Shown here in pieces: positions 1 to 64,000 of a stretch of 64,000 bases of DNA. Position numbers and translations under genes: made by a program. Position 1 is the stretch's first letter. Every line of letters begins with the position of its first letter. The stretch is from Chloroflexota bacterium (lineage in GTDB: Bacteria; Chloroflexota; Anaerolineae; Promineifilales; Promineifilaceae), in contig JAKEFB010000114.1 in assembly GCA_022616275.1 (NCBI GenBank), forward strand, positions 23,449 through 87,448, read 5' to 3'. The notes beneath the pieces are model-generated. The model was not told where the DNA came from. It made no database searches and worked only from the letters and a program-made list of their open reading frames with translations.

Positions 1-841
1 ACGCGTTGGCCACGGCCTGGGACATCTCCACTTGCTGCGGCCGGTGCTCAAAGCCGGGGAAGAGGCGGCTGAAATTCCCACCCGGCCGGAGCATGGCGCT
101 AATGGCCTTTACGTCAATGGATTCCGTATCCTGGGCGGCAATCAGCGGGCGGCCGAGCACTTTTTCTGGTTTGAACAATTTGTCCAACTGCCCCCTGGCC
201 CGGCCAAAGGCTTGCTTGCCGGCTGCTCGCAGCGCCTCTTCAAAAAAGATCGTCTCCGGCCAGCCAAGGTTGTTGCCGGCCCGGACAATTTCATCCAGGA
301 TGTCAAAATCCAGTCCCACGGCCCGCTGGTAGAGGGCCAGGAAAAGCGCGGTCGTCCGGTGAGCGTCATTCAGAGCGCGGTGGGCGGCCTTGGAGGAAGC
401 CTCCTGGGTTCGGCGATCTTCCCGGCCGGGCAACTCCAATAAGGTGGCCAGGGCATCCAGGCCATAGCGGCCGGCGGTAGGCAGCAGGATGGAGGCCAGG
501 GTGAGGGTGTCTACGCGGTGCTGGGCCACGCCCAGGTTTTCGGCCCGCAAAAAGCCCAGGTCAAAGCCGACGTTGTGGCCAACCAGAACGTGGTCGCCCA
601 GAATACGCTTCAGGCGTGGCCGGAGGGTAGCCATGCCGGGGGCGCCGTCTACCATCTCCTGGGTGATGCCCGTCAGATGGGTGATGGCCGCCGGCACCGC
701 CCGGCGCGGGTTCACCAGTGACGACCACTCGTCCACAATCTGGCCGTCCCGGAAAGTGACGGCCGCCACCTCGATAATGACGTCGTAGTCCGGGTCCAGG
801 CCGGTCGTCTCCACGTCAACGGCAACGTAGGTAGGAATCAT
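1..841 (-). CDS. dinG: DinG-type exonuclease/helicase, N-terminal part (cut by window edge)
   Basis: The gene starts with ATG at 841 and runs off the left edge after 280 codons. Residues ~5-170 form a DnaQ-like 3'-5' exonuclease of the DEDDh type. D9 and E11 lie in VDVETTG, a GHNVGFD motif follows, and a HRALNDAHRT segment supplies the final His and Asp. The last visible residues (FEHRPQQVEM) look like the Q motif that precedes the Walker A of an XPD/DinG-like superfamily 2 helicase, so the helicase half should lie just outside the window. The exonuclease-helicase fusion is the Firmicutes-style DinG layout and is thought to act in DNA repair or structure processing. The family is clear; the helicase half is inferred. 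Confidence 0.88.
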   Translation of the reverse strand, partial: MIPTYVAVDVETTGLDPDYDVIIEVAAVTFRDGQIVDEWSSLVNPRRAVPAAITHLTGITQEMVDGAPGMATLRPRLKRILGDHVLVGHNVGFDLGFLRAENLGVAQHRVDTLTLASILLPTAGRYGLDALATLLELPGREDRRTQEASSKAAHRALNDAHRTTALFLALYQRAVGLDFDILDEIVRAGNNLGWPETIFFEEALRAAGKQAFGRARGQLDKLFKPEKVLGRPLIAAQDTESIDVKAISAMLRPGGNFSRLFPGFEHRPQQVEMSQAVANA

Positions 842-917
842 AAATTGTCTGGCAACTGCGTCTCTTACTCAACAAACGTTCTTACACCAGGCCTCCACAC
901 TGGCGCGAATGGCCGGA

Positions 918-928
918 ATTATAGCACA
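918..928 (-). promoter_or_regulatory. Extended -10 promoter upstream of dinG
   Basis: On the minus strand TGTGCTATAAT gives a perfect -10 (TATAAT, 923 to 918) with an extended TGn element. The -35 position is poor (GCTGCC), as expected for an extended -10 promoter. It would start a transcript about 70 nt upstream of the dinG ATG. The same TGTGCTATAATT word forms the nusA-operon -10. Confidence 0.5.
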
Positions 929-948
929 TTTGTTTGAGCAGGCAGCCT

Positions 949-3321
949 CTAAAGGAGGGCCAGGACTTCTTCCCCGGCTTGCAGCTTCAGGAGGGTGTAA
1001 GACTTGGTGGAATTTTCACTATCGAGGGGCAACCGGCCGCTCTCTACCGGGGCCAGTTGCTGGGGGGTCACGACCCAGGTCGGTCTATCCGGCTCCACCC
1101 TGGCCATCCCCCGGACGTCGCGGCGGGCGATCATCACCCGGCCGCGAGAGTTGGCTTTTGGCGCGCTGGGAACCCAGGCGGCGGGCAGGCGCCGGCCGTA
1201 ACCATCGGCCGTAACCAGCACAATTTCGTCGTCCGCCTCGGCCAGTAAGGCACCAATGACCCGTTCGCCTTCGCGGCGGTTAATAGCCTGGAGTCCTTGC
1301 AACGGCAGATCCCCCACCCGGATGCGGACGGCCCGGCCGGTGTCCAGCATGACCACCAGCTCGTCGTCTGGGCTGGCCCCCAGCGCCGCCACCGGCAGAC
1401 CGGGCAGCGGCCGGTCAAATTTCAGCGCCGCCGGCCCCTCAATGCTCTCCACCAGCCCCTCCAGCGGATAGGAGCGGGCAAAACCGCGCGTCGTCACCAG
1501 GAGCAGCCGGGATTGCTGTTTCATGGCCGCCCAATGGCCGAAGGCGCAGATGTGCTCGTCGGCCTTGAGGTGGTAGAAGTCGGCCGCCGTCAGCCCCATG
1601 GCCTGCAACTCCAGCAGGTGGCGCGGTGTGGTCAGCAGGAAGCGGTACTGCGAAGTCACCAGCAGCAGCGGCTCGTCCGGGGCCATGACCAGGGCGTCTT
1701 GCAGCTCCGTGCCGTTCCCCGGCCTCTGTTCGGCCAGGGAAACGGGCTGCTCTTCGGCCAGGGAGTGGCCAGCAAACAGGCTGGCCAGCAGCCGGTTGTT
1801 GCGGGTCAGTAGAATGAGGGCCTGCTCCTGGCCGGGTGCTTCTCCGGCGGCCTGCTCTTCCTGGGCGGCCATCCGCCGCTGCAGCAGTTCCAGGTTGACC
1901 GGGGCCACTCTGGGGGGGGCCACCGGCCGTTCGGGGTGGACCAGCTCGGCCGGGGTGTGGACCTCAGCCTCCATCTCGCCGGCGGCAATGCCGTGGGCGA
2001 TAATGCCCAGACCGGAGGTGACGCTGCTGAAGGCGTCCACGGCCATGACCTTTTCCCGGCCGAACTTTTCCATGAGCATGTACTTGAAAGCCGGAATCTG
2101 GGCCGAGCCGCCGGTGCGGACCACGGCGTCAATCTGCCCGATCGGCAGGCCGGAGTCGCGGACGACTTCGTCCAGGTGCTGGTCAATGGCCTGGATCTCC
2201 GCGCGGATAATCTGCTCAAACTCGCTGCGGGTGATCATCTCGGTGACGTGGAAGCCGGGGCCGTCCAAACGTAGGACGGTGGCCATGTCGTCCGACAGTC
2301 GGCGCTTGGCTGCCTCAACGGTGTCAAACATTTGCAGGCCGTAGTTGTTGGTCACCAGGCTGAGCAGGGCGTTGATACCGCGCCGGTCTTCGGCCGTCTG
2401 GGCGATTTCGTTGAGCAGCTTGCGGCTGTCCGGCGTTTGCAGCTCGATAATCCGCTGCCAGTCGGCAAAAACGTCAAAAATCCACTTGGGTAGCGGCAAT
2501 CGCCGCTGGCGCGGGCCGTAGCGGCTACCCTCGCCGAAATGCTTGGGCAGCTTGGCCCGGACCAGCTTCCGGTCAAAGACGTCGCCGGCTACGGGGATAC
2601 CGCCGGTGGCCAGCACCTCCCGTCCGCGCCGGCCGCCCAGGCGCATGACGGTAATGTCCAGCGTACCGCCGCCGAAGTCGAAGACGAGGATGTTTTGCGG
2701 CCGGTCCACGGTGGCGGCGTAATGGTAAGCGGCGGCAATCGGCTCGTACTGCAAATAGACCTGCTCGTAGCCGGCGCGGAAAGCGGCGTCGAGCAGCCGG
2801 TGTTGGGCCAGGGCGTCGCCTTTGGGGTCGGCGGCAAAGTGGACTGGCCGGCCCAGGACGACCTGGCGCAGCTTCCGGCCCAGCAGCCGCTCAACCCGAA
2901 TTTTGGTCAGGCTCAGGTAAGTGGCCACCAGGTTCTCCAGCGAGTAGTAGAACTGGCTGACCACCGTGCCCTGGTACTCGGCGTCGCGCAGGCCGGTCTT
3001 GATGGACAGGAACAGCCGGCCCGGCGAGAGCACGTCCACCCAGGCGTACACGTCGGTGACGTAGTACATGTCGGCCCCATAGACCTCGACCTCGCCCACC
3101 CAGACCCGCTGCATTTTTGACGGGCGGCCGGTGTTTTGGGCGAAGTAGCGGTTGACAGCCTCGCGGCCGATGGTCACCGTCTGGTCGTTGGTCACGTACA
3201 GCGCGGTGCGGGCCACGTGGGGGTTGGCGTTGGCCGGGTCCAGGGGGAGCAGTTGCACCTGGCGGCCGTCGTAAACGGCCATGCCGGAGTTGGTGGTGCC
3301 AAAGTCCATTCCCACAATCAC
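949..3321 (-). CDS. Hsp70-like ATPase fused to a GyrA-CTD-like beta-pinwheel
   Basis: I place the start at GTG 3321, nine bases after a strong AGGAGG, giving 790 residues. Upstream in-frame codons have no ribosome site. Residues 1-~480 are an actin/Hsp70-fold ATPase: MDFGTTNSG (phosphate 1), FDFGGGTLDI (phosphate 2) and VRTGGSAQIPAF (adenosine loop). It resembles YegD/DnaK-like proteins, but no Hsp70 peptide-binding domain is recognisable. The last ~270 residues instead carry about six blades of the type LLLVT..G(Y/F).R..P, for example EIVLVTADGYGRRLP and ELVVMLDTGRAVRI. These resemble the DNA-wrapping pinwheel of GyrA/ParC. The ATPase assignment is firm; the pinwheel assignment is by pattern. 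A role as an ATP-gated DNA or protein binder is inference. Confidence 0.8.
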   Translation of the reverse strand: MIVGMDFGTTNSGMAVYDGRQVQLLPLDPANANPHVARTALYVTNDQTVTIGREAVNRYFAQNTGRPSKMQRVWVGEVEVYGADMYYVTDVYAWVDVLSPGRLFLSIKTGLRDAEYQGTVVSQFYYSLENLVATYLSLTKIRVERLLGRKLRQVVLGRPVHFAADPKGDALAQHRLLDAAFRAGYEQVYLQYEPIAAAYHYAATVDRPQNILVFDFGGGTLDITVMRLGGRRGREVLATGGIPVAGDVFDRKLVRAKLPKHFGEGSRYGPRQRRLPLPKWIFDVFADWQRIIELQTPDSRKLLNEIAQTAEDRRGINALLSLVTNNYGLQMFDTVEAAKRRLSDDMATVLRLDGPGFHVTEMITRSEFEQIIRAEIQAIDQHLDEVVRDSGLPIGQIDAVVRTGGSAQIPAFKYMLMEKFGREKVMAVDAFSSVTSGLGIIAHGIAAGEMEAEVHTPAELVHPERPVAPPRVAPVNLELLQRRMAAQEEQAAGEAPGQEQALILLTRNNRLLASLFAGHSLAEEQPVSLAEQRPGNGTELQDALVMAPDEPLLLVTSQYRFLLTTPRHLLELQAMGLTAADFYHLKADEHICAFGHWAAMKQQSRLLLVTTRGFARSYPLEGLVESIEGPAALKFDRPLPGLPVAALGASPDDELVVMLDTGRAVRIRVGDLPLQGLQAINRREGERVIGALLAEADDEIVLVTADGYGRRLPAAWVPSAPKANSRGRVMIARRDVRGMARVEPDRPTWVVTPQQLAPVESGRLPLDSENSTKSYTLLKLQAGEEVLALL

Positions 3322-3482
3322 GGTAAAAAGCCTCCTTTTGCTCCCTGGAAGGGTCTCCTCCCCCGGGAGCAACTCGTCGGCGCGCGCAGACCAGGCGGTC
3401 CGGCGCGCCAGCCAGAAACAAGGCTGCGCCGCCCTGGGGGTCCGGCGATGGTGCCAGGCGGCCGGCGCAAAGCGAAACCGCT

Positions 3483-3511
3483 AGTCTACCTCACCGGCCG
3501 GCTTTCGTCAA
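3483..3511 (-). promoter_or_regulatory. Sigma70-like promoter for the Hsp70-like gene
   Basis: On the minus strand TTGACG (3511-3506), a 17-bp spacer and TAGACT (3488-3483). The predicted start near 3476 gives a GC-rich leader of ~150 nt before the GTG at 3321. Confidence 0.5.
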
Positions 3512-3517
3512 AAATTC

Positions 3518-3571
3518 GACGCTAAGGCGCAAAGATTTATTGTTCTTGGCGTCTTAGCGTCTTTGCGTCAA
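3518..3571. repeat. Imperfect inverted repeat of the GACGCAAAGGCGC word family
   Basis: GACGCTAAGGCGCAAAG is followed, after a short AT-rich loop, by its near reverse complement ending GTCTTTGCGTC. Relatives lie at 39687-39750 (longer and more perfect) and 57960-57987. It sits in the spacer between the nitrilase and the Hsp70-like gene and may act as a hairpin. Confidence 0.7.
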
Positions 3572-3579
3572 ATTTAGAT

Positions 3580-4530
3580 TCAGTCGAAGTGGACGTTCGC
3601 TTGTGGCTTTTCGCTGATGTGCAACTGGAAAACGTCGGGACGGGCGTAGTGGCCGGTTACGTCGAGGGTCAACCGGCCTTCAATGGCCAGGTGGGGTTGG
3701 ATTTCGGCGGTGACGAAGCCCGGCTCGTCGAAAAGGGGGCCGGCCAGATAGTCGCCGCTGGGGGCGATGATGGCGCTGCCGCCGCGCATCAGCCAGTCGT
3801 CTGGGCTGCCGGGAATCTCGTCCAGGAGAGCCAGCCCTAGTCCATCCAGTTCCCGGCGGCGCAGGACCGAGCCGGCGGCGACGACGAAGCACTGCCCCTC
3901 GAAGGCGTAGTGGCGGGAGGCGACCTGGTGCATCTCCTTGACCGTTGGCCACTGGGCGGCGTGGACCAGTTCCTGCCGGCCGTGCATGGCGGCGCGGGCC
4001 AGCGGCATCCAGTGCTCCCAGCAGACCAGCCCGCCCAGCCGGCCGAAGGGCGTCTCGACCACCGTTAGCGTGCTGCCGTCGCCCTGGCCCCAGACCAGCC
4101 GCTCGGTGTAGGTGGGCATCAGCTTACGGTGTTTGCCCAGCATCTGCCCGTCCGGCCCCAGGTAGAGGCTGGTGTTGTAGAGCGTCCCGCCGTCCCGCTC
4201 GTGCAGGCCCATGACGACGACGGCCCCGGCGGCTTTGGCCGCTTGCCCCAACTGTTCGACGGCCGGGCCGGGGATAGTGGCGCTGTTCTGGAACAGCCGG
4301 GTAAAGACGGCTTTGGCCGGCGGGTGGTCCCAAAGCGCCGCGCTGGGGGCCAAGTCCAGCCAGACCGGGTAGCCAGGCAGCCACGTCTCCGCGAAGACGA
4401 CGAGCTGCGCCCCCAGCCGGCCGGCCTGGGCAATCAGGTCGCAGGCTTTGGCGACGCTGGCTTCGAGGTTGAGATAGACCGGGCTGTCCTGGACGGCCGC
4501 GGCGAGGAAGGGGTGGAGGTTGGTGAACAT
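3580..4530 (-). CDS. Nitrilase (carbon-nitrogen hydrolase family)
   Basis: The 316-residue product has the nitrilase catalytic triad: E48 in VFAETWLPG, K136 in HRKLMPT and C170 in GLVCWEHWMPL. The C-W-E-x-x-x-P context is that of true nitrilases rather than amidases or cyanide dihydratases in general. Family members hydrolyse organic nitriles to carboxylic acids and ammonia in the cytoplasm and usually form spirals. Length is slightly short of the usual 330-370, mostly at the C terminus. The start ATG follows AGGAAA. It lies upstream of the Hsp70-like gene on the same strand, but that gene has its own promoter. Substrate cannot be read from sequence. Confidence 0.88.
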   Translation of the reverse strand: MFTNLHPFLAAAVQDSPVYLNLEASVAKACDLIAQAGRLGAQLVVFAETWLPGYPVWLDLAPSAALWDHPPAKAVFTRLFQNSATIPGPAVEQLGQAAKAAGAVVVMGLHERDGGTLYNTSLYLGPDGQMLGKHRKLMPTYTERLVWGQGDGSTLTVVETPFGRLGGLVCWEHWMPLARAAMHGRQELVHAAQWPTVKEMHQVASRHYAFEGQCFVVAAGSVLRRRELDGLGLALLDEIPGSPDDWLMRGGSAIIAPSGDYLAGPLFDEPGFVTAEIQPHLAIEGRLTLDVTGHYARPDVFQLHISEKPQANVHFD

Positions 4531-4552
4531 GGATGTTTCCTGAATATTTTTG

Positions 4553-4578
4553 ACACGAATTACACGAATTACACGAAG
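4553..4578. repeat. Tandem ACACGAATT repeat
   Basis: Three near-perfect 9-bp units in tandem directly upstream of the nitrilase. The same vocabulary (ACACGAAT, CGCGAATT) recurs at 12706-12871. The rest of the 4531-4743 spacer holds only a possible TACAAT -10 (4685-4690) for the following gene, with no good -35. Confidence 0.7.
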
Positions 4579-4743
4579 GTCAAAAGAATGCGACGATGCA
4601 GGTAAGTGGCCAAGGTGAGCAAGGCGATCATTATTATGATAGTATCCATTTTGATTAGCTATGCCACTTCAAGGTCAAATGGGGTACAATAGTAACCAGC
4701 GCCGGTTTTTGATTGAAAACGGGGTGTGAGGGATACGAAGCTC

Positions 4744-5760
4744 ATGAATGGGGAACAGGATAACCAGGTAGCCACGTCGAGCCGGTTGTACCGGCTGCTG
4801 GACCAGCATTTTGACCGGGAGCAGTTGAAGTTATTGGCCTACGACCTGGGCTACGACTATGACAACCTGAGCGGCGAGCGGAAGCTTAACAAGGCCCAGG
4901 ACCTGGTGGCCCAGATGGAGCGTAAGGGCCAGCTAGAGCACCTCATCCGCACCGCCCGGCATTACCGGCCATCCGTCGCCTGGCCCGGCTCCAGGCCACC
5001 ATCTGCCACACCAACAGCAGAACCATCACTCCCACCCGGGCCCCCCTTCGCCAATCCCTTCGGCCGCACCGGCCGGGTTGAAGACCCGGCTTACTACCTA
5101 GTCCGCCGGCCGCTGACGGACGAGATCATGGGTGAGCTGGTCAAGGGAGTCAGCCTGTCCATCGTCGGCGAGTCGCAAACGGGCAAGTCGTCGTTACTGT
5201 GGCACATTAAGACAGCCGGGCCGGCGGCGCTGAACCGGCCGCCGGCGGACTTTGTTTATATCAGCCTGGAACTGGTCCACAGTGAAGATGATTTCTTCGA
5301 ACATATTTGCTATGAGTTGGGTGTGCCCACCGGCCGCGGCTACCGACTAGCCCGCTCCTTGAAGGGGCGCCAGGTGGTTTTTTGCCTGGACGAGGTGGAA
5401 AAGATGACGTGGTACGGCTTTAGCCTGGAGGTCCGCAGCGAGCTACGCGGTCTGGCCGACGGAAGCAACGCACCCTTGACCCTGGTCATTGCCAGTCGCT
5501 CCCCCCTCGGCCGTCTTTTCCCCGACAGCCCAGAGCTAACCTCGCCTTTGGCCGGTCTATGTTCACAGATCCAACTAGCAAACTTCACGCTGGCAGAAGC
5601 TAAAGCCCTGGTCGAGTGGCAACTGCGGGGCAGCGGCCTGGTTTTCCCGCCGGCCGAAGTCGAGCAGGCCTGGCAGCGCTCCGGCGGCCACCCGGCCCGG
5701 TTGCAGCAGGCGTTGAAAGAGTCCTTCAACGCCTGGTTGCGGCGGGGATTGGGGGATTAG
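4744..5760 (+). CDS. Effector-associated-domain-like P-loop ATPase
   Basis: I prefer ATG 4744, eleven bases after GAGGG, over GTG 4726. Residues ~10-75 (RLYRLLDQHFDREQLKLL...) form a small helical domain. It resembles the death-fold-like effector-associated domains found in Chloroflexota and cyanobacterial conflict ATPases and caspases. After a Pro-rich linker comes an ORC1/STAND-like ATPase with Walker A GESQTGKSS (~residue 143) and Walker B VVFCLDEVEK (~215), then a C-terminal helical segment. The length (338) leaves no room for WD or TPR sensor repeats, so this looks like a signalling or adaptor ATPase. It heads a gene run with a DUF433 protein and a membrane STAND ATPase. The ATPase is certain; the domain name is by resemblance. 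Confidence 0.75.
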   Translation: MNGEQDNQVATSSRLYRLLDQHFDREQLKLLAYDLGYDYDNLSGERKLNKAQDLVAQMERKGQLEHLIRTARHYRPSVAWPGSRPPSATPTAEPSLPPGPPFANPFGRTGRVEDPAYYLVRRPLTDEIMGELVKGVSLSIVGESQTGKSSLLWHIKTAGPAALNRPPADFVYISLELVHSEDDFFEHICYELGVPTGRGYRLARSLKGRQVVFCLDEVEKMTWYGFSLEVRSELRGLADGSNAPLTLVIASRSPLGRLFPDSPELTSPLAGLCSQIQLANFTLAEAKALVEWQLRGSGLVFPPAEVEQAWQRSGGHPARLQQALKESFNAWLRRGLGD

Positions 5761-5800
5761 GGGATAGTGTTTGATAAAATGCGACCAGGAGACAGTAGAG

Positions 5801-6109
5801 ATGGCTGATCCTATGAAGTACTCTTCCATCCTCCAGGTTCCGGGCGTTTGCGGCGGCCGGCCAATCATTGCAGGCACACGGATGTCGGTCAAAGCAATCG
5901 TCGGCTGGACGCGGCTGGGGCTGACGCCGGAAGAGATTATTGACGAGTACCCCCAGCTTTCAGCCGCCCAGGTGGCCGACGCCCTGGCTTACTATACCGA
6001 TCACCCTGAGGAAATTGAAGCGGAGTTCGCCGAAGAAAAACGTTACCTTAAAATTGAATTTCCTCGACTCCAGGCAATGATTGCCGCCCAACGCCAACAA
6101 CAGGACTGA
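5801..6109 (+). CDS. DUF433 domain protein (antitoxin-like)
   Basis: ATG 5801 is preceded by AGGAG, giving 102 residues. The core VCGGRPIIAGTRMSVKAIVGW... LTPEEIIDEYPQLSAAQVADALAYY is a textbook DUF433 domain, a winged-helix-like fold usually seen as the antitoxin partner of a DUF5615/PIN-like toxin. No such toxin follows. Instead the TGA overlaps the ATG of a giant membrane ATPase by one base, suggesting translational coupling. It may work as a DNA-binding or adaptor subunit of that operon, which is inference. A second DUF433 gene lies at 53294-53524. Confidence 0.85.
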   Translation: MADPMKYSSILQVPGVCGGRPIIAGTRMSVKAIVGWTRLGLTPEEIIDEYPQLSAAQVADALAYYTDHPEEIEAEFAEEKRYLKIEFPRLQAMIAAQRQQQD

Positions 6110-9003
6110 TGTCCGTGACTATACCATCTCCACATCCTCACACAACCACACAACCACCTAACCATACAGCTACACCCTTCCTCGACCTGGCCCCCAGGCT
6201 GAACCGCCCCCTCCGCTTGTGGTGGCCGACCGATTACTTGCGACTGCTCGTCTGGGTCTTCTATTTTCTTCAGGCGCTACGTTGGTATGAAGTCACTTTT
6301 AGTACAAAGGCGGAAAAACGAGAGGATAATCGCTCCATGTCCGGTCGCTGGCGACGGTTTCTGGCCTTCCTGCGTATCCCGACGGCTGAACGCAACCTCT
6401 TTTTCCAGGGCCAGGTACTAATGATTGCCGCACCTGTCTCGCTAGCCTTCTTACTGCAGCTAATCAATGTCGAGGTAAGCTGGGTTGGCTTAGCATTTGG
6501 GGTGGCGTTCGGCGTGACAGTTAGTGTGGCGAGCGGCGCAGGGGGCGACGTGGCGTTCGGTGTAGCGTTCGGCGTGGTGTTCGGGGTGGCGTTCGGGGTG
6601 CTGTTAGGCGTGGTGTTCGGCATAGGGGCCGGTGTGGTGTTCGGCGTGGAGGGAGGCGTGATGCGCGGCGTAGTGATCGGCATGGCGGTTGGCGTGGTAT
6701 TCAGCGTGGGGGGAGGCGTGATGCGCGGCGTGGCAGTCGGTGTGGCGAGCAGCGTAGTGAGCGGTATATTGGCCAGTGTGGCGGGTGGCATAGGGGTAGG
6801 CGCGGCGGTCGTCGCGGGGAGAGGCATAGCGGACGGCGCGGGTGGAGGTGTAGCGGATGGCATGACGGCAGGCGTGGCGAGTGGCGTAGCGAGCGCTATA
6901 GCACTAGCAGTTACCTCGCTCCGTCTGCCGGAGTACCTACTGGCCCTTGTTGTTGGTAGGCGCAGCCAACGTGGTCAAGAGGCTGCCCTGGGCTGGCTAG
7001 GCCGGGCCACCTGGCTGCCATTACCTGGGCTGCGCCGGCAGTTGCTTGCTTGGCTGCGGCAGGATGCGGCCGGCGGTGTGGCTACCTTAAATGAAATCCT
7101 AACTTACACCTACCAATTTATCCCTACTGTCCAGGCAACCAACGACTGGCTGGCCGGGGTGTTGCCAGATGATCTTTTGTTGGCCACCAACCGGCTGGCC
7201 GAGAAGCCGTGTGATTGGTATTTAATCCGTTTCTGCTCGGCTTCATTGGGCCAGGCCATGTGGCAGGAGGCCGTTGATGGATTAATATTCATACCCAGCC
7301 AGCTCCGCCGCCGCTGGCAGGCCCGCTTTGACAGCAACACGCGCCTGGACACGCCGGCCCGGGCAGCCTGCGCCGGATATTGGTATCTCAACCGTTTTGA
7401 ACCTGACCAAGCCAGTCGGGCCTTTGAGTACGTATGTCACCTGCCTTATGGCGAGGTGCTTTACCGTTCAGCACTGGCTCTGGAGGCGGCCCGCCAAACC
7501 AAAAATCTAACAGATATTGCTGGGTGGGCAGGAGAAACGGCCTGGCTGGTCAGTCTGACCGAAGAGCCGCTGCGCCCCCAGGCGGTGGCTACATTGCGCC
7601 GGCTGCGGGTGGCGGCGATGGAGGCGGCTGTGGCTATAGAAAGCGTCTCCAAGCTCAACCGCAGCACCGCCCTCGGCCGGGCCGGGGCAGCGTTGACGGA
7701 ATTGATCCAGGACGTAGCCGAAACCTGCCCTTACCCGGAATGGCCGATCGTCAAGGAGATTGCCGAAAAGTGGCGGGATGTCCTTTCCCTGGCGGCCGGG
7801 GAGATCGGGCAGCAGGCCATCACCCGGCCGGTCCACAACCCGTTTGTGGCCGGGACGCCGGTCCAGGGCAGCCTGTTTGTCGGCCGGGAGGAGATTTTCC
7901 GGCGGCTGGAGGAGCTATGGGGCAGCGACCCGGCGCGGGTGACGCCCTCGGTCGTCCTCTTCGGCCACCGGCGGATGGGCAAGACGTCCATCCTGCAAAA
8001 CCTGGGGATGCGCTTCGGGGTGGAGACGGCCGTGGCCTCCTTCACTATGCAGCGGGCCGGCCGGCTGGCCGGCACCGGCCAGTTGTTGGGCTACCTGGCC
8101 CTGGCCATTTACGACGCCTTGCGGGAAAAGGGGGTCAAGGGCTTAAGGGAGCCGGACCCGGCCGGCTACGACCAGGAGTGGTACAGCGCCTTCAACCGCT
8201 TCTTGCGGGCGGCCCGGCCGGCGGTTGGCGGCCGGCGGGTAATTTTGACGGTGGACGAGTTTGAACTGATCGAGCGGGAAATCGAGGAAGGGCGGGTCGA
8301 GGTTGAGCTGCTGGAGTTTCTGCGGGGGGCCATTCACAGCGAGCCGTGGCTGGTCCTGGCCCTGGCCGGGCTGCACACGCTGGAGGAGATGACGGCCGAT
8401 TACTGGAACCCGCTCTTTGCCAGCGTTACCCCGGTACACGTCAGCTTCCTCAGCCGGGGGGCGACGGCCCAACTGCTGGCCAACCCCAGCGACGACTTCC
8501 CGCTGGACTTTAGCATGGAGACGATAGACCGGGTCTACGGCTTGGTGCGCGGCCAGCCGTACCTGACCCAGCTCATCGGCCACACCCTGGTGCGGGAGTA
8601 CAACCGCTTTGTCTTTGAGGAGGGCCGGCCGCGCGACCCGCGCTTTACGGCCGAAGACGTGGACGCGGTGGTGGCCTCGCCGGAATTTTACGAGCAGGGC
8701 AGCTATTACTTTAGCGGCGTCTGGGCCCAGGCCGGGCAGGGTGGCCCGGCCGGGCAACCGGCGCTGCTGCGGGCGCTGGCGACGGTGGATGAACCGGCGG
8801 CCGGGGAGGAACTGGCCGTTCGGATCGGGCTGGGGGAGGTGGGCGGCCGGGCGGCGTTGGAGACGCTGCGCCAGCACGACGTGATTTTGCCGGCGGCCAA
8901 TGGGCTGGTGGATTTTGCCGTGCCGCTGATGCGGCGCTGGATCCGGGAAAGGAAACCTCCCGGAGGTCCAGGCAATGAATACCGCCAACCTTCAGAAGGC
9001 TAA
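6109..9003 (+). CDS. Membrane-anchored STAND-type ATPase with Gly-Val-rich repeat domain
   Basis: The 964-residue protein has three parts. An N-terminal amphipathic segment is rich in Trp and Tyr (LWWPTDYLRLLVWVFYFLQ). Residues ~127-269 are a low-complexity hydrophobic repeat of GVAFGV/GGVMRGV units, expected to cross the membrane several times. A ~300-residue helical region follows, then an archaeal-ATPase/STAND module with Walker A GHRRMGKTS (~622) and Walker B ILTVDEFE (~713). The last ~130 residues resemble a winged-helix tail. Residues 7-23 (SPHPHTTTQPPNHTATP) come from an intergenic-style CACAACCACA repeat, so translation may really begin later. The start overlaps the DUF433 stop. It is probably a membrane-tethered signal-responsive NTPase. 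Function is unknown; defence or stress signalling is inference. Confidence 0.72.
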   Translation: MSVTIPSPHPHTTTQPPNHTATPFLDLAPRLNRPLRLWWPTDYLRLLVWVFYFLQALRWYEVTFSTKAEKREDNRSMSGRWRRFLAFLRIPTAERNLFFQGQVLMIAAPVSLAFLLQLINVEVSWVGLAFGVAFGVTVSVASGAGGDVAFGVAFGVVFGVAFGVLLGVVFGIGAGVVFGVEGGVMRGVVIGMAVGVVFSVGGGVMRGVAVGVASSVVSGILASVAGGIGVGAAVVAGRGIADGAGGGVADGMTAGVASGVASAIALAVTSLRLPEYLLALVVGRRSQRGQEAALGWLGRATWLPLPGLRRQLLAWLRQDAAGGVATLNEILTYTYQFIPTVQATNDWLAGVLPDDLLLATNRLAEKPCDWYLIRFCSASLGQAMWQEAVDGLIFIPSQLRRRWQARFDSNTRLDTPARAACAGYWYLNRFEPDQASRAFEYVCHLPYGEVLYRSALALEAARQTKNLTDIAGWAGETAWLVSLTEEPLRPQAVATLRRLRVAAMEAAVAIESVSKLNRSTALGRAGAALTELIQDVAETCPYPEWPIVKEIAEKWRDVLSLAAGEIGQQAITRPVHNPFVAGTPVQGSLFVGREEIFRRLEELWGSDPARVTPSVVLFGHRRMGKTSILQNLGMRFGVETAVASFTMQRAGRLAGTGQLLGYLALAIYDALREKGVKGLREPDPAGYDQEWYSAFNRFLRAARPAVGGRRVILTVDEFELIEREIEEGRVEVELLEFLRGAIHSEPWLVLALAGLHTLEEMTADYWNPLFASVTPVHVSFLSRGATAQLLANPSDDFPLDFSMETIDRVYGLVRGQPYLTQLIGHTLVREYNRFVFEEGRPRDPRFTAEDVDAVVASPEFYEQGSYYFSGVWAQAGQGGPAGQPALLRALATVDEPAAGEELAVRIGLGEVGGRAALETLRQHDVILPAANGLVDFAVPLMRRWIRERKPPGGPGNEYRQPSEG
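6487..6915 (+). repeat. Coding hexamer-based repeat (GV/GA-rich membrane domain)
   Basis: About 430 bp of degenerate GGCGTG/TTCGGC hexamers encoding ~143 residues of G-V-x-F-G-V type. The reading frame is maintained and units vary, so this is a real protein domain rather than neutral satellite DNA. Such arrays are prone to slippage. Confidence 0.8.
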
Positions 9004-9086
9004 GTCCGCAGGGATTCTTCGCTCCGAAGACTCCGCTCAGAATGACAAATGGGGCGTTTCAATTAACCTACAAAACCGGGCTGGGG

Positions 9087-9110
9087 CCGGGTCAAGCCGG
9101 GTTGACCCGG
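9087..9110 (+). terminator. Hairpin between the convergent STAND ATPase and Uma2 genes
   Basis: CCGGGTCAA (9087-9095) pairs perfectly with TTGACCCGG (9102-9110) and is followed by CGTCTTTTAC. It sits in the 160-bp convergent spacer. The same spacer holds a GGATTCTTCGCTCCG...CAGAATGACA-type dispersed word (9012-9047). It could terminate either strand. Confidence 0.45.
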
Positions 9111-9164
9111 CGTCTTTTACTAGCCTGGCGGCTTCAGCCCCAGGCGGCCAGGCGCGGGAAAGTT

Positions 9165-9770
9165 TTACACCGGGGCGAAGAGGCCAGCTACCGAGAGCGC
9201 CAGGCCGGGGAAGGTGGGGGAGGTGAGGGTGTCGGCCGGGCCAAACTGGCCGTGTAGGATGTATTCCTGACCACCCTCGGGCAGGTAATGAACGGTTGCT
9301 GCGTGTGTCTTGGGGTTGGCCAGCCAGTATTCGCGCACGCCAGTTCGTTCATAAGCGACAAATTTTACGAGGTAATCCAGCCGTAACGTTTCAGCGGCCT
9401 GCACTTCGACAATAAGGTCCGGCACACCTTCAAAGCTAGCGTCGCCCGGCCGGGGCTGCCGGGCGGAGGCAATAAAGAGTAGGTCCGGCTGGACCGGCCG
9501 GGCAATGCCTGGCAGGTGGACCTCAAAAGGAGCTGTCAGGACTATGCCCATTTGACTATCACTGACAAATCGGTCTAGTTGGCTGGCCAGCTTCACGCTT
9601 GTAAACTGGTGCTCGTAGGAAGGTGGATTAGTCACGTAGAGCACGCCTTCGATGATCTCGTAGCGCCGGCCGTCGTCGGGCAGGCGGAGGTAATCCTCGT
9701 AGGTCCATTTGCCCTGAGCCGGCCAGGGATGCTGGGCATCAGCAGGTGGAAGCTCTAGCAGAGTACTCAT
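9165..9770 (-). CDS. Uma2 family protein (PD-(D/E)XK nuclease fold)
   Basis: ATG 9770 has GGAG eight bases upstream, giving 201 residues. An in-frame ATG at 9776 is possible. The sequence has Uma2/DUF820 hallmarks: TYEDYLRLPDDGRRYEIIEGVLY near the N terminus, RPVQPDLLFIA, and the core D...E-V (GVPDLIVEVQAAET) followed by K in LDYLVKFVAYERTGVREYWL. These are the acidic and lysine residues of a restriction-endonuclease-like fold. Uma2 proteins are very numerous in Chloroflexota and cyanobacteria and their cellular role is unsettled. It is convergent with the STAND ATPase, so it is not obviously part of that operon. Confidence 0.88.
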   Translation of the reverse strand: MSTLLELPPADAQHPWPAQGKWTYEDYLRLPDDGRRYEIIEGVLYVTNPPSYEHQFTSVKLASQLDRFVSDSQMGIVLTAPFEVHLPGIARPVQPDLLFIASARQPRPGDASFEGVPDLIVEVQAAETLRLDYLVKFVAYERTGVREYWLANPKTHAATVHYLPEGGQEYILHGQFGPADTLTSPTFPGLALSVAGLFAPV

Positions 9771-9812
9771 AGCCATCTCTCCATTATTGTAAAGGCCAGT
9801 CAGGTCGGTAGC

Positions 9813-9847
9813 AAAATCCAAAATCTAAAATCTAAAATCCAAAATCC
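9813..9847. repeat. Tandem AAAATCC/AAAATCT heptad repeat
   Basis: Five consecutive 7-bp units between the divergent Uma2 and epimerase genes. The reverse complement of the same words appears at 48013-48047, next to livG. Confidence 0.75.
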
Positions 9848-9854
9848 CCTCTAC

Positions 9855-9882
9855 TCGACCGGCGACCGTGATCCGGTACAAT
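9855..9882 (+). promoter_or_regulatory. Promoter placing the epimerase transcript start at its ATG
   Basis: TCGACC (9855-9860), a 16-bp spacer and TACAAT (9877-9882). Only six bases separate the -10 from ATG 9889, and no Shine-Dalgarno is present, so the mRNA is probably leaderless. Confidence 0.5.
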
Positions 9883-9888
9883 GGGCAC

Positions 9889-10875
9889 ATGGAAGTGCTG
9901 GCAAACAAGAAGGTTCTGGTAACGGGGGCGACGGGTTTTATTGGCGGCCGGCTGGCGGAGCGGCTGGCCAGGGAGGCGGGAGCGGTAGTAACCGGCGTGG
10001 GGCGCAACCTGGAGCGGGCGGCGCGGCTGGCGGAGGCAGGCGTGGCGCTGCGGCCGGTGGACCTGCGCGACGAGGCGGCGGTGCAGGCAGCGCTGGCCGG
10101 GCAGGAGGTCGTCTTTCACCTGGCGGCGGCGATGGGGCGCAGTAGCCCGGAGACGGCCGAGCAGGTCAACGTGACTGCCACCGAAAAGCTGGTCCGCCTG
10201 GCGGCCGAGATGGGGGTGGGCCGCTTCGTCCACGCCAGTTCCATTGCCGCCTTTGGCCCGCCGGACCAGCCGGTGATGGCCGAGGAGCACCCGGTTAACA
10301 CCGAACAGGCCGCGCCCTACGGCCGGACGAAGGCGTTGGGCGAGGCGCGGGCGCGGGCGGCGGCGGCCGACTGCGGGCTGGCGCTGGCCGTGGGCCGGCC
10401 GGGGATGGTCTACGGGCCGGGCAGCCGGACGTGGTCGCTGCGGCTGCTGCAGTTGGTCCAGCGACGGGTGCCGGTCTTGCTGGCCGGCGGCCGGGGGCAC
10501 GCTCACCCGATCTACGTGGACAACCTGGTGGACGGCCTGATCCTGGCCGCCACCCGGCCGGAGGCGGCCGGGCAGGCGTTTAACTTTGTGGACCAACCGC
10601 TGCCCTGGCGGGAGTTTTTTGGCTACTACGGGGCGATGTGCCGCCGCCGGCCGCTGGCCATGCCCCTGGGGCTGGCCCGGGTGGCGCTGACGGTTTTCCG
10701 CTGGATGACCGGCCGGTCAGAGTCTACCGAGTCGCTGCTGCGCTATTACACCAATACGGCGGTTTATTCGACGGCGCGGGCCGAGCAGTTGTTGGACTGG
10801 CGGCCGGCCGTCAGCCTGGAAGAGGGCATGCGCCGGACAGAAGCCTGGCTACGCCAGGCCGGGTATCTGAAATAG
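9889..10875 (+). CDS. NAD(P)-dependent epimerase/dehydratase, extended SDR
   Basis: From ATG 9889 the protein is 328 residues. It opens with a Rossmann strand and the nucleotide motif GATGFIG. The catalytic YxxxK is in APYGRTKALGE, with the partner Ser in VHASSIAAFG. The VDNLVDGLILA segment is typical of extended SDRs of the 3-beta-hydroxysteroid dehydrogenase/NAD-epimerase group. These act on nucleotide sugars, sterol-like or 3-hydroxyacyl substrates, so the substrate is open. A predicted leaderless promoter lies immediately upstream. A methyltransferase and a Gfo/Idh/MocA oxidoreductase follow on the same strand with short gaps, suggesting a small-molecule modification operon. Confidence 0.85.
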   Translation: MEVLANKKVLVTGATGFIGGRLAERLAREAGAVVTGVGRNLERAARLAEAGVALRPVDLRDEAAVQAALAGQEVVFHLAAAMGRSSPETAEQVNVTATEKLVRLAAEMGVGRFVHASSIAAFGPPDQPVMAEEHPVNTEQAAPYGRTKALGEARARAAAADCGLALAVGRPGMVYGPGSRTWSLRLLQLVQRRVPVLLAGGRGHAHPIYVDNLVDGLILAATRPEAAGQAFNFVDQPLPWREFFGYYGAMCRRRPLAMPLGLARVALTVFRWMTGRSESTESLLRYYTNTAVYSTARAEQLLDWRPAVSLEEGMRRTEAWLRQAGYLK

Positions 10876-10927
10876 CCGGGATCGAGGATGGGCCTTGCCC
10901 ATCCCTGGGATTAGAGGATTCATCAAA

Positions 10928-11701
10928 ATGGATCCATTGGAAATCGTCCTCATCGTTCTGTCGGGTGTGGTTTTAGCTGGCGGATTGCTCTACTGGCTGC
11001 TCGTAACGACAGAGGGAGTCTATCTAGGACGGCGGGTGGTGGTGTGGTTGTATGATATGACGGCCCACAAGTACGATGCCATCAAGGAGTTTGACCTGGA
11101 GAATGAGCGTTTTACGGTGGGCCGGCCGCTGCTGCGGGCGCTGGCCGGGCGGCCGGAACCTTTGGTCCTGGACGTAGCCACAGGGACCGGCCGGGCGCCG
11201 TTGATCCTGGCCCAAGAGCCGTGGTTTAGCGGTTTCGTCGTCGGGCTGGACGCTTCCGGCCGGATGCTGGCCCAGGCGGCGGCCAAACTGGCTCCCTACT
11301 GCCGGCGGGTGGCGCTGGTGCAGCAAACGGCCGAGTGCCTGCCCTTCCCGGCCGGGACGTTTGACGCCGTCACCTGCCTGGAGGCGCTGGAGTTTTTCCC
11401 CTCCGACAGTGCCGCCTTGCGAGAGATGGTCCGGGTGCTGCGGCCGGGCGGCTTTCTGATGACCAGCCGGCGCAAGGGCTGGGAAGGTTGGGCTTTTGTC
11501 GGCCGATACCGGCCGGCGGCCGATTTTGAGGAACTGCTGCGTAGCCTGGGGCTGGTCAAGGTCCAATCTCACCTGTGGGAGCTGAATTATGACATGGTAA
11601 TGGCCAGGAGGGGGGACAAGGAGACAAGGGGACAGGACGAAGTTCACCCTCTCACCTTGTCACCTCCTCACCCCCTCATGAACAAAGGAGGTAAACAATG
11701 A
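10928..11701 (+). CDS. Class I SAM-dependent methyltransferase with N-terminal membrane anchor
   Basis: ATG 10928 follows GAGGA. Residues ~5-28 (LEIVLIVLSGVVLAGGLLYWLLV) form one transmembrane helix. The rest is a class I methyltransferase: motif I VLDVATGTG, an acidic GLDASGRML after strand 2, and FDAVTCLEALEFF in the post-I region. It resembles UbiE/Methyltransf_11 enzymes acting on lipids or quinones, consistent with the anchor; the substrate is unknown. The last ~25 residues are encoded by a word repeat (GACAAGGAGACAAGGGGACA followed by TCACC units), so the native C terminus may have been extended by repeat insertion. The stop overlaps the next ATG in ATGA. Confidence 0.82.
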   Translation: MDPLEIVLIVLSGVVLAGGLLYWLLVTTEGVYLGRRVVVWLYDMTAHKYDAIKEFDLENERFTVGRPLLRALAGRPEPLVLDVATGTGRAPLILAQEPWFSGFVVGLDASGRMLAQAAAKLAPYCRRVALVQQTAECLPFPAGTFDAVTCLEALEFFPSDSAALREMVRVLRPGGFLMTSRRKGWEGWAFVGRYRPAADFEELLRSLGLVKVQSHLWELNYDMVMARRGDKETRGQDEVHPLTLSPPHPLMNKGGKQ

Positions 11702-12690
11702 GGAACACCGTTCGTTGGGGATTGCTGTCTACGGCCAATATTAACCGGCGGGTCATCCCGGCCATTCGGGCCTCTGACCGGGGCGAGCTGGCGGCGGTGG
11801 CCAGCCGGAGCCAGGCGCGGGCCCAGGCTTACGCCAGCCAGTGGCAGATACCGCAAGCGTTCGGCAGCTACCAATCTATGCTGGACTCGGACGCCGTGGA
11901 CGCTGTGTACATCAGCCTGCCCAACCACCTGCACGCCGAGTGGTCCATCCGCGCCCTGCGGGCCGGCAAGCACGTGCTGTGCGAAAAGCCGCTGACCATT
12001 AGCCTGGAGGAGATGGACCGGATGGTCCGGGCGGCCGAAGAAACGAAACTGGCCCTGGCCGAAGCCTTTATGTACCGCCACCATCCCCAGACCAGGATAG
12101 TTGGCGAGTGGGTGGGCAGCGGCCGGCTGGGGCAGATTACGCTGGTACGAAGCGTCTTTAACTTCTCCATTCACGACCGGAGCAACGTCCGCCTGGTGCC
12201 GGAGTGGGGCGGCGGCTCGTTGTGGGACGTGGGCGTCTACCCGCTTAGTCTGGCCCAGTTTATCATGGGCGAGCCGCCGGAATGGGTGGTAGGCGACCAA
12301 TGGCTGGGCAGCAGCGGCGTGGACGAGGTGTTCAGCGGCCAATTGCACTACAGTGGCGGCCGGGTAGCCCAGATTACCTCGTCGTTCTACACTCCCTTTT
12401 ACACCTACGCCGAGATTCTGGGAGCGGCCGGCCGGCTGGCGCTGAACCGCCCCTTCGTCGGCATGGACCAGGAACGGAAATTGATCTTTTATCCGGCTAA
12501 CGGTGAACCAGCGGAGATCCTGGTGCCGGACAAGGAGCTGTACCTGGGCGAAATTGAAGACATGCACGCCGCTATCCTCGATGGCCAGCCGACCTACCTG
12601 ACCCTGGCCGAGAGCCGCAACCACGTCCGCACCGCCCTGGCCCTCTACGAGTCGGCCGAACAGCGCCAGCTCGTTCACCTGGAAGGTTAG
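11698..12690 (+). CDS. Gfo/Idh/MocA family oxidoreductase
   Basis: The start ATG overlaps the methyltransferase stop and has a near-perfect AAAGGAGGT ribosome site. The 330-residue product has an N-terminal NAD(P)-binding fold (VRWGLLSTANINRRVIPAI) and the diagnostic EKPL (HVLCEKPLTISLEEM), followed by EAFMYRHHPQT near the substrate site. A GFO_IDH_MocA C-terminal sheet carries GGSLWDVGVYPLSLAQF. Family members oxidise or reduce sugars, inositols or dihydrodiols. Coupling to a methyltransferase and an extended SDR suggests one pathway on a hydroxylated compound, but the sequence does not reveal it. Confidence 0.88.
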   Translation: MRNTVRWGLLSTANINRRVIPAIRASDRGELAAVASRSQARAQAYASQWQIPQAFGSYQSMLDSDAVDAVYISLPNHLHAEWSIRALRAGKHVLCEKPLTISLEEMDRMVRAAEETKLALAEAFMYRHHPQTRIVGEWVGSGRLGQITLVRSVFNFSIHDRSNVRLVPEWGGGSLWDVGVYPLSLAQFIMGEPPEWVVGDQWLGSSGVDEVFSGQLHYSGGRVAQITSSFYTPFYTYAEILGAAGRLALNRPFVGMDQERKLIFYPANGEPAEILVPDKELYLGEIEDMHAAILDGQPTYLTLAESRNHVRTALALYESAEQRQLVHLEG

Positions 12691-12705
12691 GCGAAGACTT
12701 TTAAA

Positions 12706-13010
12706 CGCGAATCACACGAATAGGACGAATGGCGCGAATTTTTAAGGAATAATTATTTGCGTCATTCGCCTGGAAGGTCGTCCACGTCCACAAATCCCCC
12801 TCCTGGCTTGCGCCCTACCAGGGTCAAAGTTAATCGCGAATCACACAAATGGACGAATGGCGCGAATTTTTGTGACTACTTAGGCTCTCTAGCTGTGGCC
12901 GGTCTCAGACCGCGCCACCCCAGGCTCGGTCTGAGACCGGCCTGAGCAGTTACGAATTTTTTAAGAAAAATTATTGGCGCCATTCGCTTATTCGCGCCAT
13001 TCGCGATTGC
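12706..13010. repeat. Intergenic block of CGCGAATCACACGAAT-type repeats
   Basis: Two direct copies (12706-12743 and 12835-12871) share CGCGAATCACAC, ACGAATGGCG and CGAATTTTT words. Inverted relatives (GCGCCATTCG, TTCGCGCCATTCGCGA) occupy 12975-13008. Between them is the 81-bp element listed separately. No gene is visible in this ~390-bp spacer, though the promoter of the next gene is at its right end. Confidence 0.75.
12873..12953 (+). repeat. 81-bp structured dispersed repeat, copy 1
   Basis: Runs from GACTACTTAGGCTC to GAGCAGTTAC. It contains a perfect 16-bp inverted repeat, GGCCGGTCTCAGACCG (12897-12912) with CGGTCTGAGACCGGCC (12927-12942). A near-identical copy in the opposite orientation lies at 48051-48131. 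Size, terminal conservation and internal hairpin fit a small non-autonomous (MITE- or REP-like) element. Confidence 0.8.
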
Positions 13011-13019
13011 ACCAGGGCC

Positions 13020-13047
13020 TTGCCAAATTCCCTATCCTGCTTACAAT
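13020..13047 (+). promoter_or_regulatory. Promoter for the zinc-ribbon membrane protein gene
   Basis: TTGCCA (13020-13025), a 16-bp spacer and TACAAT (13042-13047), about 37 bp before the ATG. Confidence 0.5.
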
Positions 13048-13084
13048 GTTAGGTATTAGCGGCCGGTATCTGGAAGGATGAGAA

Positions 13085-13726
13085 ATGTCCCAAAGTTTTA
13101 AGTGCCCCTCTTGTAACGCTCCCCTGGATTATGAAGGCGTGGGCGACCCCGTCATTCGCTGCGCTTACTGCAACAGCGCCATCCTCGTACCCGAGGACCT
13201 GCGGGCCAGGCCCCAGCAACCGGCGCAGCCAATGGGCTGGTCGGCCGCTCCCTTAAAGCCCGCCGGGTTTGGCCCGGCCTTCGGCTACGATGCGAGCCAA
13301 CTGGGTGGCCTGGTGGCCCAACTCAAGGCAATCAAGGACTTGATTCACAACGGCCAGAAGAGCGAGGCGGCCCGGATCTACCAGCAGGCCTTTGGCGTCA
13401 GCGCCAGCGAAGCCGAGATGGTCGTCAACCTGATCGCTTCGGGCCAGGGCGTGGCGCTCAGCAGCTTCTCCTTCGGTTCCTCTCTGCCGATGGTTACCAG
13501 CCAGCAGTTCCCCGGCTGGTCGGTTGGCATGTCGGCCGGGACGCCGGGTGGAACGCAGGAGGCTGTGGCCAGGGCCCAGGCGATCATGCAGCGGAGCATT
13601 GAAGCCCAGCAAAAAGATCAGCGGGCCACGAGCGCAGCAGCCATTGGTCTGATGCTCTTTATCGGCGTCTCCATCCTGCTCTTGCTCGGCGTCATCTTTG
13701 GCGCCATGTTCTTTTTTGCTTTTTGA
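13085..13726 (+). CDS. Zinc-ribbon membrane protein with L7/L12-like helix pair
   Basis: 213 residues. The N terminus is a treble-clef/zinc-ribbon with C7, C10, C26 and C29 (CPSC...CAYC). A middle segment, IKDLIHNGQKSEAARIYQQA followed by FGVSASEAEMVVNLI, resembles the C-terminal fold of ribosomal protein L7/L12 as reused in many small membrane proteins. A single C-terminal transmembrane helix (IGLMLFIGVSILLLLGVIFG) ends the protein. It is probably tail-anchored with the ribbon in the cytoplasm. Function is unknown. AAGGA stands just before the ATG. The downstream inverted repeat separates it from convergent pstB. Confidence 0.75.
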   Translation: MSQSFKCPSCNAPLDYEGVGDPVIRCAYCNSAILVPEDLRARPQQPAQPMGWSAAPLKPAGFGPAFGYDASQLGGLVAQLKAIKDLIHNGQKSEAARIYQQAFGVSASEAEMVVNLIASGQGVALSSFSFGSSLPMVTSQQFPGWSVGMSAGTPGGTQEAVARAQAIMQRSIEAQQKDQRATSAAAIGLMLFIGVSILLLLGVIFGAMFFFAF

Positions 13727-13732
13727 GCCCAG

Positions 13733-13798
13733 AGGTGCCACGCACTTGAATATGGCCCCTTAACCGGGGCTACATCTGGGAAAAAGTACCTGGCACCT
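13733..13798. terminator. Inverted repeat between convergent genes (AGGTGCCA...TGGCACCT)
   Basis: Outer arms AGGTGCCACGCACTT (13733-13747) and AAGTACCTGGCACCT (13784-13798) match at 13 of 15 positions. An inner GCCCC/GGGGC pair sits near the centre. The position between two converging stops suggests a bidirectional terminator. The AGGTGCCA-type arms also resemble REP-like elements known in other genomes. Confidence 0.55.
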
Positions 13799-13803
13799 GG
13801 ACA

Positions 13804-14610
13804 TTAACCAAAGCGGCCGGTAACGTAATCTTCTGTCTTCTTCTGCCGCGGCCGGGTGAAAATCCGAGCCGTGTCGTCAAACTCCACCAGTTCCCCCAGC
13901 CAGAACAGGCCGGTTTTCTCAGAGACCCGCGCCGCCTGCTGCATGTTGTGGGTGACAATAACAATAGTCACCCGGTCGCTCAATTCGTGGATCAACTCCT
14001 CTACCTTGCCCGTGGCAATAGGGTCGAGCGCCGAACAAGGCTCGTCCATGAGCATGACTTCGGCCCGGGTGGCCAGGACGCGGGCAATGCACAGCCGCTG
14101 CTGCTGGCCGGCCGAGAGGGACAGGGCCGGCTCGTTCAGGCGGCCCTTTAGCTCCTCCCACAGCGCCGTCTGGCGCAAACTATTCTCGACAATACCATCC
14201 AGTTCCACCCGGTCGCGGATGCCCAAAACGCGCGGGCCAAAAGCGACGTTGTTGTAGACCGATTGGGGGAAGGGGTTCGGTTTCTGAAAGACCAGCCCCA
14301 CCTCCTGGCGCAAATTAGGGATGTCTTCGGCCGGGGCGTAGATGTTGCGGCCGTCCAGCAGCACTTCACCTTCCACCAGCGTCTCGGGAATGGTGTCGTT
14401 CATCCGGTTCAAGCAGCGCAAGAAGGTGCTCTTGCCGCAGCCGGAAGGACCAATCAGGGCCGTCACCTGGTACTCAGGGATCTCCAGGTTGATGTCCAGG
14501 AGGGCCTGGGTCTTCCCGTAGTAGAAGTTCAGGTGGTTGACGACGATTTTTGCTTTGGCCTTGTCTGGCCGGGGATATGCTTTGTTCATATTCTTTGGGT
14601 AAAGCGCCAC
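13804..14610 (-). CDS. pstB: Phosphate ABC transporter ATP-binding protein PstB (copy 1)
   Basis: 268 residues from GTG 14610. Walker A is GPSGCGKST, followed by LRCLNRMND, which is diagnostic of PstB. The Q-loop is [21 protein letters not shown], the signature LSAGQQQRL, Walker B VMLMDEP and the switch His is in [12 protein letters not shown]. It energises high-affinity phosphate import with PstS, PstC and PstA, which are transcribed divergently from only 21 bp away. The start codon lies six bases downstream of a minus-strand TATAAC, so a leaderless transcript is likely; ATG 14589 is the alternative. A second PstB-like gene ends the divergent operon. Confidence 0.92.
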
Positions 14611-14631
14611 TCTACTGTTATACTTTCAAGT
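14611..14631. promoter_or_regulatory. Overlapping divergent -10 boxes for pstB and pstS
   Basis: The 21 bp between the two start codons holds TATACT on the plus strand (14619-14624, 7 nt before the pstS ATG). It also holds TATAAC on the minus strand (14622-14617, 6 nt before the pstB GTG). The two hexamers overlap by four bases. Both -35 regions must then lie inside the opposite coding sequence. Confidence 0.55.
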
Positions 14632-15531
14632 ATGCCATTTGTACGAAAAAGCACAAGTGCTTTTCTGGCCCTCGTCATTTTTCTGCTTTTAGCCGGTTGC
14701 CGTCCTCCGGCCGAAGACGCCGAAGCGGCTACCGGCAGCGAGCTGGTCATTCAAAATAAAGGTTCCGACACGCTGGTCAACGTCGCTCTGGCCTGGGCCG
14801 AGGCGTATCGGCAGGTCCGGCCGGAGGTGGCCATTGTCGTCACCGGCGGCGGTTCCGGCACCGGCATTGCCTCGCTGATTAACGGCACGGTGGACATCGC
14901 CAACGCCAGCCGGCAGATCAAAGAAGACGAGCGGGCCGAAGCCCAGGCCAACGGCATTACCCCGGTGGAACACGTCGTCGCCCAAGACGCCATTGCTGTG
15001 GTCGTCCACCTCTCTAACCCGGTAGACCAGTTAACTTTGCAGCAGTTATCCGACATTTACACCGGCCGGATCACCAACTGGCAGGAGGTCGGTGGCGAAG
15101 ACCGGCCGATTGTCCTCCTCTCCCGCGAAAGCAACTCCGGCACGCACGTCTACTTCCTGGAGGAGGTGGTACGCCTGGGCAACCCCGACAGTGAGGCCCT
15201 CTTCTCGCAAGAGACGCTGTTGCTGCCCTCCTCGGAAGGCATCAGTGTGGAAATTCGCCAGAATCCCAACGCCATTGGCTACGACGGCCTGGGTTACGTC
15301 ACCCCCGACCAGAAAGTGATTGCCGTCGGCCGGGAGTCGTCCAGTTTCGTGCTGCCGACGATTGACAGCGTCAACGACGGGACCTACCCGATTTCCCGGC
15401 CGCTGTATATGTACACGGCCGGCGAGCCGGCGGGCGTCGTCAAAGAGTACCTGGAGTGGATTATGGGGCCGGAAGCCCAGACTATCGTCCGTGAATTGGG
15501 TTTCGTTCCACTAGAGAGCGAGGGATCGTGA
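14632..15531 (+). CDS. pstS: Phosphate-binding lipoprotein PstS
   Basis: I take ATG 14632 because it gives a signal peptide with a lipobox (FLLLAGC, Cys ~23) and lies 7 nt after a TATACT box. The 299-residue protein has the PBP-like phosphate-binding pattern: KGSDTLVNV, VTGGGSGTGIASLINGTVDIANASR, and SRESNSGTHVYF, with Ser, Thr, Asp and Arg ligands typical of PstS. It is exported, lipid-anchored and delivers phosphate to PstC/PstA. GTGA overlap with pstC shows coupling. No phoU is seen in this cluster. Confidence 0.92.
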   Translation: MPFVRKSTSAFLALVIFLLLAGCRPPAEDAEAATGSELVIQNKGSDTLVNVALAWAEAYRQVRPEVAIVVTGGGSGTGIASLINGTVDIANASRQIKEDERAEAQANGITPVEHVVAQDAIAVVVHLSNPVDQLTLQQLSDIYTGRITNWQEVGGEDRPIVLLSRESNSGTHVYFLEEVVRLGNPDSEALFSQETLLLPSSEGISVEIRQNPNAIGYDGLGYVTPDQKVIAVGRESSSFVLPTIDSVNDGTYPISRPLYMYTAGEPAGVVKEYLEWIMGPEAQTIVRELGFVPLESEGS

Positions 15532-16463
15532 GTACCAGCAGCCAACCGGCGACCCTGGCCAGCCCAACCAGGAGTGGCCTGAACTGGGGCGAGTTTCTCA
15601 TCGAGCGAACTATTCGCCTGATGGGCGTTTCGGCCATCGTCTTCATCGGCCTGATCTTCTTTTTCCTGGTCCGGGAGAGCGCGCCGACGTTTGTCGAAGT
15701 AGACCTGGCGACGCTCTTCAACGTGCGCTGGTATCCCAACGAAGGGCTGTTCGGCCTGGCGCCCCTGGTATTAGGCTCGCTGGCAGTTACCATAGTGGCT
15801 ACGCTTATTGCCTTGCCACTGGGGCTGGCCACGGCTGTCTACGTGGCCGAAGTTGCGCCGCGCTGGCTGCGGGAAATCTTGAAGCCGTTTATCGAGGTCC
15901 TGGCCGGGATTCCTTCGGTGGTGTTGGGCTTCATCGGCATGCAGCAAATTGCGCCCTGGGTGCTCCACAACCTGGGCGCGCCCACCGGGCTGACAGTCTT
16001 CAGCGGCGCCTTGCTGCTGGCCTACATGGCCCTGCCAACCATCGTCAGCGTGGCCGAGGACGCCCTGGACGCCGTGCCCCGCTCGCTGCGGGACGCCGGC
16101 CTGGCCCTGGGGGCCACCGGCTGGCAGACTATTTATCGCGTCACCCTGCCGGCTGCCCGTTCCGGCGTACTGACGGCGGTGATGTTAGGCATCGGCCGGG
16201 CCATCGGCGAGACGATGGCGGTCATGATGGTTACCGGCAACGCCGCCCGCATTCCGTTGAGCCTGGACTTCCTATTCCGGCCGGCCCGGACGATGACGGC
16301 GACCATTGCCGCCGAAATGGGTGAGGTTGCCGCCGGTAGCGAGCATTACCACGTCCTTTTTACCGTGGGCATGGTCCTGTTTCTGATCACCTTTCTCATT
16401 AACCTGCTGGCGGCCAGCGTCGTCTTCCGCCAGCGACGCCAGGCAACACGTATCCTGAGCTGA
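15528..16463 (+). CDS. pstC: Phosphate ABC transporter permease PstC
   Basis: 311 residues beginning with GTG 15528, which overlaps the pstS stop. About six transmembrane helices are visible, the first at VSAIVFIGLIFFFLV. The permease-ATPase coupling loop is LRDAGLALGATGWQTIYRVTLP, and GIGRAIGETMAVMMVTGN is the PstC hallmark. With PstA it forms the membrane channel for phosphate. There is one base between its stop and the pstA start. Confidence 0.93.
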   Translation: MSTSSQPATLASPTRSGLNWGEFLIERTIRLMGVSAIVFIGLIFFFLVRESAPTFVEVDLATLFNVRWYPNEGLFGLAPLVLGSLAVTIVATLIALPLGLATAVYVAEVAPRWLREILKPFIEVLAGIPSVVLGFIGMQQIAPWVLHNLGAPTGLTVFSGALLLAYMALPTIVSVAEDALDAVPRSLRDAGLALGATGWQTIYRVTLPAARSGVLTAVMLGIGRAIGETMAVMMVTGNAARIPLSLDFLFRPARTMTATIAAEMGEVAAGSEHYHVLFTVGMVLFLITFLINLLAASVVFRQRRQATRILS

Positions 16464-16464
16464 C

Positions 16465-17310
16465 ATGCCGCGCCAACAGACCGAACGAATCGCTTTTGGC
16501 CTTTTGACCATCGCCGCCGTCCTGGTGGTCGTCCCCATCTTTTACGTCGTGGCGACCATCGTCGTCCAGGGCATTGGCGCCATCTCCCCGGAATTTCTGA
16601 CCACTTTTCCGCGGGAAGGGTTGAAAGCCGGCGGAATCTGGCCGGCTATCCTGGGCACCCTCTACCTGACGATCGGCACGGGGCTGATTTCCGGGCCCAT
16701 TGGCGTAGCCGCTGCCATCTACCTGAGCGAATACGCCCAGGATAGCGGGCTGACACGGGCCATTCGGGTGGCCATCATCAACCTGGCCGGCGTGCCCTCG
16801 GTGGTCTACGGCCTTTTTGGGCTGGGCCTGTTCGTCCTCTTTTTGAATTTTGGCACGTCCATCGTCGCCGGATCGCTGACGCTGGCCATCATGACCCTGC
16901 CGGTGATCATTAGCACGGCCGAGGAGGCGTTGCGGGCCGTGCCCCAGTCGTTCCGGCTGGTCTCCTGGTCTATGGGCGGCACCCGCTGGCAGACCATCTG
17001 GCGCATCGTCCTGCCCCAGGGGCTGCCCGGCATTCTCACCGGAGTAATCCTGGGGTTGGAACGGGCGGCCGGCGAGACGGCTCCCATCCTCTTTACCGTG
17101 GCTGCTGTCTTCCTGCCCACGCTGCCCGAATCTATCTTCGACCAGGCGATGGCCCTGCCCTACCACCTGTTCATCGTCTCCACCCAGGTGCCGGGCATGC
17201 CCCTCCAGATCCAGTATGGCACCGCCCTGGTGCTGCTGGTCTTTGTCCTGGGCATGAATTTGATTGCTACCTTCATTCGCAGCTATTTCCGCCGCCGCCG
17301 GCAGTGGTAG
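16465..17310 (+). CDS. pstA: Phosphate ABC transporter permease PstA
   Basis: 281 residues, about six transmembrane helices. PstA features include GPIGVAAAIYLSEYA, LAGVPSVVYGLFGLGLFV, and the coupling loop RLVSWSMGGTRWQTIWRIVLP followed by GLERAAGETAPI. It pairs with PstC in the inner membrane. It is followed after 4 bp by a second pstB-like gene, as expected for an S-C-A-B order. Confidence 0.93.
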   Translation: MPRQQTERIAFGLLTIAAVLVVVPIFYVVATIVVQGIGAISPEFLTTFPREGLKAGGIWPAILGTLYLTIGTGLISGPIGVAAAIYLSEYAQDSGLTRAIRVAIINLAGVPSVVYGLFGLGLFVLFLNFGTSIVAGSLTLAIMTLPVIISTAEEALRAVPQSFRLVSWSMGGTRWQTIWRIVLPQGLPGILTGVILGLERAAGETAPILFTVAAVFLPTLPESIFDQAMALPYHLFIVSTQVPGMPLQIQYGTALVLLVFVLGMNLIATFIRSYFRRRRQW

Positions 17311-17314
17311 AGAG

Positions 17315-18067
17315 ATGCCGGCCAAGATAAGCGTGCGCGACGTGAATTACTGGTACGGCGACGATCAGGCGCTGTTCGACATCTCCGTCGAGTTCCTGGA
17401 CCGGGCCATCAACGTCATTTTCGGCCCGGCCGGGGGCGGCAAGACGACGTTGCTGCGGCTGATTAACCGGCTGAACGACACCGTTCCCGGCACACGCCTG
17501 GCCGGAACGGTTGAAATGGACAGGCAAAATCTGTATGGCAGCCAGGTAGACGTGATCCGGCTGCGGCGACGGGTGGGCATGGTCTTTGCCACGCCGGTGG
17601 TGCTGCCGATGTCTATCCGGGCTAACCTGGAGTACGGGCCGCGCCTGGGTGGGCAAAAGAATAAGGCTGTCCTGGACGAAGTGGTCGAGCGTACCTTGAA
17701 GCAAGCCGCCCTATGGGACGAGGTCAAGGACCGGCTGGACGACCCGGCCGCGGCCCTGAGCGGCGGCCAGCAGCAGCGGTTATGCCTGGCCCGCGTCCTG
17801 GCCCTGGAGCCGGAAGTGATTTTGCTGGACGAGCCGACCTCCGGCCTGGACCCCATTTCCACGGCCAAGGTGGAGGAATCGCTGCAAGAGCTGAAGCAAG
17901 AGTATACAATTATCATTTCGCCCCACAGCGTCCAGCAGGCAGCCCGCATTGCCGACCAGGCGGCCTTTTTCCTGCAAGGCCGCCTGATTGAAGTCGGTGG
18001 CAATGACTTATTTATCAAGCCCCGGGAAGAGCGGACGGAGGCGTATGTAACGGGGAGGTTTGGGTAG
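17315..18067 (+). CDS. pstB: PstB-like phosphate ABC transporter ATP-binding protein (copy 2)
   Basis: ATG 17315, 4 bp after pstA, gives 250 residues. It is clearly a PstB paralogue: Walker A GPAGGGKTT, LRLINRLNDT, signature LSGGQQQRL, Walker B VILLDEPTSGLDP, YVTGRFG at the C terminus as in copy 1. It differs where copy 1 is most conserved: GPAGGGKTT for [21 protein letters not shown] in place of the FQKPNPFP Q-loop, and ISPHSVQQA for VTHNMQQA. The missing Q in the Q-loop is notable. It may have diverged in regulation or in pairing with the permeases. Confidence 0.88.
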   Translation: MPAKISVRDVNYWYGDDQALFDISVEFLDRAINVIFGPAGGGKTTLLRLINRLNDTVPGTRLAGTVEMDRQNLYGSQVDVIRLRRRVGMVFATPVVLPMSIRANLEYGPRLGGQKNKAVLDEVVERTLKQAALWDEVKDRLDDPAAALSGGQQQRLCLARVLALEPEVILLDEPTSGLDPISTAKVEESLQELKQEYTIIISPHSVQQAARIADQAAFFLQGRLIEVGGNDLFIKPREERTEAYVTGRFG

Positions 18068-18071
18068 GGGG

Positions 18072-18110
18072 AGTAATTGAGTAATTGGGTAATTGGAGAT
18101 TAGAGATTAG
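18072..18110. repeat. GTAATTG / GAGATTA word repeat
   Basis: Tandem GTAATTG units run into tandem AGATTAG units, in the convergent spacer after pstB2. The same vocabulary recurs at 43305-43350 (inverted), 51193-51233 and 55932-55972. Confidence 0.7.
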
Positions 18111-18130
18111 CCAGTTCTGGGCAGTAAATT

Positions 18131-18958
18131 TTATATCCGCGCCCGCTGCCAGGGCCAGGCGGCAACGGTGACGTTGCGTCGCTGGAAGCTCCACAGGGCC
18201 AGGGCCAGGAAGACGACGGCCGCTCCCAGCAGCACCAGGGCATCGTTGGCGGCAATACCTTCGGCCAGCATGGCCCCGCCGTCGTAGTAATAAAAGGGGA
18301 AGAGCGGCTGGAGGGCCTCCATCGGCTTGGACAAGTCGGCCAGGTTGTTGCCAAAGTAGCTGAAGATCATGATCGCTGTGGCAGCCCAGGCCGCAATCCG
18401 GCGGGTGGGCAGGTAAGCGCCCAGGAAGAGGCTGAAGGTGGCAAAGAGGAAAACAATGGGCCAGGTGCCCAGGGAGGCCACCACCAGGTCCATGACCTCC
18501 ACGCCGCCTTTGTCTACGTCGGCCGGTAGGGAGTTGAAGCCAATCACCAGGGAACCGGCCATAATGGCCAGGATGAGGAACAGGGCCAGGCCCAGCGCGG
18601 CGATCTTGGTCAGCACCAGTTGCCAGCGGGGAATGGGCAGGGCCATGATTATTTCCAGCGTGCCGTTGTCCTCTTCTCCGGCCAGCGTCCCGGTGCCGTT
18701 GATAACGGCGTAAATGATCAGCAAGACCGGCAAAAAGGTAAAGACTTCGGTTGAGATGAAGCCCCTAAAGGAGGCCATGTCGCTAAAATTGCCCAACATC
18801 TGATAGAGCTGGATGTTGCTGATGTCAAAGTCGGCCAGTAGGGGAGCAAATTGAGGGTACAGGCTCACGACGTACAAAGCAAAGAGGCCAATTCCCAGCC
18901 CCCAGCCAATAATGGCCCCGCGCCGGGCCCGCAGTTCTTGCAGAAATAGGTTAAGCAT
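18131..18958 (-). CDS. ABC-2 type transporter permease
   Basis: ATG 18958 overlaps the end of the ATPase gene by eight bases; 275 residues. About six hydrophobic segments follow the ABC-2 pattern, with a large extracytoplasmic loop after helix 1 and the motif NGTGTLAGEEDNGTLEIIMALPIPRWQLVLTKIAA before helix 3. That motif is typical of drug or antibiotic exporter permeases related to BcrB/YhgE-like proteins. It forms an exporter with the upstream ATPase. The substrate is unknown. Confidence 0.87.
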   Translation of the reverse strand: MLNLFLQELRARRGAIIGWGLGIGLFALYVVSLYPQFAPLLADFDISNIQLYQMLGNFSDMASFRGFISTEVFTFLPVLLIIYAVINGTGTLAGEEDNGTLEIIMALPIPRWQLVLTKIAALGLALFLILAIMAGSLVIGFNSLPADVDKGGVEVMDLVVASLGTWPIVFLFATFSLFLGAYLPTRRIAAWAATAIMIFSYFGNNLADLSKPMEALQPLFPFYYYDGGAMLAEGIAANDALVLLGAAVVFLALALWSFQRRNVTVAAWPWQRARI

Positions 18959-19856
18959 AGTTGCCTCCATTGCTGCCATAGTAAGCCAGGAAAACTTCTT
19001 CCAGCGTCACCGGCTGGGTCTCGATGTCCACGATCTGGCAGGCGGCCGCCCGCTCCATCACTGCCGGCAGGTTCTTCCGCACCTCCAGCACTACCGTGTG
19101 ATCGTCTCGGTTGAGTTCCTGCACGCCCTCCAGGGTAAAGGTGCCGGCGGCCGGCATCTGCTCAAAGCAAAAACGAACCCGATGGAACGGCTGGGCAGTC
19201 AGGGCGTCTACCCGCTCGACTTTAATCAGCCGGCCGTCGCGGATGATGCCTACCCGGTCGCAGACGGCCTGGACCTCGGGCAGAATGTGGGAGGAGAAAA
19301 AGACCGTTCGTCCCTCTTGTCTGGCCTCGCGTACCAGTTCCAAGACCGTCTGCTGGACCAGCGGGTCCAGGCCACTGGTCGGCTCGTCCAGGACCAGCAG
19401 CGCCGGCCGGCTCATCAGGACGGCCACCAGCCCTAGCTTTTGCTTGTTGCCCCGTGAATAATCGCGGATACGGCGGCCGGTATCCAGGTTCAGCCGCTCG
19501 CAGAGCATTTTGCGGTAGGCCGGATCGCTTTTGCCGTCCCGGACAGAATCTAGCATATCCAGGAACTGCTTGCCGCGCATCGTGCCAGGCAGGCTCAGCT
19601 CGCCCGGCAGGTAGCCCACCCGCTGGCGGATAGCCACCCCGTCTTTCTGGCAATCCAGACCAAAGATCATCGCCCGGCCGCGCGTCGGCCGGATGATGTC
19701 CAGCAGCACCCGCTGGGTGGTCGTCTTGCCTGCGCCATTAGGACCCAAAAAGCCGAACACTTCACCGGCCTCGACGGCCATGTTCACATCTAGAACGCCT
19801 CGTTGCCGGCCATAGTAAACGGTCAGTTCTTCGGTCTGAATCACGTGGTTTGCCAT
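18951..19856 (-). CDS. ABC transporter ATP-binding protein (exporter type)
   Basis: ATG 19856 sits seven bases after AGGAG; 301 residues. Walker A GPNGAGKTT, Q-loop GYLPGELSLP, Walker B LLVLDEPTSGLDPL, and switch His in FFSSHILPEVQAV. The signature is degenerate (YSRGNKQKLGL), as is usual in the CcmA/DrrA exporter group. The last ~85 residues are the C-terminal extension of this group. The permease follows with overlapping codons. The pair is convergent with the pst operon. Confidence 0.9.
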   Translation of the reverse strand: MANHVIQTEELTVYYGRQRGVLDVNMAVEAGEVFGFLGPNGAGKTTTQRVLLDIIRPTRGRAMIFGLDCQKDGVAIRQRVGYLPGELSLPGTMRGKQFLDMLDSVRDGKSDPAYRKMLCERLNLDTGRRIRDYSRGNKQKLGLVAVLMSRPALLVLDEPTSGLDPLVQQTVLELVREARQEGRTVFFSSHILPEVQAVCDRVGIIRDGRLIKVERVDALTAQPFHRVRFCFEQMPAAGTFTLEGVQELNRDDHTVVLEVRKNLPAVMERAAACQIVDIETQPVTLEEVFLAYYGSNGGNYA

Positions 19857-19993
19857 AAACAAACTCCTGGAACAGTCATAAGCAATGAGTGCTGGATGGA
19901 TGATAAGTAGGAGATTCGCCCTTTATAAGAATATATTTAGGCATATCAAAATATGTGGGCAGTATACTATAGAATCATTGGGGTTGTCAAGGC

Positions 19994-20037
19994 AAAAAAA
20001 TGAGATGCCCGATAGCCAGGCGGCTAACGGGCATCTC
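19994..20037 (-). terminator. Intrinsic terminator of the nusA-ribF operon
   Basis: GAGATGCCCG...CGGGCATCTC (20002-20037) forms a near-perfect hairpin with an inner TAGCC/GGCTA. On the minus strand seven T residues follow (19994-20000 are A on the plus strand). It lies ~50 bp beyond the ribF stop. The adjoining spacer to 20087 holds a tandem 15-bp word overlapping that stop. Confidence 0.88.
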
Positions 20038-20087
20038 TGGGGGGGAGCCAATTGGGAGTATAGCGCAGTTTGCTAAAGTTGCAACAA

Positions 20088-21026
20088 CTAAAGTTGCAAC
20101 AACTCATTCACCCGGCCGATGTCGGCCCGGATCTGGGCAATTAACGCCTCCAGGCCAGGGAATTTTTGTTCGTCGCGGATGCGGGCGACAAAGTCGAGAC
20201 TGACCGGCTCGCCATAGATGTCCCGGTCAAAGGCTAACAGGTGGGCCTCTACGACTAACTGGTGGCCATCTACCGTCGGCCGGACGCCGACGTTGGTCGC
20301 TGCGGCGTACCGCTCTCCCCCCACCCAGGCGTAGGCGGCGTAGACGCCGTTGGCCGGCAAGATCTGTTCCTCCCACACGCTCAGGTTGGCCGTCGGCACG
20401 CCAATCGTCCGGCCACGGCCATCACCCTTCACCACGGTGCCGGTCAGGCGATACGGCCGGCCCAGGCAGCCGGTCGTCTCGGCCAGAGCGCCCCTTTCCA
20501 GGGCCTGGCGCACCCGGCTACTGCTCACCGGCTCCCCTTCCCAGGTCACTATTTCGTTAAAGTGGTGGACGGTAAAGCCCTTCTCCGGGCCAACCCGGCG
20601 CAGAAACTCTAAATCCCCCTCACGGTTGTAGCCCAGGCCAAAGCTGCTGCCCCACAACTGGCGCAGCGCCAGTTGGTGGCACAACTGGTGTACAAAATCA
20701 ATCGCCCGCGTCTGGCGGACCTCCTCGTTAAACGGATGAGTGATGACCAGCTCTACGCCCTGTTGGGCCAGCAAGGCCACCCGCTCTTCCAGAGTGCAGA
20801 GGTACAGCCGGCCGGCCCGGCCGTGAATGACCGTCATTGGGTGGGGAAAAAAGGTGAGGACGGCCGGACGGGCATTTTCAGCGCGGGCCGCCGCTGCCAT
20901 CTGTTGCAGCAATTGTTGATGCCCCCGGTGAACGCCGTCAAAGACGCCAATGGCCAGGAACGTCGGCCGCTTCTCAATGACCTCGGTTAAGTGAGAGACG
21001 TGCATGAATGGTTGGGGCATAGACAT
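20088..21026 (-). CDS. ribF: Bifunctional riboflavin kinase/FAD synthetase RibF
   Basis: 312 residues from ATG 21026. The N-terminal half is the FMN adenylyltransferase with the nucleotidyl-transferase motif AIGVFDGVHRGHQQLL. The C-terminal half is riboflavin kinase, with GRPYRLTGTVVKGDGRGRTIGVPTANL carrying the G..PTAN motif. It converts riboflavin to FMN and FAD. It is the last gene of the nusA operon, but a TACAAT 8 nt before its ATG (inside the truB end) suggests an extra leaderless transcript. The stop codon is embedded in a tandem 15-bp duplication. Confidence 0.92.
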   Translation of the reverse strand: MSMPQPFMHVSHLTEVIEKRPTFLAIGVFDGVHRGHQQLLQQMAAAARAENARPAVLTFFPHPMTVIHGRAGRLYLCTLEERVALLAQQGVELVITHPFNEEVRQTRAIDFVHQLCHQLALRQLWGSSFGLGYNREGDLEFLRRVGPEKGFTVHHFNEIVTWEGEPVSSSRVRQALERGALAETTGCLGRPYRLTGTVVKGDGRGRTIGVPTANLSVWEEQILPANGVYAAYAWVGGERYAAATNVGVRPTVDGHQLVVEAHLLAFDRDIYGEPVSLDFVARIRDEQKFPGLEALIAQIRADIGRVNELLQL

Positions 21027-21034
21027 TGAGTGTG

Positions 21035-21040
21035 ATTGTA
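21035..21040 (-). promoter_or_regulatory. Possible internal -10 for ribF
   Basis: Minus-strand TACAAT with 8 nt to ATG 21026 and no Shine-Dalgarno between. It matches the -10-to-ATG geometry seen at several other genes here. The -35 region is inside truB and not convincing. Confidence 0.35.
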
Positions 21041-21937
21041 TCACAACTGAGCGGCGTTGGGCGGTTGATAGAAGATTTTATGCGGCTGCCAGGTTTCGTC
21101 CTGGCGGGCGGCCACACCCACGAAACGGCCGGCGCTATCGTAGACGCGGACGGTGGGAGCATCGGGCTGGTCCGGCCGGCGAGGGATGGGCTGGCCGTTG
21201 CCCAGGCGCAGCGTTTCCTCGTCGGGCAGGGCCAGTTCCGGCAGGTGGCGGACGGCCGTATCCGTGGGCAGCAGGTAGTCGAGCCAGTTGCCCTCGTTCA
21301 ATACCGCCAGGGCAACCGAGCCGGCAATGGTGAAGTCGCCGACAGCCGTGCGCCGCAGCGCGGCCAGGTGGCCGCCGTAGCCCAAGGCCTGGCCCAGGTC
21401 GTGGGCAATCGAGCGGATGTAAGTGCCGGCCGAACAGATGACGCGAATATCCAGGTCGGGCAGCTCCCAACGCAGCAGCTCTAACTGATAAACGGTGACC
21501 TGGCGGGCCGGCCGCTCCAGCTCTACGCCCTGGCGAGCCAGCTTATACAAGGGCTGGCCCTGGTGGCGGATGGCCGAGAACATCGGTGGCACCTGGCTGA
21601 TAACGCCCCGGAACTGTTCCAGGGCAGCCACGACTTCTTCCCGGCCGGCTGTGACCGGCCGCTCGGCAACGATTTCTCCTTCGGCGTCGTAGGTTCTGGT
21701 CTCCTGGCCCAGGCGAATTGTGGCTTCGTAGCTTTTGGGCCGGCCGGTCAGGTATTCCGAGAGGCGGGTAGCCCGGCCGACGCAGACGAGCAGCACGCCG
21801 GTGGCCAGGGGGTCCAGCGTGCCCGTGTGACCCACCCGGCGCAGGCCGCTCACCCGCCGGATGCAGTTGGCCACGTCGTGGGAGGTCATCCCACCGGGTT
21901 TGTCTACGTTGAGGATGCCTTCAACCGGCCTGGTCAT
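21041..21937 (-). CDS. truB: tRNA pseudouridine-55 synthase TruB
   Basis: 298 residues. The catalytic Asp lies in GHTGTLDPLATGVL. LNVDKPGGMTSHDV at the N terminus and CSAGTYIRSIAHDLGQALG in the middle are TruB signatures. It isomerises U55 in the T-loop of tRNAs. The C-terminal ~70 residues correspond to a short PUA-like tail. The ATG lies inside the end of nrnA, so the two are translationally coupled. The gene order rbfA-nrnA-truB-ribF is a common bacterial arrangement. Confidence 0.95.
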   Translation of the reverse strand: MTRPVEGILNVDKPGGMTSHDVANCIRRVSGLRRVGHTGTLDPLATGVLLVCVGRATRLSEYLTGRPKSYEATIRLGQETRTYDAEGEIVAERPVTAGREEVVAALEQFRGVISQVPPMFSAIRHQGQPLYKLARQGVELERPARQVTVYQLELLRWELPDLDIRVICSAGTYIRSIAHDLGQALGYGGHLAALRRTAVGDFTIAGSVALAVLNEGNWLDYLLPTDTAVRHLPELALPDEETLRLGNGQPIPRRPDQPDAPTVRVYDSAGRFVGVAARQDETWQPHKIFYQPPNAAQL

Positions 21938-22934
21938 AAGCCCCCATATTTGCCAGCCGGGCCTTCTGCTGGCGAATGGTCTCTTTGCTCCGGGCCACGA
22001 CTAGTGCTGCGGCCGTGGCCAGCGGGCCAGGCAGAGTGCAGCCGGCCGCCAGGTGGTGGCCTCCGCCACCCAGCTTCGTGGCCAGTTCGGAAACGCTGAA
22101 AGGCGGCCGGCAGCGAAAGCCGACTGAAACGGTCCCGTTGGCCATTTCCAACAGCACGGCGCTCATTGCTGCCTCGGTCACGTCGGCCATCATATTCCCC
22201 AGGCCGGCGGCGTTGCTGTTGGTGTGTCCGGCGGCCTCTCGCTCGGCGTTGCCGATCGCCGTCCAAAGAACCCCATCCTCCAGCTTCATATTATTCAGGC
22301 CCTTCTGCCAGAGGAGCAGGGTCGAGAGCGGCTTCAGGTTTATCGCCTCGGTCGTCACGGTAAACAGGTCGGCCCCGGCTTCTACCAAGGCGCCGGCGAC
22401 TTGCAAAGTGCGCGCCGTGACGCCGGCCGTACGAAAGCTAAGGGTATCGGTCACCAGGCCGGTGAGCAGGCAGACCGCCAGCTCTGGGGTCAGCGTCACG
22501 CCCAGGTGGGGAAAGAGGTTGAATAAGATTTCGGCCGTGGCGTTGGCCTCCAGGTCCACCAGGTTCACCTGGCCATACCGGGTGTTGGTGACGTGATGGT
22601 CAATGTTAATCAGCGGCGGCCGGGGCTCCGGCAAAAGCTGGTAAGCGCTGCCTAACCGGTCGGCATCGCCGGCGTCCAGGGCAATGAGCAGATCGTAAGA
22701 GGCGCTCCACTCCGGGGCGGTACGTACCTGGCCAGCCAGGGGCAGGTACGTAAAACGGTCCGGCAAGCCATCGTCACAGACCAGCGTGGCTTTCTTATCC
22801 AGTTGCTGCAGCGCCAGGCCGGTGGCCGTGAGAGAGCCCAGAGCATCCCCGTCGGGCGCAATGTGGGTTATGACTAAAATCTGGCTGGCTGGCGCGAGGG
22901 TGGCTCGAATCGCTTCGACGATGGGATCAGCCAC
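21921..22934 (-). CDS. nrnA: DHH-family bifunctional oligoribonuclease/PAP phosphatase NrnA
   Basis: 337 residues from GTG 22934, with AAGGA upstream. Metal-binding motifs of DHH phosphoesterases are in order: ITHIAPDGDALGS, LLIALDAGDADRLG, INIDHHVTNTRYG. DHHA1-domain motifs FRCRPPFSVSELATKLGGGGHHLAAG close the protein. NrnA degrades 2-5 nt RNAs and pAp. The normal position between rbfA and truB supports the name. Confidence 0.93.
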   Translation of the reverse strand: MADPIVEAIRATLAPASQILVITHIAPDGDALGSLTATGLALQQLDKKATLVCDDGLPDRFTYLPLAGQVRTAPEWSASYDLLIALDAGDADRLGSAYQLLPEPRPPLINIDHHVTNTRYGQVNLVDLEANATAEILFNLFPHLGVTLTPELAVCLLTGLVTDTLSFRTAGVTARTLQVAGALVEAGADLFTVTTEAINLKPLSTLLLWQKGLNNMKLEDGVLWTAIGNAEREAAGHTNSNAAGLGNMMADVTEAAMSAVLLEMANGTVSVGFRCRPPFSVSELATKLGGGGHHLAAGCTLPGPLATAAALVVARSKETIRQQKARLANMGAYDQAG

Positions 22935-22954
22935 AACCTATCCTTGTAATAGGC

Positions 22955-23320
22955 TCACTCAGTGTCGTCCGATTCGGCCGGGATGTCCAGTTTGTCCAGC
23001 AGGGTGTTAATTCGTTCGGCGTGGGCCAGCGTGGGATCCCAGTGAAAATGGAGGTAGGGGACAGTACGCAGGCGCAACCGGCTGGCCAGCTCGCGCCGTA
23101 AAAAGCCGGTTGCGCCCTCCAGGGCAGCCATGACCTCTTCCCGCCGCGTATCGTCCCCTAGAGCAGCCACGTACACGTCGGCGTATTGCAGCTCCCGGTC
23201 AATCTTGACGTCGGTAAAGGTCAAATCTTGCAGCCTGGGATCGCTCAGCTCGCGCAGGACGAGTTCGCTGAGGATGTTTCGTATTTGCCCGGCCGTCCGC
23301 TGCTGGCGGATCTTACTCAT
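22955..23320 (-). CDS. rbfA: 30S ribosome-binding factor A
   Basis: 121 residues of the KH-like RbfA family: RQQRTAGQIRNILSELVLREL, DPRLQDLTFTDVKIDREL, and VPYLHFHWDPTLAHAERINTLLDKL. It assists 16S rRNA maturation and cold adaptation. The ATG overlaps the infB stop by four bases, and nrnA follows after 20 bp. Confidence 0.93.
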   Translation of the reverse strand: MSKIRQQRTAGQIRNILSELVLRELSDPRLQDLTFTDVKIDRELQYADVYVAALGDDTRREEVMAALEGATGFLRRELASRLRLRTVPYLHFHWDPTLAHAERINTLLDKLDIPAESDDTE

Positions 23321-25098
23321 TGGCCGACTCGTTCCATGACGAAGAATTCAATAATGTCGCCAGGCTGATAGTCGTCCCAGCCGTGCAGATTAACGCCAAA
23401 CTCAAAGCCGGTCTTGACCTCGCGGACGTTCTCCTGCAGGTGCTTGAGGCTGCTTACATCGCCGCTGTAAAGTACGTGGCCGTTGCGGATAACACGCGCT
23501 TTGGCGTTGCGCCGGCCCTCGCCGGTGCGCATATAAGCACCAGCCACGTTACCCACGCTGCGGATCTTGAACACCTGGCGGATCTCGGCCCGGCCGATGA
23601 TCGCTTCCTGAAACACCGGGCCCAGCATCCCCTTGAGCGCCTTTTCCACGTCCTCAATGAGCTGGTAAATGATAGTGTACGTTTTAATCTCTACCTGCTC
23701 ATTCATGGCGGCAACCCTGGCGACTGGGTCTACGTCCACGTTAAAGCCCAAGACCACGGCATCGGAAGCGGCGGCCAGCATAATGTCGCTTTCGGTCACA
23801 TTGCCGGTGGCGGCCCGCAGAATCTCTATGCCGATCTCCTCCGTGCTCAGCCTATTGACGGATTTGACGATAGGCTCCAGCGAACCCTGAACGTCGGCCT
23901 TGATAATCAGGTTCAGGGTCTTGGTTTCGCCCTCTTGCAGCAGGGTAAAAAATTCGTCCAGGGTCACCGGCGCCCGCCTATCTTCCTGGCTGCGATCTGC
24001 CAACTCGTGCTCGGCTACGATACGGCGGGCTGTCTTTTCACTGTCTACCACCTTGAACTGTTCCCCGGCTGAGGGGATGCTGTTCAACCCGGAGACGGAA
24101 ACAGGCGTGGACGGGCCAACAGTAGAAACAGACCGGCCCTTATAATCGAACATAGCCCGGATGCGGCCGTAATGATCGCCAATGAGCAGCGTATCGCTCA
24201 CCTTGAGCGAGCCGTTTTGCACCAACAGGGTGGTCATAACGCCTCGTCCTTTTTCCACCCGGGCTTCCAGCACGGTCCCGCTGGGCAAGGCCCGGGGGTT
24301 GGCTCGCGGCTCAATTTCTTCGGCCGTTAGCAGAATGGCTTCTAGCAAATCGTCAATGCCTTGCTGTTGCTTGGCCGAGACCGGAATCACCAGGGTGTCG
24401 CCATCCCACTCGTCGGGCGTCAAATTCACCTCAGCCAGTTGCTGCTTCACCTTATTGGGGTTGGCCGAGGGCAGGTCCATCTTGTTCAGGGCCACGATGA
24501 TGGGCACGCCGGCCGCCCGGGCGTGATCAATGGCCTCCCGCGTCTGGGGCATTACGCCGTCGTCGGCCGCCACCACCAGGATGGCAATGTCGGTGGCCTG
24601 GGCACCGCGCGCTCGCATGGCAGTAAACGCTTCGTGGCCCGGCGTATCCAGGAAGGTAATCGTCTGGCCGTTGTGCTCTATCTGGTAAGCGCCAATGTGC
24701 TGGGTGATCCCACCGGCTTCGCCGGCGGTGACGTTGCTGTGGCGGATGGCGTCCAGCAGGGACGTTTTACCGTGGTCCACGTGGCCCAACATGGTAATTA
24801 CCGGCGGCCGGGGGACCAGGTTTTGCTCTTCTTCCCCGGCCAGAATTTGCTTCCATAGAGGCTTCTCGGCCGCTTCCTCGGCCTCTTCCTCAGCTTCTTT
24901 GACCGGAACGGCGTCAAAGCCCATCTCGCCAGCGACAATGGCCGCCGTATCAAAGTCAATCTGCTGGTTGATGTTGGCCATAATGCCATTGTTCATCAAC
25001 TCCTTGATGACGTTGATCGGGCTGACGCCCATAAGACTCGCCAGTTCACGGACGGTGACAAAGCCAGGAATTTCGATTAAAGTTTTTGTTTCTGTCAT
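23317..25098 (-). CDS. infB: Translation initiation factor IF-2
   Basis: 593 residues, short for IF-2 because the long disordered N-terminal region is missing. One IF2_N domain ([22 protein letters not shown]) and a short acidic linker remain. GTPase motifs are complete: G1 [10 protein letters not shown]2 [12 protein letters not shown]3 DTPGHEAF, G4 NKMDLP, G5 SAKQQQG. Domains II-IV follow, ending in the fMet-tRNA-binding barrel. The compact form is known in several phyla. It lies 64 bp after ylxR, within the nusA operon. Confidence 0.96.
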
Positions 25099-25162
25099 AG
25101 GCTATTATTCCTTACGCTACGTGAATGGTGACGGGCAAGACGCGGGATGCCTCAGTCACACC

Positions 25163-25456
25163 TCACGCTTCACCCATCGCAGACGGACGATAGGCGGCAA
25201 TCGCCTCTTTTTCTTCATCGCTCACCTGGACGCCAAAGAGTTGGTCCAGAATGGCGCTGCCCAAGACTTTGTCCCAGCAGGTTATCCGGTCACACAGATA
25301 AGCGCCCCGGCCGTTACGCTTCCCGGTGGGGTCCACCACCACGCCGCCGTCGGCCGTCCGCACCAGCCGCGTTAAGCGCCGCTTATCTGTCTTCTGCCGG
25401 CAAATGACGCAGGTGCGCTGCGGAACGTGCTTTCGGTATGGTTGCCGGGCGCCCAT
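25163..25456 (-). CDS. ylxR: YlxR family RNA-binding protein
   Basis: ATG 25456 overlaps the nusA stop (TAATG); 97 residues. The YlxR/DUF448 core is plain: KHVPQRTCVICRQKTDKRRLTRLVR, then DPTGKRNGRGAYLC and a Cys in ITCWDK. YlxR proteins bind nucleoid or RNA and modulate RNase P activity in some firmicutes. The nusA-ylxR-infB order is standard. Confidence 0.92.
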   Translation of the reverse strand: MGARQPYRKHVPQRTCVICRQKTDKRRLTRLVRTADGGVVVDPTGKRNGRGAYLCDRITCWDKVLGSAILDQLFGVQVSDEEKEAIAAYRPSAMGEA

Positions 25457-27414
25457 TAAAGCTCGTCCAGGTCTTCCTCGTATGTTTCCCACTCGGGCCG
25501 GCGGCGACTACCCTTACGCTTGCGCTTTGTCACCACCTTGCCCTGCTTCTCATCAAAGACAAGCTCCTTGCTTTTCTGCCGGCGCGCGGCCTCTAAGCTT
25601 TCTTCCTCTTCATCAAACGGCGCGCGGGTCGGCCGGGCCACGACGATTTGCTTCTTTTCCTGCTTCTTCGGCTGGTCAGTGCTGACCAGCGGCCGGGCCA
25701 GGTCGTCAATGGCGGCTTCAAAGTCCACCTCTTCCGGCTCCTCGGCCACTTCGGCCGGGACGGCCGCTTCCACCACGGCCACTAACTCCGGCTCGACCGG
25801 GACAACCTCCTCTTCTTCGGCGGCAGGTTCGGCCACCAACTCTTCCTCAGCAACCAGGGCGGGCGCTGCCTCAGGCGGCGCCTCGACCTCGGTCACAGCC
25901 GGGGCTGCGCCTGCGGCCTGCGTCCGGTTATAAGCGGTAATGGCTTCGCGCACCTCTTCCAGGGCCTTGTCGCCAAAACCTTCGATGGCCAGGAGCGTGT
26001 TTTCACTCAGCTCCAGCTTCAGTAAGATGTCGCCCAGCGATTTAACGTTGTTTTCCTCCAGGAGGGTAGCCACGCGAGTTGAAATACCCAGTTCGCCCAA
26101 CGGTACGTTCCAGGCGTATTCGGGCACGCTCTTACGCGCTTTGGCCCGGGCCTTCTGAATTTGCTCAAATTCGCCGGCCCGGGTGGTAATAATCCTTCCG
26201 ATGACGCCAGCCACCAGGCGATTGAGGATACTGTAATCCTCAGAAGTAATCGGCCGGTTGGCCGCTTTCTTGGCCAGGATCAATTCTACCTGGCCGACCA
26301 ACTCCTTGTTCTTGACAATGACCGGGTCGGCCGAGGGGTGCTTGAGATGACCCAACGACTCTTCGGCGGCCTCGGTCAGGCTCTTGATGTCAATTCGCCA
26401 GCCGGTCAGCTTGGCCGCCAGACGCGCGTTTTGCCCTTCCCGGCCAATAGCCAGGGACAACTGGTCGTCAGGCACGATGACCACGGCCGTCTTGCCCTCG
26501 TCAGGGTGGTCCTCCAGGAAAACCTGGGACACCCGAGCCGGGCTGAGCGCCTTGGCAATGAACGTCTTCTGGTCCGGGTCCCACTCGATAACGTCAATTT
26601 TCTCGTCGTTCAGTTCCCGAACAATGCTCTGGATGCGCACACCGCGCATGCCAACGCAGGCCCCGACCGGGTCAATACCCGGCTGCAAGGCAACCACAGC
26701 CACTTTGGAACGGGCGCCAGCCTCGCGGGCAATGCTCTTAATTTCCACCTGGCCGTTGTAAATCTCCGGCACTTCTAGCTCTAGCAGGCGGCGCAACAGG
26801 CTGCGGTGGTTACGGCTGACAATAATTTGCGGCCCCCGGCTGGTGCGGCGAACCTCCAGCACGTAGACCCGGATCTTGTCGTGGGCGCGGTAGCGCTCGC
26901 CGCCCACCTGCTGGCTCTTGGGCAAGACTGCTTCCGTCCGGCCGAGGCCAATGGTGATGTTTTGGCCGCTGACGCTCTGCACCGTTCCGTTAATGATCTC
27001 CCCTTCACGGGCCGAAAAATCTTCGTACAGCTTTTCCCGTTCCGCCTCGCGGACCCGCTGCAAGATGACTTGCTTGGCTGTTTGGGCGGCAATCCGGCCG
27101 AAATTCTCGGGCGTGCTTTCCATCATGACCATGTCGCCAATCTCGGCTTCTGTAAAACCAGCCCGCTTGGCCTCCTGAATCAGGACTTCAGTCCGGCTAT
27201 CAATCAGCGCATCAACGACCTCTTTTTCCGCGAAAATGGTTGGTTCGCCGGTCCGTTGGTCAATCTCAGCCACTACCTCCTGGGTATTGCTGACGTTGGT
27301 GTTCCGGCGATAGGCGGAAACCAAAGCCGTTTTGAGCGCGTCAATGACTACCTCTTTCGAGAGGCCGCGCTCCTCACAAATCTCGTTGAAAGCCATCATG
27401 AATTCGCTTTTCAT
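25456..27414 (-). CDS. nusA: Transcription termination/antitermination factor NusA
   Basis: 652 residues. An N-terminal RNA-polymerase-binding domain comes first, then S1 ([22 protein letters not shown]), KH1/KH2 ([47 protein letters not shown]) and a helix-hairpin-helix region ([19 protein letters not shown]). The final ~150 residues are unusual: a Glu/Ala-rich acidic stretch followed by a Lys/Arg-rich tail. The tail makes the protein long for NusA. Upstream there is no rimP; instead come two HTH-Sm genes and a terminator-like leader, suggesting NusA-sensitive attenuation. Confidence 0.95.
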
Positions 27415-27477
27415 TTACCCGTTCCACCTTTATCAAGTCGGTAAAAGTTATTCAACACCCTGGTCTAGCAGCAATAA

Positions 27478-27507
27478 TAAAACAAAAAAGTGGGGGATGC
27501 CCACTTT
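27478..27507 (-). terminator. Terminator-like hairpin in the nusA leader
   Basis: On the minus strand AAAGTGGG (27507-27500) pairs with CCCACTTT (27494-27487), followed by TTTTGTTTT. It lies between the mapped-by-eye promoter (27568-27596) and the nusA ATG (27414). It therefore could attenuate the operon rather than end the upstream gene. Confidence 0.65.
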
Positions 27508-27567
27508 CTACAGCGCTGGTAAAAAAGTACTATTGTGCGCTTAACCGATGAAGCTATCTAAGCCTAA

Positions 27568-27596
27568 ATTATAGCACAACAGTATTACCCAGGCAA
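27568..27596 (-). promoter_or_regulatory. Promoter of the nusA-ylxR-infB-rbfA-nrnA-truB-ribF operon
   Basis: Minus-strand TTGCCT (27596-27591), a 17-bp spacer and TATAAT (27573-27568) with an extended TGC. The predicted start near 27561 gives a ~147-nt leader that includes the hairpin at 27478-27507. Confidence 0.65.
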
Positions 27597-27610
27597 AAAA
27601 AGGTGAGATT

Positions 27611-27643
27611 AACCTCCCGGAGGTTGGCAACCTCCGGGAGGTT
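27611..27643. repeat. CCTCCCGGAGG palindromic repeat, copy 1 (possible terminator)
   Basis: Arms of 16 bp (27611-27626 and 27628-27643) separated by one base, built from AACCTCCCGGAGGTTG. It lies 3 bp after the stop of the smaller HTH-Sm gene. Seven T residues follow on that strand about 10 nt later, so it may terminate that gene. A longer copy is at 34960-35006. A half copy lies inside the 3' end of the STAND gene (~8955-8969). Confidence 0.8.
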
Positions 27644-27646
27644 TAC

Positions 27647-28072
27647 TTAATCCTTCCACCGCGTCTCCGTGGCTCCCGGCCAGTCTACCACGGCGTGGCG
27701 CTGCACCACCAGCAGGCGGCCGTCGGGCATACGCAGTCCAACAGAGCCCAGGTCCCACCAGGCCACCTGGCCGGACAGCATCTCGCCGGTGCGCAGGGTC
27801 AGGGAAACGATCTCTTTAGTTTGCCAGGCGCGAGCCACGTAAAAGGTCAGGTGCTTGCGCGGCCGGGCCTGGTGCCACAACAGTTCCTCCACCGGCCGGT
27901 CGAAATAGTCAGCCAACTGGCGAATTAATTCTTCATCGCCGATGGTCCGGTAGCGCTGCTCAACTTGGGTTATCAGGCTGGGCCGTTCCAGGCCAATTTC
28001 GGCGGCGATCTCGTTGGGCTCCAGGCCGCCGGCTACCGCACGCAGGTAACGCAGGTGGTCGCCCAGGCTCAT
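27647..28072 (-). CDS. HTH protein with C-terminal Sm/Hfq-like domain (smaller partner)
   Basis: 141 residues. Residues ~3-60 look like a Cro/XRE-type helix-turn-helix: LRYLRAVAGGLEPNEIAAEI, then LITQVEQRYRTIGDEELIRQLADYF. Residues ~83-132 resemble an Sm fold: VSLTLRTGEMLSGQVAWWD (Sm1-like) and DGRLLVVQRHAVVDW, where the RHAV(V)DW stretch parallels the KHAIS segment of Hfq. The start overlaps the stop of the larger partner in ATGA, so the two proteins are probably made together and may associate. The Sm similarity is judged by eye. A regulator coupling DNA and RNA binding is inference. Confidence 0.6.
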   Translation of the reverse strand: MSLGDHLRYLRAVAGGLEPNEIAAEIGLERPSLITQVEQRYRTIGDEELIRQLADYFDRPVEELLWHQARPRKHLTFYVARAWQTKEIVSLTLRTGEMLSGQVAWWDLGSVGLRMPDGRLLVVQRHAVVDWPGATETRWKD

Positions 28073-28794
28073 ACGGCTCGCTCCCGCTGGTAGTAGGCCA
28101 GCGCCAACTTGTGGATAGTTACTTCCTGGCCGTCCTCAGGCTGGATGGTAATCGTATAGGGCGAAAAGCCCACCACCCGGCCCGTAAACACCTGGCCGTT
28201 TAGCAGGGTAAAGGTTAAGGTATCGCCGGTTTCCTGGCAGTTGGTCAGGTAATCAAGTTCAAAACTGTCAACCGCTTCAGGCAGGTAGGCGCGCTTGCGC
28301 CGCGTTCCGGCCGGTCGTTCCTGCTCTTCCATCTGATTAAAAGCAACCACTTCCTGGGTGTAGACGCCCAGCCACTGCCGGGCCTCGGCCAGAGTCAACT
28401 CTTCCAGAGGCTTGCCAAGGCGGGCCACCAGGTCATTCTCAGCCTGGCCCAACTTGGCGGCGATTTGTCGCAGGTGGTCCACCTGCGATGGCCGGGCCAT
28501 TTGTAGCGGCTGGGGCGGGCGCCGGGGCGGCCGGGGCTTCGGCGGGGCTTCGGCGGCCGGCCGCTCCTGGGGTGAAGGCGCCTGCTTAGACTCCTTGGGC
28601 ACAGGGTCGGATTTGACCTTCAGCTCCGACTCTTTGATGAAAAGCGCTTTGGCCAGCCGGGCAATGTCGGCCGCCCGGACCGGCTGGCCGCGCTCATATT
28701 CATAAATGGAAGCGGCCGGCACGCCCGATTTTGCTGACAGTTGTTTGACCGTCATCTTTCTATGTTTGCGCAGGTTCCACAAGTCTTCGGCCAT
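28069..28794 (-). CDS. XRE-HTH protein fused to an Hfq/Sm-like domain (larger partner)
   Basis: 241 residues. An N-terminal XRE helix-turn-helix comes first (MTVKQLSAKSGVPAASIYEYERGQPVRAADIARLAKAL). A Pro-rich linker (~residues 66-98) and a helical middle follow. Residues ~179-238 read like Hfq: ELDYLTNCQETGDTLTF, TLLNGQVFTGRVVGFSPYTI and VTIHKLALAYYQ. These correspond to the N-terminal helix, Sm1 and the KHAI-type Sm2. The HTH call is strong; the Sm call is by pattern and needs structure comparison. It sits directly upstream of the nusA operon, where rimP is often found. Confidence 0.65.
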   Translation of the reverse strand: MAEDLWNLRKHRKMTVKQLSAKSGVPAASIYEYERGQPVRAADIARLAKALFIKESELKVKSDPVPKESKQAPSPQERPAAEAPPKPRPPRRPPQPLQMARPSQVDHLRQIAAKLGQAENDLVARLGKPLEELTLAEARQWLGVYTQEVVAFNQMEEQERPAGTRRKRAYLPEAVDSFELDYLTNCQETGDTLTFTLLNGQVFTGRVVGFSPYTITIQPEDGQEVTIHKLALAYYQRERAV

Positions 28795-28889
28795 CGTTTT
28801 TCAGTCTCCTGGTTAGTTGCCCCTTGCCACCTGGATATTTATCCACGACGGCATATTAGTTTAAATGACCTTTATCCTGTTCGTCAAGC

Positions 28890-28918
28890 TTGACTTGCGT
28901 TCTCCCAAGTCATACAAT
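28890..28918 (+). promoter_or_regulatory. Sigma70-like promoter for the alpha-oxoamine synthase gene
   Basis: TTGACT (28890-28895), a 17-bp spacer and TACAAT (28913-28918). The expected start near 28925 leaves a 30-nt leader with AGGAGA before ATG 28955. Confidence 0.7.
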
Positions 28919-28954
28919 CCGCCTGGAAGGATACACCCGGTCCAGGAGAAAAAT

Positions 28955-30136
28955 ATGGATATTTTCGAAAAGTGTAGCCAGTTCACGGCCGCGCGCGAGG
29001 CTCAGGCAGCAGGTCTGTACCCCTACTTCATTCCCCTGGAAGAAACAGAGGGCACCGAAGTGACCGTCCACGGCCGGCGGATTATCATGATTGGCTCTAA
29101 CAACTACCTGGGACTGACTACCCATCCGAAAGTTCGCCAGGCAGCTATTGACGGCATCACCCGCTACGGGACCAGTTGCACCGGCTCTCGCTTCCTCAAC
29201 GGCACGCTCCGGCTCCACCAGGAGCTGGAAGAGCGCCTGGCCGCCTTTGTTGGCAAGGAAGCGGCGCTCGTCTTCAGCACCGGGATGCAGGTCAACCTGG
29301 GGGTCATTTCCGCCCTGGTTGGCCCCAAGGACACTGTCATTATTGACAAGGATAACCACGCCAGCATCGTGGATGGCTGCCGGCTGAGCCTGGGGGAGAT
29401 GAAGCGCTACCGCCACGGCGACCTGAACCACCTGGAACGTATCCTGGAGAGCCTGCCGGCCGATTCCGGCAAGCTGGTGGTGGTGGATGGCGTGTTCAGC
29501 ATGGGTGGAGACATCGTGGACCTGCCCGGCGTGGTTGCCCTGTGCAAAAAATACGGCGCCCGGCTGTACGTGGACGACGCCCATTCTCTCGGCGTTCTGG
29601 GCGATGGCCGGGGCACGGCCGCCCACTTTGGCCTGACCGGCGAGGTAGACCTGATTATGGGCACCTTCAGCAAATCGTTCGCCTCAGTCGGCGGCTTCGT
29701 CGCCGGGGATGCCGACATCCTCCATTACATCCAACACCACGCCCGCTCGCTGATCTTCAGCGCCAGCCTGCCGCCGCCCAACGTCATGGCCGTTATGGCT
29801 GCCCTGGACATTATGGAAAACGAGCCGGAGCATGTCCAACGGTTGTGGCGTAACGGCCGCAAAATGCTTAGCGCCCTTAAGGAGCTGGGCTTCAACACCG
29901 CCAAAACACAAACGCCGATCATCCCCATCATTATTGGCGAAAACGAGCCCACTTTTCTGACCTGGCGGCTGCTGTTCGAGCACGGCCTGTACACTAACCC
30001 CGTCGTCGCCCCGGCCGTTCCCCAGGGCCAGGCGCTGCTACGCACCAGCTACATGGCCACCCACACCGAGGAACAACTCGACTGCGCCCTGGACATTCTG
30101 GCCAGCGTCGGCCGGCAACTGGGCCTCATTTCATAG
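28955..30136 (+). CDS. PLP-dependent alpha-oxoamine synthase (serine palmitoyltransferase-like)
   Basis: ATG 28955 after AGGAGA gives 393 residues. It is fold-type I with PLP Lys in MGTFSKSFASVGGF, Asp in YVDDAHSLGVLG and the ring-stacking His in DKDNHASIVDG. The family joins an amino acid to an acyl-CoA: KBL (glycine), BioF (alanine), HemA (glycine) or SPT (serine). The stretches SCTGSRFLNGTLRLHQELEE, GDIVDLP and SPAVPQG-like PVVAPAVPQG look closest, from memory, to bacterial serine palmitoyltransferase-like proteins rather than to BioF. No bio genes are nearby. Substrate is inferred, not shown. It stands alone with its own promoter. Confidence 0.85.
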   Translation: MDIFEKCSQFTAAREAQAAGLYPYFIPLEETEGTEVTVHGRRIIMIGSNNYLGLTTHPKVRQAAIDGITRYGTSCTGSRFLNGTLRLHQELEERLAAFVGKEAALVFSTGMQVNLGVISALVGPKDTVIIDKDNHASIVDGCRLSLGEMKRYRHGDLNHLERILESLPADSGKLVVVDGVFSMGGDIVDLPGVVALCKKYGARLYVDDAHSLGVLGDGRGTAAHFGLTGEVDLIMGTFSKSFASVGGFVAGDADILHYIQHHARSLIFSASLPPPNVMAVMAALDIMENEPEHVQRLWRNGRKMLSALKELGFNTAKTQTPIIPIIIGENEPTFLTWRLLFEHGLYTNPVVAPAVPQGQALLRTSYMATHTEEQLDCALDILASVGRQLGLIS

Positions 30137-30146
30137 TGACGAGTGA

Positions 30147-30185
30147 TGAGGACGTGTTCAGGGTGAAGCCTGAACCAGAAACTGA
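30147..30185. repeat. Dispersed repeat GAGGACGTGTTCAGG...CCTGAACCAG, copy 1
   Basis: A small hairpin (TTCAGG/CCTGAA) with conserved flanks. Copy 2 is at 43196-43232 in the leader of the PHA operon. The remainder of the 30137-30515 spacer contains the hairpin and the phased heptamers listed next, with no gene. Confidence 0.75.
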
Positions 30186-30230
30186 GTAGCAAGTATGCAA
30201 GTTACTCACAGACTTGCATACTTGCTACTC
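30184..30230. repeat. Perfect 19-bp inverted repeat
   Basis: Arms 30184-30202 and 30212-30230 (GAGTAGCAAGTATGCAAGT and its complement) around a 9-nt loop, 50 bp past the oxoamine synthase stop. It may serve as a terminator stem although no T-run follows. Confidence 0.7.
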
Positions 30231-30391
30231 ACTCACTGGGCCGGGAACCAATCCTCTTTTTCTGCCGTCTATAAGAAAGGCTATTACGGCAGCCACTCTT
30301 TAACCATGCCTGGATGACGCCACCGGAGATCGGCAGTAGTGAGTAAGTTGCGACTCATTGCTCCTCACTCCGTAGGTTACTGTTGGCAAAC

Positions 30392-30409
30392 CGTCACCTT
30401 ATCGTCACC
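30392..30409 (+). promoter_or_regulatory. Phased CGTCACC heptamers upstream of the class A PBP
   Basis: CGTCACC at 30392-30398 and 30403-30409, exactly 11 bp apart and ~107 bp before the PBP ATG. The period matches SARP-type or OmpR-type operators, but the heptamer differs from the TTGTAAC family. No clear -10 is placed correctly. Confidence 0.3.
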
Positions 30410-30515
30410 TAAGCAACGGGTACACGATGACAACCTGATCTAAACTAAAGAGTAATAGCTGCCAGTCAATAGTTGAAGGCTGAAAGCTGACAGCTTGTAG
30501 CTGATAGAGGATGCC

Positions 30516-33275
30516 ATGTATTACGAACAACCAACTCAACCCGTTCATTACGTTTACGAGCGGCGGCGCGGCCGGCGCGGCTGCGGCTGCCTGAGCCGGC
30601 TCTTTTTGGGCAGCCTGCTCCTGCTGGCCCTGTTGGTCTTTACCGGCACGGTCGTTGCCAGTACCCTCATTTACGCTGACCTGTCGGCCGAAATCGAGGA
30701 GGGCATTGCCACGTTGGACACGGCCGGCAGCCGGGAAACGTTTGAAACGACGCGCATTACCGACCGCAACGGCGAGTTGCTGTGGGAGATTTTTGGCGAA
30801 GGCAAACGGACCAAAGTGCCGCTGGACCAGATTCCCCAGGCGCTGATTGACGCCACTATTGCTACCGAGGACGATACTTTTAACGAGAACATCGGCCTCG
30901 ACGCCCCTTCCCTGCTGGCGGCGCTCATTGCCAACCTGCGCCACCCCGACGACCGGCCGGTAGGCGGCAGCACGATCACCCAGCAAATCGTCCGCCACAT
31001 CGTCTTCGACTACGACGAGCGGGCAGAGGTAAGCTACAACCGCAAGACCAAGGAGATCATCCTGGCCTGGATGATGAACAAAAAGTACACCAAGGATCAA
31101 ATCCTGGAGATGTACCTGAATGAAATCTATTACGGCAACCTGGCCTATGGTGTGGAAGCGGCCGCCCAGACCTATTTCGGTAAATCGGCTACCGACCTCA
31201 CCCTGGCCGAAGCCAGCCTGCTGGCCGCCCTGCCCCAAAGCCCGGTCGAGCTGGACCCGCTGACCAACTGGGAAGGGGCCAAGCAACGCCAATGGCTGGT
31301 GCTCAACCTGATGGTCAGCGAAGGAAACATCACCCGGGCCGAAGCCGAGGCCGCCTACCTGGAACTCCTCACCTTTGCTCCCCAGGAAGTCAGTCTGGAA
31401 GCGCCCCACTTCGCTGTCTACGTCCGCCAGTTGCTGGAGGAACAGTTTGGCGCTGAGGTGGTGGCCAACGGTGGCCTGCAGGTGACGACCACCCTGGACA
31501 TGAATTACCAGCGGCTGGCCGAGCTGCTGGCCCGCCAGCACGTGACCGCCGTAGGGCCGGAGCACAATCTGACCAACGCCTCGCTGGTGGCTCTCAAGCC
31601 AGGCACCGGGGAAATCCTGGCTATGCTGGGCAGCCTGGACTACCACGACGACACGATAGACGGCCGGGTGAACATTGCTCTCACCGGCCAGCAACCGGGC
31701 AGCTCGATTAAGCCCGTCACTTACGCCGCCGCTCTCTCGCCAGGGGCCGATGGCTCGCCGCCAGCCTGGAAGGCGGCCGACATTCTGTGGGACGTGCCGG
31801 CCGATTACCCCCAGTTCGACGGTTCCACCTACGAGCCGGTCAATTACGACGGTCGTTTCCACGGCCCGCTGCGGCTGCGCGACGCCCTGGCCAACAGCTA
31901 TAACGTGCCGGCCGTGCTGGTGCTGCAAGACATCGGCGTGCCGCGTCTGATTGAGTTTGCCAGCCGGATGGGTATCACCACTTGGCAAAATGATCCCAGC
32001 CGCTACGGCCTGTCCCTCACCCTGGGCGGCGGCGAAGTGACCCCGCTGGAGCTGACGGCCGCTTACGCCGTCCTGGCCAATGGCGGCTACCGCATCCCGC
32101 CGGTGGCCATTCTGCGGGTGGAAAAGAGCAGTGGTGAGGTGCTGTACGAGTACCAGCCGCCAACCCCGGAGCTGGTGGTAGACCCGCGCGTGGCCTTCCT
32201 GATCAGCGACATTCTGGACGACGACGACGCCCGCGTCCCGGCCATGGGGCGTACCAACCCGCTGGCCGTGCCCTTCCCGGCGGCGGTCAAGACCGGCACG
32301 ACCAACGATTACCGTGACAACTGGACGCTTGGCTATACGCCCGGCCTGGTAGTCGGCGTGTGGACGGGCAATACCGACAACAGCGAAATGATTGACATCA
32401 GCGGGCTGACCGGCGCAGCGCCATTGTGGTCAGGCTACATCCAGGCCGTCTACGGCAATTATGACCTGCTGGCCACGCTGGCAACCAACGGGGCGCAGCC
32501 GCCGGCCGAATTTGTCCCGCCGCCGGGCCTGGAACAGCACAACATTTGCAGCCTGGCCTCGGTGACGGTGGGGGCCACGGAATGCAGCCTGAGCGATTCT
32601 GAGTGGTTCCTGGACGAGCGCCTGGCCGGGGACACACCCGCGCCTGACTCCGAAGCCGTCGCCTGGGAGCGGATTGACCCGGCCGTGTGGCGCATCCCGG
32701 CCGTGGCCCTGCCGCCCCTGCCGGAGGAGGTCCTGGCTTCACTGGGCGACGACGACCTGCCACCATCCCCTTACTGCCACTTTGTCCAGGGCACGGCGCT
32801 GGCGGCGCTGCCACCGGACGCCCTGCCATTGGTCTTCCTGGCCCCACCGCGCAACCCGGAAAGCCGGGAAGCGGCCTACGAATGGGCGGCCGATAACAAC
32901 CTGCCTATCCTGCCGCAAACTGCCTGCACCGAAGAGCTGCTGGCCCAGGCCCAGGATCCGAACGCCCCGGCCGTCTGGCGCATTCTCAGCCCCAAGGCCG
33001 GCGATACGATCAGCGGCATGGTGCCCATCGTCGGCACGGCCGACTTTAACCCGGAAAGGGTCCAGTTTTACAAAGTAGAGATCGGCGTCGGCCACAACCC
33101 CAGCGAGTGGATCACCCTGGGCGAGATACACAACACCCCGGTGGTCAACGGGCAGCTTGAAACGCTGCTGGCAGCCGCCTTCCCGCCCGGCGAATACGCC
33201 TTGCGGCTGGTCGTCGTCCTGTGGGACGGGAACTACGTGGGTGAACCGTACGTTATACCGGTGGTAATTGAGTAA
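30516..33275 (+). CDS. Class A penicillin-binding protein (PBP1C-like), copy 1
   Basis: 919 residues. A basic cytoplasmic tail and one transmembrane helix (~29-52) precede a GT51 glycosyltransferase with ATEDDTF (catalytic Glu), GGSTITQQ and EMYLNEIYYGNLAYGVEAA. The transpeptidase has SSIK (Ser nucleophile, after QQPG), SYN in ANSYNVP and KTGTTNDYRDNW. A Cys-containing Pro-rich linker follows, then a ~95-residue beta-sandwich (VWRILSPKAGDTISG... to the end). It polymerises and crosslinks peptidoglycan. A paralogue at 58941-61763 has the same layout and terminal module. The L,D-transpeptidase gene follows after 42 bp. Confidence 0.92.
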   Translation: MYYEQPTQPVHYVYERRRGRRGCGCLSRLFLGSLLLLALLVFTGTVVASTLIYADLSAEIEEGIATLDTAGSRETFETTRITDRNGELLWEIFGEGKRTKVPLDQIPQALIDATIATEDDTFNENIGLDAPSLLAALIANLRHPDDRPVGGSTITQQIVRHIVFDYDERAEVSYNRKTKEIILAWMMNKKYTKDQILEMYLNEIYYGNLAYGVEAAAQTYFGKSATDLTLAEASLLAALPQSPVELDPLTNWEGAKQRQWLVLNLMVSEGNITRAEAEAAYLELLTFAPQEVSLEAPHFAVYVRQLLEEQFGAEVVANGGLQVTTTLDMNYQRLAELLARQHVTAVGPEHNLTNASLVALKPGTGEILAMLGSLDYHDDTIDGRVNIALTGQQPGSSIKPVTYAAALSPGADGSPPAWKAADILWDVPADYPQFDGSTYEPVNYDGRFHGPLRLRDALANSYNVPAVLVLQDIGVPRLIEFASRMGITTWQNDPSRYGLSLTLGGGEVTPLELTAAYAVLANGGYRIPPVAILRVEKSSGEVLYEYQPPTPELVVDPRVAFLISDILDDDDARVPAMGRTNPLAVPFPAAVKTGTTNDYRDNWTLGYTPGLVVGVWTGNTDNSEMIDISGLTGAAPLWSGYIQAVYGNYDLLATLATNGAQPPAEFVPPPGLEQHNICSLASVTVGATECSLSDSEWFLDERLAGDTPAPDSEAVAWERIDPAVWRIPAVALPPLPEEVLASLGDDDLPPSPYCHFVQGTALAALPPDALPLVFLAPPRNPESREAAYEWAADNNLPILPQTACTEELLAQAQDPNAPAVWRILSPKAGDTISGMVPIVGTADFNPERVQFYKVEIGVGHNPSEWITLGEIHNTPVVNGQLETLLAAAFPPGEYALRLVVVLWDGNYVGEPYVIPVVIE

Positions 33276-33304
33276 TTGGCGTAACATCTGGTTGACCTGA
33301 AGGT

Positions 33305-33310
33305 TATAAT
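33305..33310 (+). promoter_or_regulatory. TATAAT -10 seven bases before the L,D-transpeptidase ATG
   Basis: TATAAT at 33305-33310, then seven bases to ATG 33318 with no Shine-Dalgarno. A leaderless transcript is likely. A TTGACC at 33292 is too close to act as -35. Confidence 0.45.
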
Positions 33311-33317
33311 TACAGGT

Positions 33318-34934
33318 ATGGTAGCAAAACATAGATATTACGAGGCCAACGACGTGGCCTCTCAACCGACAATCTATTATCACCCGGCCGATATTGCCGA
33401 AGCGCCGACGGAACTGTGGCTGCGACCGCCGGCCGAGCCGCACCGCTCGCGCTGGCCGCTGCTGCTGGCGATGGTCCTGTTTCTGCTGTTGACGGTCGCC
33501 GTGGCCGGCGGGCTAGGGCTGGCCTATTGGACCAGCAGCGACTTGATTCTGCCCGGCGTTCGAGTCATGGACGTCCCCCTGGGCGGCCAGACCACGGCCG
33601 AAGCGCAAGCCACGCTGCAAGGCCACTGGCAACAACAGGGCATCCTGCTGGATGCCGGCGATTCCCGCTGGGTCACGTCGCCGGCCGACCTGGGGCTGGT
33701 GTTGGACGCGCCGGCCACGGTCCAGGCAGCCCACCAGGTCGGCCGGTCGTTAAGCGGTCTGGAGGAAGCGCTGCGCGCCGGGGGGCGGGTGGAAGTGCAG
33801 CCGCGCTGGCGTTTTGACCCGGCGGCGGCCGAGGCTTACTTGCAGTCGTTGGCCCCCCAGGTGGCCGAAGAGCCGGTCAATGCCGGGGTGCAAATTGTCA
33901 ACGGCCAGGCCGAGGCTACGCCCCCGGTGGCTGGCCGGGCGTTGGACGTGCCCGCCACGCTGGCCGCCTTGCGGCAAAATCCAGCCGGGGTGCTGGCGGC
34001 CGGCCAACTGCCGTTGCTCACTACGCCGGTGCAGCCGGCTATCGTAGACGCCAGCGCCGTGGCCGAGGCGGCTAACCAGTTGCTGGCCACTACGTTGAGC
34101 ATTCACGCTCTCGACCCAATCACCGGCGAGCAAATTGACGGCCTGGTGACACCCGAGGTGTGGAGTTCGTGGCTATCACTGGACATCCTCAGCCAGGGCA
34201 ATCCGCCCCAGTTCCGCTGGGTGGTGGACGAGTCCCAGTTGCGGGCTTACCTCTCGGCCCAGGCGGCCGGCCTGGGGCCGGCCCGCTACCTGGAGATGCG
34301 CGAGGCAGTGGCGGCCGTGACGGAGGCGATCAACGCCGGTACTTACCGGGCCACCGTGCGGGTCTACTATCACGACCGGCAGCACGTCGTCCGGGCGGGC
34401 GACACGTTGTCCAGCATCGGCCGGGAATATGGCATTCCGTACCCCTGGATCCAGCAGGCCAACCCCAACTTAGGCAACGGCCTGTACGAGGGGCAGGTGG
34501 TGACGATTCCCTCGCCGGACGCCTTGCTGCCCCTGCCGATTGTCTGGAACAAGCGCATCGTCGTCAGCATCACCGAGCAGCGAGTGTGGGTCTACGAAAA
34601 TGGCAATCTGAAGTGGGAATGGGCAGCCAGCACCGGCATTGACGAAAGCCCAACGGCCCCCGGGGTGTTCCAGATTCAGTCCCACGTGGACAATGCTTAC
34701 GCCGGCAACTGGGACCTGTGGATGCCACACTTCATGGGCGTTTACCGGCCGGCGCCGGAGGTGGAGTTCATGAACGGCTTCCACGGCTTCCCCACCCGCA
34801 ACGGCTCACAGTTATTGTGGACCAACAGCCTGGGCCACAAGGTTACCTACGGCTGCATCCTCCTGAGTTCGGAAAACGCCTCCACCCTTTACGAGTGGGC
34901 TGAGGAGGGTGTGGTGGTGGAAATTCTCCCCTGA
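33318..34934 (+). CDS. L,D-transpeptidase with membrane anchor, LysM and YkuD domains
   Basis: 538 residues. One transmembrane helix (~46-72) is followed by VanW/peptidoglycan-binding-4-like repeats (LILPGVRVMDVPLGGQTTAEAQATL...). A LysM domain follows (HVVRAGDTLSSIGREYGIPYPWIQQANPNL), then a YkuD catalytic domain. The YkuD motif is present as HGFPTRNG...TYGCILLS, with the catalytic Cys and a conserved His. It makes 3-3 crosslinks or attaches proteins to peptidoglycan outside the membrane. Placement behind a class A PBP fits a cell-wall role. Finding an L,D-transpeptidase bears on the debated presence and chemistry of peptidoglycan in this phylum. Confidence 0.9.
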   Translation: MVAKHRYYEANDVASQPTIYYHPADIAEAPTELWLRPPAEPHRSRWPLLLAMVLFLLLTVAVAGGLGLAYWTSSDLILPGVRVMDVPLGGQTTAEAQATLQGHWQQQGILLDAGDSRWVTSPADLGLVLDAPATVQAAHQVGRSLSGLEEALRAGGRVEVQPRWRFDPAAAEAYLQSLAPQVAEEPVNAGVQIVNGQAEATPPVAGRALDVPATLAALRQNPAGVLAAGQLPLLTTPVQPAIVDASAVAEAANQLLATTLSIHALDPITGEQIDGLVTPEVWSSWLSLDILSQGNPPQFRWVVDESQLRAYLSAQAAGLGPARYLEMREAVAAVTEAINAGTYRATVRVYYHDRQHVVRAGDTLSSIGREYGIPYPWIQQANPNLGNGLYEGQVVTIPSPDALLPLPIVWNKRIVVSITEQRVWVYENGNLKWEWAASTGIDESPTAPGVFQIQSHVDNAYAGNWDLWMPHFMGVYRPAPEVEFMNGFHGFPTRNGSQLLWTNSLGHKVTYGCILLSSENASTLYEWAEEGVVVEILP

Positions 34935-34959
34935 GTAACGGTAAAGGAATCGAAAACCA

Positions 34960-35006
34960 CGTAGTCACCCTCCCGGAGGTTGGCAACCTCCGGGAGGGTG
35001 ACTACG
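34960..35006. repeat. CCTCCCGGAGG palindromic repeat, copy 2
   Basis: Perfect 23-bp arms (34960-34982 and 34984-35006) with a one-base centre, 25 bp after the L,D-transpeptidase stop. The core is the same as at 27611-27643. The outer arms differ but remain self-complementary, implying selection or mechanism for pairing. Confidence 0.85.
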
Positions 35007-35012
35007 GGCTTA

Positions 35013-35041
35013 TTGTGCTTTAGCCAGGAATTGTTTATAAT
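35013..35041 (+). promoter_or_regulatory. Promoter of the nuclease-like gene and hpt
   Basis: TTGTGC (35013-35018), a 17-bp spacer and TATAAT (35036-35041), giving a leader of about 80 nt. Confidence 0.55.
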
Positions 35042-35127
35042 TTATGGTAAGTTGAGTGGTGAGTGTAATGAAGAAGAAATATCAGGTGATGTAAAGCCGG
35101 TCTGCCCTCCACCATTGGAGATTGCCT

Positions 35128-35517
35128 TTGAATAACCCCTCCCCTCCTTCTGCCCCCCCAACATTTGCCCACCCGATTGAAGAAGAATTTGCCCGAATCC
35201 TCGACTACTACGGCATTCGCTGGGAGTATGAGCCGCGCGCATTTGCCCTGGCCTGGGACGACGCGGGCAACGTGACCGAGGCCTTCTCGCCCGATTTTTA
35301 CCTGCCCGACCAGGAGTTATATGTCGAATTGACGACGATGCGGCCGCGCCTCATTACCCGCAAGAACCGCAAGCTGCGCCGGCTCCGGGAGCTGTACCCG
35401 GAGATCAACATCAAGCTCTTCAAACGAGACGATTTGCGCAATATGATGCTCAAATACGGGCTGGACGAGCACGCGGCGATGATCAGCGGGACAAACGCTC
35501 AGAAGAATGGCCGATGA
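35128..35517 (+). CDS. PD-(D/E)XK nuclease-like small protein
   Basis: The likely start is TTG 35128, seven bases after GGAG; TTG 35122 is an alternative and no ATG fits. The 129-residue product has HPIEEEFARILDYYGIRWEYEPRAF, then FSPDFYLPDQELYVELTT followed by RKNRKLRRLRELYPEINIKLF. The order D...ExT...K and the alternation of strands fit a minimal restriction-endonuclease fold, as in DUF559-like proteins. The stop overlaps the hpt start in ATGA, so expression is coupled to purine salvage. Nuclease activity is inference. Confidence 0.65.
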   Translation: MNNPSPPSAPPTFAHPIEEEFARILDYYGIRWEYEPRAFALAWDDAGNVTEAFSPDFYLPDQELYVELTTMRPRLITRKNRKLRRLRELYPEINIKLFKRDDLRNMMLKYGLDEHAAMISGTNAQKNGR

Positions 35518-36122
35518 GTTCCTATCACCCGCCGGAAGCGTATGAGGAGCTGGCGGCCGGCATTCGCGAGATTCTCATCCCGGCCGAAGAAATTGAACGG
35601 CGCATCATGGAGCTGGGGGCAGCCATTTCCCGGGATTACGAAGGCTGCAACCCGCTACTCGTCGGGGTCTTAAAAGGCGTTGTGCCCTTTATGGCCGCCC
35701 TGATGCAGGCCATCACCATTCCGATGGAAGTGGATTACATGGCCGTCTCCAGCTATTCGGCCGGCGCTCGCGGCGCGATGCGCGGCGCCGTCCGCCTGGA
35801 AAAGGACCTGGGGGAACCAATTGCCGGCCGGCACGTCCTGTTTGTGGAAGATGTGATTGACACCGGCCTGACCTTGAACTACCTGTTGCGCAGCTTAAAA
35901 GCGCGGGAGCCGGCCACGCTCAAGGTCTGCACCCTGTTTAACAAGCCGGAACACCGGCTGGTGGATATCCCCCTCCACTACAAAGGCTTTGACCTGCCTG
36001 ACCGCTTCGTCGTCGGCTACGGCCTCGACTACCGCGAGCGCTATCGCAATCTGCCCTTTGTGGGCCTGCTGTCACCGGAAGTGTTCCAGCGGAGTGATAA
36101 AAACGGTTCGCAAAAAGGTTAA
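35514..36122 (+). CDS. hpt: Hypoxanthine phosphoribosyltransferase
   Basis: 202 residues. The PRPP-binding loop VLFVEDVIDTGLTL and the purine/Mg loop VGVLKGVVPFMAALM are diagnostic. VDYMAVSSYSAGARGAMRG matches the flexible catalytic loop, and FVVGYGLDYRERYRNLPFVGLL the C-terminal base-binding segment. It salvages hypoxanthine and guanine to IMP and GMP. It is coupled to the upstream nuclease-like gene. An RNA gene on the opposite strand ends about 130 bp downstream. Confidence 0.94.
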   Translation: MSSYHPPEAYEELAAGIREILIPAEEIERRIMELGAAISRDYEGCNPLLVGVLKGVVPFMAALMQAITIPMEVDYMAVSSYSAGARGAMRGAVRLEKDLGEPIAGRHVLFVEDVIDTGLTLNYLLRSLKAREPATLKVCTLFNKPEHRLVDIPLHYKGFDLPDRFVVGYGLDYRERYRNLPFVGLLSPEVFQRSDKNGSQKG

Positions 36123-36252
36123 TCACCTTACTCTGGTGGAACCACTCGCCGCACTGCTGACAGGAATCAAAACCCAGGCCTCGCGCCAGTTCGGCATCTT
36201 TACGCTCGGTCCTTTTCTTGGCGTGCTGCCAGATATCCATAGGCTGACCAAC

Positions 36253-36282
36253 AAAAAAAGCGCCCCCAAAGCAAGGCGCTTT
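36253..36282 (-). terminator. Intrinsic terminator of the ncRNA
   Basis: AAAGCGCC (36282 to 36275 on the minus strand) pairs with GGCGCTTT (36264 to 36257), and the T-run extends to 36253. Confidence 0.85.
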
Positions 36283-36492
36283 CCTACCCTAAAAAGTGAG
36301 GAGCCCCAACAAACCTTCCAGCTTTTCCACCTTTGCTTTAGCAATTCCCTCCACCAATCGCTACAAGGTTTATTTCGTAGCTTATCGGCTTGTGGTCCTT
36401 GCCTTGGCCGGGGATACGCCTTCCAATTCCTTGGGGCTTCCTCTGGCTCTCAGGAACTCCCTCTTGTGCAGAGTTTGTTCCTTTGAGTTATC
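36253..36492 (-). ncRNA. Structured non-coding RNA of unassigned family
   Basis: About 240 nt bounded by a consensus promoter and a strong terminator, with no credible protein in any frame. Pairings seen by eye: a 5' hairpin GGAAC...GUUCC with inner CUCU/AGAG; a long-range helix between GGAAGCCCCAA (~36443-36433) and UUGGGGCUCC near the 3' end; and an internal arm CCGAU/GCUAC with GUAGC/AUUGG. A UUGC-UAAA-GCAA tetraloop hairpin is also visible. I could not match it to tmRNA, RNase P, SRP or 6S RNA signatures. It lies between hpt and glutamate dehydrogenase. Confidence 0.72.
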
Positions 36493-36496
36493 TCTT

Positions 36497-36524
36497 ATTA
36501 TATAGGAAAAAAGTCCCCTGTCAA
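36497..36524 (-). promoter_or_regulatory. Consensus sigma70-type promoter of the ncRNA
   Basis: TTGACA (36524-36519), a 16-bp spacer and TATAAT (36502-36497): both hexamers are perfect matches, the best promoter in the window. High constitutive transcription is expected. Confidence 0.85.
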
Positions 36525-36616
36525 CGGTCGCAAGCTTAAAATTTGCTGGCCGGCCTGACCCCAGGGGCCACTACATCAGAGGTCAGACCGGATTCTTAAC
36601 GGGAAATTAAAAAACG

Positions 36617-38053
36617 CTAAATCCCCATCTCCATATACGTCCGGGCAATCTTACGCAGGGAGACGACAAAGGCGGCCGTGCGAAAATCGGTAATCTCGTC
36701 CTTACTGTGGAAGACCTCGCTGATCTCCTGGTAGGCGGTCCGCATAGTGTCGTCCAGGCCAGAGCGGACCAGGGCCAGCTCGTCGGCCCCGGTGCTCAGC
36801 TCGGCCCGCAAGTGGGCCGGCACCTCTTTGCCGGTCAACGATTCCAGGGCGTGGACGATGGCCTGGCCGCGATATTCGTCCATACGGCGCTGCATCCGGC
36901 CGAAGCGAATACGGGACAGGTTCTTGATCCATTCAAAGTAGGAGACGGTCACGCCGCCGGCGTTGGCGTAGAAGTCCGGCAGGATGACGACGCCCCTGGC
37001 CCGTAGCTTTTCGTCGGCGTTGAAGGTGATCGGACCGTTGGCCCCCTCGACGATAAGCGGCGCTCTAATGCCGTCCACGTTCTCGCTGGTAATCTGGCTT
37101 TCCAGCGCGGCCGGGATGAGGATGTCACATTCTAATGACAGGCAGGAGCGGCCGTCGGCGACATAGGTGGCGTTGGGGTAATTCTTCACGCCGCCATGCT
37201 CGTTGATGAACTGGCGGACCGCCTCGACAGACAGGCCATCCTGGTTGACGATAGCCCCATCCCACTCGATGATGGCGATAATTCTGGCCCCGTCTTCCTC
37301 TTCCAGGAACTTGGCGGCGTGGTAGCCGACGTTGCCCAGCCCCTGGACGACGACGCGCTTGCCGTCCAGCGTACCGGCCAACCCGGCCAGCTTCATGTCC
37401 TCCGGGTGGCGGAAAAATTCGCGCAAGGCGTACTGGACGCCTCGGCCGGTGGCCTCCACCCGGCCGCGGATGCCGCCGTTGGTGACCGGCTTGCCGGTGA
37501 CGCAGGCAAAATAGTTAATGTCGTGGGGATTCAAGTCCTTGTAGACGTCGGCAATCCAGGCCATTTCCCGGGAGCCAGTGCCCATGTCCGGGGCCGGGAC
37601 GTTGCCGCCGGGGCTGATGTACCCTTTCTCAATCAACTCGCGGGCGAAGCGGCGGGTGACCCGTTCCAGGTCTTCGACGCTGTATTTCTTGGGGTCTATG
37701 ATCAGCCCGCCTTTAGAGCCGCCAAAAGGCGCGTCCACCAGGGCGCACTTGTAGGTCATCAGGGCCGCCAGGGCCTCGACCTCGTCCTGGTTGACGTGGG
37801 GGGCGTAGCGAATGCCGCCCTTGACCGGCAGCCGGTGGTAGCTGTGGACGGCCCGCCAGCCTTTGAAGACGTGGATGCGGCCGTCGCTGAGCTTGACCGG
37901 GAACTGGATCTGGATGACGGTGTGGCAGGCCTTGACGTGGTCTTCCAGGCCGGGCGTCAATTCCATATCCAGGTGGACCAACGCCCGCTCCACCATCCGG
38001 TCCACGCTTTCCAGGAAGGTGTTGCGGGTCTTAGGAAGGGGGGGAGTAGCCAT
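36617..38053 (-). CDS. gdhA: Glutamate dehydrogenase (Glu/Leu/Phe/Val dehydrogenase family)
   Basis: 478 residues, slightly longer than the typical ~420-450. The substrate and catalytic segment is KGGIRYAPHVNQDEVEALAALMTYKCALVDAPFGGSKGG with the catalytic Lys and Asp. The dinucleotide fold is VVVQGLGNVGYHAAKFL and the interdomain segment is VEGANGPITFNADEKL. It interconverts glutamate and 2-oxoglutarate plus ammonia. The acidic end of strand 2 (IIEWDG) suggests NAD preference, which is tentative. It is a single gene, with no terminator seen directly after the stop and the ncRNA promoter just downstream. Confidence 0.92.
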   Translation of the reverse strand: MATPPLPKTRNTFLESVDRMVERALVHLDMELTPGLEDHVKACHTVIQIQFPVKLSDGRIHVFKGWRAVHSYHRLPVKGGIRYAPHVNQDEVEALAALMTYKCALVDAPFGGSKGGLIIDPKKYSVEDLERVTRRFARELIEKGYISPGGNVPAPDMGTGSREMAWIADVYKDLNPHDINYFACVTGKPVTNGGIRGRVEATGRGVQYALREFFRHPEDMKLAGLAGTLDGKRVVVQGLGNVGYHAAKFLEEEDGARIIAIIEWDGAIVNQDGLSVEAVRQFINEHGGVKNYPNATYVADGRSCLSLECDILIPAALESQITSENVDGIRAPLIVEGANGPITFNADEKLRARGVVILPDFYANAGGVTVSYFEWIKNLSRIRFGRMQRRMDEYRGQAIVHALESLTGKEVPAHLRAELSTGADELALVRSGLDDTMRTAYQEISEVFHSKDEITDFRTAAFVVSLRKIARTYMEMGI

Positions 38054-38122
38054 ACTTTCCTCCTACAAAGAAGTGATGGATAAGGGATAAGTAGGAGTTA
38101 GTATAGCGCATGTTGCCCCCTG

Positions 38123-39673
38123 CTACCCATACCTGCTTTCCAGCAGCTTCTTATCAATCTTGCCGGCCCCCGTCATCGGCAACTCGTCTACAAAGACGGC
38201 CGAGCGGGGGACTTTGTAGCCGGCCAGCCGGCCGCGACAGAAGGCGATCAGTTCTTCGGCCGTGGCGGTTTGCCCGGCGGCCAGGACGACTACCGCCCGG
38301 CCGACTTCGCCCCACTTATCGTCGGGCACGGCAATGACGGCCGCGCCGGCCACGGCCGGGTGGCTGTGCAGCACAGACTCAATTTCGGCCGGGTAGACGT
38401 TCTCCCCACCGGAGATGAACATCTCCTTCAGCCGGCCGGCAATGCGGTAGTAGCCCTCGGCGTCGCGCACGGCCACGTCGCCGGTGTGCAGCCAGGCCCG
38501 GCCACTGGGGTCGGCCGGCGTGGGGTGGATGGCCGCGGCCGTCGCTTCTAGGTTGCGCCAGTAGCCGGCGCAGACGTGCGGGCCATGAATGATCAGTTCG
38601 CCGGCTTCGCCAGGCTCACACTCACTGCCGTCCGGCCGGACGACCTTCACGTCCACAAACATCAGGGGCAAGCCAACGTAACCGGGCTTGAGGCGCACGT
38701 CGGCCGGCGGTAGCCAGAAGGTGTTTGGCCCGGCCTCGGTCAGGCCGTAGCCGGTCTTAAAGTCCACCCCTTTGGCCCAGAACTTCTCAAAGACCGGCAG
38801 CGGGCAGGGCGCGCCGCCGGAAATGACCAGCTTCAGCCGGGAGAAATCGGCCGTTTCCCAGCGGGGGTGCTGCTGGAGCATGATAAACATGGTTGGCACG
38901 CCAAAAAAGAGCGTGACGCCGCCGCCGGCGACCAGGTCAAAGACCTGGTCGGGGTCAAACGTCCGGCAGACGACGGACGCGCCGCCGGCGACGATGAGAG
39001 GTAGGGTAAAGACGTTTAGCCCGCCGGTGTGGAACAGGGGCGCGTTGAGGATGGCCGTGTCACCGGCCGCCAGCCCCCAACTGGTGTGGGTATTAATGGC
39101 GTTAAACACCATGGCCCGGTGGGTGAGCAGCGCGCCCTTGGGCAGGCCAGTCGTGCCGCCGGTGTAGCAAATGACCCAGGGGTCGTCCCAGGAGAGGGAT
39201 AGGGGAGGAGGGGAAGAGGGGGAGAAGTCGTCGCGTTCCTGGAATGGCCGGTCGCCGGAAGCAGCCGTCTCACCCAGGGCGACCCAGTGGCGGAGGGAGG
39301 GCAGGGGCCTGGCCCGGAAAAAGGATACCCGGTCGAGGAAATCGGGGCCGTAGATGAGGACGGCCGGCTCGGCGTCGGCCAGCAGGCTGTGCAGCTCCCC
39401 GGCGGCCAGCCGCCAGTTCAGGTTTTGCAGGATAGCCCCAATCCGGCCGCAGGCCAGCCACACGTCCAGGTACTCGACGCAGTTCATAGCCAGCACCGCC
39501 ACCCGGTCGCCCGGCCGCACGCCCAGCCCGTGCCACAGCCAGTTGGCCGTCCGATTAATAGACTCAGCCCACTCGGCGTAGGTGATGCGGCGATAGCCAT
39601 TGAGGCTATCAATGAGGGCAACTTTATCGGGCGTTAGCTGCGCCCGCCGGCCGACGAGGTCTCCAATGATCAC
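38123..39673 (-). CDS. AMP-dependent acyl-CoA synthetase (last gene of PHA operon)
   Basis: GTG 39673 has AAGGA upstream and gives 516 residues; its initial VIIGDLVGRRA matches the start of the second ligase here. ANL-family motifs: A3 YTGGTTGLPKGAL, A5 GYGLTEAGPNTFW, A7 HTGDVAVRDAEGYYRIAGR, and A10 Lys in GAGKIDKKLL. It activates fatty or short-chain acids to acyl-CoA via acyl-AMP. Lying directly after phaC, it could supply hydroxyacyl-CoA precursors for PHA. Its upstream region is a perfect GACGCAAAGG inverted repeat rather than a promoter. Confidence 0.9.
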   Translation of the reverse strand: MIIGDLVGRRAQLTPDKVALIDSLNGYRRITYAEWAESINRTANWLWHGLGVRPGDRVAVLAMNCVEYLDVWLACGRIGAILQNLNWRLAAGELHSLLADAEPAVLIYGPDFLDRVSFFRARPLPSLRHWVALGETAASGDRPFQERDDFSPSSPPPLSLSWDDPWVICYTGGTTGLPKGALLTHRAMVFNAINTHTSWGLAAGDTAILNAPLFHTGGLNVFTLPLIVAGGASVVCRTFDPDQVFDLVAGGGVTLFFGVPTMFIMLQQHPRWETADFSRLKLVISGGAPCPLPVFEKFWAKGVDFKTGYGLTEAGPNTFWLPPADVRLKPGYVGLPLMFVDVKVVRPDGSECEPGEAGELIIHGPHVCAGYWRNLEATAAAIHPTPADPSGRAWLHTGDVAVRDAEGYYRIAGRLKEMFISGGENVYPAEIESVLHSHPAVAGAAVIAVPDDKWGEVGRAVVVLAAGQTATAEELIAFCRGRLAGYKVPRSAVFVDELPMTGAGKIDKKLLESRYG

Positions 39674-39686
39674 ACTGGCTTTTTCC

Positions 39687-39750
39687 TTGACGCAAAGACG
39701 CAAAGGCGCAAAGAAAAATATATCTTCGCGTCTTTGCGCCTTTGCGTCAA
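39687..39750. repeat. GACGCAAAGGCGC inverted repeat between phaC and the ligase
   Basis: TTGACGCAAAGACGCAAAGG on the left is mirrored by CCTTTGCGTCAA on the right around an AT-rich loop. The stop codon of the first phaC (39747-39749) lies inside the right arm. Confidence 0.8.
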
Positions 39751-40841
39751 ATTTCCCCGCTCCTCGGCCAGAGCCAGGCAGCTAACTGTGGCCACAATTT
39801 TTCCCGGGCGTCACGGCCGGCGACGATGCCGATGTGGCCGCCTTCGACGGTCAGGGTCTGTTTGTCGGCGCTGGAGACGGCCGCGCTGAGGGCCACGACC
39901 TGGGGGGCGGGGGCGATGTGGTCGTTGGTGGCGGTGATGCTGAGGATGGGGCAGGTGATGGCGGCCAGGTTGGCGGTCCGGCCGGCAATCTCCAGCCGGC
40001 CCTGGACGAGCAAATTCTCCTGGTACAGGTCGCGAATATACTTGCGGTAGGTCTCGCCGGGGAAATCCATTTCGTCTTGCAGCCAGTAGCGCAGCCCCAG
40101 GTAATCGCGCAGCCGTTCTTCGCCGTCCAGCCGGTCCCACAGGCTGTTCGCCTGGCGCAGTTGGTTGCCGGGAATCAGGGCGTCGAAAGCGCCGTTCATC
40201 AGCCAGCCGGGCATATTGCCAAAGGCGTCCACGATGGCGCCGGCCCGGAAGTGCTCCGGCCGGGTCCAGGTGCAAAGCAGCCCGTCGCCGGCAAAATCAA
40301 CCGGCCCGGCCAGGTTGACCAGGTTGGCAATCTCGTCCGGGTAGAGGGCGGTATAAATGGCCGTAAACAGGCCGCCAATGCAGTAACCGAGAATAGAAAT
40401 CCGGCCGGCCCCCGTCTCGCGGCGGACCCGGCCTACCAGCCGGCGCAGATAAAAGGCAATGTAGTCGTCAAAGGTGTCAAAACGGTCTTCCGGTCCCGGC
40501 GTGCCCCAGTCCACCATCCAGACGTCAAAGCCGTGCTGGAGCAAGTAGGCGACCATGCTCCGGCCGGGCTGGAGGTCCATGATGTAATATTTGTTGATGA
40601 TAGACGGCACGAGCAGCAGGGGAACGCTTAAACTGGTATCGCGTTGCGGGTTGTGGTAGCGCAGCAACCGGATCTTGTTCAGCCGGTAAATGGTCTCGGC
40701 CGGGGTGGGGGCCAGTTGCAGCCTGGCCGCGCCCGGCGGCCGGAGCTTGACTTCCCACCAGCGCACCGCCCGCGCGGCCGTGCGCCGTTGGTAACTGTTC
40801 CACTCTTGCAAGAGGGGCGTCATGGGGAAAAAGGGCAGCAT
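39747..40841 (-). CDS. phaC: PHA synthase PhaC (class III-like), copy 1
   Basis: ATG 40841 after GGAGAC gives 364 residues, the length of class III/IV PhaC. The lipase-like box is GYCIGG with Cys as nucleophile, the catalytic Asp is in TNDHIAP and the His in GGHIGIVAG. SIINKYYIMDLQPGRSMVAYLLQHGFDVWMVDWGTP matches the PhaC core. It polymerises 3-hydroxyacyl-CoA into storage polyester on granules. Class III enzymes need a PhaE subunit and class IV a PhaR; the three small helical proteins upstream are candidates. The TGA is within an intergenic repeat. Confidence 0.9.
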   Translation of the reverse strand: MLPFFPMTPLLQEWNSYQRRTAARAVRWWEVKLRPPGAARLQLAPTPAETIYRLNKIRLLRYHNPQRDTSLSVPLLLVPSIINKYYIMDLQPGRSMVAYLLQHGFDVWMVDWGTPGPEDRFDTFDDYIAFYLRRLVGRVRRETGAGRISILGYCIGGLFTAIYTALYPDEIANLVNLAGPVDFAGDGLLCTWTRPEHFRAGAIVDAFGNMPGWLMNGAFDALIPGNQLRQANSLWDRLDGEERLRDYLGLRYWLQDEMDFPGETYRKYIRDLYQENLLVQGRLEIAGRTANLAAITCPILSITATNDHIAPAPQVVALSAAVSSADKQTLTVEGGHIGIVAGRDAREKLWPQLAAWLWPRSGEI

Positions 40842-40857
40842 TGTGGTCTCCGTTGGT

Positions 40858-40924
40858 GTTGATGGTTGATAGTTGATAGTTAGTGGTTGGTAGCTGACTA
40901 TCAACTACCAACTGCCAACTATCA
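40858..40924. repeat. AGTTGATAGTTG/CAACTATCAACT word repeat with hairpin potential
   Basis: Tandem GTTGATAGTTGATAGTTA words face ACTATCAACTACCAACT words. The TGA of the second phaC (40922-40924) lies in it. A related block precedes the PBP gene (~30450-30510). Confidence 0.7.
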
Positions 40925-42019
40925 ACCAGAACGCGCCACCAGCCAATTGGCCAGCGGCGGCCAGAGGTGGACGGGGGCTTTGCTGCCGGCGACCATGCCG
41001 ACGTGCGGCCCTTTGAGCGTTAAGAGCGTTTTGTCCCGGCTGCTCACCAGGTCGTTAAGCACGGCCACTGAGCGGCAGGGGGCCGTCTCATCGTGCTCCG
41101 AGGCAATGGTCAGCAGCGGGCAGGTCACGTCCCGCAAATGTACCGGCCGCCCGTCCACGGTGAAGCGGTCGTTGACCAACTGGTCTTGCTGGTAGAGGGC
41201 CTTGACGTAGCGACGGAACGCTTCGCCGGGAAAGTCCACCTGGTCAAAAATCCAGGTCTGCATAGCGGCAAAGCTACGGATGTAGTCGCTATCGCCCATC
41301 CGCTCGTAGAGAGCGAGCGCCCGCAGCAGGTGGCTGGTCGGCCGGATCATCTGGAACGTCCAGCACAGCAATTCGGCCGGGACGTTGCCGTAGGTATCCA
41401 CCAATCGGTCAGGGTCAAACCACTCGGCGCGGGTGAGCAGGGAAAAAATGCCCTCGTCGTGGTAGCCAATCGGCCCGGCCAGGTTGACCAGGTTGGCCAC
41501 CTGCGCCCCGAACAGGCTGGCGTAGACGGCGACAAACATGCCGCCCATACAGTAACCGAGCAGGCTCACCGGCCCGGCTTGGGTGTCGGCCTGAACCGCT
41601 GCCACCGCCTGGGCCAGGTAGCCGGTCAGGTGTTCGTCCAGGGTCGTGGCGGCGTCGGCCGGGGCCGGCCGGCCCCAGTCGAGCATGTAGACGTTCAGGC
41701 CGCGCGAGACCAGGTACTTGACCAGGCTGCGCTCCGGCAGCAGGTCGAGGATGTAGTAGCGATTGATGAGCGAGGGGACGCACAGCACCGGCCGGGGGTG
41801 TTGCTGCGGCGTAGTTGGCCGGTAGCGGATGAGACGGACCCGGCCGGCGCGCCAGATCTCTTCGGCCGGCGTTTGCCCCACCTGGCTCTGGCCCAGAAAA
41901 TAGGCCGGCGTCGAACAGGACCAAAGCTGGTAATTTTCCCAGACAGCATCAAACCCGGCCCGCCATAGGTTGGCCCAGGCTTCCAGCAATTGGGCGTAGG
42001 CTTGGGCCGGCTCGCTCAT
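40922..42019 (-). CDS. phaC: PHA synthase PhaC (class III-like), copy 2
   Basis: 365 residues. The nucleophile box is GYCMGG, with Asp in SEHDETAP and His in GPHVGMVAG; VPSLINRYYILDLLPERSLVKYLVSRGLNVYMLDWG aligns with copy 1. The two copies are clearly paralogues but well diverged, so they may form a hetero-oligomer or differ in monomer preference. The ATG overlaps the stop of the upstream PhaE-like gene in ATGA, strongly suggesting that the small protein is its partner subunit. Confidence 0.9.
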   Translation of the reverse strand: MSEPAQAYAQLLEAWANLWRAGFDAVWENYQLWSCSTPAYFLGQSQVGQTPAEEIWRAGRVRLIRYRPTTPQQHPRPVLCVPSLINRYYILDLLPERSLVKYLVSRGLNVYMLDWGRPAPADAATTLDEHLTGYLAQAVAAVQADTQAGPVSLLGYCMGGMFVAVYASLFGAQVANLVNLAGPIGYHDEGIFSLLTRAEWFDPDRLVDTYGNVPAELLCWTFQMIRPTSHLLRALALYERMGDSDYIRSFAAMQTWIFDQVDFPGEAFRRYVKALYQQDQLVNDRFTVDGRPVHLRDVTCPLLTIASEHDETAPCRSVAVLNDLVSSRDKTLLTLKGPHVGMVAGSKAPVHLWPPLANWLVARSG

Positions 42020-42318
42020 CCCTCCAGGCGGGCCACCAGGTCGTCCATCCGTTGGTTGAGGTCGTCAATCATGACCTGCAGGCGGTTAATCTGGTGTAGC
42101 AGCCGTTCGTGGTTTTCGCGGGTGGGCAGGCGCCAGGCGGCCAGTTGTTGCTGCAGGGCCTTGTTCCACTGCTGCTGGTTTTGCAGAGCAGCTTCCATCG
42201 CCTGCCAGCCGCTCTTCAAAAAGTTGGGGTCGCGTAGCATACCCTCCCAGAATTCGGCCGTTTGCTTCTCCCACTGTTCAAAAGATTGCTTGAAGAATTC
42301 GTCTGGCTTCGGGAACAT
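42016..42318 (-). CDS. Small helical PhaE/PhaR-like synthase subunit
   Basis: 100 residues, all helical and charged, with a C-terminal coiled coil (ENHERLLHQINRLQVMIDDLNQRMDDLVARLEG). The N terminus EFFKQSFEQWEKQTAEFWEGMLRDPNFLKSGWQAME resembles the amphipathic start of PhaE subunits and phasins. It is translationally coupled to phaC copy 2. Assignment rests on context plus composition, since these proteins share little sequence. Confidence 0.7.
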   Translation of the reverse strand: MFPKPDEFFKQSFEQWEKQTAEFWEGMLRDPNFLKSGWQAMEAALQNQQQWNKALQQQLAAWRLPTRENHERLLHQINRLQVMIDDLNQRMDDLVARLEG

Positions 42319-42337
42319 GGGGCAAGTATACCACAGC

Positions 42338-42376
42338 TTTAGACCCCGTAGGTCTCCAAGACCTACGGGGTCTAAA
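42338..42376. repeat. Perfect 18-bp inverted repeat between PHA-operon genes
   Basis: TTTAGACCCCGTAGGTCT (42338-42355) and its complement (42359-42376) around CCA, followed by a second ACGGGGTCTAAAAC word. It may be an intercistronic hairpin tuning mRNA levels. It has the same one-word-plus-complement design as the CCTCCCGGAGG elements. Confidence 0.8.
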
Positions 42377-42392
42377 ACGGGGTCTAAAACTT

Positions 42393-42653
42393 TTATTTCG
42401 GCTGGGCGGCCATCACCTCGTTGAGCGTCTTGGACAGGCCGGCGAGCTGGCCCTCCACCGCCTTGAGACCGGCCAGGACCAACTCAAACTGGCTGTTGAC
42501 CACCTGGCTGACGGCCACCTGGACCTGGTCCTGGAGCGCCTTGGACTGCGTCAGGTTCTTCTCGAACGTGGTAAACAGATTCTCCATCGCCGCGTCGTTG
42601 AACTGCTGCCACAGCTCGAAGTTCTTCTGGAATGGGTTGTCTTGAAAGTTCAT
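42393..42653 (-). CDS. Phasin-like helical protein
   Basis: ATG 42653 has an excellent AAGGAG site; 86 residues. FQKNFELWQQFNDAAMENLFTTFEKNL and the following QDQVQVAVSQVVNSQFELVLAGLKAVEGQLAGLSKTLNEVMAAQ are long amphipathic helices, as in phasins that coat PHA granules. No catalytic motif is present. The function is inferred from the operon. Confidence 0.68.
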   Translation of the reverse strand: MNFQDNPFQKNFELWQQFNDAAMENLFTTFEKNLTQSKALQDQVQVAVSQVVNSQFELVLAGLKAVEGQLAGLSKTLNEVMAAQPK

Positions 42654-42669
42654 AGTATATCTCCTTATG

Positions 42670-43173
42670 TTAAGTTTTGGCCAGCCGGGCTTCCAGTTCA
42701 TCCATTTTGGCCGTTAGCTCGGCCAACTGGCCGGCCATTTTTTCTACTGCTTCGGCGGCGCGCTCCTGCTCGTCCTGGGTGGGCATCCCCCAGGACCGCA
42801 GCGTGGCGGCCATCATCTGTTCCATTTGCTTGGACATGGCCGCGCCGCCGGCCTGGCTGCCGGCCACGGCCTCGCCCATGATGTCGGTCATCAGCCTGGT
42901 ATAGCGGGGCATGTACTCGCCCCACAGGCGAGCCGTCTCCAGAAACGGATTGTTCTCGCCCATTTCTTCGTTCAGGCGCTCCGTTTCGCTGAAAGTTGCC
43001 TTAATGACCTCGTTGACGTGGGCCTGCATAAAAGCCAGCGCCTCGGAAAACTGGGTGAAGTGCTCTTCCGTATCGCCCTGGACGTGCTTGATGACCCCGC
43101 GCCAGCGGGCCTGCTGGTCTTCGCCAACCTCGCGCACAAAGCGCAACACAAATGACACCAGGTCTTGACTCAT
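42670..43173 (-). CDS. PhaE/phasin-like protein, first gene of the PHA operon
   Basis: ATG 43173 follows GGAG; 167 residues. It is helical, Met- and Glu-rich, with a C-terminal coiled coil (QERAAEAVEKMAGQLAELTAKMDELEARL) and central ENNPFLETARLWGEYMPRYTRLMTDIMG. The tail is similar in style to PhaE or PhaR subunits and to poly-hydroxyalkanoate-associated proteins. A SARP-type operator and TATAAT lie ~90 bp upstream, so the whole operon is probably under the adjacent regulator. The exact subunit role is uncertain. Confidence 0.68.
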   Translation of the reverse strand: MSQDLVSFVLRFVREVGEDQQARWRGVIKHVQGDTEEHFTQFSEALAFMQAHVNEVIKATFSETERLNEEMGENNPFLETARLWGEYMPRYTRLMTDIMGEAVAGSQAGGAAMSKQMEQMMAATLRSWGMPTQDEQERAAEAVEKMAGQLAELTAKMDELEARLAKT

Positions 43174-43195
43174 AATAACTCCAACGAATAGTGCT

Positions 43196-43232
43196 GAGGA
43201 CGTGTTCAGGCAAAGCCTGAACCAGGGACTGA
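43196..43232. repeat. Dispersed repeat GAGGACGTGTTCAGG...CCTGAACCAG, copy 2
   Basis: Second copy of the element at 30147-30185. Here it lies within the expected 5' leader of the PHA operon, where its TTCAGG/CCTGAA hairpin would be transcribed. Confidence 0.75.
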
Positions 43233-43267
43233 GTTTTGACAGTTCCCAATGACTTATTACAGTGGGC

Positions 43268-43300
43268 ATTATACGGTCTGGTGTTACGCCCTAGTTACAA
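43268..43300 (-). promoter_or_regulatory. SARP-type operator/promoter of the PHA operon
   Basis: On the minus strand heptamers TTGTAAC (43300-43294) and GCGTAAC (43289-43283) have an 11-bp period. Nine bases separate them from a perfect TATAAT (43273-43268). There is no -35, as usual for SARP-activated promoters. The start near 43260 leads to ATG 43173. Confidence 0.7.
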
Positions 43301-43304
43301 CCCC

Positions 43305-43350
43305 CAATCTCCAATCTCTAATCTCTAATCTCCAATTACCCAATTACGCC
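43305..43350. repeat. AATCTCC/AATCTCT word repeat
   Basis: Tandem units of CAATCTC/TAATCTC run into CAATTACC units, the inverted form of the 18072-18110 block. They fill the space between the SARP stop and the PHA operator. Confidence 0.7.
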
Positions 43351-43351
43351 A

Positions 43352-44155
43352 CTACCCCTCCCCCGCCACCACCTGCTCATACAGCCGGATCGTCTCGGCC
43401 ATTGGCTCAATGCCCAGTTCCTCAGCCAGCGCGGCGCGGCACTGGCGATAGACGCGCATGGCCAGCGGCCGGTTGCCGTTGGCCATGTGGCCGCGCATCA
43501 GCAGGCGGTAGGCCTCTTCCCAGCAGGGGTCAAGGGCAATAACCCGCTGGCACCACATGAGCATCTCGACGATGCTCCCTTCTTCCAGCAGCAGCCGGGC
43601 CAGCCGGGTCGCGCCGGAGAGGTAGAGAGCGGCCAGTCGCTCCCGTTCGGCGCTGGCCCAATCTTCGTAAATGGTATCGGGCAGGTACTCGCCCTGGTAC
43701 AGTTTCAGCGCTTCCTGGTAGTGGGCGATGGCTCCCGGCCGGTCGTTGCCTTCGGCCCGGCTGCCGGCCGCCAGGCCGTCTTCAAATTCGGTCACGTCCA
43801 GGCGGATGGGGGCCTCGCCGTTCAGGCCGTAGCTGGCCCCCTGCCGGGCGACGTAGACCGAGAGCGTGCGGGACGGCCGGTCCGGTTGCAGAGCGGTGTT
43901 GAGGGCGTTGAGGGCGACTTTAAAGTCCCGGTCGGCTTTGTCCGGGTCCAGCGCCGGCCACAAATCGTCCATGATGCGCTCTTTAATGGTAAAGCGCCGG
44001 CGGTAGGTGATCAGGTATTGGAACAACTGGCGGGCCTTGTCTCGCCCCCAGACGTTGTCCGGCCGTCGCTCCCCGTTCTGCCAGATGGCAAAGCGGCCGA
44101 GCGTTTGCACGTACAGTTCCCCCACCGGCGGTTCAGTTACAATTTCACGTGCCAT
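43352..44155 (-). CDS. SARP-family transcriptional activator (wHTH plus BTAD)
   Basis: 267 residues. The N-terminal ~100 form an OmpR-like winged helix: LYVQTLGRFAIWQNGERRP, KARQLFQYLITYRRRFTIKERIMDDLWP, and SVYVARQGASYGLNGEAPIRLD. The remainder is a bacterial transcriptional activator domain of TPR-like helices (LYQGEYLPDTIYEDWASAERERLAALYL... VYRQCRAALAEELGIEPMAETIRLYEQVV). Such SARPs bind heptamer direct repeats with 11-bp spacing just upstream of -10 boxes. Matching sites occur at its own promoter and at three others in this window. No extra ATPase domain is fused. It lies downstream of a broken oxidoreductase gene. Confidence 0.88.
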   Translation of the reverse strand: MAREIVTEPPVGELYVQTLGRFAIWQNGERRPDNVWGRDKARQLFQYLITYRRRFTIKERIMDDLWPALDPDKADRDFKVALNALNTALQPDRPSRTLSVYVARQGASYGLNGEAPIRLDVTEFEDGLAAGSRAEGNDRPGAIAHYQEALKLYQGEYLPDTIYEDWASAERERLAALYLSGATRLARLLLEEGSIVEMLMWCQRVIALDPCWEEAYRLLMRGHMANGNRPLAMRVYRQCRAALAEELGIEPMAETIRLYEQVVAGEG

Positions 44156-44164
44156 TGGACACGT

Positions 44165-44197
44165 ATTGTACCACCGTGAATTACAGGGGAATTACAA
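44165..44197 (-). promoter_or_regulatory. SARP-type operator/promoter of the SARP gene (autoregulation)
   Basis: Minus-strand TTGTAAT (44197-44191) and CTGTAAT (44186-44180) are 11 bp apart, then nine bases to TACAAT (44170-44165). The ATG (44155) is only 9 nt beyond the -10, implying a leaderless or nearly leaderless mRNA. Confidence 0.6.
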
Positions 44198-44414
44198 ATC
44201 CCATACCCTTGAGCATCTCAACCAGCGGCCGCGGCCGGGGCGGCCGGCCGGTGGCCGTTTCATACAGGCGCGGCCGTTCTACAAAGTGGGCGGCCGCGTT
44301 GACCAGCGTAACCGCTACCTGCTGCTGCTTCGTCTTACCCGCCAACCGGATCGCCGCCATCATTCCCGCGTACCCCGCGCCCAGGACAACAATTTGCATC
44401 TTTTGTTTGGACAT
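44181..44414 (-). pseudogene. Remnant of an NADH dehydrogenase-like flavoprotein gene
   Basis: Only the N-terminal ~77 residues remain: a dinucleotide fold IVVLGAGYAGMMAAIRLAG and LVNAAAHFVERPRLYETATG, as in type II NADH:quinone oxidoreductase-like proteins of ~400 residues. The frame then stops (MLKGMGFVIPL) where the SARP operator begins. The truncation probably happened when the SARP gene or repeat DNA came to lie here. Whether it is still translated is unknown. Confidence 0.75.
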
Positions 44415-44513
44415 AATCATACCTCACTTGCTGCCAATCAGGTTTTCTCTACCAGATAAGACAAGTGAGGCCGGACGTTTGTGACACGCACCCGGCCGTG
44501 CCGGGCGTTTTCA

Positions 44514-44558
44514 TTGTAACCACCTTGTAACTAACGCGTAACTTCCCCCCGATATAGT
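44514..44558 (+). promoter_or_regulatory. SARP-type operator/promoter of the adjacent hydrolase gene
   Basis: Three heptamers at exact 11-bp steps: TTGTAAC (44514-44520), TTGTAAC (44525-44531) and GCGTAAC (44536-44542). Ten bases later comes TATAGT (44553-44558). A further TTGTAAC is at 44590-44596, downstream of the start. Confidence 0.75.
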
Positions 44559-44624
44559 ACCTCCATTCGGCAACGACGCTTCAACTATCTTGTAACTGGC
44601 CAACAATTGAGGAGTCCTTAACTT

Positions 44625-45686
44625 ATGTCTGTCCCCACCCTACCAGGCATTACTTCGCAGATGACGCGCACCCGGCGCATCAACAGTCACGTTCTTTTCA
44701 GCGGGCCGGAAGAGGGTATTCCGGCCGTTTTTGTTCACGGCAACTTTTCCTCGGCCACCTATTGGGAGGAGACGATGCTGGCCCTGCCGGCCGGCTATCG
44801 GGCCATTGCTCCCGATTTGCGCGGCTACGGCGACACCGAGGCGCTGCCGACGGACGGGGCGCGCGGCGCGCGGGATTGGTCGGACGATTTGAAGGCCCTG
44901 CTGGACGAGTTGGCGGCCGGGCCCGCCCACCTGGTTGGCTGGTCGCTGGGCGCGGCCGTGCTGATGCAGTTCACCCTCGACTATCCTGAATTCGTCCGCT
45001 CCCTGACTTTCGTCAGCCCGGTCAGCCCCTACGGCTTTGGCGGCACGAAAGACGCGGCCGGCGCGCCCTGTTACGACGATTTCGCCGGCTCCGGTGGCGG
45101 CGTCGTCAATCCCGAATTCATCCGCCGCATCCAGGAAGGCGACCGCAGCGCCGACGACCCCAACTCGCCGCGTAACGTCATTAATACCTTCTATTACAAG
45201 GCGCCGTTCCGGGCGGCGCGGGAAGAGGAATTTCTGTCGGCCGCCCTCCTGGAGCGCATCGGCGAGCAGTACTACCCGGGCGACATGACTCCCTCGGCCA
45301 ACTGGCCCAACGTCGCCCCCGGCCGGTGGGGGCCAATCAACGCCACCTCGCCCAAATACTTCAACACCAGCGCCATCGTTAACCTGGCCCAGAAGCCGCC
45401 CATCCTCTGGGTTCGGGGTGATTCCGACTTGATCGTCTCCGACAACTCCATGTTCGACTTCGGCACGCTGGGCAAGCTGGGCTACGTCCCCGGCTGGCCA
45501 GGCGACGAGGTCTACCCGCCCCAGCCGATGGTCTCCCAGATGCGGGCCGTCCTGGAGCGTTACCAGGCCAACGGCGGCGCTTACCGCGAGGTCGTCATCG
45601 CCGACGCCGCCCACAGCCCCCATATCCAGAAGCCGGCCGAATCCAACGCCGCCTTCCACGCCTTTTTGCAAGAAGTGGGCGGGTAA
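44625..45686 (+). CDS. Alpha/beta hydrolase
   Basis: 353 residues with GAGGAG upstream. The hydrolase fold shows the oxyanion segment VFVHGNFSSATYW, DLRGYGDTEALP, the nucleophile elbow GWSLGA with Ser, the acid Asp in WVRGDSDLIV, and His in ADAAHSPHIQKP. No signal peptide is present, so it is cytoplasmic. The SARP-type operator upstream links it to the PHA and acyl-CoA genes, where it could act as a thioesterase or PHA oligomer hydrolase. That role is inference. Confidence 0.88.
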   Translation: MSVPTLPGITSQMTRTRRINSHVLFSGPEEGIPAVFVHGNFSSATYWEETMLALPAGYRAIAPDLRGYGDTEALPTDGARGARDWSDDLKALLDELAAGPAHLVGWSLGAAVLMQFTLDYPEFVRSLTFVSPVSPYGFGGTKDAAGAPCYDDFAGSGGGVVNPEFIRRIQEGDRSADDPNSPRNVINTFYYKAPFRAAREEEFLSAALLERIGEQYYPGDMTPSANWPNVAPGRWGPINATSPKYFNTSAIVNLAQKPPILWVRGDSDLIVSDNSMFDFGTLGKLGYVPGWPGDEVYPPQPMVSQMRAVLERYQANGGAYREVVIADAAHSPHIQKPAESNAAFHAFLQEVGG

Positions 45687-45803
45687 GCGAGTCTGCGAGT
45701 TTGCGAGTTTGCAAGTGGGCAGGTGACTACTCATCGCTCGTAGTTGGCAAGGCCAACTGCACTCATTGCTCATTGCTTTTTACTTTCTTGAGGAGGAAAG
45801 AAA

Positions 45804-47183
45804 ATGAACCGTCGTAGAACTTTGTTAAGTTTGTTGTCCCTATTGCTGGTCCTGGTGCTGGTCGCCTGTGGTGGCGCCCAGGAGGCGACCGAAGAGCCGA
45901 CCCAGGCCCCGGCCGAAACGGAAGCGGCCCCTGAAGAGACGGCCGAAGAGCCGACCGAAGAGGCAGTGGAGGAGCCAACCGAGGAGGCCATGGAAGAGCC
46001 AACTGAAGAGGCAATGGAAGAGCCGACCGAGGAACCGGCGGCCGAGCTGGGCGATCCGCTCAAGATTGGCGTCATGTCCGACCTCTCCGGCGGCCTGGCC
46101 CTCTTCGGCAACGAAATGTGGAATGGCTTGCAACTGGGTTTTGAATACGCCACTGACGGCACCATGGTCGCCGGCAACCGGCCGATTGAATTGATCATCC
46201 TCGACGACACCAGCGACGTAGAAGCCGGCGCGGCCGCCGCCCGCGAGCTGATCGAGTCTGAGGGCGTGGAAATCTTGATCGGCAACACCAGCTCGGCCGT
46301 GGCCCTGCAAGTGCAACAAATTGCCGACGAAAACGAGATCGTCTACTTTGCCGCCCCGGCGGCCGCGCCCGGTATCACCGGCGAGAACTGGAACCAGCAC
46401 ACCTTCCGCGTCTGCCGCAACGCCGCCCAGGATGGCCTGACGATGGCCGGCTGGTCCCTGGAAAACGTGGGCAGCAACTACCTCATCCTGGCCGAGGACT
46501 ACGCCTTTGGCCAGCAGACGGCCGCCGGTTTCCAGGCCGCTTTCAGCGCCCTGGGGGCTACTTTCCTGACCGAGGAACCGATTTACGCCCCCAGCGACAC
46601 GACCGACTTCACCCCCTACATCCAGGAAGTGCTGGAAGCTGAGCCGGACGGCCTGATCTTGATCTGGGCCACCAACACCAGCGGCACCATTCTCTTTGAA
46701 CAACTGAGCAGCCAGGGCGTGACCGGCAACATCCCCTTCATCACCGGCTTCTCGTCCAACGACACCATCCCGCTGCTGGACCCCGGCAACGTCGGCGCGA
46801 CCGGCCTGATCGTCTACCACTACAGCCTGCCCCAGACCGAAGCCAACGACTGGCTGGTCGAGCAGCACAACGAGCAGTTCGGCGGCAATCCTGACCTGTT
46901 CAGCGAGTGCGGCTTTGCCACCGCCCAGGCTGTGGCGGCCGCCCTGGAAGCCACCGGCGGCGACACCGACCCCGCCGCCCTCATTGCCGCCCTGGAGGGG
47001 CTGGAGTTTGAAGGGCCGAAGGGCACTTACGTCATCCGGCCGGAAGACCACCAGGCCCTGGCCTCCATGTACATCGTCCGCCTGGTGAGCGTAGACGACC
47101 CCGACGAGCGTTATTTCGAGCTGGTCGAGGAAATCAGCGGCGAACAAAGCGCCCCACCCTGCACCGCGCCCAACTGTGGCTAA
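45804..47183 (+). CDS. Branched-chain amino acid-type substrate-binding lipoprotein (LivJ-like)
   Basis: 459 residues with a lipoprotein signal (LLLVLVLVACGG, Cys ~22). A ~55-residue linker of EEPTEEA repeats follows, then a type I periplasmic-binding fold (LKIGVMSDLSGGLALFGNEM... IIGNTSS-like LIGNTSSAVALQVQQIADEN... LAEDYAFGQQTAAGFQAAFSALGATF). It captures branched-chain amino acids, amides or urea outside the membrane for the LivHMGF transporter that follows. The acidic repeat linker is typical of Chloroflexota binding proteins. Ligand identity is not certain. Confidence 0.9.
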   Translation: MNRRRTLLSLLSLLLVLVLVACGGAQEATEEPTQAPAETEAAPEETAEEPTEEAVEEPTEEAMEEPTEEAMEEPTEEPAAELGDPLKIGVMSDLSGGLALFGNEMWNGLQLGFEYATDGTMVAGNRPIELIILDDTSDVEAGAAAARELIESEGVEILIGNTSSAVALQVQQIADENEIVYFAAPAAAPGITGENWNQHTFRVCRNAAQDGLTMAGWSLENVGSNYLILAEDYAFGQQTAAGFQAAFSALGATFLTEEPIYAPSDTTDFTPYIQEVLEAEPDGLILIWATNTSGTILFEQLSSQGVTGNIPFITGFSSNDTIPLLDPGNVGATGLIVYHYSLPQTEANDWLVEQHNEQFGGNPDLFSECGFATAQAVAAALEATGGDTDPAALIAALEGLEFEGPKGTYVIRPEDHQALASMYIVRLVSVDDPDERYFELVEEISGEQSAPPCTAPNCG

Positions 47184-47190
47184 AAAAATA

Positions 47191-47237
47191 GGTTATTGGT
47201 TATTGGTTATTGGTATAATAACCAATAACCAATAACC
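47191..47237. repeat. Perfect 21-bp inverted repeat made of tandem GGTTATT words
   Basis: Three GGTTATT units (47191-47211) face three AATAACC units (47217-47237) around a 5-nt loop, between the binding-protein and livG genes. It may reduce read-through from the highly expressed binding protein into the transporter genes. Confidence 0.8.
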
Positions 47238-47251
47238 ACTCCCTGCCGGTC

Positions 47252-48028
47252 ATGTCCAACAACAATGTTATCCTGGAAACCCATGACCTTTCCCGCCACT
47301 TCGGCGGCCTCAAGGCGGTCGAGGGGGTCAATTTGGCCATTCACGCCGGCCACCTCCACTCCATCATCGGCCCCAATGGGGCCGGCAAGACGACCCTTTT
47401 CAACCTGCTCAGCGGCACGCTCAAGCCCAGCCGCGGCCGGATCTTCCTGCGCGGCCAGGACATCACCGACTTCCCGCCGCACCGTAGCGCCCACCTGGGG
47501 CTCGGCCGCTCCTACCAGATTACCAACATCTTCCCTAACCTGACCGTCTTTGAAAACGTCCGCCTGGCCGCCCAAGCCCTCGGCCGGGACAACTTCAAGC
47601 TGTTCGCCCCGGCCGGCCGCTTCAAGCAGTACGAGGAAAAAGCCGGCCAGGCGCTGGCCGAGACTGGGCTGCTGGAGGCCGCGGTCGCCCCGGCCCGCAA
47701 CCTGCCCCACGGCGACAAGCGCCGGCTGGAGCTGGCCCTGCTGCTGGCCCAGGAACTGGACATCTGGCTGCTGGACGAGCCGACGGCCGGCCTGGCCTCA
47801 GAACAGGTCCCGGCTTTCATGGCCGTGCTGGACCGGATGCGCAAATTGGCCAACAAGACCGTCGTCCTGGTCGAGCACAACATGAGTGTGGTCATGTCCC
47901 TGTCCGACCGCATCTCGGTCATGCACCAGGGCCAGCTCCTGGCCGAAGGCGCCCCGGCCGAGATTGCCGCCAACGAAACGGTCCAGAAGGCCTACCTGGG
48001 CGAACTGTATAGCGATTTTGGATTTTAG
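47252..48028 (+). CDS. livG: Branched-chain amino acid ABC transporter ATPase LivG
   Basis: 258 residues. Walker A GPNGAGKTT, Q-loop GRSYQITNIFPNLTVFENVRL typical of LivG, signature region LPHGDKRRLELALLLAQ (degenerate, as in LivG), Walker B IWLLDEPTAGL and His in VEHNMSVVMSL. It energises the LivHM permease together with LivF. The last codons run into the TTTTAGAT repeat block. Confidence 0.92.
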   Translation: MSNNNVILETHDLSRHFGGLKAVEGVNLAIHAGHLHSIIGPNGAGKTTLFNLLSGTLKPSRGRIFLRGQDITDFPPHRSAHLGLGRSYQITNIFPNLTVFENVRLAAQALGRDNFKLFAPAGRFKQYEEKAGQALAETGLLEAAVAPARNLPHGDKRRLELALLLAQELDIWLLDEPTAGLASEQVPAFMAVLDRMRKLANKTVVLVEHNMSVVMSLSDRISVMHQGQLLAEGAPAEIAANETVQKAYLGELYSDFGF

Positions 48029-48047
48029 ATTTTAGATTTTGGATTTT
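48013..48047. repeat. GATTTTGGATTTTAG heptad repeat
   Basis: Tandem TTTTAGA/TTTTGGA units, the complement of the 9813-9847 block. They overlap the 3' end of livG, whose TAG stop is inside the repeat. Confidence 0.75.
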
Positions 48048-48050
48048 GAG

Positions 48051-48131
48051 TAACTGCTCAGGCCGGTCTCATGACCGAGCCTGGAGTGGCGCGGTCTGAG
48101 ACCGGCCACAGCTAGAGAGCCTGAGTAGTTA
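48051..48131 (-). repeat. 81-bp structured dispersed repeat, copy 2 (inverted relative to copy 1)
   Basis: Begins TAACTGCTCAGGCC and ends GAGTAGTTAC. Arms GGCCGGTCTCATGACCG (48061-48077) and CGGTCTGAGACCGGCC (48092-48107) preserve the hairpin of 12873-12953 with only a few changes. It lies between livG and livF, so it would be transcribed within that operon. Confidence 0.8.
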
Positions 48132-48153
48132 CGATTTTGGATTGGTATCCAAA

Positions 48154-48855
48154 ATGACTGTTTTGAGCGTTGACGACATCCACACCTTCATCGGCCAGTT
48201 CCACATCCTCGAAGGGGTGACGGTGAGCGTGCCGGCCAACAGCATTGCGGTGTTGCTGGGGCGCAATGGGGCCGGCAAGACGACCACCCTGCGCAGCATT
48301 ATGGGGCTCAACCCGCCGGCCAGCGGCGCCATTCGCTATCAAGGCGAAATGATTAACGGCCGGCGGCCGTTCGACATCGCCCAACTCGGCATCGGCTACG
48401 TGCCCGACTACCGGGCCATCTTCCGCCAACTGACCGTCGAAGAGAACCTGAAAATCGCCGAGCGGCAGAAGGGCGACCTGGCCCGCAAGCAGGAATTCAT
48501 CTTCAAGGTCTTCCCCGACCTGCAGCGCCTCTATCACTGGCCCGGCGGCCAGCTTTCCGGTGGCCAACAGCAAATGCTGGCCGTGGCCCGGGTCCTGGTC
48601 CCCGACAACACCCTGCTGCTGATTGACGAACCCAGTGAAGGGTTGGCCCCGGTCATCATCGAGCAAATGATGGCCGCCATCCGCCAGCTCAGCAGCCAGA
48701 CGACGATCTTGCTGGTCGAGCAAAATTTCCACGTGGCCCGGCAACTGGCCGACCGCTACGTCATTATTGAGGACGGCCGCTCCGTCCATGAGGGCTTAAT
48801 GGCCGACCTGGTCAAAGACCAGGCGTTGATTAACCGCTACCTGGGGGCCGCCTGA
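48154..48855 (+). CDS. livF: Branched-chain amino acid ABC transporter ATPase LivF
   Basis: ATG 48154; 233 residues. Walker A GRNGAGKTT, VPDYRAIFRQLTVEENL (LivF-type Q-loop region), signature LSGGQQQML, Walker B LLLIDEPSEGL and His replaced in VEQNFHV, as is normal for LivF. It partners LivG. A structured repeat element of 81 bp separates the two ATPase genes. Confidence 0.92.
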   Translation: MTVLSVDDIHTFIGQFHILEGVTVSVPANSIAVLLGRNGAGKTTTLRSIMGLNPPASGAIRYQGEMINGRRPFDIAQLGIGYVPDYRAIFRQLTVEENLKIAERQKGDLARKQEFIFKVFPDLQRLYHWPGGQLSGGQQQMLAVARVLVPDNTLLLIDEPSEGLAPVIIEQMMAAIRQLSSQTTILLVEQNFHVARQLADRYVIIEDGRSVHEGLMADLVKDQALINRYLGAA

Positions 48856-48879
48856 CGGCCGCCTCCGCACGGGTGACGT

Positions 48880-49884
48880 ATGGCTGCAACCACTCCCACG
48901 CTGCGCACCGGCGCTTTTCGCCAATCGCTGATTGTCTCCGGCCTCTTCGTCCTGGGCCTGCTGGCGGTGAACTTTCTCTTCTTTTCGCCCGGCACGGTAG
49001 CCGTCGTCGTGCTGTCCGGCCTGTACCAGGGCATGCTCTTCTTCCTGGTGGCGGCCGGCATGTCCATCGTCTTCGGCCTGCTCGACGTGCTCAACCTGGC
49101 CCAGGGCTCCTTTTTCATGCTCGGCGCTTACGCCGGCTTTGCCATTTACGGGGCGCTGCCGGAAGGGACGCCGACGACGGTGCGCTTTGTTGCCGCTTTA
49201 GTGGGCGCGGTGCTGGCCGGCGGGCTGCTGGGCGGGGTGGTCGAGATCGGCCTGCTCCGGCCGCTCTACCAGCGCCCCATCTTCCAGATCGTCCTGACCT
49301 TCGGCCTGGCCATTGCCATTGAGCAGGTCGTCCGCACCATTTACGGCCCGGCCGGGCTGGTCCCCATTCAGCCACCGGCGGTGCTGGACACTACCTTCTC
49401 CCTCCTGGGCGGCCGGTTTGAAACCTACCGGGTCTTTATTATCGCCGTCGGCTTCCTGTTGATGGTCTCGATCTCCCTGCTGTTGCAGCGCACCCGCCTG
49501 GGCATCGTCATCCGGGCCGGCGTCCAGGACAGCGAGATGGTCGAAGCCCTGGGCATCAACGTCCGCCGGGTCTTTACCCTGGTCTTTATCCTGGGCACGG
49601 CCGTAGCCGCGCTGGGCGGCATGACCGCCGCCCCCTTCCTGGGCGCCTTCCCCGGCATGGGCGGCCAATTTTTGCTGACGGCCGTCATCGTCATCGTCAT
49701 TGGCGGCATGAGTAGCTACGAGGGCACGGCCATCGCCAGCATCCTGGTCGGGCTGACGCGAGCCACGGCCGAGCAACTGTCGCTGCAATATTTCAACACC
49801 CCGGTCCTGGCCAGCATCTCCATCCTGGTCTTTATGGTCGTCGTCCTCCTGGTAAAACCCAACGGCCTCTTCGGCCGGGAGTGA
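48880..49884 (+). CDS. livH: Branched-chain amino acid ABC transporter permease LivH
   Basis: 334 residues, about eight transmembrane helices. SIVFGLLDVLNLAQGSFFMLGAYAGF is the LivH core and GIVIRAGVQDSEMVEALGINVRRVFTLVFILGTAVAALGG is the ATPase-coupling region. It forms the inner-membrane channel with LivM. The livM start is 3 bp after its stop. Confidence 0.92.
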   Translation: MAATTPTLRTGAFRQSLIVSGLFVLGLLAVNFLFFSPGTVAVVVLSGLYQGMLFFLVAAGMSIVFGLLDVLNLAQGSFFMLGAYAGFAIYGALPEGTPTTVRFVAALVGAVLAGGLLGGVVEIGLLRPLYQRPIFQIVLTFGLAIAIEQVVRTIYGPAGLVPIQPPAVLDTTFSLLGGRFETYRVFIIAVGFLLMVSISLLLQRTRLGIVIRAGVQDSEMVEALGINVRRVFTLVFILGTAVAALGGMTAAPFLGAFPGMGGQFLLTAVIVIVIGGMSSYEGTAIASILVGLTRATAEQLSLQYFNTPVLASISILVFMVVVLLVKPNGLFGRE

Positions 49885-49887
49885 AAC

Positions 49888-51213
49888 ATGCCACCACGCC
49901 TTGACGCCGCCGCCCCTCGTTATCGCTCAGCGCTCCTCATCCTGGCCCTGCTCCTCTTCGTGCTCGTCCCCTATGGTTACGCAGCGGCCGCCGGGACGGC
50001 CGAAGGCGAGCTGGCCGGCCTGGCCAGGCTGCACAGCGCCGCCGAATCGGTCTACTGCGCCGACGGCCGGACGACCGTAACCACTATCCTGGCGGTAGAG
50101 CTGGCCCTGGTCACGGCGGCCGTCGCCGCCGCCCACCTGCTCCCAACCCGCTTGAGCCGGCCGCTGCGCTTCCTGCGGCCAGACGGCTGGCATATGCTGG
50201 TCCTGGCTCTGCTAATCACCCTGCCTTTCCTCATCGCCTGGCAGACCGAATCATCCGTCTGCTCGCGAGGCAGGGCCTTCTTCTGGCAATCCATTTTCGT
50301 AGACGTTTTCATCCTGGCCATCCTGGCCATTAGCTACAACCTGATCTTTGGCTTCAGCGGGGTGGTCTCCTTCGGCCACGCCGCTTTCTTTGGCACCGGC
50401 GCTTACACGGTCGGACTACTGATGGCCCACCTGGCCTGGCCCTGGTGGCTGGCCATCCTGGCCGCCCTGCTGGTTGGGGTGCTCATTGCCCTGGTCAAAG
50501 GGTTCGTCGGCCTGCGCATCCGGGGCTTGTACTTCGCCCTTTTCACCCTGGCTTTTGCCGAGGTCTTCTTCGTCCTGGCCGGCAACCGCATCCTGGCCGA
50601 TATTACCGGCGCGGAAGACGGCTTTACTTTTTCCGTGCCGGAGTGGTTAAACATCACCAGGAACCGCCTCTTCTTCTATTATCTGGCTCTGCTGGCACTG
50701 GTCCTGGCCTTTCTGCTGGTCCGCCGGTTGATCAACTCCCCCACCGGCCGGGTGCTCCACGCCCTGCGCGACAACGAAGACCGGGCCCAAATGTTGGGCT
50801 ACAACACCTTCCACTTCAAGCTCATTGCCATCGTCATTGCCGGCCTTCTGGCCAGCGGCGCCGGCGTGCTGCGCGGCCTGGCCCTCAAAGGGGCCAGCCC
50901 CAACGTGCTCAGCCTGGACTTCACCATCACCCCCCTGCTGATGGTCATCATTGGCGGCATGGGCACCTTTGCCGGTCCGGTCGTTGGCGCGTTTGGTCTG
51001 CGGTTGATTGAACAATATCTGCGCGACACCGTTTTCACCATTGGCGGCGTAGAAGTCAACATCGGCGAGCGCTGGGCGCTCATCCTGGGCCTGATCTTTA
51101 TTCTCAGCGTGATGCTCTTCCCCCAGGGCATTGTCGGCACTTGGTACAGCAAAAGGCTAAACACCGCCGCCGGGTGGAAACGGCTTTTTCGGAGATTAGA
51201 GATTAGAGATTAG
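49888..51213 (+). CDS. livM: Branched-chain amino acid ABC transporter permease LivM
   Basis: 441 residues. About 130 N-terminal residues with three extra hydrophobic segments precede the LivM core: ISYNLIFGFSGVVSFGHAAFFGTGAYT, LRIRGLYFALFTLAFAEVFF, GRVLHALRDNEDRAQMLGYNTFHFKLIAIVIAG (coupling loop) and IGGMGTFAGPVVGAF. Long LivM forms also occur in enterobacteria. It is the last gene of the transporter operon. A GAGATTA word repeat starts inside its final codons. Confidence 0.92.
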   Translation: MPPRLDAAAPRYRSALLILALLLFVLVPYGYAAAAGTAEGELAGLARLHSAAESVYCADGRTTVTTILAVELALVTAAVAAAHLLPTRLSRPLRFLRPDGWHMLVLALLITLPFLIAWQTESSVCSRGRAFFWQSIFVDVFILAILAISYNLIFGFSGVVSFGHAAFFGTGAYTVGLLMAHLAWPWWLAILAALLVGVLIALVKGFVGLRIRGLYFALFTLAFAEVFFVLAGNRILADITGAEDGFTFSVPEWLNITRNRLFFYYLALLALVLAFLLVRRLINSPTGRVLHALRDNEDRAQMLGYNTFHFKLIAIVIAGLLASGAGVLRGLALKGASPNVLSLDFTITPLLMVIIGGMGTFAGPVVGAFGLRLIEQYLRDTVFTIGGVEVNIGERWALILGLIFILSVMLFPQGIVGTWYSKRLNTAAGWKRLFRRLEIRD

Positions 51214-51233
51214 AGATTGTTAAGCTCTAATCT
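51193..51233. repeat. AGATTAG tandem repeat at the livM 3' end
   Basis: Four GAGATTA units overlap the final livM codons and stop, then TCTAATCTCC in the opposite sense follows, giving a weak hairpin in the convergent spacer. Confidence 0.7.
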
Positions 51234-51239
51234 CCATAT

Positions 51240-53174
51240 TCAACCCAAGCGTTTAGTAACCTCCTGAAGGAGCCGCGCGGCCTGGTAAGGCTTCTGCAAA
51301 AAGCCCACTCCCTCCTGGCCGGCCAGCCCGCCAATCACTTCGGCCTCGCTATAGCCGGAGGAGAGGATCACCGGTACGGCCGGGTCCAGGCGACGCACCT
51401 CGCGTAGCGCCTCTTCGCCACTCATGCCCGGCATAGACAGGTCTAGCAACACCAGACGCACTGCCTCCTGTTTTTCCTGGTACAGGGCGATACCGGCCGG
51501 ACCGTCAGGAGCGGCCAGGACCTGCCAGCCTTCCAACTCCAGAATATCGCTAACTGCCTCCCGGACCGGCTCCTCGTCGTCTATAACCAGGATCAGGCCC
51601 CGTTGGGCGCCGCCGGCCGGGGAGGTTTCGACCGGGGAGGCGGCCGCTGGTTCCAGGTCGCTGGCCGGAAATAAGAGGGTAAAGGTAGCGCCCTGACCTT
51701 CCTGACTTTCCACCCGGAGCCCGCCCCGGTGGCTGCGCACGATCCCCAGTGCGGCCGCCAGGCCCAGGCCGTGCCCGGCCGACTTGGTCGTAAAGAACGG
51801 GTCGAAAATGCGGGCGATAGTTTCCTGGCTCATGCCCTGGCCGTCGTCGCAAACTTCCAGCGTGACGTAGCGGCCGGGCTCAAGCGGCTGGCCGGTGTAG
51901 CGCCACAGGTGGCCATCCCCGGCGGTAACTTCTCGGACGCCGGTAGCCACCCTGACCGTCCCCGGCCGGTCGCCAATGGCCTCGGAAGCGTTGAGGATCA
52001 GGTTCATGACCACCTGCTGCATCTGGCCGGCGTCCCCCTCGACGGCCGGCAGCGCCTGGGCCAGCTCAGACCGGAGAGAGATATGTTTAGGCACAGCCAC
52101 AGTGAACAGGTGCAGGTTTTCTTCGATCAGCGCATTCAGGTGAACGGGCTGGCTTTGGAACTGGCTCCGGCCGGAATAAGCCAGCAACTGGCGGGTGAGG
52201 TCGGCGGCTCGTTCGGCCGCTTTCATCGCCTTCACCACGTGCTCACGGGCCATGTGCTCTGGGGGCAGTTTGGCCAGCGCCAGTGAGGTCTGGCCCAGCA
52301 TGGCCACCAGCAGGTTATTAAAGTCGTGGGCCACGCCGCCGGCCAGCACCCCCAGGCTCTCCGTCTTCTGCGAGCGGCGCAACGCTTCTTCTGTCTGCTT
52401 GCGGTTGGTCACGTCGCGAACGATCGTCAAAACCTTATTTCCCTGGTAAGAAACGATCCGCGCCTCAAAGAAATAGGACTGTCCCCGGATGATCAGCGGG
52501 TACTCTAAAAACTGCACCTGGTCGGTCGCCAGCGCCTTATCAAACAGCACGGAAAATGGCTCACCCAGTTCTGGAGGCAACACTTGGCGCAGGTCTTTAC
52601 CTAAAAACTCTTCCGGTGACATGATCAGCAATTTGGGGTCCCTGGCGTGGTAATCGAGACAGATTCCGTCCTTATCCTGTAAGAACATCAGGTCAGGGAT
52701 AGCCTGAACGAGGGCGCGATTGCGGGCCTCTGATTCGCGCAGCGCCGCCTCAGCCTGCCTGCGCTCGGCCAGCTCCTGTCTAATCTGCTCACTCAGGTCG
52801 TGCATGCGCCCTATGCCCATCCCAATTAGCACCAGGGCGACATGTCCTACCCCGCCCGGACCTTGCACAGCGACAGCCAAACCGTGCATCCCTAACAGGT
52901 TCAACAACAGCGTATGGAGCGGCAAAAACAACAGGCTGGCCAGCAACCCGGCCCGAAAGCCAAACAGCCAGCCGATGATCCCTACCGGCGCAGGGCTGAA
53001 AGCAGCTATCCCCGGCCCCACGTAGGGATAAAAGAGGGCGAAAATGATTATGTAAACAACCAGAGTCACCAGGCCCAGCACCAGCCGGACCCGGAGGAGC
53101 GACGCTTCCAGGTGAGTGGTCCTGTTTTCGGCCGGGTCTTTCACCAGCGTATTTGATTGTGCGCCAGTTGTCAT
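51240..53174 (-). CDS. Hybrid histidine kinase (membrane, PAS, HisKA, HATPase, receiver)
   Basis: 644 residues. Two to four N-terminal hydrophobic segments (~28-115) are followed by a coiled coil and a PAS domain (EARNRALVQAIPDLMFLQDKDG). HisKA has GGVAHDFNNLLVAMLG with the phospho-His. HATPase boxes follow: VVMNLILNASEA (N), VCDDGQGM (G1), FDPFFTTK (F) and GHGLGLAAALG (G2). The C-terminal receiver has LVIDDEEP, phospho-Asp in LLDLSMPGMSG and Lys in FLQKPY. The signal and output are unknown. No response-regulator gene is adjacent. Confidence 0.92.
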   Translation of the reverse strand: MTTGAQSNTLVKDPAENRTTHLEASLLRVRLVLGLVTLVVYIIIFALFYPYVGPGIAAFSPAPVGIIGWLFGFRAGLLASLLFLPLHTLLLNLLGMHGLAVAVQGPGGVGHVALVLIGMGIGRMHDLSEQIRQELAERRQAEAALRESEARNRALVQAIPDLMFLQDKDGICLDYHARDPKLLIMSPEEFLGKDLRQVLPPELGEPFSVLFDKALATDQVQFLEYPLIIRGQSYFFEARIVSYQGNKVLTIVRDVTNRKQTEEALRRSQKTESLGVLAGGVAHDFNNLLVAMLGQTSLALAKLPPEHMAREHVVKAMKAAERAADLTRQLLAYSGRSQFQSQPVHLNALIEENLHLFTVAVPKHISLRSELAQALPAVEGDAGQMQQVVMNLILNASEAIGDRPGTVRVATGVREVTAGDGHLWRYTGQPLEPGRYVTLEVCDDGQGMSQETIARIFDPFFTTKSAGHGLGLAAALGIVRSHRGGLRVESQEGQGATFTLLFPASDLEPAAASPVETSPAGGAQRGLILVIDDEEPVREAVSDILELEGWQVLAAPDGPAGIALYQEKQEAVRLVLLDLSMPGMSGEEALREVRRLDPAVPVILSSGYSEAEVIGGLAGQEGVGFLQKPYQAARLLQEVTKRLG

Positions 53175-53293
53175 GGCCAGGGCTGACCTTCCTCCTTCAG
53201 CACGAGCCTCTTCGTGGAAGACATTGTAACGGAAGGTTAGCGAGGGACCAATAGGTAGAGTAACCTATTTGTACTGGTAAAGGTCACAATTCG

Positions 53294-53524
53294 TCAAGCA
53301 GGATTCGAGTAAGCCAGCAGCATCTCCCTGGCAAGTTTGAGAACGGCTACAGCTTGTTCGCGACTTACACTGGGGAAGTGGTCAAGGAATTCTTCAAGCG
53401 AGTCACCTGCTTCCAAATAGTCTAACAGGGTTTTGACTGGCACTCGCGTACCGACGAAAACCGACGTTCCACCGAGTATGTCCGGGTCGCTATGTATCAG
53501 GTGAGATGCTGTTTCCATCTCCAA
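53294..53524 (-). CDS. DUF433 protein in the HEPN/MNT module
   Basis: The likely start is TTG 53524, immediately after the HEPN stop; ATG 53518 is the alternative. It has 76 residues with the core IHSDPDILGGTSVFVGTRVPVKTLLDYLEAG and LEEFLDHFPSVSREQAVAVLKLA. DUF433 proteins are usually antitoxins of PIN-like nucleases. Here it is the third gene behind MNT and HEPN, with no toxin of its own, so it could be a DNA-binding repressor of the module. Confidence 0.85.
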   Translation of the reverse strand: MEMETASHLIHSDPDILGGTSVFVGTRVPVKTLLDYLEAGDSLEEFLDHFPSVSREQAVAVLKLAREMLLAYSNPA

Positions 53525-53935
53525 CTAGGAAATCGCCTCTACTTCCCGTAAATACCTTTCCAGGCGAGTTACAAAGTGTTCAGTATCATCAACAATTTGT
53601 TTAGCCGTTAGCGCGTCTAATTTGGTGGCTACGTCACTGTAGTCCTGTTCCTCGCGCCACTTGCGGGCATCCCGGTAGAACCGGCCGTACTCGACTTCAA
53701 TGATTCCCGGTTTAATAACATGCTGGTTGAAGGCGGCCTCGATTGCCGAGTGTTTACTTCTCTCCACGTCTAACCACAACAGAACGGCCGAGGCAATATG
53801 AAAGGCAGCATAATAAGCCCGGTTGACGGCCGCTCGCCAGCGCAATAGACCAAGCAACTCTTGAGCCGTTGCCAGGTCTTCGGCCGCCCTATCCACCCTT
53901 AGGCGAATGATGGTTCGCTTTGCGGCGATGTCCAT
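53525..53935 (-). CDS. HEPN domain toxin-like protein
   Basis: 136 residues, all helical. The HEPN RNase motif R-x6-H is present as R39-AYYAAF-H46. HEPN proteins of this type are ribonucleases that form toxin-antitoxin pairs with MNT nucleotidyltransferases. The antitoxin inactivates them by adding AMP to a Tyr near the motif, and Y41/Y42 stand in the right place. The gene overlaps the MNT gene by 37 bp, an intimate arrangement that supports the pairing. Confidence 0.88.
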   Translation of the reverse strand: MDIAAKRTIIRLRVDRAAEDLATAQELLGLLRWRAAVNRAYYAAFHIASAVLLWLDVERSKHSAIEAAFNQHVIKPGIIEVEYGRFYRDARKWREEQDYSDVATKLDALTAKQIVDDTEHFVTRLERYLREVEAIS

Positions 53936-54306
53936 AAAACAATGCCGTCCTGCTCAATATTGCGGTTGATGAGTAGATTCCATTGCTGCATCCTGGCATA
54001 CCCCTGCTCGTCTTCAATTAAAAAGGAAAAGACAACGTCATAATCCAGTTCCAGATCGTATGTCCCATCCATAATCCGTTGGCGAGCGCGAATGTAGTTG
54101 TTATCGGACAAGCGAATAACAATCAGTACATCCAGGTCAGATTCATTGTCAAAGTCGCCACGTGCTTTGGAGCCAAAGAGGACAACTCGTAATAAGTCAC
54201 TCCCAAACCAGTTTTGCAGGCGGGCAACCAGCGTAACCAGGGCCGAACGTTCATTCTCGGCCAGGTGCAATGGCAAGCGATCTTTCTTGAGTTTGGGTTC
54301 AGCCAT
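53899..54306 (-). CDS. MNT-type nucleotidyltransferase (antitoxin-like)
   Basis: 135 residues. The minimal nucleotidyltransferase signature is complete: GSKARGD (45-51) and SDLD with D57 and D59, then a third acidic residue in DLELDYDVVF. Such MNT proteins AMPylate the partner HEPN toxin. The first gene of the three-gene module MNT-HEPN-DUF433. No convincing promoter was seen in the ~90 bp upstream. Confidence 0.88.
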   Translation of the reverse strand: MAEPKLKKDRLPLHLAENERSALVTLVARLQNWFGSDLLRVVLFGSKARGDFDNESDLDVLIVIRLSDNNYIRARQRIMDGTYDLELDYDVVFSFLIEDEQGYARMQQWNLLINRNIEQDGIVLWTSPQSEPSFA

Positions 54307-54400
54307 CAGCCGTACTCAGATGTTGTTAATTACCTACTCCAACGAGATTATATCGTAAGTAGCAACCTGTGGACAGGGAGATTAAGATGCGCCCAAATTT

Positions 54401-55945
54401 CTACTGCGCTATATATTGGCCGCGCAATTCGCGTTTGAGGATTTTGCCGGCGGCCGAGATGGGTAGGCTGTCCATGATTTCGATGCGCCGGGGCACTTTG
54501 TAGCCGGCCAGCCGGGCGCGCAGGTGTTCCTGTAGCTCCCCCGGGGTGGCCGTCGCCCCTGCTTTCAGGACCACGCAGGCCAGCCCCACTTCGCCCCACT
54601 TCTCATCGGGCAGGCCGACGACGGCGCACATGTGGACGGCCGGGTGCTCGTACAGCGCCTGCTCAATTTCGGCCGGGTAAACGTTTTCGCCGCCGGAGAT
54701 GAACATATCCTTCTTGCGGTCTACGATGGTGAAGTACCATTCCTCGTCGTAGACGGCCATGTCTCCGGTGTGGAACCAGCCCTCGCCGTCCACCACCTCT
54801 CGCGAGGCGGCCGGGTTGTTGAAATAGCCGGAGGAGACGCTGGGGCCTTTCAGGGCCAGCTCACCCACCTGGCCGGGGCCGAGCGGCCGGTTGTCTTCGT
54901 CCACCACCCGGGCATCCACGTAAAAATTGGGCCGGCCGATGCTGCCGGCCTTGCGGATAGCATCCTCCGCGGCCAGGGCAAAAACGCCCGGCCCGAACTC
55001 GGTCATGCCAAAGCCCTGCTTGAAGCGAATCCCTTTTTCGGCCGTGTACTGCTCGACCAGTGAGACCGGCAGTGGCGCGCCGCCGCTGGTGCAGAAACGC
55101 AGCGAGGACAGATCGGCGGCCGGCCAATTGGCCGCCTGGGCCAACATCTGGTACATCGTCGGCACACCGGCGAAGACCGTGACCCGCTCTTGCTCAATTA
55201 ATTGCAGCACCTTTTCCGGCTCAAACTGGCGGACCAGGATAGTCGCGCCGCCCAGAATCACTTGCGGCAGGGTATAGACAAACAGGCCGCCGGTGTGGAA
55301 CAAGGGGAAAACGTTCAGGTAGACGTCGTCGTGGTGCAGGTCGTGGATGACGGTATTCAGCGTATTCCAGGCAATCATGCGGTGGGAAACCTGGGCCGCT
55401 TTGGGCAGGCCGGTGGTGCCGCCGGTGAAGATAAGCGCCGCAATCGTTTCTTCCGTCACCCCGGCCGTCGTCACTGGGGTAGACGGGCTGCTCTGTAGCG
55501 CCGCTTCGAAGTGGCGGCCGCCAGGCAGGCCTTCTCCTTCCAGGTGTAGGAGGTGAGTGATGGACGCGGCCCGAGGGTCTTGCTGTAACTGCCCGGCCGC
55601 CTCAACGAAGTCGCCAGAATAAATCAGCACGCGCGGCGTCGTCTCGGCCAGGATGTGGCCGATTTCCTGCCAGTGCAACCGCCAATTGAGAGCGGTGTGG
55701 ATGGCGCCCAGCTTGCCGCAGGCAAAAAAGGTGTCCAGGTGCTCCACGCCGTCGCGGGCCAGGATGGCCACCCGGTCGCCAAAGGCCACGGCCGCTTCGC
55801 CGCGCAGCCAGTTGGCCAGCCGGTTGGCCCGTTCGTTCATCTGGGCGTAGCTCAGCCGCCAGGCCGGCGCTTTACCCGCGTCTACGATGGCCACCCGATC
55901 CGGCGAATAAATGGCTCGCCGCCCAAGGTAATCCCCAATCTCCAA
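54401..55945 (-). CDS. AMP-dependent acyl-CoA ligase (FadD-like)
   Basis: 514 residues. ANL motifs: A3 FTGGTTGLPKAA, A5 GFGMTEFGPGVFA, A7 HTGDMAVYDEEWYFTIVDRKKDMF, and A10 Lys in AAGKILKREL. The likely start is TTG 55945. It and the first codons (ME-IGDYLGRRA) lie in a GAGATTGGGGATT intergenic word, so the repeat supplied the start. The ligase activates acids to acyl-CoA or acyl-AMP. It is the last gene of a four-gene run with a KAS III-like protein, a hydrolase and an SDR, all possibly under a SARP operator. Confidence 0.88.
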   Translation of the reverse strand: MEIGDYLGRRAIYSPDRVAIVDAGKAPAWRLSYAQMNERANRLANWLRGEAAVAFGDRVAILARDGVEHLDTFFACGKLGAIHTALNWRLHWQEIGHILAETTPRVLIYSGDFVEAAGQLQQDPRAASITHLLHLEGEGLPGGRHFEAALQSSPSTPVTTAGVTEETIAALIFTGGTTGLPKAAQVSHRMIAWNTLNTVIHDLHHDDVYLNVFPLFHTGGLFVYTLPQVILGGATILVRQFEPEKVLQLIEQERVTVFAGVPTMYQMLAQAANWPAADLSSLRFCTSGGAPLPVSLVEQYTAEKGIRFKQGFGMTEFGPGVFALAAEDAIRKAGSIGRPNFYVDARVVDEDNRPLGPGQVGELALKGPSVSSGYFNNPAASREVVDGEGWFHTGDMAVYDEEWYFTIVDRKKDMFISGGENVYPAEIEQALYEHPAVHMCAVVGLPDEKWGEVGLACVVLKAGATATPGELQEHLRARLAGYKVPRRIEIMDSLPISAAGKILKRELRGQYIAQ

Positions 55946-55972
55946 TCTCTAATCTCCAATCACTCAATTACT
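55932..55972. repeat. AATCTCC/AATCTCT repeat at the ligase start
   Basis: Tandem CCAATCTC/TAATCTC units followed by CAATTACTT. It overlaps the 5' end of the ligase and the 3' end of the KAS III-like gene. Confidence 0.7.
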
Positions 55973-57009
55973 TCCTGCGTCCACTGCCACACGCTACAAG
56001 CCATCGAAATCCCGCCGCCACTGGCGCAGAAGAGAACCACATCGCCCGGTTTCGGCCCCCGGCCGCGCTCCAGGGCGTCGTCCAGGGCCATCGGCACGCA
56101 GGCCGAGCCGGTGTAGCCCCATTTATCCATCACCCAATGCGTTTTTTCCAGCGGTTGCCGCAAAATGGCCATCACCTGCTTGATAGTGTTGACGTTCAAC
56201 TGCGTGAACAAAAAGAAATCCACGTCGTCTATGGCCAGGCCGGCCTTGGCCACGGTGTCCCGGATGAGGGGTGGCCAGTGGTCGGCGTTGAACGTGGCCG
56301 GGAACTTCTTGACGAATTGCACCCGGGGCACGCCGCCATTTTCATCCACCGGCGTCCGGGGACAGGCCGCGCCGCCAGTATAAATGCCCAGTGCATCGTA
56401 ATACTGGCCGGCCGCCACCAGCTTGCTGGCCAGAAAACCAGGTTCCGAGCCGGCGCCCACGACCACCGCCCCGGCCCCATCGGCGAAGAGCGTGCAGGTC
56501 CGGTGGTCGCCGTAGTCCAGGAAGCGGCTCATGCCGTAAGCACCCACGACCAGGACGTGGTTGACTTCGGCGTCGGTCAGAATGTAGCGGGCGGCCACAT
56601 CCACGGCCGTCACCCAGCCGGCGCAGGCGGTGTTGACGTCAAAGGTTCCGGCCTTGCCTGCGCCCAGCTTGTGCTGCAGCACGGTGGCCGTGGCCGGGCT
56701 GAGGTAATCGGGCGTGTCGGTGGCCACGATGATCAGGTCCAGCCTGGCCGGGGCCAGGCCGGCCCGGGCCAGGGCCTGCCGGCCGGCCGGCAAGGCCAGG
56801 TCGCTGGTCGTCTCCTCGGGAGCCATGACGTGCCGCTGGCGAATGCCGACGTTGGCCACCAGCCAGCCATCAATGTCCCGCTCTGGAAACAACTGGTTGA
56901 AGTAGGTGTTGGGCAACACCTTTTCCGGCACATAGCGGCCGGTGCTGAGGATTTGGGCGTATCTTGGGGATGTGGTTGTGTGGTTGTGTGGTTGTGTAGT
57001 TGTGTCCAT
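55960..57009 (-). CDS. KAS III-like ketoacyl synthase lacking the usual His and Asn
   Basis: From ATG 57009, 349 residues. The thiolase fold and nucleophile are clear: C129 in DVNTACAGW, and FADGAGAVVV and ASGGGISMACS match FabH. The catalytic His of the HQAN motif is T269 (FTQLN). The Asn of GNTSAAS is Y299 (GYTGSAC). Decarboxylative condensation as in FabH is therefore unlikely; acyl transfer or non-decarboxylative Claisen chemistry is possible. Residues 3-15 (TTTQPHNHTTTSP) come from a GTTGTGTGGTTGTG repeat. It lies between a hydrolase and a CoA ligase in one operon. Confidence 0.85.
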   Translation of the reverse strand: MDTTTQPHNHTTTSPRYAQILSTGRYVPEKVLPNTYFNQLFPERDIDGWLVANVGIRQRHVMAPEETTSDLALPAGRQALARAGLAPARLDLIIVATDTPDYLSPATATVLQHKLGAGKAGTFDVNTACAGWVTAVDVAARYILTDAEVNHVLVVGAYGMSRFLDYGDHRTCTLFADGAGAVVVGAGSEPGFLASKLVAAGQYYDALGIYTGGAACPRTPVDENGGVPRVQFVKKFPATFNADHWPPLIRDTVAKAGLAIDDVDFFLFTQLNVNTIKQVMAILRQPLEKTHWVMDKWGYTGSACVPMALDDALERGRGPKPGDVVLFCASGGGISMACSVWQWTQEVIE

Positions 57010-57046
57010 TTTGGCCAATCCCCTAATCCCCTAATCCCCGCCGAAA
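56964..57046. repeat. GTTGTGTG and AATCCCCT tandem repeats at the KAS III start
   Basis: Four GTTGTGTG-type units (56972-57006) lie within the N-terminal codons of the KAS III-like gene. Three AATCCCCT units (57016-57041) precede it. The CACAACCACA form of the first word also begins the STAND gene at 6137-6162. Confidence 0.7.
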
Positions 57047-57852
57047 TCTTTTAAGAATGCCACGATAGCCATTACTGTCGCGGCCGGGTCTTCGATGGGG
57101 AAGAGGTGGCCGGCGTTGGGCAGGATGGTTACCCGGGCGTTGGCAATTTTGGCCGCCATTAGCCCGGCGTTGCCCGCTGGCACGACATTGTCGTTCTCGC
57201 CAAAGAGGATGAGGGTCGGGACCTGGATAGCCCGCATCTGCTGCTCGACCTGGGCGCTGCTCCATTGGGCCGTGCCCATGCCGGCCATGACCTGGGCCGT
57301 GTACTGCGCCGGCGGCACAGGGTTGCCAAGGCGGTAAGCAATCAACTCCTGGACAACGGCCGGGTCTCTCTCGGCAAAACCAGGCGCGGTGGCAATGCCA
57401 ATGCCCCGCCGGATGATCTCCAGCGGATCGCCCTGGCGGTTGGTCATGACGGCGATAGCCTGGGGCGTAGTTGGAATCACTGCCAGCCCGCCGTGGTTGG
57501 TGCTGGCCAGGATAAGCCGGCCGGCCAGCTCCGGCCGGGTGGCGACCAGCCGCTGAACAATGTAGCCGCCCAGGGAATGACCCAGGACGGCCGCCCGGCG
57601 AATCCCCAGGGCGTCCAGCAACCCGGCCGTGTCGGCGGCCATCATATCCACCGTATAGGGACCGTCCGGCCTGTCGCTCTCGCCGGCCCCCCGGTTGTCA
57701 AACACCGTCACCCGAAAATGCCGGGCCAGCCCCGGCACGACCCGGCGCCAGAACCAGCCGCCAGACCCAATCCCGGTCACCAGCACCAAATCCGGCCCGG
57801 CGCCATCCTGTTCATAGGCGATAGTAATCCCGTTCGCGACAACCTTTGGCAT
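57031..57852 (-). CDS. Alpha/beta hydrolase of the acyl-chain operon
   Basis: ATG 57852 after AGGAGAG gives 273 residues. Nucleophile elbow GHSLGG with Ser, oxyanion stretch VTGIGSGGWFW, acid Asp in LFGENDNVVP, His in NAGHLFPIED. It resembles 3-oxoadipate enol-lactonase or esterase-type hydrolases. In the context of ligase, KAS III and SDR it may release or trim acyl chains. The Ser nucleophile distinguishes it from OleB, which uses Asp. Confidence 0.87.
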   Translation of the reverse strand: MPKVVANGITIAYEQDGAGPDLVLVTGIGSGGWFWRRVVPGLARHFRVTVFDNRGAGESDRPDGPYTVDMMAADTAGLLDALGIRRAAVLGHSLGGYIVQRLVATRPELAGRLILASTNHGGLAVIPTTPQAIAVMTNRQGDPLEIIRRGIGIATAPGFAERDPAVVQELIAYRLGNPVPPAQYTAQVMAGMGTAQWSSAQVEQQMRAIQVPTLILFGENDNVVPAGNAGLMAAKIANARVTILPNAGHLFPIEDPAATVMAIVAFLKDFGGD

Positions 57853-57862
57853 CTCTCTCCTG

Positions 57863-57987
57863 AAAGGACTGAGGACTGAGGACTGAGCGATGAGCGATGA
57901 GTAATCACCCGCCCACCCGCCTACTCGCAAACTCGCAAACTTGCCTACTTGCCACCTGCCCTTTGCGCCTTTGCGCCTTTGCGTCAA
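57863..57987. repeat. Composite intergenic word repeat
   Basis: Tandem ACTGAGGACTGAG, GCGATGAGCGATGAG, CTCGCAAACTCGCAAAC and TTTGCGCCTTTGCGCC blocks follow one another between the SDR and hydrolase genes. The CGAGTTTGCGAGTTTGC form recurs at 45689-45712. Confidence 0.7.
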
Positions 57988-57990
57988 ATC

Positions 57991-58755
57991 CTACGTTCCG
58001 ACGACGAGGCCGCCATCTACCCGCAGGACGGCCCCGTTGATAAAGCGGGCCTCGTCGGAAGCCAGGAAGGCGTAGGCGTTGGCGACCTCGGCCGCCTCAC
58101 CCAGCCGCCCCAGTGGGATCCGGCCGCGCATGTGCTCCAGGACTTTCTCCGGCACGGCCAGCAGCATTTCCGTGGCAATAAAACCGGGCGCGACGGCGTT
58201 GACCCGGATGCCGTACCGGCCGAGTTCCCGCGCCCAGACCCGGGTCATCCCGACCACGGCCGCCTTGCTGGCCACGTAATTGCTCTGGCCAAAGTTGCCG
58301 TCCAGGCCAACCACCGAAGAGGCGTTGAGAATCACCCCGGCACCCTGGCGGACCATCGCCGGGACCACCGCCTGGGCGCAGTTAAACACGCCTTTGACGT
58401 TGACGTTCATCACCGCGTCAAAGGCCTCTTCACTCATCTGCCCGGCCACCTGTCCGTCTTTGAACTTGACCAGTTGGGCGTCGCGGACAATGCCGGCGTT
58501 GTTGACCAGGACGTCCACCCGGCCGAACTGCTCAATGACAGCGTCCACCCACTGCTGCACGGCCGCCCGCTCCGCCACGTTGACGGCCTGAAAAGCAGCC
58601 CTTGGCCCCAGCACCGCCGCCGTCTCCCGGCCAGCCGCTTCATTCAAATCAGCAAAGGCGACGACGGCCCCTTCCTGGACAAACTTCTCAGCCGTGGCCC
58701 GGCCGATCCCGGCCGCGCCGCCGGTAATCAAGCACACCTTATCTTTTAGCCGCAT
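57991..58755 (-). CDS. Short-chain dehydrogenase/reductase (FabG/PhaB-like)
   Basis: 254 residues, classical SDR. TGGAAGIG cofactor motif, NNAG in VLVNNAGIV, catalytic Ser in LNASSVVGLDG, and YVASK in SNYVASKAAVVGMTRVWARELG. FADLNE after strand 2 starts with Asp, which favours NAD(H). FabG/PhaB-like enzymes reduce 3-ketoacyl-ACP or acetoacetyl-CoA; the latter would supply PHA monomer. It is first in a four-gene operon preceded by a SARP-type operator. Confidence 0.88.
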   Translation of the reverse strand: MRLKDKVCLITGGAAGIGRATAEKFVQEGAVVAFADLNEAAGRETAAVLGPRAAFQAVNVAERAAVQQWVDAVIEQFGRVDVLVNNAGIVRDAQLVKFKDGQVAGQMSEEAFDAVMNVNVKGVFNCAQAVVPAMVRQGAGVILNASSVVGLDGNFGQSNYVASKAAVVGMTRVWARELGRYGIRVNAVAPGFIATEMLLAVPEKVLEHMRGRIPLGRLGEAAEVANAYAFLASDEARFINGAVLRVDGGLVVGT

Positions 58756-58807
58756 GGAGATCTCCCGGATGAGTGCTGAACGATGCGTGTTGAGCCATGC
58801 TCAGCAC

Positions 58808-58839
58808 TCTATCACAGTTGAGTTACAAACGGGCTACAG
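58808..58839 (-). promoter_or_regulatory. SARP-type operator/promoter of the SDR operon
   Basis: Minus-strand CTGTAGC (58839-58833) and TTGTAAC (58828-58822) are 11 bp apart, followed after eight bases by TGT-GATAGA (-10 at 58813-58808, extended). About 50 nt to ATG 58755. Confidence 0.55.
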
Positions 58840-58852
58840 GGTAGGGTAGAGT

Positions 58853-58891
58853 GATTTTAGATGCGATTGCAGAGCAATCACATCTAAAATC
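58853..58891. repeat. 18-bp inverted repeat in the divergent SDR/PBP region
   Basis: GATTTTAGATGCGATTGC (58853-58870) and GCAATCACATCTAAAATC (58874-58891) pair at 17 of 18 positions around AGA. It could be an operator for a dimeric repressor or an RNA hairpin in the PBP leader. Confidence 0.7.
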
Positions 58892-58940
58892 GCCTTACCC
58901 CCTTGACCATTTGCCAATAATGATTAACATAAATAGGGAC

Positions 58941-61763
58941 ATGACCAGTTACCGGGGTTATCGCCTGGAGTTCATGGAGGAACCCAAAGCAGAGCCCCCG
59001 CCTCCGGCCGGCCGGGGGAAGCGGGCGGCCCAGGGGTGCGCTCGCGCCGCCGTGCTCATGGTCCAGTTGGCCCTGATTGGCCTGTTGCTAAGCGTTCTGG
59101 CCTTCTTTGGCGCTTACATTTACCTCAGCGACCAACTGTCTGGGGCCATTGCCCAGGTAGTCCAGTACCAGGGCCAGGGGCCGGGCGGCACGCCGCGCTT
59201 TTTTGACCGCCACGGCAACTTGCTTTTTGAGCTGAAAACGGCCGAAAAGCGGCGCTGGCTGGAATACCAGGAAATTCCCAGCCACGTCATCAGCGCGACC
59301 GTGGCCGTGGAAGACGATACTTTCTGGGCCAATCCCGGTTTTGACCCGGAGGCGATTGTGGCCGCCGTCATCAGCAACTACCGCAACCAGGAGGGCCGGC
59401 CGGTGGGGGCCAGCACCATTACCCAACAACTGGTCCGCCACATCGCCTTTACTTATGAAGAGCGGGTGACGGCCAGCTACGAGCGCAAAATCCGGGAGAT
59501 CTTCCTGGCCTTCATTCTCACCCGGCAGCGCAGCAAGCAGGACATCATCAAGATGTACCTGAACGAGATCTATTATGGCAACCTGGCCTACGGCATCGAG
59601 GCGGCCGCCCAGACCTATTTTGGCAAGCCGGCGGCCAGCCTGACGCTAGGCGAAGCGGCATTCCTGGCCGCCCTGCCCCAGTCCCCCAGCGAATTAGACC
59701 CTTACACCAATTTTGAAGCGGCCAAGGCCCGCCAGGAGCTAATCCTCGACCTGATGGTTGACGAGGGGATGATTGACAGTGTGGCCGCCCAGGTGGGCAA
59801 GGCCGAGATTCTCACCCTGGCCCCGCTCATCCCTGTTGAGCACAACCCGGCCGTAGACGTGCTGGAAGCGCCTCACTTCGTCCTCTACGTGCAGCAATTC
59901 CTGGAAGCGCGCTACGGGCCGGACGCCCTGACGCGCGGCGGCTGGCAAATTACCACCAGCCTGGACCTGGAATTGCAGCATTATGCCGAACAGGCAGCCC
60001 AGGAATGGATTGCCGCCCGGTCGGCCGAGCACGACGTCAACAACGCGGCTATTGTCATTCTCAAGCCGGGGACCGGTGAAATCCTGGCCATGGTCGGCAG
60101 CCTGGGTTACTTCAACGAGGCTATTGACGGCCAGGTGAACGTGGCCCTGCAGCCGCGCCAGCCGGGCAGCAGTATCAAGCCGATCACCTACGCCGCGGCC
60201 ATGGAACGGGGCTGGACCACCGGCGATGTGCTCTGGGACGTGCCCATTGAGCTGGAACTGACCCCGACCGACCGGATGGTGCCGGTCAATTACGACAACC
60301 GCTACCACGGCCCGCTGCTGCTGCGCGACGCCCTGGCCAACAGTTACAACATTCCCCCGATCCAGGTTATCCGCGACATTGGCGTGCCCGCTTTTATCAG
60401 CACGGCGCGCAAGATGGGCATTGAATCGCTGCGGGAACCGCCCGGCTACTACGGCCTGGCCCTGACGTTGGGCGGCGGCGAAGTGCCCCTGCTGGAGATG
60501 ACCACCGCCTTTGCCACCCTGGCCAATATGGGCCAGCGGCCGCGGCTGACCAACGTCTTGAGAATTACCGACAGCCGGGGCAACGTGTTGTACGACGTGC
60601 AGCAAGAGCGCATCCCCCCGGCCAACGCCATTGACCCGCGCATCGCCTACATCATTACCCACATCCTGGACGACGACGCCGCCCGCGTGCCGGCTTTTGG
60701 GGCTAACAGTGCCCTGGCTCTGCCCTTTCCGGTCGCCGTCAAAACCGGGACGACCAACGACTTTCGGGACAACTGGGTCCTTGGCTATACTCCCGGCGTG
60801 GCCGTCGGGGTGTGGATCGGCAATACGGACGGCCACCCCATGCGCAACTCTTCCGGCGTGCGCGGCGCTGCCCCCTTGTGGCGGGCCCTCATGGAACACA
60901 TCCAGGCCACACCGACCATCCAGGAAACGTTGCTGGTCAACGGCCTGCCGCCGCCCCTGGACTTTCCTCGTCCGGCCGGTATTGAGGAGCGCCGGGTCTG
61001 CCTGCCCTGGGGCACAGGAGGCGGCAGTTGCACCGCCAGCCGCACCGACCTTTTCCTGGCCGGCGGGCCGGTCCACGGCGTCCAGCGGATAGGTTACGTG
61101 CCCGATACGCTGACCAACCCCGGCGCCTGGACGCTGGTGGTCATGCCGCTCTCGGCCGAACAGGCCCAGCTCATCTCCCTGCCGCCGCTCGACAACGGTT
61201 TCCAGCCGGCTCCGCCCTCGGTGTGTGTGCTCAACACTCCCCGGCCGCCGGCCGGGGCGACGGTCCGGCTGTTCCTGCCCATTCCCCCCTTTTACCCAGA
61301 CGAGGTCCGGGCCAGGCTGTGGGCCCAACAAAATGGCTACAGTATGGCCCCGCCAGTTTCTTGCCCGGCCAGCGTCACCCACCAGGCCCTCAACCCACCC
61401 ACCAGCGCCCACAACGCCGCCGGCTCGGACGCTCCTGCCCCTGCCCCTGGCGGGGGCGCCACCTGGCGGATAGATTCGCCCACGCCTGGCCAGCAGGTCA
61501 GCGGCCTCGTGTCTGTTGTCGGCACGGCCAGCTTTAGCCCGGGCGAGGTGCAGTTCTACAAGCTAGAAATCGGCAGTAGCCATTCCCCCAGTAGCTGGAC
61601 GACCTTTGGCAGCACCCATAGCAACCCCATCGTCAACGGCGTACTGGAAACGCTGCACGCCTATGCCCTGTCCCCCGGCGACTATGTCATTCGCCTGGTC
61701 CTCGTCCGCAGCGACGGCAACTTCCCCACGCCCTACTCGGTGCCTATTACTATCGTGCCGTAA
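58941..61763 (+). CDS. Class A penicillin-binding protein (PBP1C-like), copy 2
   Basis: I favour ATG 58941 (MTSYRGYRLEFMEE), giving 940 residues; ATG 58920 is possible. One transmembrane helix (~35-60) precedes GT51 (VEDDTF, GASTITQQ, KMYLNEIYYGNLAYGIEAA). The transpeptidase has SSIK, SYN in ANSYNIP and KTGTTNDFRDNW. A Cys/Pro-rich linker and the same ~95-residue beta-sandwich as copy 1 (TWRIDSPTPGQQVSG...) end the protein. The two copies are 26 kb apart. They may serve elongation and division or differ by condition. A possible TTGACC at 58902 could drive it. Confidence 0.91.
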   Translation: MTSYRGYRLEFMEEPKAEPPPPAGRGKRAAQGCARAAVLMVQLALIGLLLSVLAFFGAYIYLSDQLSGAIAQVVQYQGQGPGGTPRFFDRHGNLLFELKTAEKRRWLEYQEIPSHVISATVAVEDDTFWANPGFDPEAIVAAVISNYRNQEGRPVGASTITQQLVRHIAFTYEERVTASYERKIREIFLAFILTRQRSKQDIIKMYLNEIYYGNLAYGIEAAAQTYFGKPAASLTLGEAAFLAALPQSPSELDPYTNFEAAKARQELILDLMVDEGMIDSVAAQVGKAEILTLAPLIPVEHNPAVDVLEAPHFVLYVQQFLEARYGPDALTRGGWQITTSLDLELQHYAEQAAQEWIAARSAEHDVNNAAIVILKPGTGEILAMVGSLGYFNEAIDGQVNVALQPRQPGSSIKPITYAAAMERGWTTGDVLWDVPIELELTPTDRMVPVNYDNRYHGPLLLRDALANSYNIPPIQVIRDIGVPAFISTARKMGIESLREPPGYYGLALTLGGGEVPLLEMTTAFATLANMGQRPRLTNVLRITDSRGNVLYDVQQERIPPANAIDPRIAYIITHILDDDAARVPAFGANSALALPFPVAVKTGTTNDFRDNWVLGYTPGVAVGVWIGNTDGHPMRNSSGVRGAAPLWRALMEHIQATPTIQETLLVNGLPPPLDFPRPAGIEERRVCLPWGTGGGSCTASRTDLFLAGGPVHGVQRIGYVPDTLTNPGAWTLVVMPLSAEQAQLISLPPLDNGFQPAPPSVCVLNTPRPPAGATVRLFLPIPPFYPDEVRARLWAQQNGYSMAPPVSCPASVTHQALNPPTSAHNAAGSDAPAPAPGGGATWRIDSPTPGQQVSGLVSVVGTASFSPGEVQFYKLEIGSSHSPSSWTTFGSTHSNPIVNGVLETLHAYALSPGDYVIRLVLVRSDGNFPTPYSVPITIVP

Positions 61764-61791
61764 AACGATTAGGAAAAAGATACAAACCTGG

Positions 61792-63264
61792 CTACATCTG
61801 AGTAGAGACGGCCGAATTTTGCATCGGCAGCACCAGCTCCACCACCACGCCCGACCCGCCTGTCCGGTTGTACATCCGCGTGCTGCCCCCCACGCTCCAG
61901 ACGAGCGAAGCGACCATAGGCAACCCTAACCCCATGCCGGCCACTTCTCCGGTAAATTGTTTTTCCCCCTGGTAGTAAGGCGTCCAGACCTGGGTCAGTT
62001 GTTCCGGCGAGAGGGTCAACCCGTTGTCCCCCAGCCAGATGGCTACGTCGTCCTCATTGAGGCGGTAGACGAACACCTGCACCACAGGCGTGTGCTGGGG
62101 ATGAAATTTTTTAGAATTCTCCAGAATTTCTGTCAGCGCCGTCTCCATAGCTCGCGCCGATAACTTCACCCGGGCGCTGGCAACCTTTTCCAGGCCGGCC
62201 AGCTCAACAGAATGGATGCCCAGGTCGGCCGATATTTTCTTAACCAGAGAGTCCAATTCGGCCAGCGAGAAACCTTCACCTGGCCGGGCCACATCTGGCG
62301 TCTTCAGGTATTGCAACACGTCTTCCACTTCGGCGTGCAAGCGCTGCACCCCCACCAGGGCCCGCCCGGTGATCTCGGCGACCCGGTCGGCCGACAGTTG
62401 ATGGGCGTGCTGGCTCAACAGCTCAAGGCTGCCAAGGATGACGGTCAGCGGAGTGCGGAGCTTGTGGAAGATCATGGACTGGAACCGCCAGATATCGCGC
62501 TGCAAGACCTTCTTCTCGGTCACGTCGCGCAGGCGGATCACGTGGGCCACGTCTGCACCCGGCGGTAGCTTCAAGTTGCTAATTTCCAGCCAAAACGACT
62601 TGGCCGTGGCCGTCTCCGGCCGGACCAGGTAGCGGGGGCGGTTGTTTTTGGCATCCTGGGTCGGCCAGTCGGCCCAGGCCTCTCTGGGTTCAAAGTGGTA
62701 TTGATGTTGGGCCAGCTCCAGAAAAGTGCCAGCAACCGGCTTGTCGTCGGCCGGCAGGCCCAGGTAGTGGCGCGCCAGGGGGTTGGCGTAGAGAATACGG
62801 CTAGTATCGTCTAGCATCAGGTAACCGTCGTCGGCGTGCCGGATGACCCATTCAAACTTGAGTCGCTCCACCAGCAGCCGGCGATAGCGGTTGAGCGTGG
62901 TAATGTTGCGCACCCGGGTCCGCAATTCGGCCGTGTCAAAAGGCTTAAAAACAAAGTCGTCGGCCCCGGCGTCAATCCCCTGGAGCCAGTAGTCGCGGTC
63001 GGTCAGGGCAGTGACCATAATAATAGGCACGTGGGCCAGGATTGGGTGAGCCCGCAGGCGGCGGCAGACCTCAAAGCCATCCATGCCCGGCATCATGATG
63101 TCCAGCAAGACCAGGTCGGGAATAAGCTGGGCCGCCTTCTTCAAGGCTTCTTCGCCGTTCTCGGCAAATTCTAACCGGTATGCCTGCTTGGCGAGCATCA
63201 TGGCGATGGTCTCGCGCATCATTGGCTGGTCGTCTACAATGAGAACAGTGCTGCGTTGCTTCAT
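61792..63264 (-). CDS. Response regulator-PAS-histidine kinase hybrid
   Basis: 490 residues, soluble. The N-terminal receiver has VLIVDDQP, phospho-Asp in LLDIMMPGMDG, and Lys in FVFKPFD. A PAS-like domain (FEWVIRHADDGYLMLDDTSRILYANPLARHYLG) follows. HisKA has phospho-His in IFHKLRTPLTVILG, and HATPase boxes are ILENSKKF, WLGDNGL and GMGLGLPMVASLV. The G1 box GDNG is slightly reduced. The order receiver first, kinase last suggests input from another kinase. It is convergent with the PBP and divergent from an ECF sigma factor. Confidence 0.9.
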   Translation of the reverse strand: MKQRSTVLIVDDQPMMRETIAMMLAKQAYRLEFAENGEEALKKAAQLIPDLVLLDIMMPGMDGFEVCRRLRAHPILAHVPIIMVTALTDRDYWLQGIDAGADDFVFKPFDTAELRTRVRNITTLNRYRRLLVERLKFEWVIRHADDGYLMLDDTSRILYANPLARHYLGLPADDKPVAGTFLELAQHQYHFEPREAWADWPTQDAKNNRPRYLVRPETATAKSFWLEISNLKLPPGADVAHVIRLRDVTEKKVLQRDIWRFQSMIFHKLRTPLTVILGSLELLSQHAHQLSADRVAEITGRALVGVQRLHAEVEDVLQYLKTPDVARPGEGFSLAELDSLVKKISADLGIHSVELAGLEKVASARVKLSARAMETALTEILENSKKFHPQHTPVVQVFVYRLNEDDVAIWLGDNGLTLSPEQLTQVWTPYYQGEKQFTGEVAGMGLGLPMVASLVWSVGGSTRMYNRTGGSGVVVELVLPMQNSAVSTQM

Positions 63265-63282
63265 CTTGTGCCCTTCGCCGCA

Positions 63283-63288
63283 ATTATA
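63283..63288 (-). promoter_or_regulatory. TATAAT -10 for the response regulator-kinase gene
   Basis: Perfect minus-strand TATAAT 18 nt before the ATG, with AAGGG between. The -35 is poor. Confidence 0.45.
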
Positions 63289-63433
63289 CCCGCTATGCGC
63301 TTTTTTTGGTTACTTCTCAATGGCAATAGCCGTCTATATTACAGAACAAATCAAAAAGTGTGTAAGATTTTGCCTAATCCGCGCGACTTACTAATGAACG
63401 CACAGCCTATCAAATGACCGGAACAAGGAACCG

Positions 63434-64000
63434 ATGCACCAATCTTATCTATCTGAACCCTCCCATCTCCATCTGACCCTGGAAAAAGAACGGCCACGTC
63501 TCGTCCGGCTCTGCACCAGTTGGCTGGGCGATCCCGTTGCGGCCGAAGATGTCGTCCAGGAGACGCTGTTGGAAGCGTGGCGCAAAATCGAAAACCTGCG
63601 CGACCCCCAGGCTTTCCGCGGCTGGCTCTCCGGCATTGCCCGCAATATGAGTTTGCGGCGGCTGCGCCGGCAAGGGCGCGATTTAGCCATCATTCAGACC
63701 TCGCTGCAAACGTCCGATATACTCTCCACCATCCCGTCCTCCCTGGATTTCGAGGTTGAGCTAGACCGCGCCGACCTGGCCCGCCTGCTGGAACAGGCGC
63801 TGGCCCTCTTGCCGGCCGAAACCCGGACCGTCCTGATTCAAAAATATATCGAAGATGCCTCCCACCGCGCCATCGCCGACCAGCTCGGCATCAGTGAAAA
63901 TGTCGTCGCCGTCCGGCTCCATCGCGGCAAACTGGCCCTCCAAAAACTCCTGGCCGGCGAACTGCAAGCCGAAACGGCCGCTTTTGGACTGCTAACGGCC
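63434..64000 (+). CDS. RNA polymerase ECF-type sigma factor, 3' end cut by the window
   Basis: 189 codons are visible from ATG 63434, with AAGGAA just before it; no stop is reached. Region 2 is DVVQETLLEAWRKIENLRDPQAFRGWLSGIARN, and region 4 is LALLPAETRTVLIQKYIEDASHRAIADQLGISENVVAVRLHRGKLALQKLL with a good helix-turn-helix. The extra residues after region 4 suggest a C-terminal extension, perhaps a fused zinc-finger or membrane anti-sigma domain. It is divergent from the response regulator-kinase. Confidence 0.88.
   Translation, partial: MHQSYLSEPSHLHLTLEKERPRLVRLCTSWLGDPVAAEDVVQETLLEAWRKIENLRDPQAFRGWLSGIARNMSLRRLRRQGRDLAIIQTSLQTSDILSTIPSSLDFEVELDRADLARLLEQALALLPAETRTVLIQKYIEDASHRAIADQLGISENVVAVRLHRGKLALQKLLAGELQAETAAFGLLTA

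Follow-up and report, generated by a model that had tools for sequence, protein, structure and literature searches.

A stand-alone SARP regulator and phased heptamer promoters in a Chloroflexota genome, with a predicted regulon for acid use and polyester storage

SARPs are best known as switches of antibiotic genes in Streptomyces. A 2024 review describes them as exclusive to actinobacteria (PMC10972967), and no description of a system like the present one was contained in the open-access titles and abstract openings listed on SARPs or on PHA regulation in Chloroflexi. AfsR of Streptomyces coelicolor, a large SARP studied with its afs box by cryo-EM, shares the SARP domain with the regulator described here. 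The afs box is composed of two 11-bp direct repeats, and heptamers of the present type share its promoter register (PMC10936776), as they fall at -40 to -34 and -29 to -23 when the -10 box is placed at -12 to -7 with a gap of 10 bp. The AfsR heptamer differs from the TTGTAAC type, the targets here are metabolic, and the base-contacting residues T88 and R92 of AfsR align with V and A. AfsR also possesses NTPase (NOD) and TPR domains, which are found in the regulators of related genomes while the SARP studied here has no such sensor; its SARP domain is N-terminal, whereas it is C-terminal in the relatives tested. Operators of PimR and SARP-LAL regulators contain CGGCAAG heptamers with 4-bp spacers in two or three copies (PMC5930380). 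The heptamer and 4-bp spacer arrangement is shared, with three copies as at site 3 below, but PimR uses another heptamer, regulates an antibiotic cluster and has a main operator which does not overlap a -35 box. Class III PHA synthase operons (PhaC/PhaE, phasins) also have PhaC-like genes and small coiled-coil proteins. They differ from the present operon, in which the first gene carries a domain named WRG, PhaE is not recognised by Pfam or NCBIfam and SARP control is proposed. The Pho box of PhoB/PhoP is likewise formed by 11-bp-phased heptamers near the -10; the phasing is alike, but here the neighbouring regulator is a SARP and the targets are different.

The window is a stretch of 64,000 nucleotides from a Chloroflexota bacterium (contig JAKEFB010000114.1). 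It possesses four candidate operator-promoters.

43268..43300, minus strand: site 1, TTGTAAC (43300-43294), GCGTAAC (43289-43283), gap 9, TATAAT (43273-43268)
44165..44197, minus strand: site 2, TTGTAAT (44197-44191), CTGTAAT (44186-44180), gap 9, TACAAT (44170-44165)
44514..44558, plus strand: site 3, TTGTAAC (44514-44520 and 44525-44531), GCGTAAC (44536-44542), gap 10, TATAGT (44553-44558)
58806..58839, minus strand: site 4, CTGTAGC (58839-58833), TTGTAAC (58828-58822), gap 10, TAGAGT (58811-58806)

All four pairs or triplets of 11-bp-phased heptamers reported in the first-pass annotation are present at the positions it gave. Its -10 boxes stand for sites 1-3, at 9-10 bp, while at site 4 TAGAGT appears better than the GATAGA proposed there (gap 8), because a gap of 10 is the dominant spacing in relatives. 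Single TTGTAAC copies at 53224, 53574, 44590, 44142, 13111 and 60349 were rejected as operators. The genes around the sites are as follows.

38123..39703, minus strand: AMP-dependent acyl-CoA ligase (LIG1)
39747..40904, minus strand: PHA synthase-like protein 2 (PhaC)
40922..42019, minus strand: PHA synthase-like protein 1 (PhaC)
42016..42318, minus strand: PhaE-like small protein of 100 aa, weak family matches only
42336..42378, minus strand: strong hairpin without U-tract within the PHA operon (-41.3 kcal/mol; z -6.81 for 42315-42400)
42393..42653, minus strand: phasin-like protein, start inferred, named from sequence and context
42670..43173, minus strand: first PHA-operon gene, WRG domain of ~55 aa and PhaE-like coiled-coil tail
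43352..44155, minus strand: stand-alone SARP regulator of 267 aa (putative winged helix and BTAD)
44625..45686, plus strand: alpha/beta hydrolase (HYD44), with homologs in SARP-linked clusters
45804..51213, plus strand: branched-chain-type (LIV) ABC transporter (binding protein, two ATPases, two permeases)
51240-53174: hybrid histidine kinase
54401..55945, minus strand: AMP-dependent acyl-CoA ligase (LIG2)
55960..57018, minus strand: KAS III-like ketoacyl synthase (KAS3)
57031..57987, minus strand: alpha/beta hydrolase (HYD57)
57991..58755, minus strand: short-chain dehydrogenase (SDR, FabG/PhaB-like)

The SARP gene lies between the first two sites, as noted earlier, and its identity is supported by a BTAD match, the AfsR alignment, orthologs and a tree. 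The BTAD domain (PF03704) covers residues 119-262 with 95.6 bits against a cut-off of 22.1. The AfsR alignment spans residues 10-262 including the winged-helix region, with the W74 and P79 positions kept. Pfam did not report the winged-helix family Trans_reg_C for this protein, and a Virgibacillus homolog matches it below cut-off (E 1.8e-4). With 267 aa including BTAD, the window SARP has no NTPase/TPR sensor region. Such stand-alone SARPs were found in three genomes, the window genome and G044 and G046, whose orthologs show 68% and 64% identity. Sensor-type relatives, by comparison, showed TPR_12 above cut-off in three of the four tested and an NTPase match also in three, above cut-off in one; the SARP domain is C-terminal in these four, and sensor-type regulators beyond them were characterised by open-frame length alone. 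Both types are carried by G044 and G046. SARP matches number 28 in the window genome, and no close sensor-type paralog was found in it, the other matches listed being 30-34% identical. The recognition-helix motif [FL]K[IVT][ATS] is found in 43 of 45 domains, with one more containing an unread letter, and the helix is alike in stand-alone and sensor-type regulators. With such a set one could work out a recognition code linking heptamer to helix and address the signal perceived by the NTPase/TPR sensors.

Site 1 sits before the operon of WRG/PhaE-like and phasin-like genes, and the same arrangement precedes the ortholog of the WRG/PhaE-like gene in G044 and G046. WRG is a label coined in this analysis, and the domain was aligned from 18 of 19 WRG proteins (L109, with a stop within the match, was omitted) and 11 of 30 loci from another search. 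No family or solved structure matched the WRG protein above cut-off or noise. Its start codon is probably near 43173, where homology begins, and its PhaE-like tail is 30% identical over 63 aa to the 42016-42318 product. In G046 a homolog of the phasin-like protein, itself with no Pfam or NCBIfam family above cut-off, comes after the WRG gene, and in G056 a homolog opens the PhaC operon. This genome of another family shows the regulator, site, phasin-like gene and PhaC in order, and its PhaC operon also contains a 27% match to the 42016-42318 product. Pfam and NCBIfam recognised no PhaE or phasin family in the PhaE-like and phasin-like proteins, the best PHA-related match being TIGR01837 (E 0.044, below cut-off). 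Both synthases match PhaC_N above cut-off (58.9 bits for protein 1), and with 314 and 308.9 bits both fall under the 365.3-bit cut-off of the class III PhaC model TIGR01836. The strong hairpin divides the operon into granule-type genes on one side and phaC on the other, so SARP control of phaC itself is uncertain, even though the G056 site stands before an operon with both a phasin-like gene and PhaC; of the PHA operon named as a target in the first-pass annotation, it is the granule-type part which the site directly precedes. TATACT, located 6 nt upstream of the ATG of the 42016-42318 gene, may be a second promoter.

The other sites precede further metabolic genes and the SARP gene. TACAAT of site 2 is only 9 nt upstream of the SARP ATG, so the transcript is possibly leaderless, and the site hints at putative autoregulation. 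Its conservation is weak: a single heptamer is retained in G046 and none was seen upstream of the G044 ortholog, which qualifies the earlier view of the SARP gene as a target. Site 3, with three heptamers at 11 bp, lies upstream of HYD44, and sites precede HYD44-type hydrolase genes in other genomes. The earlier description of this target as a hydrolase was incomplete, as the operon extends into the LIV transporter, whose second ATPase (48142-48855) was assigned by position and homologs. Site 4 precedes the SDR/hydrolase/KAS III/ligase operon, as proposed, and sites were also found upstream of KAS III genes elsewhere. KAS3 is matched best by FabH-type models, yet below their cut-offs. An olefin (OleABCD) reading of this operon was dropped as the SDR is FabG-like.

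Conservation was analysed in 53 loci (771 kb), chosen because they hold a relative of the SARP, of its first target or of KAS III, using a matrix built from the window's sites alone. At a score of at least 18 it found 51 sites, against a mean of 2.0 in five dinucleotide shuffles (2, 4, 1, 3, 0), and 42 of them are followed within 800 bp, on the same strand, by a homolog of one of the window's targets (tblastn E<=1e-5), although the set includes close relatives and several loci per genome, so the counts are non-independent. Sites occurred in 33 loci and were absent from 20, including three with a target cluster (L124, L132, L139). At least three target types are clustered beside the SARP gene in 26 of 44 SARP loci; a site is present in 23 of these 26 compared to 5 of the 18 others, some of which are short contigs. 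A first count gave 51 sites, 43 with a gene, in 33 of 48 loci with 2.2 expected; it omitted L062, L231-L233 and L236 and took in L234 and L235 after their sites were known, while the final count added L062, L274-L276 and L236 and used a stricter gene match. Sites were revealed in G019 and G032 by a KAS III-based search of 10 genomes. In G027, G028 and G029, genomes which keep the SARP clade, the SDR-KAS III-ligase operons had no site, also within 19 kb each, and none was found for the G038 gene, where the contig starts just upstream (L236). In G044, the site of the WRG/PhaE-like gene adjoins the stand-alone SARP, while those of the hydrolase and others share a contig (L157) with the sensor-type SARP.

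The spacing was analysed in 41 loci of the window's order and 5 of Bacillota. In the 41 loci, heptamer pairs with a summed score of at least 16 numbered 26 at spacing 11 and 13 at spacing 22, and no other spacing in the range 8-24 had more than 7. Among pairs scoring at least 13, TANNNT at gap 10 accompanied 26 of 49 in phase 11 and 2 of the 159 with other spacing, in agreement with the SARP operator geometry suggested before. The SARP, site and gene-set pattern extends to Virgibacillus, Paenibacillus and Sporosarcina, where the site is upstream of the transporter gene in all five loci. Spacing 11 by itself was not enriched in these five, and support there rests on the site with its -10 and on position; TANNNT at gap 10 was found in 4 of 11 phase-11 pairs against 0 of 67 others. 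In three Bacillota genomes the sole zero-mismatch match of each falls in the SARP cluster, with a pattern fixed after two of the sites were known and with total matches (3, 3, 3) equal to or barely above the control (3, 2, 3). SARP clade, predicted operator, recognition helix and metabolic gene set recur jointly both in the order of the window and in Bacillota, which supports the shared regulon proposed at first pass, while SARPs are usually associated with actinobacteria and antibiotic clusters.

In the 8.53-Mb window genome, exact NTGTAAC-N6-GTAAC has three matches, a single one at site 1 and an overlapping pair at site 3. The pattern GTARY-N6-GTARY-N8..10-TANNNT, with the 11-bp period and the 8-10 bp to a -10 recommended earlier, has eight against two in the reversed control, and four of the eight are the window's sites. 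The remaining four comprise one in the interval separating a BTAD-containing SARP paralog from a divergent gene, two within ORFs and one at an ORF edge. Both patterns were derived from the window's own sites, so the main support comes from independent loci. In a two-mismatch scan of 57 genomes, most genomes of the order did not exceed the reversed control; for the window genome the numbers were 16 against 1, but spread over several heptamer types. The scan was dropped as a regulon definition because the noise was too high.

Taken with the SARP gene beside them, the four elements are very likely operators of this SARP, with a predicted regulon linking acid use to polyester storage. The sites, their geometry and conservation, the gene linkage and the conserved recognition helix were observed directly; what we infer from them concerns SARP binding, activation, ligand, pathway and ancestral state. 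By analogy with AfsR, two adjacent SARP protomers would occupy heptamers separated by one helical turn, and the pair would replace -35 recognition by holding RNA polymerase and sigma region 4 at an otherwise weak promoter. The gene content comprises the LIV-type transporter, two ligases, KAS III, SDR, two hydrolases and PHA granule/synthase proteins, which may serve import, CoA activation, carbon-carbon bond chemistry and reduction, ester hydrolysis and PHA storage. On the basis of this content, the regulon probably couples carboxylic or hydroxy-acid use to polyester storage, and the genes are consistent with the polyester or acyl-chain metabolism suggested earlier; if true, polyester storage would gain a new type of regulator. 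In the ancestral state one linked cluster was probably controlled by an NTPase/TPR sensor that carried the SARP domain at its C-terminus, and in the window genome the targets would have been dispersed in several operons with their operators, leaving a sensorless SARP. The WRG protein has the PhaE-like tail in all three genomes with a stand-alone SARP, whereas most WRG open frames beside sensor-type SARPs are short, at roughly 60-110 aa, and those of L111 and L112 continue into the following gene. It is conceivable, but rather doubtful, that WRG gained this tail in the sensorless cases and that granule-bound WRG is a SARP partner reporting polymer load. The PhaR/PhaP circuit is the known comparison for polymer-load sensing, and such a system would be its counterpart built on an activator.

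The reach of the SARP might instead be limited to the granule-type genes plus one or two other promoters, the rest being relics of the regulon of a lost sensor-type SARP. The absence of a close sensor-type paralog, the coexistence of both types in G044 and G046 and the division of sites between the two regulators in G044 hint at this. Sites 3 and 4 are nevertheless well kept, scoring 29.9 and 26.6, which suggests continued use in the absence of such a paralog, and the recognition helix of both regulator types is alike; we consider relics unlikely. That promoter-like words were simply picked after the fact is suggested by pairs with up to one mismatch in NTGTAAC-N6-GTAAC, which include site 4 and are at background genome-wide (49 against 62 in the control). 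This reading is already contradicted by the clustering, the spacing specificity and the fact that sites recur independently upstream of genes of matching type, and its probability is close to nil.

Boxes of an OmpR/PhoB-type response regulator would look similar, as Pho box heptamers are phased by 11 bp and lie some 10 bp upstream of the -10; a hybrid histidine kinase is encoded at 51240-53174. This kinase has no match among those listed for 42 loci, while the SARP adjoins the sites in many genomes, Bacillota included, making such a regulator very improbable compared with control by the SARP. Three further heptamers of the same geometry, TGAAACG, TGTCACG and CGTAGCG, also point to SARPs, each having a copy adjoining a BTAD-domain gene in the window genome. 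Together with the number of SARP matches there, they suggest that phased-heptamer promoter control may be common in this genome.

The four heptamer-pair promoters of the first-pass annotation were all found in the sequence as it described them, before the PHA operon (site 1), the SARP gene (site 2), a hydrolase/transporter operon (site 3) and an SDR/hydrolase/KAS III/ligase operon (site 4). Its SARP gene was confirmed by a BTAD domain and an AfsR alignment which spans the product nearly end to end.

43352-44155, minus strand: SARP gene, 267 aa, BTAD domain 95.6 bits

Judged at the sequence level by its BTAD domain and operator geometry, the window regulator is placed in the Streptomyces SARP family and would work in the same way. 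Its AfsR alignment extends over the winged-helix region, for which Pfam gave no Trans_reg_C match. The system differs from Streptomyces SARPs in lineage, target genes and heptamer, and the tested relatives of the regulator also differ in domain order. In all four regulators tested (two of the order, two Bacillota) the SARP domain is C-terminal, behind TPR repeats, and STAND/NTPase-type matches, mostly below cut-off, were found in three of them. A 2024 review places SARPs exclusively in actinobacteria (PMC10972967). The window genome possesses 28 SARP matches. The stand-alone type, without the NTPase/TPR sensor, has orthologs in G044 (68%) and G046 (64%), two further genomes from the window genome's family; elsewhere in the order, most related SARP domains occur in open frames of roughly 1,000-1,170 aa. 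A tree of 47 SARP domains united the Bacillota (99/98) and, as a separate group, the stand-alone SARPs (94/97).

The exact pattern NTGTAAC-N6-GTAAC has three matches in the 8.53-Mb window genome, one in site 1 and two overlapping in site 3, and the three fall in a stretch of about 1.3 kb. A looser heptamer-pair pattern with a -10 box gave eight matches against two for the reversed control. Four of the eight matches are sites 1-4, one adjoins a BTAD gene, two lie within ORFs and one at an ORF edge. Since both patterns were drawn from sites 1-4, independent data were called for. Autoregulation through site 2 is putative on this sequence and weakly conserved. Short tandem TCTAATCTC-like repeats lie in the interval that separates the SARP stop codon from site 1 (43300-43345). 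An inverted repeat (58852-58890) adjoins site 4; the GTG start listed for a penicillin-binding protein ORF is close by, and the real start of that ORF may lie further downstream. A toxin-antitoxin-like HEPN and nucleotidyltransferase gene pair (53525-54306) is situated between two target operons.

In G044 the gene orthologous to the first of the PHA operon is preceded by CTGTAAC-N4-GCGTAAC, and in G046 by TCGTAAC-N4-GCGTAAC; both pairs are 11-bp-phased. Many related SARP domains are positioned beside a cluster of homologs of the window targets (KAS III, ligases, hydrolases, SDR and LIV-type transporter), in which a small protein, named WRG for its Trp-Arg-Gly motif, often comes first; in 26 of 44 SARP loci, three or more target types are found no further than 12 kb from the SARP domain. 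The WRG family (L104-L122, L171-L200) is a small domain without Pfam recognition, matched in 68 of 249 genomes of the class, and its genes often adjoin SARP genes in the window's order. A matrix of the window's nine heptamers and a generic -10 box was applied to 53 loci (771 kb; 48 from the order and five from Bacillota), a sample which includes near relatives. At a score of at least 18 it gave 51 sites, against 2, 4, 1, 3 and 0 in five dinucleotide shuffles (maximum score 22.3), and a window-target homolog follows within 800 bp on the same strand in 42 of the 51. Sites were present in 33 of the 53 loci; the order alone accounts for 42 sites, 37 with a target gene, in 28 of 48 loci. Clustered SARP loci carry a site in 23 of 26 cases and the others in 5 of 18, some of these 18 being contig ends. 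As the sites precede WRG, KAS III, hydrolase, ligase, SDR and transporter genes, they are carried by different operons in different genomes.

Pair spacing in 41 loci (summed score at least 16) peaked at 11 bp (26 pairs) and 22 bp (13 pairs), with at most seven at every other spacing from 8 to 24. At a threshold of 13, a TANNNT box placed 10 bp beyond heptamer two was seen for 26 of the 49 pairs at 11 bp and for 2 of the 159 at other spacings. No site scoring at least 18 was found in 20 of the 53 loci; three of these (L124, L132 and L139) have the cluster and weaker repeats of the same geometry. G027-G029 have no site at the SDR-KAS III-ligase operon. In L124 and L132 (genomes G053 and G055), the WRG gene is preceded by TGGTTAC-N4-TGGTTAC at 11 bp, 10 bp from a TANNNT box; these pairs score under the matrix threshold and may represent a drift of the heptamer.

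A scan of named genomes found eight relatives, among them five Bacillota proteins of 37-42% identity (two in Virgibacillus, two in Paenibacillus and one in Sporosarcina). Transporter genes are close by in all five of these loci, as is a ligase and/or KAS III-like gene, and the DNA retrieved for three of them also contains hydrolase and SDR genes. In each of the five, a site immediately precedes the gene for the transporter's binding protein. In three Bacillota whole genomes, a pattern set after two of the sites had been seen gave three matches each with at most one mismatch, against 3, 2 and 3 in controls, so the numbers alone show nothing. Five of these nine matches fall in the SARP cluster, and in each genome the sole zero-mismatch match is inside it.

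The first PHA-operon gene probably starts at 43173. The initial ~55 residues of its product form a WRG domain and its tail matches the PhaE-like protein of 42016-42318 (30% over 63 aa). The second gene encodes a phasin-like product, and in G046 a homolog (54-56%) follows the WRG gene. The first-pass annotation had named a PHA operon as a target. Between these first two genes and those for the PhaE-like and PhaC proteins lie a hairpin (-41.3 kcal/mol, z -6.81) and a possible TATACT promoter, so that granule-type genes may be the operator's main targets. The PHA link itself is supported by G056, a genome of a different family, where a site scoring 28.6 precedes a phasin-like gene (36%) followed by PhaC, a PhaE-like stretch (27%), a second PhaC-like gene and KAS III-like and SDR genes. 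PhaC was not found near the stand-alone SARP orthologs of G044 and G046 in the fetched stretches (L061, L162); a PhaC fragment lies at the contig end of the sensor-type cluster of G046 (L123). The gene set would suit organic acid uptake, CoA activation, reduction and polyester storage.

AfsR contacts two 11-bp repeats, from -40 to -19, as a dimer with its protomers side by side, and replaces -35 recognition (PMC10936776). With the -10 box at -12 to -7 and a gap of 10, window-type heptamers begin at -40 and -29, the register of AfsR's two repeats. PimR binding needs two repeats (PMC5930380). On the AfsR model the window SARP would bind heptamer pairs and activate the promoters. The base contacts T88 and R92 of AfsR correspond to V and A in the aligned window SARP, and a helix motif is common to the clade, including Bacillota (43 of 45 domains; of the other two, one has an unread letter and L160 differs), which fits a different heptamer.

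Other heptamers of the same geometry are present in the window genome (G000).

G000:C22:29291; C43:23327 and 28192 (minus strand); C56:3594 and 13498: TGAAACG-type pairs (L256-L260, L277-L279)
L289 4217-4249 = G000:C6:88716-88748, minus strand: TGTCACG pair, 11 bp, between a BTAD gene and a divergent gene
L071 around 1501-1532 (G000:C189): CGTAGCG pair, 11 bp, between the BTAD gene of a third paralog and a divergent gene

The five TGAAACG pairs are spaced at 11 bp (four exact, one with one mismatch) and lie 10 bp from TANNNT; one adjoins a BTAD gene, a SARP paralog, and a second SARP regulon is possible. Several of them precede genes of secreted-looking proteins. TGTCACG occurs at at least two sites among the matches listed, one of which adjoins another SARP paralog and has a sequence similar to that of a Pho box. 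The heptamer may be specific to each SARP. In G007, a genome with 45 SARP matches, a run of CGTAACG / CGTAACGATCTCGTAACG-like pairs was observed before TANNNT boxes on many contigs.
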